From the NCBI GenBank assembly GCA_029582155.1, contig CM055908.1, forward strand, positions 23,645,757 to 23,709,756: DNA of 64,000 nt, read 5' to 3'. Below are positions 1 to 64,000 of the stretch, piece by piece (within the stretch, counting starts at the first letter, position 1; every line of letters begins with the position of its first letter). The notes under the pieces are model-generated. The model worked only from the letters and a program-made list of their open reading frames with translations. It made no database searches and was not told where the DNA came from. A program made the position numbers and the translations under genes. Source of the DNA: Panopea generosa. Lineage: Eukaryota > Mollusca > Bivalvia > Adapedonta > Hiatellidae.

Positions 1-540
1 TAGATCTATCTATTGGCAAAGCAATTGCACGATGACTCTAATGGAACACCGTACTTAGCAGCTAAAAAAAAAAACACTCATCGAGTTGTTCCCCTTGAAT
101 TTGACGGGGCGGAATCTACGCGGACAGAGTAGATATACAGGACAACACTATTTTTATAAAAATCAGCGGTAAGTATTGCTCATATTGTTTTATATTCGTT
201 ATTTTATCAACAAAGTATACAACGATGAAGGTGACGAGCGCTGTCATGCGATAGAACGTTACCTGTTTTGAACTCGTGTAAAACTAAGTTCGTCCCAATG
301 GTAGTTCGTCCTATAAACATTTCACGACCTGAAGAGTACAGGTACTACAGGTGTAATCATTTTGAATTCTTTGGTCCTTGTGAATTGAACTGTTGATGAT
401 AACACATTAAATATTGCATAGTTTCATAATGCCCTATACATTGACGATATGAAGTGGGTTTATTACCTGACATAGGCTGACATAATTAACGTTGTTATCA
501 GTTAATGCACTTTTAAAGCCATTTTCAACACATTTCAGGT
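1..540. other. Intergenic, nothing recognised
   Basis: I see no gene, RNA or clear repeat here. Short reading frames on both strands have no recognisable similarity and no supporting splice context. Confidence 0.5.
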
Positions 541-760
541 TATATATGGTATAGCCAGTTGTATTGGTGGATGAAGACCTCAGAATGAATCTGAGTAGAA
601 CCACTATCCTTCTGCAAGTAACTGGCAAACTTTCTCACAAAGTTTTTGGAGTAAGCGTAGCTTGAACCCACAACCTTGGCAGTGAGACTCAGACGTTAGT
701 GATTTTGAAATGGTGCGTTAAACCACTCAGCTACAGAGCCATATATGGCCATTACAGACT
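541..760 (-). mobile_element. tRNA-Leu-like SINE (family B)
   Basis: Read on the minus strand this begins with a tRNA-like head (A-box-like stretch ending near 735 and B-box-like stretch around 675-690) followed by a body mentioning a characteristic block at 560-640. The same unit recurs at 55735-55965 (minus), and on the plus strand at 17626-17720 (head), 45345-45480 (body) and 50530-50765. The head resembles a leucine-type tRNA (GTCAAGTGGTCTAAGG at 17632 onward). Copies are diverged, so activity is not recent. Confidence 0.65.
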
Positions 761-899
761 TAAGAGGCACACCAGGCCCATGTAATACTCTCTTATTGGT
801 CCCATTTTCACCATAGGGTACTTTAGCTTTTAAGCCTTTAAGCTCCTGAATGGCGTCTAGTGTCCATCTATCTGTCCTACTGTGTGGGAAGATTGATAA

Positions 900-1300
900 A
901 AATATATCCAAGCTATGTTTGTGGATAGATGACAGAGGAGATGAAGCAGGTCATCTTATCTTTTCAGTCAGACAAAAATTATGGTTGCTATGGCAACAAA
1001 ATTGATAAAATTACAAATGCAACCTGGATCCTGTGGTAACACAAAAGTATATCCAAACTACATAAAATTGTGAAACCAGATAGAGATCGAAAAAGAGATA
1101 ATGCAGGTCGTTTTATTTTTTCAGTCAGAATTTTTTTTAGTAGTTGTGGCAACAAAATTAAGATAAAATTACTTTACCTTACCTCCAGTTACTTGAAACA
1201 ATGCACATTATTTTATTACTTTTTCAGTTAGACAAAATTTGTGGTTGCTATGGCAACAAAATATGTAAACCGGTAGGGGACTTATATACTGCTTGCAATA
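900..1300. repeat. Dispersed repeat, two diverged copies
   Basis: A block with the recurrent phrases GTGGTTGCTATGG and CTGGATCCTGTGGTAAC. It is repeated internally (around 960-1020 and 1215-1260) and matches 11320-11625 inside FUOM intron 3. No coding potential seen. Confidence 0.55.
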
Positions 1301-1309
1301 CTCCAGTGT

Positions 1310-2330
1310 CTTGTTATCATGACATTCTAGTTCAGGATTATGATTACCCCATGACATTCTAGTTCAGGATTATGATAACCCAATGACATTCTAGTTCAGG
1401 ATTATGATTAACTCATGACATTCTAGTTCAGATTATGATTAACCTGTGTCATTCTTTACTAGTTCAGGATTATGATTAACCCTGTGACATTCTAGATCAG
1501 GATTATGATTACCCCATGACATTCTAGTTTAGATTATGATTAAGCTGTGACATTCTTTTCTAGTTCAGGATTATGATTAACCCTGTGACATTCTAGGTCA
1601 GGATTATGATTACCCCATGACATTCTAGTTCAGATTACGATTAACCCATGACATTTTAGTTCAGGAATATGATTAACCCTGTATTATTCTAGTTCAGGAT
1701 TATAATTACCCCATGACATTCTAGTTCAGATTATGATTAACCTGTGTCATTCTTTTCTAGTTCAGGATTATGATTAACCTTGTGACATTCTAGGTCAGGA
1801 TTATGATTACCCCATGACATTCTAGTTTAGGATTATGATTAACCCATGAGATTCTAGTTCAGGATTATGATTACCCCATGACATTCTAGTTCAGATTATG
1901 ATTAACCTGTGTCATTCTTTTCTAGTTCAGGATTATGATTAACCTTGTGACATTCTAGGTCAGGTTTATGATTACCCCATGACATTCTAGTTCAGGATTA
2001 TGATTAACCCATGACATTCTAGTTCAGATTATGATTACCCCATGACATTCTTGTTCAGGATTATGATTACCCATGAGATTCTAGTTCAGGATTATGATTA
2101 CCCAATGACATTCTAGTTCAGGATTATGATTAACCCATGAGATTCTAGTTCAGATTATGATTAACCTGTGTCATTCTTTTCTAGCTCAGGATCATGATTA
2201 TTCCTGTGACATTCTAGGTCAGGATTATGATTAACTCCGTGACATTTTAACCCATGACATTCTAGTTCAGGATTATGATTAACCCGTGACATTCTAGTTC
2301 AGGAATATGATTAACCCGTGACATGTTTCC
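1310..2330. repeat. Minisatellite, about 31-37 bp unit, roughly 30 copies
   Basis: The core phrase GACATTCTAGTTCAGGATTA followed by TGATTAACCC or TGATTACCCC is repeated without interruption for about 1 kb. Units vary mainly by small insertions (CATTCTTTTCTAG type) that recur every few units, suggesting a higher-order repeat of about three units. No reading frame or splice site is associated with it. Confidence 0.9.
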
Positions 2331-2544
2331 ATATAAGCCAGGATGTGTCATGGTAAAATGACTTGGATGGATGATAAAATGACTTGGATATATATATTAA
2401 TTAATTTGACACATAAAGTCATGCAATATCGGTAACAGTAGTATCTATCTGAAACATACACACACATATATATATATATATACACACAAAGTGTTGTATA
2501 TAGAATCTTAGAAAACCAATTATTTCTTGTTTCTTATTTGAGAG

Positions 2545-2787
2545 GCCCATGCCCCAGTTTCATTAAACATCTCAACTTAAGATTTTCCTCAACTTAAATT
2601 TTGAAATACTATATACAGTAACTTATTATTTATTTTATTTTAATATATTACTTATGAGTAAATATTTGTTCATACTTCAAATTTATGTCATCTTTAATGT
2701 ATAATATATTATTTAATTATTTAGAAAATTGAGATTTTTGAGTTGAGGAAAATCTCAAGTTGAGATGTTTAGGGAATCTGAGGCCTG
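2545..2787. mobile_element. MITE with long terminal inverted repeats (family CATCTCAACTT)
   Basis: The left arm (2545-2600) reads GGCCC...CATCTCAACTTAAG and is mirrored by the right arm (about 2730-2787) ending CTCAAGTTGAGATG...GAGGCC. The AT-rich centre has no coding capacity. A second copy lies at 48271-48508 in CCDC15. The two copies share both arms, supporting a mobile non-autonomous DNA element. Confidence 0.75.
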
Positions 2788-3206
2788 AAAAACAAATGAT
2801 ATATTTGTACCATTTTTTTATTTGATATGTGATGTTGAGTGCTATTTACAATAATAAGCTATATCTCATTTATATAGAGACTTAGATGATATCACTCATT
2901 TAATTGTTTCTACAAGCAAAGGGAATATACCATAGCTACTATTTTGAAAATACTTATTAAAGGTAAAATGCCAGTCTGCCAGGAAAAAAAACCTATTAAT
3001 GTCTAAAAAAAATAAACTCTGATAAAACATCTCGGAAGGGGAGTAGAGGCAAATTGGTTAATATGTATATGTCTCATCATATTATATACAAACTATAATC
3101 ACATAAAATAATAAAATATCAAATCATACACTATGGCACTCTTTGAAGAGTTGCAAAAGACTGAAAGGTTATTTCATCTCATTAAATCATACATAAATTG
3201 CTTTAA

Positions 3207-3441
3207 CCCTTTACTCCATAGATATGCGTTTTCTTGCACCAATCACAGAAAGCCTTTGAAAACAGTGCAGGAAGAGCTCAGATGGCTCGTAACGAGCAAT
3301 CTGAACACTTCCTGCACTGTTTTCCACTCTGTCAGTTAATATAAACATAATTCACCCAATAATTCAAAAGCCTTCTACATTAGAGGTGTCCAAAGGCGTT
3401 TATATTAGAGGTGTCCAAAGGCGTCTATATGAAGTAAAGGG
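3207..3441. mobile_element. piggyBac-like MITE flanked by TTAA
   Basis: The element begins CCCTTTACTCCATAGA and ends GAAGTAAAGGG; both ends abut TTAA (3203-3206 and 3442-3445), the target site duplicated by piggyBac transposases. Inside is a hairpin built from CAGTGCAGGAAG and its complement with a GCTCGTAACGAGC centre. Two further copies are at 11036-11202 and 53747-53967. Family assignment rests on the TTAA plus CCCT ends; no transposase is encoded. Confidence 0.75.
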
Positions 3442-3924
3442 TTAAATGTACATGGACAATTGTGCCAGTTATTCAGAGTTATTCAGATAAAACTACAATT
3501 GTATCTGTGTGTGTGTATATTTTAAAGCCAAACTGTACAATGAGATCTTGTCAAGCACCAGTACAACAGCATGCATGACTAGCTATGCATGACCAAGGGT
3601 TTATCAATGACATATATTTATAGCCAATACTTTGTCACATTCACTTTCACAAAAACAAAAAGAATTTTTTAACTATGTTAAGGAAAATCTTAACCAAGTT
3701 TACATGGCAAAATAACACTTTAAATGGTGGCATAATAATATCAATGTGTAAAAATGAAATGGAGAATGTAATATTTATACATTGTATAGTTGGTTTACAC
3801 AAGGAATTTTATTGAGAAAGAAAGGTAACTGATTGAGATTTTGTAAAGGAAAATTTCTCGTAATTTATTGTTATTTTAGCTGCAGTATAAAAATTTTGTA
3901 ATCACAAGTACTTCAACAATTTTA

Positions 3925-4725
3925 AACATAAATTTCTGGGAAGGGTATGGTGTGTTTGGCTTTAATAACTGTCGGAAAGGGAGGATCTTTTCAGTCAGAC
4001 TGAAGGCATACGCCACTTGGTTGACACAGGAATGGATATCTGTAATGTTCTTCGGTGTTGGAAAGTCAAGTATTGCTCATAGGAACTTTCTGCATGGACA
4101 GCCGTAATCCATTGTTATCTCAAACCCGGTAAATTCTAATGTGTTTTCAGCAAACACAAACTTCTCTGGATTCAGTGTGATTCCATTCCTACCACATAAT
4201 TCTAACCATTTAACTGCCTGGAAGAAGCTTTCCTCTATAGAGCCAGACCATAGCAACACATCATCTACACATTTGGTCTTGTTGGGAATATCTGAGATCA
4301 ACTCATCATATCTTCGCGTATATCCATCACCAGATGCAATCTACTCCTGAGGTGCTGTCTTGTAGTGATAGCGTCTACATGATGTGATGAATGTTGTAAG
4401 AGGTAGATATTCCTCACGAATAGGTACGCTATGATATCCATTCCGGGCATCAAATACAGTCTTCTTCTTACCATGTGGGACAGATCTGGCTTGATGGAAT
4501 GGTGAAGGTGTATGATGAGTTTCACGTGTGTTGAGTGCCTGAAAGTCTACTGTCTGTTGAGGTTCACCATTTTTCTTGGCACAAACCACCATTCTGTGGC
4601 ACCATGTGACGGGCTCATCGATCGGAACTGGTTCATTAACCCCTAGATGTACGTCCTGGTCAAGTCCAGCTTTAACAGTATCATGCCAATGAATGGGGAA
4701 AGGTATCGGAGTGTGTTGAGCTAAG
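3925..4725 (-). pseudogene. Reverse transcriptase fragment of the Gypsy-type element
   Basis: Read on the minus strand, the RT starts near 4715 and passes through VVCAKKNGEP (4592 on), VDFQALN, FDARNGYHSVP and a catalytic-box variant CVDDVLLW (about 4268-4245). The usual first residue of that box in Gypsy elements is Y or F, so Cys is a substitution. Stops near 4343 break the frame. After the palm region a PTPKNITDI segment (about 4060) and LPFRQLLKP mark the start of the post-RT connection, then similarity ends. Confidence 0.8.
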
Positions 4726-5869
4726 GTTCGACATTAGGGTCAACCATTAGCTTCATGGGACGGACATCCATTAAAGGCAGGGATTGATGTTCACATGAGT
4801 TGAAGGTACTGGACTTGTAATGATCTAACAAGAAGGCCTTTAAACGCGGTACATTTGCCTCTGTTGCTGGAAACGGCAATTTCGGTGAGGGTGGTGGGGG
4901 TCCTTGGCATTGAGGGCAGCTATATGTGTCAAACTGCTCTTGTGTTGATGAGTTCAGGTCTGGGTCATTTGTTGAATGGACACCTAATGCAGGGAAGTTA
5001 TCAGGAATGATGCCTAGTGCAGTGCATGCCTCTCTGCTGAGGAATAGTTTGTCTGAAGTGTCAGTGATATATGTCATCTGCCTAGTTTCAATAGCCTCAC
5101 TGTTGTGATCTTTGGCACTCAAGCGGAGGACTGTGGCACCGAGGATCTTGATACCAAGATTGGTGGCTGTGTGCATTTGCATGGTTGCAGGAATAAGTTC
5201 AGACTCTCGAAGACTGAGGCGATAGATGATCTTCAAACCAGCAAGGCAACTTTGGCATCCTGTGTCTGCCACGGCGGGTAGAATAGCTGAAATTGTACGT
5301 TGATGATTCAACTGAAAACCAAGGGCATAGTAATCTTCAGGTGAGGCTCTAGCTGCAAGATTTACAAATGGTTGTGACTTAGATCGTAGCTTAACCCAAG
5401 AGTTTGATAGTTTGTCATAAACATGATGAGCAATGCAAAGTGAACGTTTAATACCAGAGTCATTTAACATACAAGAATCATCAAATACATTCACAACATC
5501 ACTAACAGTACACAAAGCATAACAAACAGCAGCATTGCCAGATAATGTATCATTGTCTCTAGCTTTGGGGTTTTCTTTACTGCGACAGACACTTTCCATG
5601 TGATGATTGCGATTACACAGTCCGCAAATATGTTCGTAAGCTGCACACTCATTTAGACGAATACAAGCTGGAGCGCTTTTCCCATGACCTCTCTTTCCGC
5701 AGTAGGTGCACATTTCTGATTTCTCCTTAGGTGTGAATGACTTGTCAGATTTGTTCTTTCTGTAAGTGCTACTTGCAGCTTCCACTGGATGTGAATCTAA
5801 AACTCTAGAAGCGGAACGTTTGCCAGCTTCTTTAGTTTCAACAAACTGGAAGACCTCTTCTAGACTCAT
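4721..5869 (-). pseudogene. gag zinc knuckle plus retropepsin fragment
   Basis: A 382-codon open stretch. Residues about 54-95 hold a Cys/His-rich zone (CTYCGKRGHG, then CGLCNRNHH) resembling nucleocapsid knuckles. Around residue 200 the motif VADTGCQSCL supplies the DTG aspartic-protease signature. The last third is a proline-rich linker (PPPPSPKLP) leading to the RT. The frame ends at a stop at 4721, but RT-like coding continues in another frame, so this is a frameshifted polyprotein remnant. Confidence 0.75.
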
Positions 5870-6038
5870 GTTTTGATTTTTGTCACCAAGAAGGTCTAGC
5901 TAGATTTCTGGATAGACTATTCCCCTAGTTAACACATCGCGAAGGATAGCATCTGTGTAATTAACATCACTGTCACAACTGGGGCATTTCATGATAAATT
6001 TACACACACCCGCTTAGCCGCAAAGACGAGCCCTGAAG

Positions 6039-6599
6039 CTATGTCACGGTCTCGTCATGATCCTGATGCAAATTATGGAGAGCTACCCTAGCTACCATAG
6101 TGTTCTCTTCACAGACAGCCAGTTTCTTAATGGCAGCCATAACTTGTTCTTCACTCTGATCTGTGAGACTACCACCAGCAGAACATGTCAGGTCCTTCCG
6201 GAAAGGTTTATCACAACATTCTAACAGCTGCACAACCTTATCATGACCTACTATTTTCGTGGCACTTACATAATCCTTCCACCATGATTGAAAGTATGTC
6301 CATTCCTCACTAGTACCAGCTGCAGTGATTGTGGGTCTTTTGACCTTTTCAGCTTTAGCACTAGGTCCTGAATTGTGAGTCAGAGAGTGAGCCGTGATGA
6401 GTGCAGCCACGATAGCTGCATCCAGGCCATCTGTCTTGTACTCACAGCCGGGAATAGGACAGGCTACTTCAGGCATCGTGTCGTCAGTTCTAGGTTCATA
6501 AATAAGAGCATGGTCTATTTGTTTAATGGTTTGTTCGAGAACAATGAACACGGTCTGAAAAAAGACAATAATGAAATAAGTTGTAACATTCCTTAACAT
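6039..6599 (-). pseudogene. gag-like fragment of the Gypsy-type element
   Basis: A 186-codon open stretch. After a hydrophobic, possibly spurious first 25 residues it carries a Cys/His pair (CPIPGCEYKT... with a later HSLTH, a C2H2-like finger) and then a W-rich segment (EEWTYFQSWWKDYV) typical of retroelement capsid-like regions. It is interrupted by a stop at 6039; the same reading resumes in another frame toward 5870. I call it gag by position upstream of protease and RT and by style, not by a specific family match. Confidence 0.6.
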
Positions 6600-7230
6600 A
6601 TACCGTTTGTAAGTAATTATAGATACTAGTACTACTTATCTCTATAGACTACAATCCTCTAGTTTTGATGAGAATTTCATTCTGCAATGTAAGAATTTTG
6701 ATTTGCGTTCATGAGATGAATAGAAGTTAAGAGACCTGGTAATTGAAAACGAGATATTGTGAGATTTTGCATGAATACATGAGCGTTCACAAAATCTTAG
6801 TCAGTTGCCTTTCCTTCACTATATAATTCCTTTATAAAATATAGTGATGTCGTGCTAGTTTTGAATATTGTATTAACATTCTTAAAATACAAACACTGAT
6901 ATCCGTTTGGGATTTTTCTCTTTTAAACAGATAAAAACCAATGAGTTTAAAGAATGTGTCATACTTGACCATGTGTATGTAAAGTATGATGCTTTTCACC
7001 ATGTACAGCAGTTGTACACATTTCTGAAATAGAAAATAAATTCAAGTTTGCACGTATACCGGTGTATTCTTATTTCATATCTGCATCGCGATTGTAGAAT
7101 CATAATTTTCAGAAATGAACTGTGAAGTTTTTCTCCTTTGTGCCTTGTAAGACATGATTTGTAGTTAATATTGAAATGTACATGCTAAACTAAACAATAC
7201 TTTGTTCCAGGTATAAAATTCAGGAATAAA
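6600..7230. other. FUOM upstream region
   Basis: No gene is visible. It must contain the FUOM promoter and 5' UTR. A possible 3' splice site (TTTGTTCCAG at 7201-7210) lies 34 bases before the first FUOM start codon, so a non-coding first exon further upstream is possible. No TATA box is convincingly placed. Confidence 0.4.
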
Positions 7231-7860
7231 TCAAGGGAGGCAATATGCCACTCAAACTCATACCTAGTATTATCTCCCCTGAGCTGCTGTATGTCCTGGC
7301 ATCAATGGGTCATGGAGATGAGATTGGTAAGTTTGCCTGCAACATTAATCACCAAATCAAGGGAGGCAATATGTCACTCAAACTCATACCTAGTATTATC
7401 TCCCCTGAGCTGCTGTATGTCCTGGCATCAATGTGTCATGGAGATGAGATAGGTAAGTTTGTCTGCAACATTAATCACCATATCAAGGGAGGCAATATGC
7501 CACTCAAACTCATACCTAGTATTATCTCCCCTGAGCTGCTGTATGTCCTGGCATCAATGTGTCATGGAGATGAGATAAGTAAGTTTGTCTGCAACATTAA
7601 TCACCATATCAAGGGAGGCAATATGCCACTCAAACTCATACCTAGTATTATCTCCCCTGAGCTGCTGTATGTCCTGGCATCAATGTGTCATGGAGATGAG
7701 ATAAGTAAGTTTGCCTGCAACATTAATCACCAAATCAAGGGAGGCAATATGCCACTCAAACTCATACTTAGTATTATCTCCCCTGAGCTGCTGTATGTCC
7801 TGTCATCAATGTGTCATGGAGATGAGATAGGTAAGCCTGCCTGCAACATTAATCACCAAA
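7231..7860 (+). repeat. FUOM: Five tandem copies of FUOM exon 1 with its 5' splice site (126-bp unit)
   Basis: Start codons at 7245, 7371, 7497, 7623 and 7749 are exactly 126 bases apart. Each unit holds about 14 bases of leader (TCAAGGGAGGCAAT), the 82-base coding part and about 30 bases of intron. Every unit has a donor at 7327, 7453, 7579, 7705 and 7831 (GTAAG). Units 3 and 4 have A instead of G before the donor, which would change the junction codon from Val to Ile. Copy 1 reads MGHGDEI; copies 2-5 read MCHGDEI. The 126-base length is a multiple of three and has no stop, so the array is a continuous 208-codon frame ending at 7871. Confidence 0.95.
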
Positions 7861-10800
7861 TCAACAAATAGCTTGGCAATTGACAAATGATGTGTTGAAC
7901 AGATGATTACAAAATTTGCTGTGGACAAATATGAGGTATAAAAAATAGTAATTTGTTGAATGATAAGTTTGTTCAGATATTCTTTTCTGTTTTTTTTTAA
8001 CCTCATATCAAATTTTACATCCCTTTTTCACCATGGTAACATGATTTTTGCTCTTAAAAAAGTCCTATCTAATTTGGTTTAAAATATTTTCAAAATGGTT
8101 CATAGGGGCTGTGATTTCTTGCTGCAGATGAGTAAAGGACTGATGTTAAAAAAAGTGACTTGTACTGGATTTTAACAGATACATCGATGGATTTATGAGC
8201 ATTTGAGGACTTCTTTTTTCAAAATAAACATGTTGTTACTGCACTGTTGTTGTTGTTTCTTTAAAAAAAAGCTTGTCAACCTACCAGTTATTATGCATTT
8301 TATGTGCAGATAGATTCTGGATATTAAAAAAACAAACTTTTTAGTTTTAAAAAAGGTTTTATGTGGAATTTGATTTTAACTTGGAAATCTAGACCTAATT
8401 TCATATAGAACAAAGAACAAAATTCAACTGTGTAGTGAGACCTTTATATATTGGTTCTATACTTGGTTAATCATTTAAAACAATATTATTGCAAGAATAT
8501 GGATGGAAAAGATACTGGCAAGGTTGTAATAATGGTATTTTGTGTATTTGACAGTTTTAGCAGATGCCCACTTTCCAACATCATCTACATGCAGACATGG
8601 TCCTAAGGAGATTAGAGCTGATGGTATGTGGATCTTTAAAAGTTTTTAATTATTCATGTCATGTATTTATTTTGCAGGTCTGAAAGCTTTTCTGGAGCAC
8701 AAATCCAAAACCATTCAAGGTAATTATTTTAAACTTTGTACACATGTCAACCAGTGGTCTATTCTAGACCACTAGGTTGACATGTGTACAAAGTTTCATG
8801 AAATTACCTTAAAGGGTTTTGGATAGACCAATAGGTTGACATGTGTACAAAGTTTCATGAAATTACCTTGGATGGTTTTGGATGTGCCATTTGCTATTGA
8901 GGAGTTTTTATTTTCAATAATGTTAGCTCACCTGAGCCAAAGGCTTACAGGTGAGATTTTGTGATCACCCTGTGTCCGTCATTTACTTTTGCTTCAAACA
9001 AGTTCTACTCCTAAACTGCTTTTGACCAAATTTGGTGTGAAGCATTGCTACATTAAGCTCTCTCAATTTGTTGAAATCATGACCCTGGATAAAATTTATT
9101 CCGCACCTAGGAGCTGATTAGTTTTTTTCAAAATTTCAAAATTCTACACTTTCAAAAGTGCCGGGCCTGGAGCTGTGATATTTTGCATGTAATATCACCT
9201 AATCTAATCAATATCTCTCAGGTTTGTTCAATCAACGACACTAGGATCAGAATTGACTCCGCGACTTTTAAGTTTAACATTGAAAATTTTCATTTAAAAA
9301 ATTTGAAATTTCAAAAATCTTCTTCTCAACAACTGCGGTTACACGTCTGACTATCAATCCAGGGGTCGTTAGTTTGAATCCCCCGCCCTGCAACAGTCTC
9401 CGTGATGATTGATATACGACATTGCGTCTCATTATCATTCGTCTCTCACCACTGATTCAAGTGGGAAAGTTATCAGTTACTTGTGGAGACGGGGTGTGCT
9501 CGAGTACTGGTTAATCCCAGGAAACAGTGGTTAGGTTAACTGATCGTCTGTTAGCCCTCGATGGCATAAAATTGACGCTAAATATTCAATCAATCAATCA
9601 ATCAATCTCAACAACTGATCAGACTGACATATTTGTTTATATTTGGTATAAATGATTGCTATGAGTAGGTGTTTTAAGTTTGTTTGAGTAAAGGAACTAG
9701 TATTCATTGGGGCCCAGTATTTTTTTTTACATAATATACTATGGGATAACAGGAAATAATGTTTTCCTCATCTATTTTTGTATTACTCAAAACATCTTGG
9801 TATCTTGGGCATTGTTTGGTCACTACAACAGAGGCTGGGTTCAGTTAAGGAGATTTAATACACATTTTGGTCAGTAGGAGCCCAAAAAGGGATACAAATC
9901 TTATTTTCGATTGTGGTTATTATTACTTTGACATACCATATCATGTTATTCTAGTATTTCTTGCCAGGCCCTGTTAGCTCAGTCAGTTACGCCTCTGACT
10001 ATCAATCCAGGGGTCGTGAGTTTGAATCCCCGTCTGCCACAATCTCTGTGATGGTTGATATACAACATTGTGTCTCATTATCATTCATCTCTCAATCACT
10101 TACTTACGGAGATAGAGTGTGCTCCAGTACTGGTTAACCTTTCAGGATCCCAGGAAACAGTTGTTAGGTTTACTGATCGTTTGTTAGCCCTCCATGGCAT
10201 AAAAATGATGCTAAATATTCAATCAATCTAGTATTTCTTTGTGGAAAGAAACAACTGCAAGTACTTCTTAATTATGAAACAGCAAACACATGATAAAGGA
10301 AGTCTTCTTGTTGACTTCATTGACAAATATGACAATACATGTACTGGTACTAAGTTAATGAGGGTTGATCAGAATGTTTGTAGGGCTGTGTTTATAAGTA
10401 AACATTTTGGGCCATTTCTGCTGTATCATCTTACTAATATATTTAACATGAGAATTTACTAGTTGGTGGTGAAGACTCATTTTAATTAGTTTTTTTGTGT
10501 CAGATAATTGTACAATAAAATACGGTCATGAGGTCAATCTCAATACTTATCCACCATCTGAGATAATTAGATAATCTGGTCAGTAGAAGCTTTGTTTTTG
10601 TATTCAGCTGAAAGAAATCTAAAAGTGCCTGAATAAAAGGTTATTGATGTAGGTTGTTCTATGAAAGTAATGTGACAGTGTTTAAAAGTTTCTATAGAGC
10701 TTAATTTTTATTTTATCTCGCCAAAATTAAACTTGTGCATAACTCTCTTCATGAATACAGTACTTGAGACAATATATCTAACTGTGTGTTTGATTTGTGC

Positions 10801-13800
10801 ATCCTGTTGTGAACATTCTTTTTGGTTGTGGTCAGCAGGATATATCAACGTAAGTTCTGCTTACAAAGAACTTGTAGAAGTCGGCACTCTCATGTTATTT
10901 CTCTTGTCTGTGTATTACATGTATATAACAAGTATTGTTTGATTGCAGGTCTGGGTATACCAAGTTTGCTGGAAGCCATACTGACATTATTTCCTCTTGA
11001 CACTTACGTCTCACAACCAGTAAGTTATAGTATATCCCTTTACTCCATAGATACCAATCACACAACACCTTTGAAAACAGTGCAATCTGAACACTTCCTG
11101 CACTGTTTTCCACTCTGTCAGTTAATATTAACATAATTCACCCAATAATTCAAAAGCCTTCTATATTAGAGGTGTCAAAAGGTGTCTATATGAAGTATAG
11201 GGTTAAACTGCATAACAGACATACTTGTACATGCAATCCTATTTCACATCAGATACAAATTTTTCATCAGAGGGGACAATACATGTAGGTGTATGTTTGG
11301 TCTGGTATATGTCCAGAAAGATTACTGAAAAGCATCCAAGCTAGGTTTGTGAAACTTTGCATGTGGATAGAGGGTAATAAAGAGATAATGCAGGTCATTT
11401 TATTTTTCAGTCGGACATAAATTGTGGTTGCTATGGAAATAAAATAGGTAAAATTACAAATATACTGGTAACCTGGATCCTGTGGTAACAAAAAGTTTTC
11501 AAACTACATTTGTGAAACTTAGCATGGCAGTGTAGACAGTGGGTAATAAGGAGATCATGCACTTCATTTAATTACTTTTTCAATCGGACAGAAATTGTGG
11601 TTGCTATGTATTGCTTGCAATACAGCAGTGTCTTGTTCTTTATAGTACTGTTTTCTTTATAAATGCAAAATTTCCTTTCATTTTGAACTTTGGCACTTAC
11701 TAGCTCCATAACTAGTGTTCATAATTTATGTTACCAGACACAAAATAAAGCTTCTTGTATATTCGTGTATCTTGCATTCCCTACAGTATGAAACAGTGTG
11801 ATTTGGCAGCATCTTGATGAATGGGTTATCAGGGCACAAGCTTGTACCAGGTAGCAGCTGTTCAGATAATTGTATATTTTATGTTTTATTAATGAACAGG
11901 GTAATCAATACACTATACATATGTAGATGTAAATTTAAATTAATTACATGCTGCCAGCTTTATTCCTTAATTAATGTGCATTGTAATTTGTAGGTAGCAA
12001 TAATGGACAGGGTACCAGAAGACAAGGCAAAGGGTCTGCAAACACCAATCTGGACTGAGTACCAGCTGATAGTAGACAGGAAAGAGGATACACAGGTTTG
12101 TGATTTCTCAAGGTTTAGACAGAATTGACTTTTATTTCTCACATAATATAATGACAGCAATACCATGCTGTGTATTTTTTTTCTTGTTGTGAGAATAAAT
12201 TCAAAGTAAATATAAAAAGTCAAAGTAAAGTGTTTGTTTATTATAATGTCACCCTTATTGAAGGCCCAGCCACAAGGACTTATGAGACACCTTAAGGTTG
12301 TACAAAGTTACTTCCCGAAAGCTATCCTTGCCAGAGGTCAGGCTGTTATACATTCGGTATCCCTCAATTTAACTAGCTGCTGGGTGAGCAACCGGTTGCA
12401 TCAGAAAAGAACTTTCACAGGGATTCAAACCGTATATATATCTAATAGTTTATTGTAAAAAATTCATCCCGGCATGTAGACCGTCACACTGGCGTGTGGA
12501 CAATCACTGTGTCATTTCATATTTTAAATGCCTCTAAAATGCTTATTTTCAAAGTCAAAGTGACATGAACATTTCTTAAATGCTTCTTGTGCAATATTTA
12601 AAATACATTTAATAAGGAGAACAGCAGAATATAAAGTGGGAAAGTAAAACTACCTTTAAACAGTCAGGTGGTCGCATACTGGTAACAGAAGAAGGTAGCA
12701 CAAATGAATTTAGTATAAGAAACATGTTTTTGTAGCATTGCTTGTGAAAGTTATTATCACTATCAATTTCTTCTTGAATAAAACCATCATGGCTCTGGCC
12801 ATCTTATATTATGTACATTCGGAATAAAATCTTAACATTCATTCTTCAAAAAACATAAAAATTGCATTTATTCAAACACCCACCGTCACACATGTCAATG
12901 ATGTAATTTTCAGATTAACATTGAGAAGGTTGAACGATTCAAGTTTTATGACCGTGCAAAGACAGCCTATGCAATAGTGCATACTGGGTAAGTTTTGTGG
13001 AATACCGGTAACTTAAGCCTGCATGTAGATACACTTTGAGTTGCAAATAAAAGCAAGTGCACTCTTATCTTTCTCAAAGTAGAGCAAATTAGAATTATGA
13101 GAAGGATAATTACTATTTAAATAGAGCATTTGATACAGTTCCATAAAGATATAAACCTGAGATTATACCACACTTGGATGACGGTGGTGCACTTTATTGC
13201 TAGAGTTCCATTCCCTGTAGTAAAACAGTTTGTTGAGAATACTTCACCTCCCTCTGAGGTAGCCCAATAGAAATATCTTGTATTGAATATTACTAAAGAG
13301 ACAAAAAACACAAAATTAAAGCTTGTTTTGGTAATAAATGCTTGATAATGAAATTATAAATTGGATAAAGTTTAGAACATATACAAGTATGAATTCTGAT
13401 TGCCCAGTGTTGGACTTCCGTCAGACTGGTTGTTAATTAATGTTAAGTTTATATGTGCTTCAGTACTCCCAGTAATGATTGAATCTTGGCCAAACATACT
13501 CATTACTTGTATACCAGAAGCTCTTAGACATGTTCTTGAAATGGTCAAATTGGACGATTTACGACTGATTAGAGCATTGACCCTTGAATCATAAAAAATT
13601 ACATGATTTGACCTTGTGTGTACTTAAACACACTGGTTTTTCTTTTGATCTTAAGCAAATTGAAACATAGTTATATAACCGTAAGCTCTTTAATTACTTT
13701 AGTTAATGATAGAGTTATTGCCCTTGAATTATAAAGAAATGTTTTATTTGACCTTGTGTGCTATCTTAATTAAGCATCACTGTATATTTGGTCTTGGCTT

Positions 13801-14650
13801 ATGTTGTATATACCGGTACTGATATTTAATAAATACATCTCAAATAATTTATTAAATAGGTTATGCAAGTACTTGATAATCAGTGTCAGAGTTGTCAGAG
13901 TTGTGCCCCTTGAATCAAAATTGGTTTATTTGGCATTGGCTTTAGCGTTGCAGTAGACTTAAATAGCATTATTGCCCTTTTATTACAACTATGCATTGCC
14001 AAAGCTTTTGATCTTGTTGTATAATGTCCCTCTCATATATGGAAAGTTGTGGGCTCAATCCCTGTGTGTGTTTTACTAACTAAATACTGCTTAATTGGTA
14101 GCTGAAGATACTTTAATGGACTGCTCTGCCCAATGGTAAATGTATGTACCATGGTTTGAGGCAGGATATTTCAGTATAGCAATCCTAAGAATATTCATCA
14201 ATCATTTAACAAATAATTTTAGGTAACTGACTGTAAAATCAAATTTCCAGTATTAAGGATGACACATTGTCTTTGGAGATGGATATCTGTATATCAGTGT
14301 GTTTCAAATATTTATGTTTTTTAGCTCTGCTGGCCAAATGTCATGGTAAATTGTTCATCGCTCATCCGTCATCCTTCTGTTAACCTTTTTCATGTAGATG
14401 CGATAGCACCTTCCTTTTTCATTGCATCTTAGCCTAACTTGCACAGCAGTTATATAACCACAAGATCTTGGACGAGTTCTTAAACCAGCATGATTCGACC
14501 ACGACCTCACACAAAACATTTCCTCTGAAATGTTCATCTGTCTGTTTGTTGTCAGTAGAGCTTGTTTATATATTTAATTCGTACAATTTTCTTTTCAGAG
14601 AACTAGCACAATATGGAAACATAATCCTCAAAAAAGGCGTGGCTCTGTAA
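7245..14650 (+). CDS. FUOM: Fucose mutarotase, six exons
   Basis: Interconverts the alpha and beta anomers of L-fucose, feeding the fucose salvage route to GDP-fucose; cytosolic, RbsD/FucU family. Coding exons: 7245-7326 (copy 1 of the array), 8555-8623, 10949-11019, 11994-12095, 12914-12987, 14599-14650; all borders are GT-AG and phases join to a 149-residue protein, close to the 154 of human FUOM. Family landmarks are all present: ISPELLYVLASMGHGDEI with the catalytic His (residue 23), VLADAHFP, EIRADGLGIP, FPLDTY, TPIWTEY, RFKFYDRAKTA (catalytic-type Tyr) and QYGNIILKKGV at the end. Copy 1 was taken as the functional first exon because it alone keeps the family-typical Gly before the His. 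Later copies could serve as alternative starts. Introns hold SINEs, a palindromic element and a piggyBac-like MITE. Confidence 0.93.
8040..8470. repeat. Diverged duplicate of 18465-18900
   Basis: Shared phrases in the same order include CTTAAAAAA..TCCTAT, GGGG.TGTGATTTCT, GATTTTAACAGAT, GAGCATTTGAGGA and AAATAAACA. The second copy lies downstream of FUOM at 18465-18900. It is either an old segmental duplication or two copies of an unrecognised transposon. No coding capacity. Confidence 0.6.
8705..8888. mobile_element. Palindromic element in FUOM intron 2
   Basis: Arms 8705-8752 and 8774-8822 are near-perfect inverted copies (for example AAACTTTGTACACATGTCAA and its complement) around a self-complementary loop (AGTGGTC..GACCACT). 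The right arm is then repeated once in direct orientation (8822-8888). It lies 80 bases after the exon 2 donor. Confidence 0.7.
8925..9310 (+). repeat. Dispersed repeat opening TTAGCTCACCTG
   Basis: Begins TTAGCTCACCTGAGCC, followed by AGGTGAGATTTTGTGATCAC and a body with TTTGACCAAATTTGG and a GTTCAA..TGAC segment. Related copies are at 48895-48965 (reverse) and 50938-51320. From memory, this type of sequence is abundant in bivalve and gastropod genomes. Confidence 0.65.
9330..9606 (+). mobile_element. tRNA-derived SINE (family A)
   Basis: Head has a B-box-like GGTCGTTAGTTTGAATCCCC; the body holds TGATTCAAGTGGGAAAGTTATC and GGAAACAGTGGTTAGGTTAA; the tail is ATATTCAATCAATCAATC. The same organisation is seen at 9968-10229, 29057-29356, 47596-47825 (minus), 52416-52700 and 58612-58862. 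Tail is a short CAAT repeat instead of poly-A. Confidence 0.8.
9968..10229 (+). mobile_element. tRNA-derived SINE (family A), well preserved
   Basis: Best-preserved head: A-box-like TTAGCTCAGTCAGTTACG and B-box-like GGTCGTGAGTTTGAATCC. The element ends in ATATTCAATCAATC. It lies in FUOM intron 2, 360 bases from another copy in the same orientation. Confidence 0.85.
11036..11202. mobile_element. piggyBac-like MITE in FUOM intron 3
   Basis: A shortened copy of the 3207-3441 element, starting CCCTTTACTCCATAGA and ending GAAGTATAGGG before TTAA (11203-11206). The left TTAA has mutated to TATA. It starts 16 bases after the exon 3 donor, inside the intron. Confidence 0.7.
11320..11625. repeat. Dispersed repeat matching 900-1300
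   Basis: Carries the same CTGGATCCTGTGGTAAC and GTGGTTGCTATGG phrases in the same order as 900-1300. Its end phrase, GCTTGCAATACAGCAGTGTC (11608 on), also matches 1290-1310. Confidence 0.55.
13470..13950. repeat. Degenerate internally repeated block in FUOM intron 5
   Basis: The phrases TTGCCCTTGAAT, ATTTGACCTTGTGTG and TTTTGATCTT recur two or three times here, and again at 13980-14570, 49010-49690 and 50765-50940. This is an old dispersed family with internal duplication; no coding capacity. Confidence 0.5.
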
Positions 14651-15548
14651 GTGGAAAAATACAGCAAAATATTTCTACCTCAAGAAGTCACCAAACAAGA
14701 AATACAAAGACTCTAAATTTTTTACATATCACAAACAACTTAGTTTAAATCTGTTCATGCTAGAAATGACGTTTAGTATAGACTCATTAATTCTGAACAT
14801 GATACAGACAATTTAATATATCGACATTGTGATACAACTTCTACTTTGAACTTCCAGTATATAAAGTTGTGTGAACACGTCCACATCAGTATTTAATTTT
14901 AGCTGTACACATAATTGTTCATTAGAGGCAGAGCTTTTCTGTTCCAGTTACTGACTTGAACATAGGGATGCAAAAAATTATTTTTGGGTATATGGATGCT
15001 GGATAATTTAAAAAGAGGACATGGTGGTGTATATTTTCAGTGCATTAATAATATTACCAGTAATACCGGTATGTTGAATGGACTGTTTTTATTCAGCTTT
15101 ATGAGATATAAGTTTACATGTAGCGAGTGGGGAACTTGGGATATGGTACATGCAAGTTCATATCTCATTATAAATATAAACATTTAACAAATACAAATCA
15201 TTCCATAAATAATATGTTGTGCATGTACAGTGCAAATAGCTAGAAAAAAGCCAAGGTTAAAATTTAACAGGTTTTAGAATGTGTTTGTATCCAAGTTCTA
15301 TCCTTTCTATATTTATAGCATTGTGTTAACCATATGAAGAGTGTAACATTTTGAATAGTTATTGTCGTTTATGTTTATATTTGAGAGTATATGTGTATAT
15401 CTGTTAAGATGTAGGGTCTAGGAAATCCACTGATCATTTGCCAATTGACAAATAATCTGAACTGCAACTACAAATTTTACAATTTTGTTATTTTAATTTT
15501 TTTATTGAATTTATGCATCCAGTTGCAGTATTAATATGTTAAAAGGAT

Positions 15549-15779
15549 AAAGAAATACCAGGAGAATTTCAGAGCCACATTATCAAACTATTGTAAGCCA
15601 TATTCCAGTTTTAGAATATGTATGAAAAGGTTATATATCATTAATTTTATGATTTTGTCATTTATAGTGGTTATGTTGACAAAATAATTGATAAAATATC
15701 TTTACATACATATTCTAAAACTAAGTACCGCTTACAATAGTTTGATAATGTGGCTCTGAAATTCACTGGGCATTTCTTT
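15549..15779. mobile_element. Foldback/MITE element with about 75-base arms
   Basis: The left arm 15549-15625 and right arm 15705-15779 are near-complementary throughout (for example GAGCCACATTATCAAACTAT in the left and its complement in the right). The spacer is AT-rich with TATATC and GATTTTGTC. No second copy was noticed in this window. Confidence 0.75.
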
Positions 15780-17157
15780 TACTTTTCAGTATACATGTAT
15801 TTTTGACATTTTTAATCTATTGAATGGTGCATCTTTGACCTTTCTTTTAAATGGAGTCTTATACACATGTTTTTGTCTATTTGCTATAAGCCAGTAAATC
15901 GGAAGACAAAAATTTTAAATTTATAAACAATAGAGATGAAGATAGAAATTAATTATTACACATTTGTTATTACACCAATAACTATAGGTTTTCATGTCTA
16001 ACAAAAAACTCTATATTCCTTCTTTGACTAATAATTATTGGGATTTCATGATTTTCTAAACCTGTTCGAGTCTATACTTGACATTATTTTAGTGTGTATT
16101 TCAGGTTTAATGCGAAATGTATTTATCATTCAAGATTTAATGCTATACATGTTTACGCAGGGTGTGAGATTTTAATGTTTGGGATATTATTATTACTGGT
16201 GCTTAAGTGGGAAGATTTTCTATATAACTTTACTGGAACATGATCATGCAGGGTTAAGAATTTTAATACTTGGGGTTTTCTTATTATCGGCACTTAAGTG
16301 GTTAGATTTTATATAATAACACAATAACAATTACATTTATTCTAACATTACATTTACATGTAAAAATGAGGAAAACGTACAAATATTATAACAGGTAGTG
16401 TTAATTGTGTTGGCTAGTCCTCTCCTATCACATCCAGTGTATACCCAGTCCGGTCTGCGCATGGCTGTCAATGACCGTCGTCATTAGACTCTGGCATATA
16501 GCCAGGTACTAATACCGCCGTTGTCTCCAGCTTAAACCATGCACACACCGATCTGGACACACACTGTCAGAAGACACAGTGAGGTAGCCTCGGATTTTAT
16601 AATTATAATCTTGAATTCAAGCGTCTTAAATCAGGGAGGAAGTGTGAAGTACATGTTAGTACGTTATTGGGTTGCATAATCAATGAAATAGTGAATAACT
16701 ATTGGTTGGTTCGCCGTGAGTGAAATTACATTATTTGGCTACTTTTGGGAAATCGTGCCATGTGAACTTGCGGCAAGAATATAATATAATAATATATAGC
16801 TTTACATGTTCATGCAGGGTTTGAAATTTTTAAATACTTTGTATTTCCTTATTACTTGAGTGTATAAATAATTTCTATTACTGTCTTGTGTCTTGCAGTA
16901 TCTTTTAATAAATGCAAATTTTATCATATTTGCAATAAACCACATTTACCATATGTAACTCCATTCCTCATTTACAACTACATTCTTCACTAAATGCATA
17001 TCAAATGTTGGCCATATTTCTCAAACAATCTCTCTCAAACAAGAACTTTTTTTTTGCATAGTTCTGACCCTTTTGTTTTGAATGCTTACATGCCATAAAG
17101 CAGGCTTGCATCTGATGTTATGTTATCAAACATATTTCAATGACGAAGATATATATT

Positions 17158-17340
17158 AGAGTAGAACTTCGATGACTTGAACCCGACGGGTTGTTTGAGC
17201 CAAGAATTGTCCAACATCATACCATACAATCATGTATATACATCGACATAGGAATTCAGCTGGGACCAGATGAGTGCTTTTAGCTATCGGCCAATCGTGT
17301 GTAAGAATCAGCCAGTCAGCCACTTGCACCATGTACTAGT
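17158..17340. mobile_element. Degenerate pogo/Tigger-like MITE
   Basis: Shares GTAGAACTTCGATGACTTGAA and ACATCATACCATACA with the clearer element at 53030-53213. The right terminus is not well preserved. Confidence 0.5.
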
Positions 17341-17625
17341 GGTGTTGATGTAATGTAGGTGGAGATCCTACAACTTATAATACAATCAATAACAAACATG
17401 CCCGAATGATTGCATTGAATGCTCTTAAAGAAATGTAAAATGCTTCCAATAGATGTAATCTTTCACTTTTTGTCTCAAGTGTTATTCTATAAAACTTACA
17501 GCAAGCTAGGCAATGGAATAATAGTGGTTTTATTAAATCAACCTCGCCAGTTGGTATTAATGTGGCATTTATAATTTCTCAATAAATGTTTTGTTAGTTA
17601 ATGGCAAGTTGTAAATAAGAAGGGT

Positions 17626-17720
17626 CCTGTGGTCAAGTGGTCTAAGGTGCCATCTCACAATCACTTACCTATTACCGCTAAGGTTGTAAGTTCGAATCCT
17701 GCTCACAACCTTAGAAACCA
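17626..17720 (+). mobile_element. SINE head resembling tRNA-Leu (family B)
   Basis: GGTCAAGTGGTCTAAGG (A box) and GGTTGTAAGTTCGAATCC (B box) are arranged as in a leucine tRNA. The anticodon region is not cleanly foldable and the same head leads SINE bodies elsewhere, so it is not called a tRNA gene. Confidence 0.6.
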
Positions 17721-18464
17721 CAACAATACAATCAAAAATAGTTTTTTACTGCACAGATCTGGTATTTGTGAAATATATGATGTCTTGGCAGTCAATATAT
17801 GGACTCTGCATACCAGATAGTCTTGATATTTTTGATGCTTGTTTTTCAAAAAGACAAACTTCTTGATGTCTTGGACTATTGTTATCATGGCAATTCCGCA
17901 GACATACTAGCAGCCCATTGTTTACGCAGATTCATGTATATGTACAATCATTTTTGTTTTTCTGAAACCATCATCTTCCATTTCTTCATGTTAAAATTGT
18001 TTACTGCATTCTAACTTTTTTTCAAAATGGCAAACATTTTATCTGTACAGTTTAGTACTATGCACTTGTGTGGGTAATTAACTTTTATATATATATAAAA
18101 TTATGTTTTATTATAGTAGTTTTTAAATATACAGCATGGAGTATGCAAATATTGGCAGTGATTATTAATTAATTAATACATCATTTGTTCTTGTTCTATT
18201 TTTGAAGAGACCTCACCTATATATTTATGCCCATGATATGAGTCAACTGCATGTAGTCTGAAAGAAATTGTGCAACTTAAAAATTCTTGTGCAATTTCCA
18301 CAAGCAACACTTATGTCTTTCTTTGCATTTGAAAAGGTTTTTATTTGAGTTTGAAAAGGTTAACTTTATTTGTGTTTGTAATTGTATTTAGTAAAACAAA
18401 TTCCAGAAAAAATGTGAATGCACTCAGTTAATTACATGTACCAGGTTTGTTCTCTAAGTTTCAG

Positions 18465-18900
18465 TAGCAAAAGTCTTGCACTTAAAAAATCCTATTTAAC
18501 TAAACTTGGGTTTGAAATATATTTAATAATGATTCACAGGGGTTGTGATTTCTGGCTGCAGGTGAGCAAAGCAACAGCTGACATAGCAATAAGACAACCC
18601 TGATGTTGAAAAAGTGACTTTTATAAGATTTTAACAGATGCATGTATTAATGAGCATTAATTTGAGGAATTTCTTTTTTAAAAAAATCTTATGTTGCCAC
18701 TGCAAAGTTTTAAAAAATAAACAGGCCAGTCAACAATTATTGTGCATTATGATGTGCAATACATTGTACACTCCTGCTATGAAAAAATACTAAAAAAAAA
18801 AAAAAAAAGAGTATGTGGACATTTTTTTTACCATGGAAATCGTAGATCTTATTTTATATAGAATAGAACAAAACTGTGTAGCCAACCCTATACCCATATG
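18465..18900. repeat. Diverged duplicate of 8040-8470
   Basis: Same order of shared phrases as the copy in FUOM intron 1, including GGGGTTGTGATTTCTGGCTG, GATTTTAACAGATGC and GAGCATTAATTTGAGGAAT. An uninterrupted A tract (18790-18808) has expanded inside it. Confidence 0.6.
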
Positions 18901-19891
18901 GCTGTATGCATTCAGAAGAGAAGTATCAGACTAGTTTGAATGGTTGCTGTTGTACTCTTCAGAATAGAGTATAGTAACAGCAAGCAGACAGGGACACTTC
19001 ACTTTACATTCTGACTGCAAAGTCATATTAGAGAAACAGAAAAAAGACATGTTAAATAACAAGTTCATGAAATATCTTTATTACAGGATTACATTATAAT
19101 ATTTAAATCATATTATAACTTTTTCTAAAATATCAGACTTATAGATGATACATCATTAATATTGATTGGCAGTATATAAAGACTGAATTTTGGTTTCAGT
19201 ATCCAATTCAATAGAAAGGAGCATGCTTGAAGGAAACAAACGTACATATACAAGATTTTACCATCTTAACCGATCTCAACAAGTGCCAAGTTATAATTTA
19301 TATATAGCATATTTAATACATTGATATGGTTTGATGATAACTAATGATGTAAAAATCATCGATATGCTTGTTTGAAAATCAAAAATACATGTAGTCTGAA
19401 TTTATTTGTATCTAACCAATCCTTGTAGTAGAAAACACTTCCAGGCATTGTAAGTATATTTCGCTTCTTCCAGTGGTGACTGTTGTATTTATAAACGACA
19501 TATGTCAGCATAAATCTATCAACTTTGGCTTGATGGAGTTGACACGTTCCAATATTACCTCCATAACTTATTATTTTGCCACCAAAGAATTGACAACTGA
19601 ATACTTCATTATTTTCCAACCAAAGATTTGAAATTCAACAGCTAAGTTGGATTTTCATTTAACTTTTTTTTTCAACCATTGCAGACTTAGCGTCCCATAG
19701 CTCATTCAAATTTGAATTTTTTAGTTCCATTATTCAATTCACTACTTTTCTTGCAACCAAGACGGTCTCGAAATTCCAAACTCAGTCTAATTACTTTTAA
19801 TTTATTCCTTGTAATCAGTAATATAATAACATGTTTTATATTGCTGTTGTAACCAAGGATTTGAAACAAGAATAATTGTAGAATGAATCCT

Positions 19892-19897
19892 TTTATT
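19892..19897 (-). terminator. TBRG1: Possible TBRG1 polyadenylation signal
   Basis: AATAAA on the minus strand, about 30 bases after the predicted stop codon; a second AATAAA lies at 19806-19801. Either would give a short 3' UTR. Confidence 0.5.
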
Positions 19898-19925
19898 TCC
19901 CTATGATACGTGTAATAGTCGACTG

Positions 19926-22900
19926 TCATGCGTTCAGTTTATTGCCATCCAACACGGAAGCTGTTAACAGTGACCGTAGACTCGATGGAGAATGGTCAGT
20001 ACTGCCTGTCAAATGAAAACATGATAGTATTAATTTCAGAGTAACCTCTGTATTTCAATGCAAAAACAGTATAATTTTTAATCACATGATACTGTAAATG
20101 TATTTAGACTCAAAGTTAAAAGAATAAACATTAAGAAAATCTGACTCAACAATGCATGCACCTTATGTGGAACTTACAAAGGAAATTTGACCACAACACT
20201 TTATGAAATGAGTGAAATCAAAACTGCATGTTTTATGGAACTTTTATATTCAATGTAATATTAAAATATAGTTTCAACGAAACTCCTCTGTGATGTAATT
20301 TCATAGATCTGAACAAGTTTTCTACATTGTTTAGAAATTGCTACCTGGTCAAGAAGCACTTGTATTGAGGAAGTTTCCACCTGTAAATAGTCTCATTTAA
20401 ATGTTTTCAAATATTTAACTTAATTCATTATTATATTCTTTACAACGATCGCTTTTAAGATGTTAAATTATATGATTTACATCATATATTTTATACATTA
20501 CTCTCTCATAGATGGTTCTAAGATCACAGTGCGAGAATTTCTTCTTGGCCCTAGGGTGAGATAGAATATATCTAATCTGAGATACATAAATGCTGTCTTA
20601 CCATAAAGTTTCATTTTGAGAGCATGATGACTGATGGCAGGATCCTCTGACATGGAAGTCATATTTTCTATAGTAAGAGTTTTGTTCACTTCAAACTTCA
20701 TCCACTTGTAACCATTGCACTTCCTGGCCCCTGGACAGCTCTGTATGAGGTTCTGAACAACTGGATGTGATAATCCAAAATACTCGGGTCCTTTCCCAGT
20801 CACATCAACAAGTTTGATCCCTCTGAAAAAATAGTTCTTTTATACAAGTTTTTATTAATTTACTTTAGCTTGATAGTGATGTAAACTCAGGGCTCACATA
20901 AACCGCTCTCAAGCCACTACCCAGGTTAAACTATACTGAGTGTTATTTTCACAACCTCTAGTGTGAGTGGCTAACAATCCCCGCTGCTCTACCAGACCAT
21001 TGCTATACCGTCCATTCTTTGTATAACATGAATATGTCTAATAATGCTATCAGCAAATTTAGATCAATCTATGGTCCATAATTCAGGAGTAACTAGGGTG
21101 ATCAGGCTTGTTTTTGAACTTTATGTAAAATTTTACCAATTAGCATTGTGACCAAGTTTGGTGAAGATTGGATGAAAAGAAACCGAAATGGAACGACAGA
21201 CAATTCATAACATTCAAAGGGCCACAACTCTGCAGTAACTATGGCGTTCAGGCTGGTCACGGAACTCTACTTACAAATTTTGCCAATAAGTAATCTGACT
21301 AAGTTTGATAAACACTGGATTAAAATTACTGCAGTTGGAGAGAACATTTCTCTAATTTTCCGACTATTGATACTGCTTACCAAATTTGATGTACTTTATG
21401 ACATCTCACTGTACTAAAAAACAAAGAATTCTTAGTCTTCATCATAACCATAAGCAAACCTTCATCTGTTCCATATATTTATGACTTACCTGGACTGGTT
21501 TAATGACCTCAATAGTTGACTGTGACATTCGGATAAAAACCTGCTTTTAAACATCTCTGAACCATCTTCTGGTACAATCTCAAACTGAAATATTAAAATG
21601 ACAGTATAATCAGCAAAAAGACACATTTTAACTAGAAATGTGTCCATAGGACATGGATGCCTTTGCTATATGTTAGTAAATTTGACCAGAAACTAAGTTG
21701 AAAAAATGGCACAACTCCTGTAAAATGTTGATGAAAGTTATCTGTATTTTATAATTATACACCAAATAAAATTAAATACATGGCCCATTTCAGCAGATAT
21801 TAATCGGAAACAATTATGAAGGACAGACAGAAGCACATACAGATGGACAGAGAAAACAGTTCATACCACTTTGTCATTTTTTGAATGTCAGAGGTATAAA
21901 AAAGATAAAGATTATTCACCACTGACATAACATATTGTTTGTTTACATGTCAACTATAGCAATGTTTAGACTGACCATTGATATTGGGTCCTCCATGGCA
22001 CAGTGGTCTCACAGCTGAGGTGGGTTTGGAGACCAGCTTGCTCCAAAAACTTCATTTGCAGAATAGTTTGCTAATTACATGCAAAAGGACAATGAATCCA
22101 CTCAATCGGTCAGTGGTCTTCTTGGATATGCCATATATAACCAGTCACATGTTGAAAATGACAATAAGCCTACAAACCTGATATCTGCAGAGTTTAGCAA
22201 ACTCAGTGTGTCGCTTCTTACAACATACATGAGCTAAAGTGGTCCTATTCTCATTTGGCACCGAATGAGTGGACAAAAATGAAAAATTGACATGACCCCC
22301 GTTTTAGTGATTTCTTGCCCCTCGGAAGAGATTGACAGTGATACTTCTTCTACCTGGAACCACTTAAAATTTAAACCAATGTCAGCACAAGGCGAAAATC
22401 AAATAGCTCTCTTGATTCTTGGAATAGCTTAAGTTAATTTATGACTGAATATATTGACAATTAAACACATTTACCATGGGTCCTTTTCCTCCATCTGAGA
22501 TCTTGCAGGTATATAAACAGGACTTCTCAGGGTTCTGAATACTGGCATACACCCTTGTACTACAATATCCTACAGGGAATATGCTGTTTGATGTGTGAAA
22601 ACCTGGCCTGTCAGGAACTATCTAATAATGGAAAGTATAGGTTTTATCATTTTGTAAAGAGATTTAATATAGCTAGTCATGGGTATTTAACATACACAAT
22701 GGACCAATATTCATAGAGCCAAAGGTTGGTTCTGGAGGGAACTCTGTGATTATAAATATCCAAGAAGATTTGTTCTAGCGGAAACTCCGATGTTGCGGAA
22801 ATATAACTTAGTCAGGGAGATAAGAACTGAGAAGGAATATTTGTGAGTGAAATTTGATATCTTTCCCATCAGAGATGAGGCATTTCCTGGTGACATTGGT

Positions 22901-25900
22901 AGGCAATTGGTAAAATGAAATATACATATACTATGTATGATGTGACACATTAACTTGCCAAATTATCATAAAAAATTCATCTACAAAACATGAACTAAAG
23001 TGGGATATGCACACTTTCTATAGTGTCCACATTTTTAAATGCTTTATACTTTCTGTGTTTGTAGGAATAAATTGATAAAATTTTGTCTGCTAACATCGTG
23101 TACACTACAATGCTGTAGTAAAAATGTGTCCTTAAAGATTTATTTGATAGCATGTGCATTATGTTTTTCTTACGTTATATTATTATAGCCACTACATGTG
23201 TGTTGAAATGATAAAGTACATATACCTACAGTACAGTAATATGATGTATAAGATTTCCTTTATTTTGATTATGATGTTGGCTGAAAGAAGACATGCTGTT
23301 GGAATGGTTCTGAGCGGCGAATTCAAGATAGATTAACAGTAATCTTTAACAATGTTAAAATTTTCAGTCCGTAAAGAGCAGTATATGGCATCCCTCATCT
23401 TTCAAAGTTGCAAAAATATTGTAACTGATGTTGAAAATCAGTTTGGTCAATAGGATATAACACTGTAATTGTTGTCATTTGTTTCAATTTTTCATTACTA
23501 TATCTTGAGTTTAGACCAACACTTTACCTAAGTGAACATGTGAAAAGTGTACATAGCAGTTCTACATACTTTTGTTATACTGGTTTTATTTACATCCAAT
23601 AAGAGATCTCCTTACCTCCCCTTTACTGTGTTATGAGATATCTCCTTACCTCCTCTCTACTGTGTAATAAGATATCTCCTTACCTCCCCTATACTGTGTA
23701 ATAAGATATCTCCTTACCTCCCCTCTACTGTGTAATGAGATATCTCCTTACCTCCCCTCTACTGTGTAATAAGATATCTCCTTACCTCCCCTATACTGTG
23801 TAATAAGATATCTCCTTACCTCCCCTATACTGTGTAATAAGATATCTCCTTACCTCCCCTATACTGTGTAATAAGATATCTCCTTATCTCCCCTATACTG
23901 TGTAATAAGATATCTCCTTACCTCCACTCTACTGTGTAATAAGATATCTCCTTACCTCCCTTCTACTGTGTAATAAGATATCTCCTTACCTCCCCTATAC
24001 TGTGTAATAAGATATCTCCTTACATCCCCTATACTGTGTAATAAGATATCTACTTACCTCCCCTATACTGTGTAATGTGAGGTCTCCAATGTTTAGAGGA
24101 AATATTGGTCTGCCAATACTGTCCAATGGTATTGGAGGAACCACATGCTTCCCTCCTGCAATTTTTTTCTTAGGTTTGGCTTTCATTCCAAGAGCTAAAA
24201 TAAAGATGGAGACAGATATTAAGCAGTCTATAAAATAGCCAATGTTTTTGGAAAGAAAGTCCTGGTATATAGCTTACTATAATTCTGCATCATTAAATCA
24301 CGCTTGAAGTCCTTCTGGGTGAAACTGGTACATGTGGTTAAAGTGTCTTGCTCAAGGATACCATACAAGACAGTGGCAGGGATCAAACTGACCTTGTGAT
24401 CTTAGGTTGAATTCTTCACCACTAAATCATGTGGTCCATGTAATACATACATGTAGTGTATGAGGGTGCTAAGAAAACCACAAGAGCCAATTACAAAATA
24501 TACAATGTTGTGCATATCCACATGTAGTTATTTTTGTACAATTCTGAATTCTTTTTACAGATTGTGGCTGCAGGGTGGTTACGGGTGTTAACCACTTTCA
24601 CGCATTGTGGAACTTAGGAGGATGACCACAAAAGCCTGATTAGAACTGCTTCCTTCTGTAACTTAATGGCATGGCCATCTTTCTCAGTCTTTGGACTGAT
24701 CTGAGCTTAGACTTACAACCTTGAGAAAAAAGTGATCATGAGACAGCACATTTTATTGCTTGGCCTAGATTTATATGCAAGCAACTATTTAAAATTCTAG
24801 CACAAGCATATAGGTGATATGTCATTTCAATCAAAGCAAACAATATCTACATTAACTGAGCAATCTGCAGGTAAATTTGGGGGAATCCTGGGTATTACAT
24901 TACATATTTTTCTAGCCCTTCTCCTTTTCGAGTAAGTTAATCAATATTAGGCCACCCTTTAAAATTTGTTTGTTTGACACTTCTGATGGCCGACCCATAC
25001 CATTTATGGGTTGGTGGGTAGGTAAATGTATTTTTTTTGTAATCGATCAGAGAATATTTTTAAGGTCACAAGTTTATTTTGACTGAACACCAAAATGAAA
25101 GAATTTTGATTTAGGACTTATTCATATATATGTGATATGTGAGTAAGCAGACTTACATTCCAACATGTCTTGTGTCTGCTTCTTCCTGTCACCTGCTGGG
25201 GAGGGTATAATCTTCTTCTTGGCCTTCACTTTGATCCCTGTCATCATCTCATCTGTAGAACTCTTCAGAAATGGAGTTGAAATATGCTTCACAGGCTGGT
25301 TATCTGTCAACGACTGGTAGTGCAGCAGTTTACGCAGAAGAAACCTGGAACCATTTAGATGGTTTATCTTTTTACTCAAAGCATATTTTGTAAGTTGAAA
25401 TAAGTTTTGATCGTGCAAACACAGCTATTGCACCCTTTTGCTGCCCACTTTGACACAGTGAACCAATTTGAGTAACCAATCAATTCTGTGAAATGTCACT
25501 GAATTCCAGCCAATGGTTGCCAAGAAATAGCAACCACAAATAATATATATGAAAAATTCAATGGGACATAACTCATTGAAAAATTACATTTTGCGCAACA
25601 TGCCGCTAATATGCACAACTAAGCTTGGTACCAGTCACCTTTGTGAAGTTTGATTGAATTCCAGCCAATAGTTGCTGAAAAACAGTGATCACAAAAATTG
25701 TCCACAGTCGGTCGGACGGTCGGACGGACGGACGGACGTACAGACTGTATCTGGGGGTATAATAACAAAAATAAATGAACTTGTATTTTTCATTTATGAT
25801 GTTGCCTTGATATAGACTTTTCAAGTTATTACAGTATCCAGATATTTGCAATATTTGTCACATTTCCATATTTCATTGCCGAAGCAGCCACAATATTGAT

Positions 25901-28900
25901 CCAACCTAAACATAGAATAACATGCATAATCTCTTTATTGCTCTCTATCACTGTGTCAAGTCCATGAATTAAACTTACACACTTTTTGACCATCTACATG
26001 TACATGTATATATTGGCACCATTTTTTCATATTTTTGTTACAAAAGCGGTGATTTCAAATAACTTAACATAATCTCCTCATTGCCGTCAGTCACCCTGTC
26101 AGGTTTCATAACACTAACTTAAATACTTTTTAATTTATCACAAGATCCAGATATTGACACTATTTTTCATATCTTTATTTTCCATAGCAAACAAAATTTT
26201 TGTCCGACTAAAAAATAAAAATGCATAATGGCCTCATCATCCTCTGTCAGATTGTCAATTTTCAAGACTCCATCATAAGTACTTTTTAAGTTATGGCAGC
26301 ATCTAGATTTTGCGGATGTACATCGTTTGGAAGGAAGGATGGATGGAGAGTTATTCTAAAATCCCCTCAGGTGGAACTAATAAATGGATTTATATGAAAG
26401 ATGTTTATTCAATACTAACATATGTATGTAAGTTACAAATTATTAGAAATATTCAACACTCTCTGAGTTTCTAGAAATGAATATTTATGGGGATATTCAG
26501 TATGATAAAATCCACTGAGAAATGGGACTACTTTGAATATAAGGCCGATTGAAGGTCTACCTTCGTTCTTCCCGAGCTCGTGCTACTTTTTCTTCCTGTC
26601 TTACGACCTCATCACACACTGTGGCATTCATCTGTGAATGGAAACTACATGACAATATATGGTACAAACAAGACAAACATGACATGTCGGTAGTTTCCCA
26701 GTAAGTCTCACATGTAGCATTATGTACACAAATATTTTACCATTTATCAAAACAAAAATATCTGATATCTGATTTATTTTAACGAAACAACACTTTTCGA
26801 ATAAGACTCTAAAGACTCTATATATATATATAAATCAGTGCTAGAAATCACAATAGGTTTACAAAAAATTTATATTGCTAGGCAAAAAAGCAGAATTAGG
26901 GTTTAGCCATGGTTTTACACATGATATAGTAAAGCAAGACTTCATTAAAGAGGGACACGTGATTAAAACTAACAAAACCTGAAATTATATGTGACATTTA
27001 CCCACAACAGTGTAATGTTTTAATTCAAATGATTATGTTCAATTTACATATAAAATGTTTGTTTACAAATTATATGTAGTACTTACATATGACACACATA
27101 TTACTTACAAATGACATGTGATATTTACATATGACAAACACACGTTACTTACCAATGGTATGTGATATTTCCATATGACAAACACATATTACTTACAAAT
27201 GACATGTGATATTTACATATGACAAACACATATTATTTACCAATGACATGTGATACTAACATATGACATACACATATTACTTACAAATGACATGCGCTAT
27301 TTACATATGATATGTATGCACTTACAAATGACATGCAATATTTACATATGATAAACACATATAACTTACAAATGACATGCAATATTTACATATGATAAAC
27401 ACATATTACTTACAAATGGCATGCAATATTTACATATGACATACACATATTACTTACAAATTACATGCAATATTTACATATGATATGTATGCACTTACAA
27501 ATGACATGCAATATTTACATATGATAAACTCATATTACTAACAAATTACATGCAATATTTACATATGATATGTATGCACTTACAAATGACATGCAATATT
27601 TACATATGATAAACTCATATTACTAACAAATGACATACAATATTTACATATGATAACACATATTACTTACAAATGACATGTGATATTTACATATGATAAA
27701 CACATATTACTTACAAATGACATGTGATATTTACATATGATATGTATGCACTTACAAATACCATCTGTTTAACATATTTTCGTAGGTATTTCCATTTATG
27801 GTAGTAAGGATCATTTGAGGCATTCTGTGTTCCCCGCTGTTTATTGGTTTGTTGACGCTTTTTGTATCCCATAATACACCCCTCTCTACTATAAACAGAT
27901 ATTATCATTATTCATTAATAATAATGATAAAAAATAAATTTGCTAGGAAAGTCAGCTTAAGATATTTCATTTTATAAATTTATACTAAATGACACATTTC
28001 TTAGTATCAAGACGGTTTCAGTTAAATATAAAGTGTATGCTCAACAAAGATACATTCAACCTGTACCAGACATTAATTCATCGTAATGTATAAATGCAAT
28101 TTACAAGTAAACAGTTAAGTATTTTTTTATAAAAAACAATTAAAGTGAATAAATTGTACATTTTATGTTAAAGTTTAAACAAGATTCTAGATCTGAACAA
28201 ACTCGAAACCCCTTCTCATACAGACCATTTACATCAAATATGAACAAATTTGACTGGTTTGTTAAGAAGATTTTGGAAATGCAAAATTTTATTCCTTTTT
28301 GGTTCTCTGCTAATCCACTTTCAAGGACCCAATCAGAGTCTCAAATATTATGACTTAACCATGCTCCGAACATAAGACGAAGTAATAAAATATTCCAAGC
28401 CAAATTTAGTGAAAATCTGTTCAGCAGTTCCAGAGAAGAAATAAGAGTGTGTATATTTCACACTCATTAACAATCAGTGTGAACCATTTCAGTGAAATGT
28501 TTTAGTTTATCTTCTAGAGTGTGTTCATGTTCTTTAAAACTAAGAAGACAACATTGTAATATTCTAGGATATAATATATAAATTTACTAATGTACATGTG
28601 TACAACTGTACCTTGTTGTAGGTGTATTAAGAAGGCTGGTTCCACTTGCTGTCATTGTACTGGTACCCACACTGCTACTGGATGCAACCTTTGGTTTAAG
28701 AACATGAATAAATTACTTATATTACTACCTTTCATTCAAGTGATAAATTTCATATTTAATGCTGCCTTGTGCATGTTATAGATTGCTTTATCATAAGGTT
28801 CTAGTTCAAAAGCTAAGAGCATTATTATAATAAGCTGGCATAGTTTATACTCTATTTTAGGTAGATTGCGAAGAAAGCTTAAAGCCTATGTGAACTGCTC

Positions 28901-29960
28901 TCCAGCCTGCTTCTTGGTAGAACCATCACTGAGTATTGTTTTTTGATAGACATTGGCTCTAGTTGGGGATAGAAACTGTAACCTCAGGTGCAAGCTGCAA
29001 ACACTGGACAATAACATGTCAATTTTTAATACATGTACTTTTGATACAGAATTAGCTGGGCCCAATTACATGTAGCTCAGTTGGTTACGCATCTGACTAT
29101 CAGTCCAGGGGTCAGGAGTTTGAATCCCCGCCTGGCCACAATCGCCGTGAAGGTTGATATATGACATAGTGTCTCATTATCATTTTTCTCTCACCACTAA
29201 TTCAAGAGGGAAAGTTATCAGTTACTTGCGGAGATGGGGTGTGCTCGAGTACTAGTTAACCTTTCAGGATCTCAGGAAGCAGTGGTTAGGTTAACTGATC
29301 ATCTGTTAGTCCTCGATGGCAAAAAAAATGATACTCAATATCTAATCAATCAATCATTGATACAGAATCTGATACCAGAGCATTAATCTTCATAAAAATT
29401 GTTATTCATAGAAGTATAATTGTGTGTAACGCATTCAATATTTTAAGATGTTTTGACTTGTCCAGGGCACACTATTTAATAAAACAAAAGATTTCATTAT
29501 CTTTTATGTGTAATTTGTTATTTTTTATTCAATGAATAAAAATAAATTCTAATTATTCTTCTTTTAAAGGTTAAGCAAATGCTACAAAGATCAATGACAG
29601 TGTTGCAATGTAAAGTTTTATGCTTGAATCTCAACTACATTTCTAAATATTACCTTTTTTTGCAGAAAGAAAACAAATTCACATATACAAAAAAAAGTCA
29701 TGTACCTGACTTTGACTTTGTGAGCCAATTGTCTGCTGAACTCTAGGTGCTCCATTTGACTGAATAATTTTTACAGTTTGTCTTATCTGTGATTGGTTAG
29801 CAACAGTGGGATTACTGGCTGGGTTTGAACTGCTAATGTTTGATGGAGAAGTATTCAACTCGGCCAGAGAAATGTTATTTCCTTTCTTCAGTAGACTCTG
29901 ATAGACTCGCTGCATGTAATCTGGGCTATAGTTGTCTCCACCAGGGGGCTCTGGCTCCAT
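19926..29960 (-). CDS. TBRG1: TBRG1/NIAM-like nuclear protein with FYRN and FYRC domains, ten coding exons
   Basis: In mammals TBRG1 (NIAM) is a nuclear growth inhibitor that acts with ARF, MDM2 and p53; that function is inferred by similarity. Exons in transcript order: 29960-29706, 28688-28612, 27888-27756, 26631-26561, 25344-25157, 24194-24058, 22621-22475, 21584-21490, 20822-20602, 20005-19926. All use GT-AG borders and phases join to 467 residues (human 411). Landmarks: Ser/Gln/Asn-rich N-terminus; KWKYLRKYVKQMVF, CDEVVRQEEKVARAREERR and FLLRKLLHYQ (coiled coil); GRPIFPLNIGDLTLHSIGE joined to IVPDRPGFH...FPVGYCSTRVYAS (FYRN); FEIVPED, EYFGLSHPVVQNLIQSCPGA and YKWMKFEV (FYRC). The start at 29960 lies seven bases into an exon with a good acceptor, so an upstream non-coding exon is expected. 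Exon 2 (28688-28612) has a weak acceptor; the last exon is chosen by phase and ORF, not by similarity. Two introns hold arrays built on the preceding donor. Confidence 0.9.
21060..21400. repeat. Dispersed repeat in TBRG1 intron
   Basis: Two tandem related halves, each with a phrase of the type CATAATTCAGGAGTAACTA / CACAACTCTGCAGTAACTA, then GACCAAGTTTGG. Related text occurs at 25560-25740 next to a GGAC microsatellite. From memory this style is common in mollusc genomes. Confidence 0.45.
22170..22370. repeat. Dispersed repeat, second copy at 44905-45170
   Basis: Shared ordered phrases: CTGCAGAGTT.AGCAAA, CACTTCTTA/GCTTCTTA..ACAT.CATGAGC, GTGGTCCTATTCT and GAGAT.G.CAGTGAT. The two copies are in different genes. 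Confidence 0.5.
23608..24076 (-). repeat. TBRG1: 34-bp array made from the exon/intron border of a TBRG1 FYRN exon, 14 copies
   Basis: The phrase TGTGTAAT (plus strand) occurs at 23661 and then every 34 bases up to 24069, with a TGTGTTAT variant at 23627, giving 14 units. On the minus strand each unit is an 18-20 base piece matching the exon end (CACAGTATAGGGGAG) followed by GTAAGGAGATATCTTATTA. The unit at the highest coordinates is the genuine exon end (donor GTAAGT at 24057-24052). Nearly every other unit keeps a consensus-like GAG|GTAAGG donor; one has GAT|GTAAGG (near 24022) and one has lost the dinucleotide context (near 23886). Confidence 0.95.
24950..25060. mobile_element. Possible Harbinger-like terminal fragment
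   Basis: TTAGGCC...TTTGTTTGTTTGACAC and a GACCCATACC..TGGGTTGGTGGGTAGG block resemble the left end of the element at 56101-57902. Degenerate and incomplete. Confidence 0.35.
25700..25745. repeat. GGAC microsatellite
   Basis: CGGTCGGACGGTCGGACGG and onward is a short GGAC-type repeat next to a dispersed repeat in a TBRG1 intron. Confidence 0.7.
27090..27757 (-). repeat. TBRG1: 41-46 bp array containing copies of a TBRG1 exon donor
   Basis: The minus-strand unit reads ATTTGTAAGT followed by either GCATACATATC or AATATGTGTTTATC, then ATATGTAAATATYRCATGTC. The first unit is the genuine end of the exon 27888-27756 (GGTATTT|GTAAGTGCATACA). Exact TTTGTAAGT recurs at least ten further times (plus-strand ACTTACAAA near 27191, 27280, 27321, 27364, 27408, 27453, 27494, 27579, 27665, 27709). 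The GCATACATATC version, identical to the real donor context, occurs at four sites including the real one. Confidence 0.9.
29057..29356 (+). mobile_element. tRNA-derived SINE (family A) in TBRG1 intron 1
   Basis: GTAGCTCAGTTGGTTACGC (A box) and GGTCAGGAGTTTGAATCCCC (B box), then the family body and a CAATCAATCA tail. Antisense to TBRG1. Confidence 0.85.
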
Positions 29961-29967
29961 CTCTAAC

Positions 29968-31866
29968 CTGTAACAAGCCATCAAAATGTTATATGTCTCG
30001 ACTTTTCTGAAGCAACGAAGGATGTATATAATATTGCAACAAGCGGCTCAAGAGGGCCTAAGGACACTCTACTTAGTTACTTATTTTTTTGAAATTTCAT
30101 TATATAAATCCTTTTTCAAGTGTTGACCTTACTGGAAAATACTGACCAAGTCAATTAAATACTTGTTATAACTAAACTTATTCATAAAGCTGTGTTTTTT
30201 TATTTATAACGAGAAATGAGTAAATTTAGTTGTTGAAAGTACTGTTAACTTAATGCCGTGTTCACATGAATTTTCAAATCATTTAATTTAACTTATTGCT
30301 CTTCATAAAACACCAAACTTTATAAAAGCGTCAAGGAGTGATATTCACTACAGAATGTGACAGCAACATCAACAGACATAGTTTCATTCAATGAAAGGCT
30401 ATAAAACAGAAAGAAAACAAAGCCGAAGTAAATATTGATAAGTGTGACTTTTCTGGTACCATACAGATACAAAACTATTCATCTTTTCCTGCCCACAAAA
30501 AAAACGCGAATCACTAAAAATGCATATATCCCTGTGTTACCGGTTTTCACACACATAAATACAGTCCAAACTATTCTGCAGCACTTTTATTCATTTAAAT
30601 AAATCCAAATTGAAACAAGCTGGACAACATTCAGTTTAAAATCTGTTGTTCCCTCATATGTTTTACCATTTTAACTGGATATCCTCGGCAAGTAATTTGC
30701 TGTCTATGTCACCAGGTTTCACATACTTACAAACATCCAATTAAATGAAGTTCACCGTGTTGAATATGTCCAATGGTAAATGTCTGATTGAAAACACATG
30801 TTAATGGTGTAGATAACGAAATTTTAAAATGAAAACTTAGAATAAATGCATTGATTTACAGTTCAAGGGTGCCAATTATATGATTATGCACTATATTGGA
30901 AAAAGATATAAAACATTCTTGTCAAATAATCATTCTTCACAATACCCAATTTAGAACAAAGAAACATTTTTAACTTTTACAGTGGTAAAATATAAATTGA
31001 ACTTCTTTAATTTTGATAATTTCAGTCATCATACATCTGAAAACCCTAAAATGTAGGATGAAAACTAGAACATAGTTGAAAATGTTTGTTGTAAAATGTG
31101 GATGAATAAAGTTAGATAAATAAAGCTTACATATAAATCTGCTTTAAATTGATTAAGCATACAATTTTTTTTAATAAACTTAAGCAACATTTTTCTGTTC
31201 TGAGGATATATATTGTTATTGAATAAACACAAAGCAAATGTGCATTCATGTGTAGAGTAAGTACAATTTATCTACTTGCAATCTTTTTACAATAATTTTG
31301 GGGTCACCTTGGTTTACTGTAAATTATGAAGAAAGTTAAGATGTTGTAATTGTTATTTTTTTTGTTCGGTAATTATTGTTATATTTATTTAAATATTTTC
31401 TCTACAAGCATTTAGTGTCAGAATCCATTTTGCACCAATATATTTACCGGTGATTTATATGTGATGGAAAAAAAAACAACAACACCATAAGTGCATTTTA
31501 TCTCCTGTAACTAATTATATCCTTATGAGCCTCATGGAATTTTTTATTTGTATATAATGACATCATCTATTATCATTTATTAAAAGTTATTTTATACATT
31601 TAGATATTCTCTAATTGTTTCTTTATGTTCGGGGGTGTTTCGATGAACCTTGAAGAAAATAACCATGAAACCGTTTGTTTGTTTTAGAATATTGTAATTT
31701 ACAATTTATCTAGGGAGGTATAGCCTATGATGACCTATTTCATATCATTTGACATTTATTGACTTACTATAAATAAGTAGCAGCAGAAGTAAAACTTGTA
31801 TCGATAGTTTACTGGCCAATTTAATAAAATAATATAAATTGTTTTTTCCGAACATAAAATTATTTC
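29968..31866. promoter_or_regulatory. Head-to-head intergenic region of TBRG1 and CCDC15
   Basis: The first recognised TBRG1 exon starts at 29967 on the minus strand and CCDC15 coding starts at 31867 or 31960 on the plus strand. A non-coding TBRG1 first exon should lie here because 29967 is an acceptor. No CpG island, TATA box or named motif is evident; the sequence is AT-rich. Shared, bidirectional promoter use is inferred from geometry only. Confidence 0.45.
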
Positions 31867-34800
31867 ATGGAGGCTGACATCTTGAATCTCGAGAACTTAC
31901 ACAGTGAACTCCCTTCCAACTCTCCAAAATTAAAAACACAAAAAGTGGAATGTTTAATAATGGCGGCCAAAATGAGGAAACCAGGAATAACTTTGAGAAA
32001 AATATCAAAACCTGTAATAAGTTCAGATATTATGGGGAATAGAAATGTTGAAGTTCGGGCTGTGGGTGCTTGGGTTCAAGCAGAGCCACCACCATTGCAG
32101 GCGGAAGCTGTAGTAAGTTCACTATTGACTAGCGAGACGTGTCACAACTTGAAACTTTGTGAATGGGTGGGTGGGGAAATGATAACATTAATATCAACAA
32201 CATTACAATTTAAACCAAAAATATATTATTTTTATTATTTTACAATTTTCAAGCTATCACTTTGATAGTGATTTCAAATTTGTTCAATATTTAGCTCTTT
32301 CTAAATTTATACAAATTGATTTTTAAATTTTATTATCCACACAATCAAGATACAACAATCTCCTTCGCAGAAGTATCGTTCATCACTCTCACCTAGGTAC
32401 AGTTTGACTAAGGTATGAGTAATCTCTTAGAGATTGTGTATCATATTCCCTGTACTTTCCACATTTTCTCAAATGCATTAAGTAATCTTATTTTTGTGAT
32501 TTAAAGCTTGCTGCAGAAGAAGAGGAGCAGAGAATACTTCAGCTCCAGTTGGATAAACAAGCACGTTTACGACAGTTCCAGCAGGACGTGAAGAAGCGAG
32601 TAAATCATCTGGACAAACTCAAGAAACAAGCACAACTGGAAACCAATTATCAAGCAGTGAGTTATATATTCAGTAGTTATTTTAGACTGCGAGCAGATGA
32701 TCATGTATAAAAAATAGACTAGTATATACAGTGCTATTAAATGTAAATATATAATGTGTCTTTTTGGCTGGATCTTAACAAATATAGATACAATTGAACA
32801 ATTATAAAAATAGATCTAACCCTTTGCTTGTCATACACAGGCAGAACGAGAGAGGAACATAGTTTGTCAGAGTGCATTTTCATCTCAGGACTATGCCAAG
32901 AAAGACAACTGCTTGATCCGACCTGTTACAGAGTTATCCATATTAGAAACGTCTGCATCTTCAAAGAACGGTAAAACTTGCATCTTTATTGCTTCAGTAC
33001 TATTTCAATATGTATTTTTTTAAAAAAGATTAGATGAATGTTAAAGGGAGTGTATTGGCAAATAACAATAAAAAATTAAAAGCTTCCAAGTGGCGATTTT
33101 TTTCTATTTGTAATGCAGATAGTGCTTAATTAACCTATAACACTTATTAAATTAACAATCATTATAGTATTCCCAATAGTTTATGATGGGAAGTAAAAAA
33201 ATATTGCACAATATTTACATTGGTCTCTGTAAACATTCCGAACATCGTCATGCATCGGAAAATATTCATGCATTCACCTGCCAGTTGAAATAAATGTTTA
33301 AAACATAAGTTATTATTTATTTATAGGAAATTGTCGCGAATTATATTTTAAGAATGGACATGTAATATTATTTATTAGGCATAGGTACTCGATGAAAATC
33401 AGACTGTTAGTCAATAACTGAATGGAAATGAAGAATGAACAAAGGTTTTGTCGTGGAATTCTTGGATTTTTCTGAAATGTTGTAGCAAGGTTGAAATATC
33501 TAAAAGTATTTTTAGAAGTTCCATGTAGTGTGCACACTGAAGATCATTTTAAACTTTATGTTAGTGATCTGAATTTGTTTCCATTTCAATTATTTACATT
33601 GACTTTGTATTCAAGATACACTGGGTACCTTAACCTACTAAAGCAATTACATGTGCTAGTAAATAAAATCTTTAAAAAAGTTTGACCATTGCCTGTAAGT
33701 GTTTGCATTAGTCATAAAATACATTTATATGTACTTGTACACAACTGTTGACAGCATTGTGGTTTATGTTGGTTGATCAGGATATTGAAGGCAGTTTATT
33801 AAATATAGAAAAAGGTAAAAAATTTGAATGATGTGGCTTCTGCAAACCAACACACTTGCTACAGCGACAATGTAATTATATTCTTTGAATACACTGCACA
33901 AATAAGTGAGTTATATGTTTATCTTTATACACTGGTACTAGTATAAATGTTTATTTACATAAAATGCCAATATACTCTCTTGGATTGTTATTCAGATTTT
34001 TTTATTGGATTACATTTTTGTACCATAAATGCTGTAGGTGGATAGAAGAGTTTAAAATATGGCATTTGAGTGGAAAAGATTGTGTACAGATATACTGATT
34101 CTCTGACATATTTTATCATGTACGAAATAATTGTTATCTCCGAATTCCATATTGACAATAGAATAATGAAATAATGTTTTTTTCCCTTTTTATGCTCTTT
34201 ATTACAATTGAATTTCTTCATGAATATTGCAGAATAATTTATTTATATTTCTATGAAAAAAGTGATCAATTTTATCCCAAGTTTGGTTACAAAGTATACT
34301 ATTAATATTTTTCACCCCAAAGGCGTTTTATTAGGAAAAATCACCAGACACAAAACAACTTACAAAAAAGTGTGCAATTTGAAGCAGGAAATCAATTTAC
34401 ATGTAAGTATAGCATGGTCAAATAGGCCAAGTTAGGACATTCCTTTTCAATATATTATTTTGGCATGTTAAAATAGATATATATTACACTTATTGAAATG
34501 TGGGGTCAGTGACTATAAGTACTATGCAGTAATGTTATTCACAAGTTTAGGAATAAGAGTTGATTCTTTTATAAATTTTTCAGGTTTTATTCATGGCATG
34601 GATGAAGAGTTGAGAGAAAGTGCAGCATTTACAGATCAAACCAACCAGGTAAAGATGGCATATGGTGCTTGAAATACCTGAACTGCTTTGTAATTCTTGT
34701 AAAATGATACCAAAATCTATAATTTAATTGGTGATTTATTGCATATTGTAAATGATGCAAATGAGCATATGACCACATAGCTAGCTAGATGTAGTCCATT

Positions 34801-37800
34801 ATTTATTGAAAATCCAAATTTTAACCATATATATCTAGTTTAGCAACAAAAATTATGGTGCAGGAGTGTAATAAACTCACATTTTTTATATTGATAATAT
34901 CACTACCAAGTCATCGTTCTGTGTTACCCTTAGAACTTTGCTCACATACATAAAAGTCGGAAGTGCTTCAGACTTGCCAAAACTTTTAAATGCATTAATT
35001 TTTTAAGGTTACTATGATATTGTTTTCAGACGTGTCATACAATGAATGATGGAAACTAAAATGAGCGATTTTTTTCTCATTCTTTGTAGAGGGGATCTGA
35101 AAAAAATGGTAAATGTACCAATTTCCTGAGTTATGTGATTAAAGGAATCTTGCATTCATGCTTATTTATTATTGAATTTATTATACTCATTGGCAAAAAT
35201 GATATGATGCTCGGCAGAGTCTTGCATAATATTTTTCAGCCAACGAGTTTAATAATTCAATAATAAATAAGCACTCATGCGTCCCTTCTTGGTCTCAAAA
35301 AATGGTTCTTAAGTATGGTTTACAAAATTCAATTTTGAGTTCAAGTCTACAAAATTAATATTCTTAAGAATAATTGGTGAATACCACTGCAGATATGGTC
35401 CCCCTTTGTATACTTAGAAAGCTCAGTTAGATTAAAGCATGCTCTTATCTCAGCATCCATTACCCATACATCCATGGATTTTCATGTGTGTATTCATAAC
35501 TATAAAGAGGACGTATTGGACCAAATGGGATAAACTTACTTCATATTGATTTCAGGCAGAATTATGGCCCTTTTATGGTTCAGGCATACCCATCCCAGTA
35601 ACCACTACCTAAACATCGATGAAGCTTCACATATGTCTCAATGGCCATTTATACTGAGAAAATTTGTTGTTTTTTTTGTTAAAAACTTATATCTTTAAAC
35701 TAATAGCTATACATCAGTGGAACTTCACATTTATTTTTGTTATAATTTAAGGGACACAAAGGGAAAAATGGGGTTATTTATTTTAATTTCCGACAGAATT
35801 ATGGCCCTCTTTTTGCTTAGAAAATTCAGTTACAATTTTTTAGCAAACTTATATCTGTATCTACCAGCCTTTACATCAATAATACATGTACATGTAATAG
35901 GACAGACCAACTTTGTTGTTTGTTATGCTACAGGTACATCAACATGTGAAACACGCTAAACACAACCTGGTGTCACGTCGTGTTATTACTGACAATTTTG
36001 TGCCTGATGACCTTCCTGGTGGAGTGTGGAAAATTTCACGGACCAGAGATGTAAGTGAAAACTTGGTAGCATGGGTCCATAAGGGTTTGTTTGTCTATCT
36101 TTACTCATGCTATTTTGAGCTACTGTTCCACATATCATATACCTCTAATAAATACCACAAGTGACAACGCTTTTTGCAAAAGGGGTTGGGGCATTTATTG
36201 AGGCCTGAAAAATCAAAGTTTTATATGAAATATTTGTAAATTGCCATAAAACTCAGTGCCAGTATTAATTAAACATAAATTTAATTTTAAATTATTTAAA
36301 CCAGAAATTTATATGTAGTGTTGAGTCATTTTATTTAAAATCTCAAAAAAATGGTTGAGAGGGATGTTCAATAGATATTGGTGTGGAGTTGTTAATTCAT
36401 GAATATACAGTATATATTTCAAGTGAGAAAGCTTCCTGAAAGAGAGCTTCATGTTCCTGAACCTCTTGATACTTATTACCGTGGAGTCATATCATCTTTC
36501 ATATCATTTGTGTAGACATTTATATATATACCGGTAATAGAAGATACGCAGACTGTCTGACATATTTTTATTTATTACTTACCCAATAAACATTTATTGT
36601 AGACGATATGTAAGGATAAATAAAATGTACATAGTCATTCTTAATAGAATTACAAGATGCTAATATATATATATACATAGATGCACAGTAATATAAATAA
36701 AAAATTTATAATTTACATAAAAAGAAATGATAGTGAAGTAGTGGAAAACACTGTTGCTCAGATTTAGAAAATATGCATTTATTTTGAATTGCTAGACAGA
36801 GGGCAAGAAGCTGGTAAGTCTGTGCACGTTATCCTATGTCTGTCTGACATTTTTGCACATTCATCATAGCATATGCATGTTCCCTAACTTTATAGATACA
36901 TATTGAAATGCATGATTTGTTTTGTACATTTGTATAACACAATACCTGTTTAGTACTGTAACACAAGGCAGATTATGTAGGTAGCTGTAATTTTGTGTTT
37001 CATCAGTAGAACTATTACAGAAACATTGCATATGATAAGTTTATACAAATTATATTCGGCCTTTTTATATTTTTACAAATAATTTTATTGAAATTAAATA
37101 CATGTACAGATGCTTATAAAAACAGAACAGAATATAGTTATATTTGTTTTGACTTATGCATAGTACATCGTTGTATATATGCAAACGTACAGACCAATGT
37201 ATGATTATATTTGATGTCCCATCAAAAAGCAATGATAATGTATTTAAACTAAAAAAAAACAACACCAATGTTCAATTTAAAGTAATGTTCAGTTTTATGT
37301 TTTAAGGGAATATATCAGGAAAAGATGCTATAAATGTCTCAAAAAATATAATCATATAAATTTCTCTTTGTCATTATTAAATCCAAATGATTTGATATGT
37401 CAAATCCACCAAAATGTGAAAAAAATCAATATTTAAATTAGAAAGGTAAACTTGAAATGAAATCCCCATTCTAAAAATAGACAGCATTAAAATACTAATT
37501 GACAACTTTCACATCATCATTCAAACTTTTTCTAAGATGAAACAATTTATATTACGTGTAAACCTGTAAAACTGATCAAATTGAAATCCAAATGAAACCA
37601 TGTGACCCATTTAATACGTCACAAAATATGTGGCAATTTCAAGCGGGAAATCTATTTTAATCTAACCTAGGTGCAAAGCCCAAGTTAGAAAAAAACATTT
37701 TTCAGTATATTGTTTTAACATGCTTGAATATATATCCCTTTGGCAATACGGGGTCTGTTTAGTAAGTATAGATTATGGACATAAAACATTGAAAAGAAAT

Positions 37801-40800
37801 GTTTATAGCCAATTTTAAAATTTGGAAAAATCCTGATAACGTCCCTTTAAGACAACCCAATAACTGCTTAAATAAATTTCATTGAAATAATTCTTATGTC
37901 CCCCACCATCCTAAGAATGCTGAAGGGGCATTAAGTGTTAGCTCTGTCCACCAGTTTGTCCTAGGTTAAAAAATAAGTTTCGAATCAATAACTTTTATTA
38001 TTTAAATCACACAAAAATAACCAATCACACTGTTGAAGTTTTATGTTTAAGGAATGTTATTATTGAAAGTAGAGGTGTGTCATAATCAGTGACCCTCACT
38101 GCTTAGACACTATTTATAGTTATATTCATATTTCTTGGAAAGGGTGTACTAAAGTCAGTGACTCTTGTGCAGACATACTATCTATTGTTAACTTGGCATG
38201 TAATGAGTGATGCTTGTGCTCAATTACCAGAGGTAATTGAACAGTTTGTGAACAAATACCATATCTTAATATCTGTGGTAGACACAAACTTAGATAGAGT
38301 ATTTCTTCTCAAAGTAATGTCCCTTTATTTTTGTGCAATTTTACTATCTACATTGACCATTAAGTAACGTCTCCAGCAAAACTCAATACTGTGCTAAGTT
38401 AATCTCTTGACTCTTGTTTCTGTCTCCTGAGCTTGATCTTTAAAGCTGAAACTAGCTAGAAATGACAAATAATCATATCTGGGTTCTCAGGTTGTTGAGA
38501 CAGTAATTTTATGTTCATTCTGTCACTAATGTCCATAACAACACCACTTGATATGCTATAATAACCGGTATGTAAAATAATTCGAGACTGTATCTACTCA
38601 GGTTTTTTTTCTTTAATTGTTTTTATTCTTTGTATGTCATAAAATATGCATGTAAGCTTTCAAACTGCCATTGAAAGACATGCTTTTACCCATGAGGATG
38701 GCTGCTTCCGCAACAGACTTTGATGTTATTACTTTCTGATTTAAAAAAGTGCAACTATGTTTCATCACAGGGTACTATTCTATTAAGAAAAATTCAAAAT
38801 AATCACTTTCCTCCCTTGAAGCATTTGCTGAGTTCACAGCATCATTTTACTCTATCCCTCATTTGAGCTGGTAGCAAAAGCCGAGGTAACCATTTTTCAC
38901 AATTGTGGTGCATTCCATTTTTATGTCTCATATATGAACTGTAAACTCCTCAGTTACTTCTGTTTTGGTAACTTTCCTGTCCTCTATAACACATTCTTGA
39001 ATAGCAGACATTTTTTACTCTGTCCTCATTATTAAAGGTAATCGCTAGGTAATCATCTTTGGTTGTTTCCCTCCCATCAATAAAATGATTTGATTCAGCC
39101 GCTTGCTTAATCTTGGATATCAATGGGCAGTTATTCAAATATTCATTCTGCTAGTTGTCATGAAGTTTTCCTGAGTTTGATATAAAAATTACCCAACTAT
39201 GCTGTACTCAGAAAATTAGTTTTTATTCTTTTTGTAACATTAAATGCTCATTATGTGATGTAAATGACATTTCATGGCATTTTAAAAGAGGATCTGATTT
39301 TATCTGTATGCCAGCTTTTATGAAAATTGTCCACATTAGTTTTGGAGAGATTGGATTAGTTCATGAACTTTGCGATCACGCTACATATACTTACATAGTC
39401 TTTTCATATATATTTTTCTAGAAAGGGTGTTCTTTACTGAAGATTTAAATACACAATAAAAGTCTCTTTATATTTCTTGAGAAGGTGAACTGTATAATTT
39501 ATCCTTGGCACAATGAAAAGTCCCTTCATATTTCTTGGGAAGGTGAACTGTATAATTTATCCTTCTGCACAATGAAAAGTCCCTTCATATTTCTTGGGAA
39601 GGTGAACTGTATAATTTATCCTTCTGCACAATGAAAAGTCCCTTCATATTTCTTGGGGAAGGTGAACTGTATAATTTATCCTTCTGCACAATAAAAAGTC
39701 CCTTCATATTTCTTGGGAAGGTGAACTGTATAATTTATCCTTCTGCACAATGAAAAGTCCCTTCATATTTCTTGGGAAGGTGAACTGTATAATTTATCCT
39801 TCTGCACAATGAAAAGTCCCTTCATATTTCTTGGGAAGGTAAACTGTATAATTTATCCTTCTGCACAATTAAAAGTTCCTTCATATTTCTTGGGAAGATG
39901 AACTGTATAATTTATCCTTCTGCACAATGAAAAGTCCCTTCATATTTCTTGGGAAGGTGAACTGTATAATTTATCCTTCTGCACAATGAAAAGTCCCTTA
40001 ATATTTCTTGGCAAGGTGAACTGTATAATTTATCCTTCTGCACAATTAAAAGTCCCTTCATATTTCTTGGAAAGGTGTAGTATTTCAGGGTTCAAAATAA
40101 TTCTTATTTTATATACTGTGAAATCATTATTTTCATTTGGATTAAATTTCATGTGGAGAGATGTTAATTTGTTAAGGTGTTACCAGTTTGAGCAAACTGT
40201 TATGAAAACAGGACGTGTCACAAGTGCTTATTGTCAGAAGATGTAAGAAGGTCTGGACCAGCAGAAATTTACTCGTCAGAAGTAATAGAAAAGTTATTCC
40301 TCTTAGCCAGTATGAAATAAAAACACAAATACAAGGCTATTCTTCAATCAAATACTAGAAATCTGTATCGTTATTCCCATGCAATTGTTTCTTTTAAAAA
40401 TTACCTACTTGAAAGAATGCTGGAAAATATGTCTAGATGGTGTAAAATGAACGTCAAACTACTAGTATTCTTTTAGGAAATGGTCTATTTTAGCGTTTTC
40501 CACACACGAGTAAACACACAACCTCTGATATTGATAGGCATATTTTATGTAATGAACCAAAGGAATATTAATACAGTTATGGTATTTTAACTTAAAAAAT
40601 AATAAAAAAATCCAATAATATCAAGATGAACACAATAAATAGAAAATATCGGATAACACATAGATATAGCCTAGAGAGGTAGGTCTACGTTTTGGGTACA
40701 TGTAATGATATGCATGATGGTTGTAATACAATTTTGCCTACAATCATTTCGTTGGGATTTAATTTCGTTACCAAGGCTCCCCATGAAATCAACGAAAATT

Positions 40801-43800
40801 ACGGAAGTCCCCATGAAAATTAATGATGTCACAGTAGACATGAAACTTGTTATGACTAATTAAAATTAAACAAATTCCTGACTATTTTATGAAAATGTTT
40901 TTATTAAATGGAGACTCTTTTGCAATATTTATATACCATAAAAACATTTTTGTTCAGAAAATGTCACAGTTAGAGAATCAATAAAAATCATTTGGTTTGT
41001 TTCTTTTTATGCAGCACCCGTCATCTAGATACACTGTAGATGGGGAGGAGTTTGACATCCTTGATGATGACCTTATTGAAAAGGTCAAGGTTGTGAATAA
41101 CAAAGGTCAGTATTCTGCTTCTTGTGAATATTGTTGTTGTTAATTGTTATCTTCTCTGACAAAAAGTCGCATGACTGATTATAGGAAAAAACACTAGAAA
41201 ATGAAATAGTCTAACTTGTCACAAATAGTATTGTGACATTGTTAATGAACAAAAATGGATACTTGATTAAAGTTGAGTTCAGTGTGTACTTTGTGTTTGA
41301 TCAACAAAAGGGCCTCATGTCCTACTTATTGGTCTAAAATAGGACAGTTTTGTCTTTTATATGTTCCCTTATTTAGGGGGAATATTAAATCAACTATAAA
41401 CAGTTTGTATGTGTTTGCATTACAGAATACAGTGCAGACAAGGAGAACATAGACACAAATGGAGCATACAGTGATGTGGCTGACAAAGTGTCTGACAAAG
41501 ACAGACCCAAATCTGTACAGTTTGACCTTGATTCTGGCAAGTCAGAAACAAGACAAGAACGAATAGAGCGCAGATCCCTTTCAGGTACAGCATGTTTGTC
41601 TCGCAATCTTTAGTTTAATCATTTTTATGTTTCAAACATAGCCTGTACAAGGAAGATACAAAATTGCTTTTAACACTGCGTTGGTGGTCTAGTGCCTCGC
41701 ATGCAGAAGGTTTTGGGTTTTATTCATACCAAAGACTAGGAAAATGGTACAAAAAGCTTCCTCGCTTGGCATTTAGCATTTAGAGGATAGTTGATGGTCT
41801 GGTCAGCCAAGAGTATAATGTGACTGGTTTGGGTATCATACCATGTGTCTGTGGTAAGGTTGGTCACTATATATAATGTGACTGGTTGTGGTATCATACC
41901 ATGGGTCTGTGGCATGTATATAACTGTGGTATGGTTGTTCACTATATACTGTGAGAGTTGTCACCTGTATAAGTAGCATGTTTGGTTCATGCGTTTAAAA
42001 ATGATTGTATATATCAAATACTGTTATGTGAATGATGTTATTCTATTTAGAGTTGGAATCATCCAATACAGGTAACACAGTAACACTGCTATCTATTTTC
42101 TTGTATATGTAACAGATAAATCTTCTGTCATACTACAAAACATCCCTTATAAGGTAGGTTCTGTCTTCCCAATACTGTACTGGGTTTATCACAAGGGCTA
42201 GTGGCAATATATATATTCTATATCCCTATATATAGTATAATAAAAAATCTTTATTATACTTTATACAGGGATATAGAATATATATTGTCACTAGCCCCTG
42301 TGGGTTTTATACTTGAAGAGTAGACTGAAGGAGTGTGCTTGATAAAAATAGATACATGTATTACCTCTATTTGTCTGCCATTAATTGTTAATATATATCT
42401 GGTATATGTATTGAATTATTCTGTGAATGCCAGATGAACTAATAATAAGCAGTATTTTGTAATTATAAGCATGTAAAGAGTCAAACATGTGTGAGCGGTC
42501 ACCTCTATTAAGCAGCCACTTGTCTTAAGCATTCACATTTACTATTTTCTCATTTCTATGCTTTCAGAGCACATTAACCTGTATTAAGCAACAACCTGTT
42601 TTCAAAGGCCACCTTTGCTTCTTGTCTTGACTGGCTGCTTAAGACAGGTTTGGCTAAGTATATAACTGCTGTCAAATTTGCACTTTAGAAAAGACAGTCT
42701 TCATGTAATCATTAAGATGGTCGCAAAGTCATCTTTTCAACCAAATGATATTAAGTGAATATTCTACCTGTCATTTGAACATTTAAGGTTTTCCTGACTT
42801 ACTCCATCATAAAACACTGGCTGTTATATACATTATAGAGTTATAAAGTAGTAAAAAGAGTGTGACCCCCCAATACAAGCCAAAAACATGATACACTTCT
42901 GTCTAGTTCATGTCAAATACACCATGCATTTCTCTCAAATACAAGCCAAATACATGATGCACTTCTTTCAAATACAACCTAAATACATTCTTTCCAGTAC
43001 AAGTCAAATACACCATACATGTCAAACACAATCTAAATACTTGATAAACATCTGTCCAATACAGTCTAAATACACCATATATTTCTGTCAAACGCAACAG
43101 TACACTTTTGTCAAATACACCATACATTTCTGTCAAATGCAACAAGACACTTCTGTCAAATACACCATACATTTCTATCTAATACAAGTCAAATACACCA
43201 TACATTTCTGTCAAATACAGGCAAAATGTACCATAACTTCTGTCCAGTACAAATCAAATACACTATACACTTCTGTCCAGTACCAGCAAAATACATCATT
43301 CACTTTTGTCCAGTACAAGCTAAAAACACCATAATACTTTTGTTGATTATACTTCTGTTAAATTTTAGCCAATATTTTTTCCCTCTATTTGCAGCAAATG
43401 CATTCAGTGGCACAGATGTCCATCGTAACATACCATCTGTGAGGGTTCCTAACATTTACCAGGGTGTCCATACGGAGGAGGAGAAGCGCCGTGCTCGCAG
43501 TCAACAAGCCATGTATCGTAGACTCTTCATGGACATAGAAAGGGAGCAGGTGAAGGAAAATCTACGCAGACAAGAACATCGTAAACGTATACAGAAGTAT
43601 GTGGTTTGGCATCATAAATGTGCTCAGTAGGCTCAGAAGTATGTCTTCAATATTCTCAACTGACCAGTAGTCAAAACTAGGCTTTCAATATCCTTAACTG
43701 ACCAGTAGTCAAAACTAGGTCTTCAATATCCTCAACTGACCAGTAGTCAAAACTAGGTCTTCAATAGCCTCAACTGACCAGTAGTCAAAACTAGGTCTTC

Positions 43801-46800
43801 AATATCCTCAACTGACCAGTAATCAAAACTAGGTCTTCAATATCCTCAACTGACCAGTAATCAAAACTAGGTCTTCAATAGCCTCAACTGACCAGTAGTC
43901 AAAACTAGGTCTTCAATATCCTCAACTGACCAGTAGTCAAAACTAGGTCTTCAATATCCTTAACTGACCAGTAATCAAAACTAGGTATTCAATATCCTCA
44001 ACTGACCAGTAATCAAAACTAGGTTTTCAATAGACTCAACTGACCAGTAGTCAAAACTAGGTCTTAAATAGCCTCAACTGACCAGTAGTCAAAACTAGGT
44101 CTTCAATAGCCTCAACTGACCAGTAGTCAAAACTAGGTCTTCAATATCCTTAACTGACCAGTAGTCAAAACTAGGTCTTCAATAGCCTCAATTGACCAGT
44201 AGTCAAAACTAGGTATTCAATATCCTCAATATTCATTGTAAAAGTATACAAAACTAGGTTTTTAGTATAATTGTAAAAGTATACAAAACTAGGATTTTAA
44301 TATTGTTATTGTACACAAAAGGTTTTCCATGGCCAAAAGGTCTAAGCAACTGTCTCACTAAGTTTGCTTATCTTTATAATTTTTTTTTTTATTATCTTAA
44401 TTTTTAAAAAAAGATCTTCAAATCCTTCTCAAGGACTGCTTAACAGATTGTGCTTGTAGTTTCTTAGAAAAGAATATTATATGTGAGTAACAAACATTTG
44501 TTTGTTAGAAATTTAGATGTCAGAGTGACTTAGCCAAAAAGGGACCATAACTCTTGTAATATTTTATCAATGTTGACTAATACGGAAATTGAGCTGTATT
44601 TTATAACTATACAGCTAAACAATAACTATTAGTTAAATGCATAGACTCTTCCAGAAGTTATTCATAAGAAATCAATTAGATGAACATATGCACAAATGGA
44701 CAGACAGTGGTAACAGTTAATGTCTCTTCACCATTTGAATGAATGAATGAATAGGGTGTTACGGCATACCAACACATTATAGGTTATTCAATGCCAACAG
44801 GAAGGAAGATTCCAGGTTCACTTTACATGTACAAAAACAACAAATTAACATACAAAATTTAAAAAAAATACACCAACAAATGAATATGCAGAATGAACCT
44901 AGAACCTTGATACCTGCAGAACTGCAGAGTTCAGCAAATTCTATCATATTACTCAAATTGTCACTTCTTATGACATGCATGAGCCACAGTGATCCTATTC
45001 TTGCCCATCACTCATATGGCTCCCTGAAACCACACAGGGGTTGATAATTTAACCACAATAGTGACCATGACAAAAAATGATAAAATGAACATGACACCCA
45101 TTCGGAGGATTCCTACCCCTCTGCAGAGATCGGCAGTGATTCTATTCTTAGCCAGAACCACACGGGCTTTCACCATTTGAATAAATCCAATAATAAATGA
45201 GCACTTGAGCAAGATCCGCTTTTCCAGAGATTTTGGGATATCTACTTTATTGTTTGCCATCAAGTATACTCAAGAACGGAAACATTGGATTTGTACTGAG
45301 TAAACCATATAAGACATTTAGGGTGCGGGTTCGAGTACAGTTCAGTCCAAATAATTTATATGAGAAAGATTGCCAGTTACTTGGTGGTTCTACTTAAATT
45401 CATTCTGAGGTCTTCATCCAACAGCAAAACTGATATGCTATGTATAACTTGTCATTTGTTAAAAATGGTGTTATACCCAATTAATTTTTTTTTATATATA
45501 TAATTTGAAAGGACTTGTTTTAAAATATTTAAGTTTTAGCGTTTAGCCTCAACAAATGGAATCGCTTCAGTTTTCAAAATTGTGTCGCTCTTATTTGTTA
45601 AAATAATTTAATAATTAAGTTGGTTCTTAATTATAAAGAAGTTCTTCATCACTCCGCACGCATGAATGACGTCGATGTCAACTTTCAAATGTTAATTATC
45701 TCAGAATTCATCGTAGCTCCGCCCAGAGTCAGTCAAATTATGTCAAACTGTCAGTCAAATGACATTTAACACTAAGCTCCCTGCCGTCGCGCCCTTTGGG
45801 TTTTTTAATTGTTCAATTTTTACTTAATGAATACTTTTAAACTATTACAAAGAAGAGATTTTGGAATTAATGTACAGTAGACCCTTATGAATATATATTG
45901 ACATTAGTATGTTTATTGTTCCATAGATTGAAGAAAGACAAAGAGGAAGACAGACTACGAGAGGAACAGCATTCCCATCAGCTCATTGAACCTCGTGACC
46001 CTGTTACCGGGGAAACAAGTATTGAGGCAATTGAGAGGGAGGTACAAGAACAAAAGTTTATACGAGAAACAATGAGGGAGCACGAGCGCAAAGTGAGAAA
46101 AGCAAGAGAGATGGAGAGGTAAACCTACTGACGAAGTTCAAATTTTTAAATATCCGCAGCAGTGGTCTAGGGTTAGAGTGTCTGCCTTGCATGTGTGAGG
46201 TTGTGGGTTCGATCCTCGGCTGGTCACACCAAAGCCTTGTACTGTAAGCTACCTCGCTTGGCGCTTGGCATTTAGAGGATTGTTCTAGATCTGGTTGGCC
46301 CAGTGTCGGTATAATGTGACTTGGTTGGGTATCATACCATGTGTCTGCAGCATGATACTCCAGTGTGGCAGCCCATAGAATAAAATGTTAACAACAATGC
46401 TAAACACAAAACAACAACAACAACAAAACAATTTATTAAATATTCTGAGTCTGAAACCACAGTCCCAATGTGGTGTACCTTTTGTTAAAGTATTATTGTA
46501 ATATATTACTTTTGCTTGCATTTTGTTAAACTGGTTTTATAGGAAATATATAAGGATTTATTGAAATTTTAAAATTGGCAGAAAACTTTTTTTCTAATAT
46601 ACATGTAGCGTGCATAAACTCACGGAGCAATTTAATATCACAATAAGGATAAATATCTAAACAGGTCAAAATAATATATTGAAAAGGAATTTTCTAACTT
46701 GACTGACATGTACATGCCCAGGTTAGACTAAAATAGCGTCGGCTTAAAATTGCTATGTATTTTGTGACATGTTAAATGAATCCTGTAATTTAATTTTAAT

Positions 46801-49800
46801 CTCAGTTTGATCCATCTATTGGTTACATATTGTAGAATTTGTTTGATTTTAGAAAAAGTTTGAATACCAAAGTGATGGTGTTTGAGCAGTATTTGCGTGC
46901 TATTTTTAATGGGGATTTCATTTCGATTTCATGGCACCGATTAAATTATAATTATTAGTGTAGCTTTTGCATATTTGAAACTCTAAATAATTTGTATTTT
47001 ATATAGAAATGATTATGAAATGCTTTGTATTCATTTTAAAAATAAATTTATTTTTTTAAGGCATTGATAGCACAGGATTGGAGGGTCATAGGTTCGTTCC
47101 CCCCCCCCCCCCCCCCCCCCCCGCCCGCCAAATGGCCATATGTGAGGTCCTTGAGCAAGTCACTTTTATGCAAATGCTTAGTACTGGTTCTACCCAGGAA
47201 GACTTTGAGCATGTTTGTATAAGTTGTAAGAAATTGTTTCGCAATAAAAGTAAAATAAGTTTAAACTAATGTGTGGAAAATTTGCATCTTGGAATTTAAA
47301 GATATAGTCTTGAGACTCATTACCGTAATCATGCTTTTACATGTAGATATATAGAGGCACTACGACAACAACTCAAGGAGAAGGCAAGAAGGAAGAAAGT
47401 AGAGTTACCTCCCTTGTGTTGCTGTGGGGAAACTGTTTGGGATACAAACCCAGAAATGTGTGCCAACAATTGTGTGTTCTATAAAAATCCAAAAGGTAAG
47501 GGTGTATGAAATAATTTCATGGTAATACTGGCACTTTGTGCATCATTGAAATGACCCAATAACTCCTAAAACTTGCAGAAGAACATGACTGATTGATTGA
47601 ATATTTAGCGTCATTTTTATTCCATCAAGGGCTATGAGATTAGTTAACCTAACCACTGTTTCCTGGGACTCTCAAAGGTTAACCAGTACCCGAGCACACC
47701 CCATCTCCGCGTGTAACTTATAACTTTCCCATTTGAGTCAGTAGTGAGAGACGAATGATAATGAGACACAATGTCGTATATCAATCATCACAGAGATTGT
47801 TGTCGGCTGGGGATTCAAACTCATGAGAAGAACATGAAATATGCATGGTATAGTTCAAGTGACTATGGCTATTGTAGTCAGTGGATTGTAACTGTTGAGA
47901 ATTTACTGTAAGCCGATTCCAAGGACAGTTCCTGCTGAACCTATCAGCTGACATGAACATATCAGTAGATACCGTTTATTAAAAGGAGAATCCCTGTTGT
48001 CATGGTCACTGAGGTCATGACCTTTATGTTAGTGAAAAGGCTATTGTACTTGCATCATTTGTCAATGTTGAGTGAAGTGTGATAGAAAGTTATTGAAAAT
48101 GGTGTTTCAATAATGTGTTATTGTTTCTAAGATCAGTAACTAGCAAACCACTAGCTCATGAAACTTCACATACGGACATGAATTATTTGAAGATGACCCC
48201 TATAGGTTTTGGGATAAATCACATACAGGTCAAGGTCACTGGTGTTCTAATTATATACAGAGAACGGTTCTGGCCCCAGTTTCACTTAACATCTCAACTT
48301 GAGATATTCCTCAACTCATCTTTTTAAAATGTTGTAACATTATTTACACTGATCATGTCCTTTACTAATGAGTACAGATTTGTTCTGAGTTCAATTTTGT
48401 GTGGTCATTTCATGATTGTGTAATGAACTCGAATTATCATTTAGAGAAATTTAGATTATTAAGTTGAGGAAAATCTCAGCTTGAGATGTTTAGTGAAACA
48501 AGCCCCTAGTCGTTTATATGAGATGTACATGTAGATAGTGTCCTGATGGCATTTTGCTGGGCATGTTAATTGAAAATCTCTGACAAAGTGAGCATATTTC
48601 AGCTCTCCTAGTTTAAGTTAATGCTTTCTAATTTAAGCTACATAAAATATTTTACCCAGAAGAACAAAATAAGTTTGAGGAAAGCTTATCAAGGTGCAAT
48701 GAATTTAAAACAGCATCTGATTGGTTAGAATCCTGAAAACCAGCACTTTGTGTTTAGAGTGAATCTTCCATCTACCAACAAACTTCATATTCCATCACCA
48801 AGCTTTTAATGTCATTGCAATAGTTGCATGAGACCAATCATTGTCAAGTCAATAGACTTTATCAAGTACAGCTTCTGTAACAAATCATTTTTTCCTCACC
48901 TGGAAATGCTCAAGGTGAGCTAATCTAATAGCCCCCCGTGTCTCTTGCCTGTAAGCCTTATGCCACTCTGGTGATATTATCTGCATTTATTAAACTTGTA
49001 GCCCTAGAAACATAAAAAATTGCACTATTTGATCTTGTGTGCACTGTAGCACCAGTATTTTTCATTTGATCTGTATGCATTAGTATTCATAATATCTTGG
49101 ACAAGTTTCTGAACTGGCCACATTTGGTAATAAATGTAGCTGTATTATTTGATCATTTTGTGCACTCAAGTTCTTGCAGTTTTCCTTTTGATCCTCACCA
49201 AACTTACACAATACATGTAGTATAATCATAAGTGTTTGGATAATTAATGTCAGAGTTACAGCTCTTGAATGATTAAAAATCTTCTTTTTGATGTCTTTTG
49301 CACTCTAGTACTCACAGTTTTCATTTGGTCTTCACGGAACTTGCATAGTAGTTATATAATGGAAGAGTTCTTAAACAGGCCAAATTGAATAATAAATGTT
49401 AGGGGACGGTAGTGCAATGGCTAGTGTTGGCCAATCACGCCATAGGTTGCGGGTTTGATCCCCACTCGACCCGATGCCTCTCATAAAACAACATTCAGTA
49501 CTGGGTCTACCCAGGAAGCGGACTTGAGAGCGATTCATATAAGCTCTGAGCTTTCCTCACAATCTAGCTAAAATAAAGCAGTATAAAAGTGTCAGAGTTA
49601 TGGCCCTTGAATTGTCAAAAATCCACTTATATGATGTGTGAACTCTGGCACTCGGTTTTCTTTGAACCCTTGCCAAACTTATATTGTATGCAAACTATGA
49701 TACTGTTCAACCATTTACAAGAGTTGTGTATCGTTCCAAAATAGAAACAAAATTAAAGGTTTGCCCACTTGAGTGATCTATTTTCATACTTGTATCATGT

Positions 49801-49945
49801 ATGTACTGGTTTGACGATTTATCAAAACGACTAGGTTTCCTTTTAACAGTTGTCACATTTTGAGATTCAAATTGTTTTTGTTTATATTTCAGAATATGGC
49901 AGAGCTCTACAGGCAATGTTGGACTCAAGTGAAATGGTTTCTTAA
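31867..49945 (+). CDS. CCDC15: CCDC15-like coiled-coil centriolar protein, at least eleven exons
   Basis: Vertebrate CCDC15 is a centriole inner-scaffold protein; role inferred. Exons: 31867-32112, 32507-32656, 32841-32970, 34584-34648, 35934-36050, 41015-41105, 41426-41584, 43395-43596, 45927-46118, 47347-47495, 49893-49945. All are GT-AG and phases join (517 residues; 523 with a candidate microexon at 36796-36813). Landmarks: AVGAWVQAEPP near the start, a Glu/Gln-rich coiled coil (EEEEQRILQLQLDKQ and onward), DDLPGGVWKISRTRD, NIYQGVHTEEEKRRA, a second long coiled coil, and a C-terminal Cys motif (PPLCCCGETVWD...CANNCVFYKNP) that I recognise from vertebrate CCDC15. Human CCDC15 is longer (951) because of a central repeat missing here. 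The in-frame ATG at 31960 (MAAKMRKPG) has better start context and fits the family N-terminus better than 31867. Confidence 0.85.
34375..34510. repeat. Dispersed repeat family, four copies in window
   Basis: A block with CAATATATTATTTTGGCATG and a nearby GGTTAG/AAGTTAG-type phrase. Related copies: 37665-37870 (plus), 46655-46760 and 57955-58160 (reverse). Confidence 0.5.
35152..35280. repeat. Inverted repeat, arms about 42 bases
   Basis: GCTTATTTATTATTGAATTT (left arm, 35160 on) is matched by its complement in the right arm 35239-35280, around a 44-base loop. Likely a small foldback element in CCDC15 intron 4. Confidence 0.75.
36796..36813 (+). CDS. CCDC15: Candidate 18-base microexon of CCDC15
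   Basis: TTGAATTGCTAG precedes an 18-base stretch encoding TEGKKL, followed by a perfect GTAAGT. The flanking exons end and start in phase 0 (36050 and 41015), so inclusion keeps the frame. The acceptor has a poor pyrimidine tract. Evidence is only sequence fit. Confidence 0.4.
39400..40085 (+). repeat. 59-bp minisatellite in CCDC15 intron, about 11 copies
   Basis: The phrase AAAAGTCCCTTCATATTTCT recurs every 59 bases, followed by GGGAAGGTGAACTGTATAAT. Copies differ at few positions, indicating recent expansion. It is not adjacent to a recognised exon, 930 bases before the exon at 41015. Confidence 0.92.
41683..41950 (+). mobile_element. tRNA-like SINE (family D), tail duplicated
   Basis: Head GGTGGTCTAGTGCCTCGCATG with a weakened B box, then a body ending in ATGTGACTGG...GTATCATACCATG, which is present twice (41817-41850 and 41875-41905). 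The same body is at 46157-46390 with an intact head. Confidence 0.6.
42051..42071 (+). CDS. CCDC15: Candidate 21-base microexon of CCDC15
   Basis: TTCTATTTAG precedes 21 bases ending ACAG|GTAACA. It would add ELESSNT between the exons ending at 41584 and starting at 43395, both in phase 1, so the frame is kept. Splice sites look good, but no homology supports it. Confidence 0.35.
42191..42300. repeat. Near-perfect 50-base-arm palindrome
   Basis: Arms 42194-42243 and 42248-42297 are complementary with few mismatches (GGGCTAGTGGCAATATATAT and its complement), with a loop of only about four bases. Probably a foldback MITE; it would form a stable hairpin in the CCDC15 pre-mRNA. Confidence 0.8.
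42880..43335. repeat. Irregular tandem repeat before a CCDC15 exon
   Basis: Short units of about 20-33 bases built from TTCTGTCAAATACACCATAC and variants (GTCCAGTACAAGC). They end 60 bases before the acceptor of the exon at 43395. Open frames on both strands here are artefacts of the repeat. Confidence 0.8.
43632..44225 (+). repeat. 38-bp minisatellite just after a CCDC15 donor, about 15 copies
   Basis: The phrase TGACCAGTAGTCAAAACTAG recurs every 38 bases (43661, 43699 and onward). The array is preceded by a second copy of the exon-end motif CAGAA|GTATGT: the real donor is at 43597 and the copy at 43639. Units themselves lack a donor-like GTAAG or GTATG. Confidence 0.9.
44905..45170. repeat. 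Dispersed repeat matching 22170-22370
   Basis: Same ordered phrases as the TBRG1 intron copy, including CTGCAGAGTTCAGCAAATTC and CAGTGATCCTATTCTTG. It is followed at 45345-45480 by the body of a family B SINE. Confidence 0.5.
46157..46390 (+). mobile_element. tRNA-like SINE (family D)
   Basis: Head GCAGTGGTCTAGGGTTAGAG with B-box-like GGTTGTGGGTTCGATCCTCG, then a body ending GGTATCATACCATG. Lies 40 bases after the CCDC15 exon ending at 46118. Confidence 0.7.
47055..47265 (+). mobile_element. tRNA-like SINE (family C) with a poly-C tract
   Basis: GGTCATAGGTTCG (B box) runs into an uninterrupted C tract (about 47098-47122), then GAGGTCCTTGAGCAAGTCAC and TACTGGTTCTACCCAGGAAG, ending in AAAATAAGTTTAA. 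Other copies: 49396-49580, 51525-51660 (tail only) and 59185-59390. The tract sits where the other copies have CCCCC, so it grew by slippage. Confidence 0.7.
47596..47825 (-). mobile_element. tRNA-derived SINE (family A)
   Basis: Reverse-oriented copy: starts (plus strand) GATTGATTGAATATTTAGCG and ends at the B-box-like GGGGATTCAAACTCATGA. It lies in the last CCDC15 intron. Confidence 0.85.
48271..48508. mobile_element. MITE, second copy of the 2545-2787 family
   Basis: GGCCCCAGTTTCACTTAACA at the left and GATGTTTAGTGAAACAAGCC at the right are inverted copies; the CAACTTGAG/CTCAGCTTGAG arms match the first copy. Confidence 0.75.
49396..49580 (+). mobile_element. tRNA-like SINE (family C)
   Basis: A-box-like GTGCAATGGCTAGTG and B-box-like GGTTGCGGGTTTGATCCCC, then TACTGGGTCTACCCAGGAAG and a terminal AAAATAAAG. 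In the last CCDC15 intron. Confidence 0.7.
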
Positions 49946-50246
49946 CAGCTTGTGAACTGAAACAGTGTGTGCACTGTTGTTTTTGGATTTATAACTCGAT
50001 TGTGTCAATTTGAGTATTTATAAACTCAAACACATTATGAAATATTTGGTAGATAATTAATCTCATATAGTCTGTGATACTAAACTGTTGTATGTCAATG
50101 TGTTGTAAATACTTTCCAGTAACCAGCTATAGGATGATGGTGTTAACCAAAGGATGAGAATTTGAAGAGCATGTTAAAGAAACATAGGAATCCTATATAG
50201 TCCCCAGAAGTATTATTCTGAGATTGCTCTCTATGACTTTACAAGG

Positions 50247-50252
50247 AATAAA
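50247..50252 (+). terminator. CCDC15: Probable CCDC15 polyadenylation signal
   Basis: AATAAA, 302 bases after the stop codon at 49943-49945, followed by an AT-rich stretch; a reasonable 3' UTR length. Confidence 0.6.
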
Positions 50253-50529
50253 AGTTTAAACATATATGAAGTTAAGTCAGTTGGATTTTTTTCTCCATAT
50301 TTTCTTATAATATAAACAAATATTTATGAGAACTAACTGATCATGTATCAGAGATGGTATCAATTGAATAATTTACAATAAATAATTAAATTTTGTTTTT
50401 AAAAAATGGTTTTGAAGTTATATGTTCTTCTTCCTGCCTTGTCTTTCCTACACATTTACTGCATGCACACCTTGAGCCGCAGGCATGAGATTACCTTTTC
50501 TAGTAGCCTTATAGTCATCCTTTACCTGA

Positions 50530-50765
50530 GGGTCGTCCCTGGTCTAATGTGCTGTATAAAGATCACTTACCTCTCACTGCTATGGTCAAAGGTTCAAATC
50601 CTGCTCGTTCAAAAAACTTTATGTGAGAAAGTTTGTCAGTTAGTTGTGGATGGAGGGTGGTTCAACTCAGATTCATTTTGAGGGCTTCCTCCAACAATAA
50701 AACTACATATACCATATATAACCTGAAATGTGTTGTAAAGGGCATTAAACCCCATTAAAAAAAAA
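50530..50765 (+). mobile_element. SINE (family B)
   Basis: B-box-like GGTCAAAGGTTCAAATCCTG, then the family body (AGAAAGTTTGTCAGTTAGTT, CTTCCTCCAACAATAAAACT) and a GGCATTAAACCCCATTAAAA tail. Confidence 0.7.
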
Positions 50766-50937
50766 TCTATCTGTTGTCTGTACACTCAAGCCCCTGCACT
50801 TTTCATTGGATCTTGACCAAACTTGCATAGCATTTCTAAAACCATCATCAACTTGCTAAATTGGATAATGAGTGTCTGAAAAATGAATTTTTATTATCAA
50901 ACATTGCTTTATTTGACCATGTGCACATTCTAGCAAC

Positions 50938-51320
50938 CACAGCCAATTGCTCACGGGTGAGATTTTGTAATCTTTCTGGGTCTGTCATTAACTTTTACTT
51001 TAAACAACTTTTTCTCTGTAACTACTTGACAGATTTTCACCAAATTTGGTGGGAAACATTGTTATATAGAATAAGTTTGTTCAAAGTATGACCCTGGCAT
51101 CAAATTTGACCCCGCCCCAGGGTATTATCATATATTTTTTTAAAATTTCAAAAATCTTTGTCTCTGAAAGTGCAGGGCCTAGAGCTTTGATATTTTACAT
51201 GTAACAGTAGTATCACCTAATCAGTTTCTCTTAGGTTTGTTCAAGTCATGACCATAAGGTATAAATTGGCTCTGCCCGGGGGACTAACATTTAACATAGG
51301 GAAATTTTCATTTAAAAATC
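50938..51320 (+). repeat. TTAGCTCACCTG-type dispersed repeat
   Basis: GGTGAGATTTTGTAATC then TTCACCAAATTTGGTGGGAA and GACCCTGGCATCAAATTTGAC, in the same order as the copy at 8925-9310. Confidence 0.6.
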
Positions 51321-52415
51321 TTCTTCTTCATAGCAATTGAGACTAGGTCCTTAAAGGGGATTTTATATCTATAAGTGGTCAGCAGGGGCACAAAAAGGAA
51401 TAAAATAACGAATTAGCATAAATCTTCCTCTTAAGAATGGACAAACCAAATTTGTTTATATTTGGTTTAAATATTCTCTATGAATTTGGATTTCAAATTT
51501 GATCAAGTAAAGGGATTAGCTTCCATTGGGGGTTTGTGTGGTGAACTTGAGCAAGACACTTTATATGCATAATCTACTGGGGAAGGCTTGGAGAGTTATT
51601 TGTCTAAGTTGCAAGAACTAGTTTCACAACTGATGTAAAGTAAATAAGTTTAAAAGGAAATTTAGTTTGGATTCAAACAAAAATGTACCGGTAATAAATG
51701 AAAACGTTCACAATATAATATTTATTATATTTTATTTGTTAAGTAAATAAAACAAGCAATGGCAGAAATATTGGGATGAGCCTTATTTGTAAAGGAATTA
51801 TTGCACATTTTTTGTAAAGTAACAGATATTTAAAATTTAACAATTTTAAGCAATTTAGATAAGCAACATAAATATTTAATATTTGTCAAGATAACAAGCA
51901 AAATTGTCATACAGATTACATACAGATTACAACAAGAAATTCATCTATTGACACGAATACCCCCTGCTATTGATCAGAAATTATTTTTTAAGTAAAAAAA
52001 AGGACCATAATTTCTGTTATTTTTGTTGTATAATTAAAAAATAAAGGTCAAGTTGGACATTTGACAAATATTTTTTAAATGACAAATATCAAACTTGACC
52101 TGTGTTTTATAACTATACAGCTACACAGCAAATATAAATTCAGTACAAAGAACCCTACATTAGATACTGATTAGAAGCTATTGTTATTATCTTGGACAGA
52201 TTGACAAAAGAACAGCGGCAACACTTAACGCCTCATCACCATTCTTCGATTGGCGGCGACATGAAAATGCACCAAACAATCTGCCCAAGTTTTACTACAT
52301 CTTTAAACAAACACATGACAGTTTTATAGAAATTAACATATCACCATTTCTGAAAATGATATATTTACACAATACAAATAAAAAAAAAATCTCTGCAATG
52401 TATACAAATCCTCAG

Positions 52416-52700
52416 TTGGGCCCAATTAGCTCAATCGGCAGAATGTCTGACTATCAATCCAGAGGTTGTGAGTTCTAATTCTCGCCCTGCCAGTTTTCCC
52501 GATGATTAGTATAAAACATTATTTCTCATTGTTATTCATCTCCCACCACTGATTCAAGTGGGAAAGTTATCAGTTACATGGGGAGATAGGTATACTTGAG
52601 TACTGGTTAACCCTCTAGGATCCCAAGAAAGAGTGGTTAGATTAACTGATCATCAGTTAGCCCACAATGGCATAAAATGATACTAAATAATCAAACAAAC
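52416..52700 (+). mobile_element. tRNA-derived SINE (family A)
   Basis: GCCCAATTAGCTCAATCGG (A box), GGTTGTGAGTTCTAATTCTC (diverged B box), the family body and a weak CAAACAAACA tail. Confidence 0.8.
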
Positions 52701-53029
52701 AGATCCTTCATTTCATTACTGTTTTGAAAAATGTTATTTCATTAGTGGATGGATGAAAGGCTTTTCATTTCTCATGCATGTGATCTTTTAAAACAAGAAG
52801 TGTAAAATGTATTATAATTTCAAATGTTTATATTGGAATAAAAAATTCTAAGACACATTTTTAAAACTATCTATAATAGCTAAAACTATTATTTTAACTA
52901 GAGACATGGTTTCAAATGACTTGGATAGTGCATACAATACTTGGATATTATCTCCATATTATTACATGTTAAACATGTAGGAGGAAACAGTGATTTCACA
53001 ATAGAGCTAAAATAAATCAGAATAAAGTA

Positions 53030-53213
53030 CAGTAAAACTTTGATGGCTCGAACACGACGGGACTGAACAAAAAAAATTGAGTTAAGGGTTGTTTGTGCAA
53101 TGCATTGTTCAACATCATACCATACATGTATATACTTTGAAATAGGACCAGATAAGTGGTCGAGCTATATGTAGTGTCTAGCCATCCGTGTTCAAGCCAA
53201 CGAAGTTCTACTG
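53030..53213. mobile_element. pogo/Tigger-like MITE with TA target site
   Basis: Begins CAGTAAAACTTTGATGGCTC and ends with its near-complement (GCCAACGAAGTTCTACTG). Both ends abut TA (53028-53029, 53214-53215). The CAGTAGAAC-type end and TA site fit the Tc1/mariner-pogo group. No transposase. Confidence 0.75.
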
Positions 53214-53746
53214 TATATAAACATACAGATGTTTGTGTGCAAACACTTTTTCATTCAACTCCATCCTAAAATTTCAGCAATCTAATTATTAATAGTAAAT
53301 ACATGTAACTTAAAGTTAATTACACTTTAAAATAATACATTATGCAAATTTTAATAATACTTCTATCAAGTTGGTGGACATATTCATTTAAAAACAATTT
53401 AACACAGTTATTAGGATGAAAAAAGTACATACATTGTCAAAATTGGACATATTTTCTTGTCAAATAGGCAACAAATAATCAATTTATAATAATACTGAAT
53501 GATTTTCTACATAATTACATACAAAACCAACCACATTGTGGCCCAGGTCAGGAAAGGTTACAAATAAGCATTCTCATCCTGTGCCCAGTGTGTTGAAATA
53601 CTGTTAGCTAACGCCATGTTAAGCAGAATATTCAATTCGTGGTATTTTGAAATTTAATACATTCAAGGTAACAATTTACTAGCAATCGTAACAAAATGTC
53701 ATTCGACACCTATAACCCATTGTACTTAATATGATAACTTTCACTT

Positions 53747-53967
53747 CCCTTTGTTCCATAAGCATTTTCTTGGACTCTTCCAAATTGAAAGCATTAATTC
53801 ACCACGTATCAGCAATGGATGAATTGTGTTTATATTAACTGACAGAGTGGAAAACAGTGCAGGAAGTGTTCAGATTGCTCGTTACAAGCAATCTGAACTC
53901 TGCCTGTACTGTTTTCAAAGGCCTTCAGTGATTGGTGTGGGAAAACGCGTATCTATTGAGTAAAGGG
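53747..53967. mobile_element. piggyBac-like MITE, reverse-oriented copy
   Basis: Ends GAGTAAAGGG followed by TTAA (53968-53971) and starts CCCTTTGTTCCATAAG. The internal hairpin (GCAGGAAGTGTTCAGATTGC with its complement) matches the copies at 3207 and 11036. Confidence 0.75.
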
Positions 53968-54667
53968 TTAAATATACAAAATTTCACCTAACGGCCAACA
54001 GAACTTTGAAAAACTCATCCCTGATGAGCCACATCAACACTGCATAAGTACTTATATATTACATGTATTATTCATTTATTAAAGTGACAGATAAAATGCA
54101 TGTTTGGTTTACAACAGTAGCAAAAATGTTAATAAATGTTAAGAAATACACAACCGAATATGGCTTATCACTCACTATTTTATCAAAATTGCATTTACAT
54201 CAACAGTCTCAACACATATATAAAAATGCTTACATGACATTATTAACATCGAACCAAACTAACAAGAATTTAAAAAAATGAATTATAACACTGATCAACA
54301 TATGAAATGAAAAAAAGGTGTTTAAATCTACCTTGTTTTAAGCACTCTTTCTACAAACTTTCTAATAGATATTATTGCAATTTTATCTGGTAATAAATCA
54401 ATACTAAACAAGGACTTTTAAACAGAGCTTCAATATTACAAGAAAAGATCTAATTTTTAATGGTGGATACTTTTTCATTTGCTGAAATTATGATAAAACC
54501 CCTATTTTAAGACAGAACAGGATATTGATATTTCAGGTGCCTTCTGAAGTATTATCATTTATATGTCAGTTAAAAAGTACTTTTTATGTGTCTAATGAGT
54601 TGTATGTTAGATAAAATCTTTATCATCATTGGATACCCATGTGTAATCCATTCATCACTGATGGAGT

Positions 54668-55193
54668 ATCAAAACTGACATGCTGGGGTATCTAACAATG
54701 ATTGCATGAAATGTACCAGAATTGACAACTGGGGGTATCCAACGATGGTTTCATGAAGAGTATCAGAATTGACAACCGGGGGTATCCAACGATAGTTTCA
54801 TGAAGAGTATCAGAATTGACAACCGGGGGTATCCAACGATGGTTTCATGAAGAGTATCAGAATTGACAACCAGGGGTATCCAATAATGGTTGCACAGTGT
54901 TCCAGATAAGCACTATTTGGGGGTATTTAAGCATTGAAATTTAGTAAAATAAGCATTGGATATTTTCAAATTCAGTGTTGGTAAGTTTGCTTTAAGAGGC
55001 AATTTGAATGTTCATTTTTACCCTTAACATTTTTGAAAATAAGCATTGCATACTTATTTAAGGGGTAAAATAACTCATTTGAAGAAAAGCTTATCTTGAG
55101 CACTGCTGCATGGAGATTGTCAGAATTGACAACCAGGGGTATCCAACGATGGTTGCATGTAGATTATCAGAATTGACAGCCAAGGATATCCAA
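54668..55193. repeat. 47-bp minisatellite interrupted by an inserted element
   Basis: Units built on GGGGTATCCAACGATGGTTT followed by a GAAGAGTATCAGAATTGACA phrase run from 54668 to 54894 (about five copies) and resume at 55110-55193 (two copies). The gap is the element at 54895-55105. Confidence 0.9.
54895..55105. mobile_element. hAT-like MITE nested in the minisatellite
   Basis: Termini CAGTGTTCCAGATAAGC and GCTTATCTTGAGCACTG are inverted with two mismatches. CAGTG ends are typical of hAT elements, but a clear 8-base target duplication is not visible; only TGCA is shared by both flanks. The interior holds AATAAGCATTG repeats and no reading frame. Confidence 0.6.
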
Positions 55194-55233
55194 CACTGTA
55201 CATGTATCTTCATTAGCATTTTTCATAGATGTT

Positions 55234-55239
55234 TTTAAT
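55234..55239 (-). terminator. HPS3: Possible HPS3 polyadenylation signal
   Basis: ATTAAA on the minus strand about 46 bases after the predicted stop codon. Confidence 0.3.
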
Positions 55240-55284
55240 TTTTCATTTCGTTGTATTCACTGTAACATGGCAACGGAGCTTTTT

Positions 55285-56160
55285 TCAAGCTGTCACTTCA
55301 CAAATCAACTTCTCTCCTAGAACTAATATATTGTCCTTCAAACCAGCGGATATTTTGTTGTCCATGCATAGTTTAATATAAGGCATAAAGAAGAAGAAAT
55401 TTCCATCCCCAGGTAGCACTCTAAGGAAGGTGTCGGTACTAAGATAAGATGCCATTTCTCTCAAAACATCTGAAATTACAAAATATAAGGAAAGGTTGTG
55501 TTATCAGTATAAACTTATTTTATTGTTGTTGACTGATCCAGGATTTCAGAAGTAAGTAAAATTTTGAAATTCTTTATGGTTTTATTAGCAAAACAAAATG
55601 GGGAGGCTAAATTATATTTTTGAGATAGTCATTTTGTATGGGTTACTTTAACATTTAGATCCATATCTAGCAAGATTAAAATAAAGCAGTATTTTTTTCT
55701 TCTTTTTTGAATTTTTTTTTTTTTGGAAATGGGTTTAATGCCATTTTCAACACATTTCAGGTTATATATGGCATTTCCAGTTTGATTGGTGGAGGTAGAC
55801 CTCAGAAAGAATCTGAGTAGAACCACTGTCCTTTCACAATTAACTGGCAAACTTCCTCACATAAAGTTTTTGGAGCAAGCGGGACTCGAACCTACGACCT
55901 TAGTGGTGAGAGGTAAGTGATCTCGAGATGGCGCCTTAGACCACTCAGCAACAGAGGACCCCAATCATAAAAAGTGTTCAAAGACTGTTATGAATAAAGT
56001 AACCAAGTTTTTGTATTTTACTTTAGATGCTAAAACAGTCATCTATTAACAACTAACAGTACAAGCAGCATTTCTTTTATTTCCTTTTTTACTGTAATTA
56101 GGCCTAAAAAAAAAAGGGTTTGTTTCCTGTTACATGCCCAAAAAATATGGGTCGGTAGGT

Positions 56161-56222
<62 letters not shown>

Positions 56223-59200
56223 TCGTTACCACACTCCTTTATTAAATGGAACATCAAAATGAATGAGTTTGTTAGTTTCTATTACATGAATATATATGTC
56301 ATTTTGGGGGTCATTTTGGGGGTAGTGGTGTGAAAGTAATATATCTTTTAAATAGTACTCAATTTCAGATATCTAAAATCTGAAGTGGCTATAATAAACC
56401 GAGGAAGATGTTTGATATAGGCATAGTGCCACCATTGCAAAAAGGAAGTGCTTCCGTGGGGTAGTTGCATAATGGCGGTTATAAATAATCCTCAATTCTT
56501 CTTCTTTAAAACTGCATTTTCCTTATTTTAATGCTCATTTTTTTATTTGAATGGCATTATTGATGTATTTTGAACATTTTGATAGCATTGTCATGTTTGA
56601 ATTGTGAATTTAGAAAAAAAATGATGCTTGGAAATTGGTGTATGAATTCATGATTCAGTAATATATCTTTTAAATAGTACTCAATTTCAGATATCTAAAA
56701 TCTGAAGTGGCTATAATAAACCGAGGAAGATGTTTGATATAGGCATAGTGCCACCATTGCAAAAAGGAAGTGCTTCCGTGGGGTAGTCGCATAATGGCGG
56801 TTATAAATAATCCTCAATTCTTCTTCTTTAAAACTGCATTTTCCTTATTTTAATGCTCATTTTTTTATTTGAATGGCATTATTGATGTATTTTGAACATT
56901 TTGATAGCATTGTCATGTTTGAATTGTGAATTTAGAAAAAAAATGATGCTTGGAAATTGGGGTATGAATTCATGATTTCAGAAGTCTACTTTCACTTTGT
57001 CACCAGTGTACACACAGAGCAGAAAAAAATCTCTTATATGACGCATGACCCCTACTTTTCTCATCATATTTTGATAGTGCAGAGGTTAACAAACAGTAAA
57101 ATGTAGATTTCACTTCTTTCATTTGGGACCCTCTATGAATGACAAGCCTTCAAACTTTTATTATTTACTATAGAATAAAGAACAAAAATCAATGGTGGGA
57201 TTACACCTATAGGCTATAGGCATAGTGCCACTATTGCAAAAAGGAAGTGCTTCTTTAAAAATGCATTTTCCTTATTTTAATGCTCATTTTTTTATTTGAA
57301 TGGCATTATTGATGTATTTTGAACATTTTGATAGCATTGTCATGTTTGAATTGTGAATTTAGAAAAAAAAAATGATGCTTGGAAATTGGGGTATGAATTC
57401 ATGATTTCGGAAGTCTACTTTCACTTTGTCACCAGTGTACACACTGAGCAGAAAAAAAATCTCTTATATGACGCATGACCCCTACTTTTCTCATCATATT
57501 TTGATAGTGCAGAGGTTGACAAACAGTAAAATGTAGGTTTCACTTCTTTCATTTGGGACCCTCTATGAATGACAAGCCTTCAAACTTTTATTATTTACTA
57601 TAGAATAAAGAACAAAAATCAATGGTGGGGTTACACCTATACTGTCTTCGCAAAAATTATACCTTGCACCGTTTCTGTGAGTCTATATCGTCTAGGCATA
57701 TGCAGTGATTAATTTATAATGAGATTACGAGCGTCTAAACGACACAGCGCGCCGGTGCGTAAGAATTACTTTGTTGTGAAAATCACCAAAAAGAGCGCGA
57801 AATCCGATGCCGATTTTTTGGACATAAAAACTTTTGAGTCGGCAGTTAAAATATAGGGTCGGTCGGGTAACCGGAAACAAACATCTTTTTTTTTTTTAGG
57901 CCTTAGTGAAAAAGCCATAAAAAGAAATCTCTATGAAGATCATTTAAAGGGAATTGATCAGAATTTTTTTAAATTTTGAAATTGGCTAAAAACATATTTT
58001 TTCAATATATTATGCCTATATAATTCTCACCAGCACCGTATTACCAGAAGGACATCTTTTTAAACATGCCAGAATAATATACTGAAAAGAGATTTCCTAT
58101 TTTGGGGTACACGCCTAGGTTATAGATCCTGATTAAAAAAGCTGTACTCCCTTTAAGGCTGTTATAAATACAGTATTCTCTTCATTTTTATATTTTTACT
58201 TAAATCTTTACATTAATTATTCACTTAAGAGGTGAATTTCAAAGATGAGAAAACATCTACAATTATACAAGGCGATTATGCACTATTTACCCGTTAATGC
58301 CTTGTAATATTTGGTCCTGTTGTTGTCATCCTCGCTGCAGGATAGGAGTGGCCGTAATCTATCTAGCAGGTACTTTAGGAGGAACTCCCACTGGAAATGA
58401 CACCTTAGTTAATTAGCCTGACCAATAAGGCCACACGAAAACATCTATTCGTTAGAAGATTTTTCATTAAAAATTACTTAAAAACTTCAGACAATTTTGA
58501 TTGGTTATTTATTTATCATATAATCAATATCAAAGGAAGCATATTTAGTTTTACTGGATATAGGCTAAAACCATGTTCATCTGGCTGCTTTTCTTATATC
58601 TAATTCATTGAGTATCAAAGTAATGTCCAGGGGTTGTGAGTTCAAATCCCCACCCAGCCACATTCTCCGTGGTTATTGGTATAGGATATCGTGTCTCATA
58701 GTCATTCATCTCTCACTGCTGATTCAAGTGGGAAAGTTATCAGTTACTTGCGGAGAAGTGTGTATTCTAGCACTGGTTAAACTTCCAGTATCCCAGGAAA
58801 CAGTGGTTAGGTTTACTGATAATTTATTAACCCTCAATGGCATAATAATGATGCGAAACATGAAAAAGTAAAGTAATACAATACATGCATTGTCTGCAAG
58901 CATAGATGAATGATTGAATGAATGAATGAATTTAGAAACTAATCTTCCTCAGTGCCCTCTATCAATATTAAAGTGTTTTTTAAGCTCACTAGTACACTAG
59001 AGTACAAGAAGTGAGAAATAGAGCAAAACCGGAGCTAAACTAAAAAGCATAAACTGGATAATCACAACGAAGATGATGTTCTGTTTTTATGAATAAACTG
59101 GGAACCAGAATGAGAGTAGTTAAGTGTTCGCTGTTTTGTTTTTTCTTCTTTTTTCAGTTACAGTTTACTAACAATAATAATTACATGTGGAGCGTGTGGT

Positions 59201-62200
59201 CCAGTTGTAGAACATCAGACCCAGAATCAGAGGGTCGTGTGTTAGATCCTCCCCCACGGCCATGTGTGGTGTCCTCCAGCAAGGCACTTTATCCACATAT
59301 GCTTAGTAGTGGTTCTACCCAGGAAGACCCGGAGTATGATTTGTCTAACTTGTTTCACAATCGAGGTAAAATAAATAAGTTCAAAACAAAAAAAACAATT
59401 ACATGTACTACCTGTTCCCAGTTATGTTTAATGACACATCCAGCAAATTCTGCCACCACGCCAGGGTGGTTATCAATCAATTTCTTTATGGCTTCCTTGG
59501 TGTCAATTTTAGCCATACAGAGAATGTATAAGGAGTCATAGAAGGAAGTTGTCGGGTGCTTGTCTAGTAAAGACAAAACCTTCTCGCATAGAACCTCTGT
59601 GGTGTCATGGGAACACAGAACAGACTAAAAATATAAAATATGAAAAAAGAGGCTTACACATAATGTCAAATTTTGCAATTAAATTAATAAATGAAACAGG
59701 GAATAATTTAACTTTATATGGGTTTGTTTATCAGACACAAGAGGAAGATTTGTAGTCTAGTGGAACAGCCTCCACACTGAATAAGGAACATTGTAGGATA
59801 GATACCTGATACCGGGTCATCACTATCCAGTCTTACAGAGTTTGTTATTTCTACAAACAGAGCAGATTATGAAAATCAATTCTAACAGTGTTTTTTTCAA
59901 AAACAGAACAGGTCATGAAATCAAGTCTGACAGAGTCTGTTTTTTATATAAACAGAACAGATTATTTCTTACAGAATCTGTTTTTTTACCACAGAGCAGG
60001 TCATTAAAATCAATTCATAAGAGATTGTTTTTTTCCTCAAACAGAGCAGGTTATTTACTAAATTCATACAGTCTTTTTTTTTCTCTCTCAAACAAAGCAG
60101 GTAACAAAAAGCAGTTTAAACAGAGCTTCTTTACATAAACAGAGCAGGTAATGACAATCATTTTTTACAGTACCTGTTTGTTCACAAACAGAGCAGGTCA
60201 TGATCAGTTCTTATAGAATCTGTTATTTTCACTCACAGAGCAGGTATTGATTGTCGTTTCTTACAGAGTATGTTATGACCACAAACAGGGCAGGTATTGA
60301 TCAGCGTTTCTTACAGAGTAGGTTATTGTAACAAACAGAGCAGGTATTGATTACCCTTTCTTACAGAATATGTTATTGTCACAAACCGAGCAGGGATTGA
60401 TTATCGTTTCTTACAGAGTATGTTATTGCCACAAACAGAGAATGTAATAAAAATCAATTCTTACAGAGCCTGTTTCTTTTCAACAGAGTATGTCATGAAA
60501 ACCAATTCTTACAGAATCTGTTATTTCCACAAACAGTGCAGGTCATGAAAATCTATTCTAAAAGGCTTGGGTTTTTTTCACAAACAAAGCAGGTCATAAA
60601 ATTAAATCCATACAGTCTGTTTTTTCCACAAACAAAGCATTTCATGCAATCAGCTCATATAAAACCATTGTTGCCCCAAACAGAGCTTGCAGAGCAAATT
60701 AATTTTACAGAGCCTGTTTTTTTCCATAACAGGGCAGATCATGCAAATCAGCTCATATAAAAACCTTTGTTTCTACAAACAGAGCAGGCCATGCAAATCA
60801 GTTCATACAAAAACCTTTGTTTCCACAAACAGAGCAGGCCATGCAAATCAGTTCATATAAAAACCTTTATTTCCACAAACAGAGCAGGCCATGCAAATCA
60901 GTTTATATAAAAACCTTTGTTTTCACAAACAGGGCAGGCCATGCAAATCAGTTCATATAAAAACCTTTGTTTCCACAAACAGAGCAGGCCATGCAAATCA
61001 GTTTATATAAAAACCTCTGTTTACACAAACAGGGCAGGCCATGCAAATTAGTTTATATAAAAACCTTTGTTTACACAAACAGAGCAGGCCATGCCTATCA
61101 GTTCATATAAAAACCTTTGTTTCCACAGAGTCGGGCAAGGAAATCAATTCTTACCAAACCAGGTGTTTTCACAAAAAGAGCAAGGTGAAACAGTCGGTTT
61201 TTACTGTTAGTTTTAATAAACAGACCATGTTATATCAATCAATTCTTACTGTTCCATCCAAGAGCAAAACAAATATTTAGTAAAAATTACACTTTATTCT
61301 AACCTGAAGTTTCAGCAAATCTTCATTACACATAAAACAACTACAGATCTCCTCAGTTTTCTGACACTGTAACAACTGTGACTGCTTCCCTGTTCTCCTT
61401 CCCCCAGCTGGTACCACATGGCGACATGTGACACTGATTGACTGGGAACCAGAGAAGGGGGGCATGTGATCCAACCAACCATGGCGACGTCCAAAATGGC
61501 CACTCCCTTTTGGCTGTGGACAGAATTTTAAATACAGAACAGCCTTAATAGAATTATTTATGGAAAAGAACTCTATAAGATTATATCTCTAATCCATAGT
61601 TATATTTAAAATGATTTGTATGTATATAAATTTGAATAAATAAATATGTTTCAACCAAAACAAATTGTGCTTAGCTAGATTATTGGCAGTGACATTCCTG
61701 TTACATACACAAACTGGCGTGACATTCCAGCAGAAAAACATCTGATAGCCATGAAGAATATTCATTAAACGCACACAAATGACCACCATTTTATAAAGAA
61801 TGATGTAAGATATTCAAAACAACAAATATGACATCAAGATTGCACGGCACATGATCCCAGAAAGTGCTGTACTAAAAATATTATGCATCACGGTATATTA
61901 AATCATATGTATTTCTGTGATATTGTTTTATAAAAAAAGGAACATAATTCATGAAAAAAATCTGAAATGCCTGACAATATGTTCAAGTAAACTTGGGCGG
62001 GGTGACAATAACAATTCTAATTACAACAAGGGGCATAACTCAGTTTAATATATTAACCGATTTTTATAACCTGTGGGATTCACACAAGGTACATTCCAGC
62101 AATAGTGATGGAGAGATGGACTTACAGATTTTATCAAACCAACCCAGTCAATTAAAAAAACATTATATCTAAATTTTCTTTTATGCCTGTATGATGCAAA

Positions 62201-63534
62201 GTCAATGTTCTAATGAAAGAATTCAAGAATAAAAACGCACATTGGAGAATCAGAATCAAAACTTCGAAGAATTTATACCAATCCCTGCATGTCAATGCTA
62301 TTATGCAGGATAAAGTGTACATACCAATCTGAACTTCCCTGTATGTATACACCTCCCTGCATGTACTACTATACCCTTCCCTGCATGTACAAGTATACCC
62401 TTCCCTGCATTTATACCCTTCCCTGCATGTACAAGTACACCCTTCCCTGCATGTATACCTGCATGTATACCCTTCCCTGCATGTACAAGTACACCCTTCC
62501 CTGCATGTATACCTGCATGTATACCCTTCCCTGCATGTACAAGTATACCCTTCCCTGCATGTATACCTGCATGTATACCCTTCCCTGCATGTACAAGTAT
62601 ACCCTTCCCTGCATGTATACCTGCCCCTGCATGTCAATGCTATCATGTAGGATAAGCATACATACCAATCTAAACTTCATCGATGCTGTGACCTGTCTAA
62701 TGGACGGTGGCTCCCACTCGGATAATCTCAGAAGATATATCTCGCACAGCTGTGACTGATAAAAACAATAAGCATTTTAACACTATAACCACCATTTCAA
62801 ACACAACATTTGCCTTTACCATTTTGGTCAATAGCTATACATACCATAGCTAATGTTATGTTTAATATATACATGTATAACCGCCTATAAATCAAGTTTT
62901 ATATTTGTTCTAAGTATCTTGCACCGGAATGTGGCCGGGTCAGCGAAATTTAAACCCAAAGTGCCTTTGTTTCGAGCAAACTAAACAACTACATCCCTTT
63001 GCTCTTGTTATAATTTTCATTGTAAATGGTTCAGCATATCATACTTTTTGTATCAATTGATTATAACCATGGTAATTTAAAAATTATATACATCCAGAAA
63101 CAACAAAAAAATCACCCAAAAAAATCACCAAAAATGTTTATTTCAAGACCTAAATGAAGGCATTTTTATTCCCCCCCCCCCCCCAAATGCATAATGGTTG
63201 AGATTTGTGCATTTAAACATCATATTCTATATAACACGTTTGCTTTTTTCATGCAGCAGGAGTGTGGCTGTGTCAACCAGAACCTGGTCGGGTTTTAGGA
63301 TCACCCAAAAAAACTACTCAGAACTTAAACGGTAAAGTTTAACTGATGAATGGGCTGCCTCTTCTAACACAATCTCATTCGAGACACCATGGAGCCTTAA
63401 CAGCTATGCTTTAACTGTATGAAAAAGTCTTTTATATAAACTTACCACAGCTTCCTCAAAACAAACTTTCCTACCAGCATCTGCAATGTAAGATTTTACA
63501 GTATTAACCAATAAATCAAGATTTGAAGGTCTCA
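55285..63534 (-). CDS. HPS3: HPS3-like BLOC-2 subunit, C-terminal six exons
   Basis: HPS3 is a subunit of BLOC-2, which with HPS5 and HPS6 directs cargo to lysosome-related organelles; role inferred. Exons in transcript order: 63534-63446, 62755-62666, 61513-61304, 59624-59412, 58390-58291, 55469-55285; GT-AG borders, phases join to 294 residues; the 5' part lies beyond 64000. Landmarks: LDLLVNTVKSYIADAG, YLLRLSEWEPP, SLYILCMAKIDTKEAIKKLI then DNHPGVVAEFAGCVI, WEFLLKYLLDRLRPLLSC, and RVLPGDGNFFFFMPYIKLC, which fits the VLPEDG..FFLPYL end of human HPS3. The acceptor at 63535 is weak; a later one at 63481 is an alternative. A Cys-rich stretch (CRHVVPAGG..., QKTEEICSCFMC) in the exon 61513-61304 has no counterpart that I recall in human HPS3. 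Introns carry a Harbinger-like element and two large minisatellites. Confidence 0.75.
55735..55965 (-). mobile_element. SINE (family B), nearly full length
   Basis: Minus-strand head with TGGTCTAAGGCGCCATCTCG and GGTCGTAGGTTCGAGTCCCG (A and B boxes), then the body. Best copy of this family in the window; in the last HPS3 intron, sense to the gene. Confidence 0.8.
56101..57902. mobile_element. Non-autonomous PIF/Harbinger-like element with internal duplications
   Basis: Left end GGCCTAAAAAAAAAAGGG and right end CTTTTTTTTTTTTAGGCC are inverted and continue as GTTTGTTTCC..GTTAC. Both sides abut TTA (56098-56100, 57903-57905), the 3-base target of Harbinger transposases. Inside, a 321-base unit (56337-56657) is repeated almost perfectly at 56658-56979, and a partial third copy at about 57212-57420; a second unit (56981-57212) recurs at 57412-57643. 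A pure T tract of 56 bases lies at 56166-56221. No transposase frame. Confidence 0.75.
58612..58862 (+). mobile_element. tRNA-derived SINE (family A), head truncated
   Basis: Starts at the B box (GGGGTTGTGAGTTCAAATCC) and continues through the family body to a weak tail; the A box is missing. Confidence 0.75.
59185..59390 (+). mobile_element. tRNA-like SINE (family C)
   Basis: GTGTGGTCCAGTTGTAGAAC and GGGTCGTGTGTTAGATCC (A and B boxes), then CCTCCAGCAAGGCACTTTAT and GGTTCTACCCAGGAAGACCC, ending AAAATAAATAAG. It ends about 20 bases from the donor of the HPS3 exon 59624-59412. Confidence 0.75.
59830..61250. repeat. 50-60 bp minisatellite in HPS3 intron, about 25 copies
   Basis: Every unit carries CACAAACAGAGCAGG. 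The left two thirds are diverged; from 60761 to 61120 the unit is exactly 50 bases (AAACCTTTGTTTCCACAAAC then AGAGCAGGCCATGCAAATCA) with eight near-identical copies, so this end is the youngest. Units on the minus strand include TCTGTAAGAA, a weak donor-like string, but do not match the adjacent exon. Confidence 0.92.
62283..62680 (-). repeat. HPS3: 54-bp array bracketed by copies of an HPS3 exon donor
   Basis: The centre (62336-62629) is built of CCCTTCCCTGCATGTACAAG and CCTGCATGTATACCTGCATG in 54-base units (ACAAGT at 62431, 62485, 62539, 62593). On its gene-proximal side is the real exon end (minus strand GAAGTTTAGATTG|GTATGT at 62678-62660). On its far side an about 52-base duplicate of that exon/intron border occurs (GAAGTTCAGATTG|GTATGT, 62336-62318), including the downstream GCATTGACATGCAGGG. 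Since 54 is a multiple of three, long false frames appear on both strands. Confidence 0.9.
63171..63184. repeat. Poly-C tract
   Basis: A run of 14 C in an HPS3 intron; no associated SINE head recognised. Confidence 0.7.
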
Positions 63535-63535
63535 C

Positions 63536-64000
63536 TACACAGTTGAATCATTCTCCATGTTCTATATAAAGTAAGGTCCAAGATTTCCATTATTTTTTAA
63601 AAGTGCAGTGACACCCATTTTTAACAAAAAAAGAAGTACTCAAATGTTTCTAGAAAACATTTATCCTGTAAAATCAAATAAAAGTCATTTTTTTAACACC
63701 AGTGACGTCTTATTGAAGTAAACATAATGCTAAGCCAGCCTTTATTTTACTTGATCTCTACGAACCATTTTAAAAATATTCCAAATTACATACTAGGATA
63801 TTATTTTTAGTGTAAGAACTGTATTACTGTCACTTGAAAAGGGGCTCAACTCTGTAGCGGGACAAAAGTTTCAAAGCACAATGCACTGAACAGACTATTA
63901 GTTTTGTGTTCAATAAATGTAAATAATAATATACATGTATTATATTACCTTCTAATGCTTATAGCTATTGCTAAATTGAAGATAACAGAGACCTTGAAAG
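63536..64000. other. HPS3 intron, nothing recognised
   Basis: Lies upstream of the first recognised HPS3 exon. I found no further exon with matching phase before the window ends. Confidence 0.4.

Follow-up and report, generated by a model that had tools for sequence, protein, structure and literature searches.

We identified 11 minisatellite arrays that start at the 5' splice site of an exon and carry serial copies of that donor, up to 71 per array, into the adjoining intron. Three lie in the window analysed here, seven in a sample from elsewhere in the genome and one at an additional position in a sampled locus (L038), and in three of the 11 the exon is recognised by reading frame and splice signals, or by the exon predictor, only. 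A pair of bracketing donor copies in an HPS3-like gene comes in addition to this count. Exon-headed donor arrays are more general than this window. They are probably the product of ordinary local tandem duplication that happened to span an exon–intron boundary and was tolerated, with normal protein made from the donor that is attached to the exon.

Donor-linked arrays in the window and elsewhere

The window is the whole 64-kb stretch of DNA that was analysed (G000:C15:23645757-23709756), part of a 1.47-Gb genome assembly in 39 contigs. Tandem Repeats Finder (TRF) returned 52 rows for the window, and merging those with a period of at least 10 left 20 arrays that cover 12.8% of it. The first-pass annotation had reported arrays tied to the neighbouring exon's donor in four introns, and the linkage is real. 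From the TRF output and direct reading, the FUOM array and two TBRG1 arrays open at the 5' splice site of the exon itself. At the array in the HPS3-like intron the true donor is a flank, forming a bracket that lies outside the TRF array. CCDC15 stands as the weaker fifth case that the annotation had named, with an 11-nt match just ahead of its array. The features are:

7228-7864, plus strand: FUOM array, 5.1 copies of 126 bp, 97% matches (TRF, direct reading)
23598-24076, minus strand: TBRG1 array a, 14.1 copies of 34 bp, 94% (TRF, direct reading)
24058-24194, minus strand: TBRG1 exon with the 5' splice site that heads array a (exon predictor, FYRN)
27042-27759, minus strand: TBRG1 array b, TRF periods 44 and 85, 83-84%, units with ATTT/GTAAGT
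62345-62624, minus strand: HPS3-like intron array, periods 24 and 54 bp, GTATAC/CATGCAGGG units (TRF, direct reading)
62616-62675, minus strand: upstream bracket, HPS3-like exon end (62666) and donor (direct reading, alignment)
62273-62334, minus strand: downstream bracket, intronic second copy of the HPS3-like exon end and donor (alignment)
43592-44229, plus strand: CCDC15 weak case, with an array of 15 copies of 38 bp from 43643 (TRF, direct reading)

The FUOM array is a five-fold exon duplication, more than a donor array, and is the window's most extreme case. Its unit contains the start codon, the entire first coding exon (82 nt), the donor and 44 nt of flank; in copy 1 the ATG is at 7245, the exon ends at 7326 and the first donor is at 7327. 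The gene is identified by an RbsD_FucU match (5.6e-12).

TBRG1, identified by FYRN (2.5e-27) and FYRC (2.3e-11), carries two arrays that differ in how much exon they include. The array a unit consists of the exon's last ~16 nt and 18 nt of intron (GTAAGGAGATATCTTATT), with the true donor GTAAGTAG following the exon end at 24058. Joining this exon to the next one yields a contiguous FYRN domain (E 2.5e-27). At array b, where the exon ends at 27756, ~4 exonic nt lie inside the unit.

The two brackets of the HPS3-like gene are identical in 52 of 62 alignment columns between the exon copy and the intronic copy, and the true donor is absent from the TRF array itself. This gene is named from an HPS3_C match of 5.9e-4, which is under the curated cut-off. 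In the remaining gene, which we take to be CCDC15, the 11-nt match is a repeat of the exon end and donor (donors at 43597 and 43639) just ahead of the array at 43643.

A genome-wide search for MAGGTRAGT donors in triples, spaced 19-44 nt apart, identified 1,478 matches against 742 for the control, the motif read backwards. The sample of donor arrays was drawn from the matches listed for C1 and the first 86.8 Mb of C2. Seven loci of a dispersed family, two segmental duplicates and repeat hits within one array were removed before counting, which left 17 independent donor arrays among these listed matches. We then took 10 kb around each of the 17 and read the start of the array by eye. Seven start at an apparent coding-exon end, with the last 6-39 exonic nt within the unit. 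Another four (L040, L042, L043 and L044) were ambiguous on reading and are counted among the 17 as not exon-headed; for the index arrays of the remaining six loci an exon-headed start was not seen. The seven exon-headed arrays are:

L035: ABCE1, 23 copies (database match)
L036: immunoglobulin-domain gene (database match)
L045: gene recognised by reading frame and splice signals only
L046: WBP11-like gene (Wbp11 just under the cut-off, mostly on the neighbouring exon)
L047: RAD54-like gene (database match)
L048: BTAF1-like gene, 63 copies over 2.6 kb, mostly of a 42-bp unit (PDB matches labelled 'Helicase-like protein')
L051: 73 copies, gene recognised by reading frame and splice signals only

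The gene has database support in five of these seven (L035, L036, L046, L047 and L048). The L048 gene is presumably Mot1/BTAF1. At L038, an additional second array heads from a predicted exon end.

For acceptors, we searched for three TTTTNCAGG motifs at the same 19-44-nt spacing, again with a reversed control. Acceptor triples numbered 648 against 371 for the reversal, or 0.0080 per single site (648/80,577) against 0.0056 (371/66,401). One of nine acceptor-motif arrays in C1 and C2 is exon-linked (L055), where two of the nine ran past the end of the stretch and a same-sequence relative and one duplicate had been excluded. The L055 array enters an exon of ORC4 (ORC4_C 1.2e-11; PDB 2e-10) and takes in its first ~15 nt. 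Arrays of 3' splice sites exist, with the exon attached at the last copy.

The exon-linked share is 1/9 for acceptor arrays against 7/17 for donor arrays (P 0.19). Among predicted exons outside the index arrays (n=50, 234 kb), three donors and no acceptors lie in arrays, a count that excludes wholly in-array and retroelement-like exons and in which one of the three donor cases (HPS3 62353-62626) is an array artefact. A donor excess over acceptors is possible.

Exon borders and tandem duplication

The most likely course of events would begin with slippage or unequal exchange, which may duplicate a segment that by chance crosses an exon–intron boundary. A tandem-repeat-rich genome (12.8% of the window) would be the setting, and the duplication would presumably be blind to splice sites. 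The body of the exon would stay joined to the first donor copy only or, in an acceptor array, to the last copy. If the exon-attached copy is the one used, mRNA and protein would be unchanged, and the array would thus be free to grow to dozens of donor copies within the intron.

The first-pass annotation had raised a more specific origin, in which tandem duplication in this genome is seeded by exon borders. We consider such hot spots, whether at exon–intron borders or at the 5' splice-site motif itself, unlikely, though several counts lean toward them. Five cases, three of them clear and two weaker, fall within the 64 kb of the window alone. The expected number of donors in first units is 0.19-0.64, against the three clear cases seen, for unit lengths that add up to 601-1,025 bp of the 64 kb and for 20-40 donors, a number that was assumed and not counted. 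The resulting probabilities (P 0.001-0.007 with the 601-bp sum; P 0.012 at an expectation of 0.47) are post hoc, the window having been singled out for its donors.

Genome-wide, donor triples outnumber reversed triples 1.99-fold, though single MAGGTRAGT sites do so 1.04-fold (60,007 against 57,547). The donor motif thus forms 0.0246 triples per single site and its reversal 0.0129, where triple counts overlap, come several to an array and are not independent. Two further motifs and their reversals place this ratio in context: TAGRTGAGM gave 0.0259 (reversal 0.0150) and GGATMTAGR gave 0.0288 (702/24,364; reversal 0.0196). The donor ratio lies within the spread of the five controls, above three and below two. 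One of the two higher controls, TAGRTGAGM, is a poor one, half of it (TAGGTGAGM) being donor-like. With this control set aside, the donor ratio is above three of the remaining four, as seeding would have it, but below the clean control GGATMTAGR.

Counted as distinct arrays over the same 188 Mb, the matches listed contain 17 for the donor motif, 7 for its reversal, 10 for TAGRTGAGM and 8 for GGATMTAGR, with the control-motif arrays counted by position only, neighbouring hits merged and the donor-set exclusions left out. The difference between 17 and 7 (P 0.04) speaks for seeding. Per thousand whole-genome single sites, these numbers correspond to 0.28, 0.12, 0.31 and 0.33 arrays, respectively.

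The link between arrays and exon ends can also be set against single donor sites. Single MAGGTRAGT sites fall at real exon ends in 4 of 10 cases by eye and in 5 of 15 by the predictor (234 kb). The ten are the 15 minus five inside one L042 array, and one of the four exon ends heads the second L038 array. The exon-headed share of arrays (7/17) is no different from the 4/10 for single sites, a base rate from a small sample of loci that were chosen for donor arrays and are biased to genes.

The self-trained exon predictor is weak, with 127 exons of at least 18 bits against 47 in reversed sequence, and is suited to rough counts only. FUOM exon 1 and the TBRG1 exon before array b were not called as such by it. 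Gene predictors may also stretch exons into donor arrays, as this one did in FUOM and HPS3.

In a 30-mer similarity test, a local copy with at least 21 matches was found at 1 of 51 donors, 1 of 51 acceptors and 139 of 600 random positions. On this test local repeats are scarcer at exon borders than at randomly chosen sites, although the latter include array interiors. The exonic part of the unit further argues against a seeding site, as it ranges from ~4 to 39 nt, and to the whole exon in FUOM, so that the register is not fixed. With the donor triple ratio inside the control spread, and 7/17 arrays set beside 4/10 single sites, seeding of arrays at exon borders is not demonstrated. It need not be assumed, and a donor excess of up to about two-fold is possible.

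Choice among serial donors

When the exon is read to its first donor and joined to the next exon, the predicted protein aligns gap-free at the junction in TBRG1, ABCE1, the Mot1/BTAF1-like gene and the RAD54-like gene. The junction-spanning matches have E values of 2.8e-70 for ABCE1, 1.1e-21 for the Mot1/BTAF1-like gene and 8.1e-7 for the RAD54-like gene. Since these four genes are gap-free at the junction, extra exon sequence is not implied. The exon joins of WBP11 and of TBRG1 array b gave no family above the cut-off. In FUOM, copy 1 scores 29.6 bits against RbsD_FucU and copies 2-5 score 24.1, 24.1 or 21.0 bits; in these later copies Cys replaces Gly within the MGHGDEI stretch.

An in-frame stop lies within 60 nt beyond the first donor in 8 of 11 arrays examined, HPS3 being one of the 11. 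The frame stays open past the first donor for 252 nt in HPS3, 542 nt in FUOM and 996 nt in the BTAF1-like gene. In 10 of 11 arrays, no fewer than half of the additional donors reach the score of the first, TBRG1 array a being the exception. Given that most extra donors equal the first in strength, this property does not account for the copy that would be spliced; the choice may instead depend on being attached to the exon. The proposal in the first-pass annotation that arrays are tolerated because the upstream donor still wins gains indirect support from the gap-free junctions, the score of FUOM copy 1 and the stops in 8 of 11 arrays. From these predicted products we infer that the first donor would be the one chosen in cells.

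Alternatively, the extra donors could be used, as a copy-number-dependent splicing rheostat or as a source of in-frame, repeat-extended proteins. This seems to us highly improbable. The equal strength of at least half of the extras in 10 of 11 arrays would allow it, and two arrays would keep the frame (FUOM, with a 126-bp unit and 542 nt open, and the BTAF1-like gene, with a mostly 42-bp unit and 996 nt open). Speaking against it are the early stops, which 8 of 11 arrays have within 60 nt, the finding that, FUOM apart, only a minority of the additional donors keeps the frame in every one of the ten arrays, and the Gly-to-Cys change and lower family score of FUOM copies 2-5. Moreover, the amphioxus arrays known as mirages left splicing undisturbed by RT-PCR (PMC3087553).

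Were FUOM and the BTAF1-like gene to use their serial donors, a choice among 5 to ~60 near-identical sites would produce a ladder of proteins, extended by repeats of 42 or 14 residues. Elsewhere, use would lead to a copy-number-dependent fraction of aborted transcripts, and these outcomes would vary between individuals with the array. We give this scenario a very small chance. The arrays offer a natural test of how one donor is selected by the splicing machinery when many are nearly the same. The BTAF1-like intron has 61 donor copies, mostly 42 nt apart; should splicing always start from the first, position and not strength would be decisive.

Comparison of 13 units from 12 genes revealed no strong similarity among the 78 pairs. 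In the three pairs ranked highest by excess over shuffles, the likeness amounts to a donor-like stretch, 11 nt on the opposite strand and a match that is loose and gapped. The differing periods and registers, together with the presence of the host exon's end in the unit, would fit independent local tandem duplications.

A mobile, introner-like element bringing its own donor is very hard to credit as the source of these arrays. Every unit does contain a donor motif, and a dispersed family occurs among the donor-motif arrays (the seven loci excluded from the count), but the 13 units of 12 genes show no strong similarity and no common termini, their periods range from 24 to 126 bp and the unit holds the host exon's own end. 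Just as implausible is an assembly artefact: tandem arrays are error-prone in assemblies, but the copies carry private differences (76-97% matches across four window arrays by TRF) and the pattern recurs at many independent loci of an assembly with 1.47 Gb in 39 contigs.

Comparison with known systems

The original Adh3 paper from amphioxus is reportedly that of Canestro et al. 2002. As described in two later reports, amphioxus 'mirages' are minisatellite-like tandem duplications of exon–intron boundaries in Adh3, globins, TnC and PGBD5 (PMC3087553, PMC3902484). The former describes units of 10-160 bp that duplicate 5' as well as 3' boundaries, instability at Adh3 that concerns length and is also somatic, and splicing undisturbed by RT-PCR; it proposes mirages as raw material for intron gain (PMC3087553).

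The arrays identified here share several of these features. Minisatellite-like units run across the exon–intron boundary (in HPS3 as brackets only), AG/GT splice signals lie within the repeats and the array has the body of the exon at one end. Duplication affects 5' boundaries and, in one case (ORC4, L055), a 3' boundary, and unit length is variable. The two sets differ in that the genome is mollusc-like here and cephalochordate there, and in that we find up to 71 donor copies and have sampled many genes. Instability and RT-PCR results belong to the amphioxus data, and the arrays described here are known from the sequence of one assembly.

A second relevant precedent is the Rogers model, which is said to derive intron gain from tandem duplication of AGGT-containing segments. 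The duplicated segment likewise includes a GT splice signal in our arrays. Unlike in that model, an existing intron is lengthened and a new intron was not seen.

Human genes in segmental duplications contain internal tandem repeats, with units of 30 bp on average, that alter exon–intron structure (PMC2812944). The likeness lies in minisatellite expansion within genes that sometimes touches splice sites. The human repeats are described as lengthening exons or introns and possibly activating cryptic splice sites (PMC2812944), whereas the arrays found here are intronic and leave the original site apparently unchanged.

The remark in the first-pass annotation that it knew of no description of serial donor arrays in bivalves calls for a correction. 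Their kind is known from amphioxus as mirages (PMC3087553), and among the matches listed from the open-licence literature we saw no description of such arrays in molluscs or bivalves. They were likewise not found in the accessible portion of a paper on gastropod hemocyanin introns (PMC7931591).

The arrays are a known kind in a new lineage, and clear evidence of a special mechanism is lacking. They look like a by-product that a genome rich in repeats tolerates, and their point of interest is the choice of one donor among dozens of equals. Our observations suggest that mirages extend from amphioxus to a mollusc-like genome and that minisatellite-rich, intron-rich genomes can be expected to show them.

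Reading frames in exon-headed arrays

Two tandem arrays that carry the donor (5' splice site) of an apparent coding exon keep a long open frame past the first donor.

Window 7230-7868 (+): single open frame of 213 codons, through five copies of FUOM exon 1 and the intervening intron pieces
L048 2729-5375: array of 61 donor copies, spacing mostly 42 nt, in a gene elsewhere in the genome that we take to be BTAF1-like

The distance between the first FUOM donor and each extra one is a multiple of 3. With the frame open throughout, use of later donors would thus yield in-frame N-terminal repeats. The reading frame of the BTAF1-like array remains open for 996 nt beyond its first donor, and 29 of the 60 extra donors are in frame.

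Large arrays, dispersed units and other repeats

Splice-like motifs also occur in very large arrays and in a dispersed family.

G000:C3:41083900-41098294: more than 14 kb (among the matches listed), rich in TTTTACAGGTAACTACAACAGG units
L041 10-8054: 8-kb array in which a 32-bp unit containing TAAGGTAAGC recurs about 252 times

The TTTTACAGGTAACTACAACAGG units on C3 carry an acceptor-like motif directly followed by a donor-like motif. The exon predictor returned no exons at 19 bits or more within the 10-kb stretch around the L041 array. CAGGTGAGTNAAACTTACC units form a dispersed repeat family, found at at least seven loci on contigs C1 and C2 among the matches listed (e.g., C1:47251479), and are donor-like on either strand.

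The window contains two further features.

Window 4344-6635 (-): retroelement-like protein sequence in long open frames, where stretches resembling zinc knuckles and reverse transcriptase were recognised by eye
Window 56335-57641: tandem duplications of 322 bp and 430 bp (97-99% matches), apparently recent

Arrays and acceptors

L043 4883-7211: 55 x 42-bp array
L042 1061-1469 and 4642-6810: two separate arrays, some 3 kb from each other, that share one 36-bp unit

The L043 array ends directly upstream of an opposite-strand exon, presumably acyl-CoA-synthetase-like, and therefore adjoins an acceptor, the AG of which is not duplicated. In the BTAF1-like gene, the acceptor of the next exon (CCTTCAG|GTAAAA) resembles the donor context of the array. 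At L042, an acceptor-like site precedes the first array, and the 36-bp-unit arrays are a possible exon-headed case.
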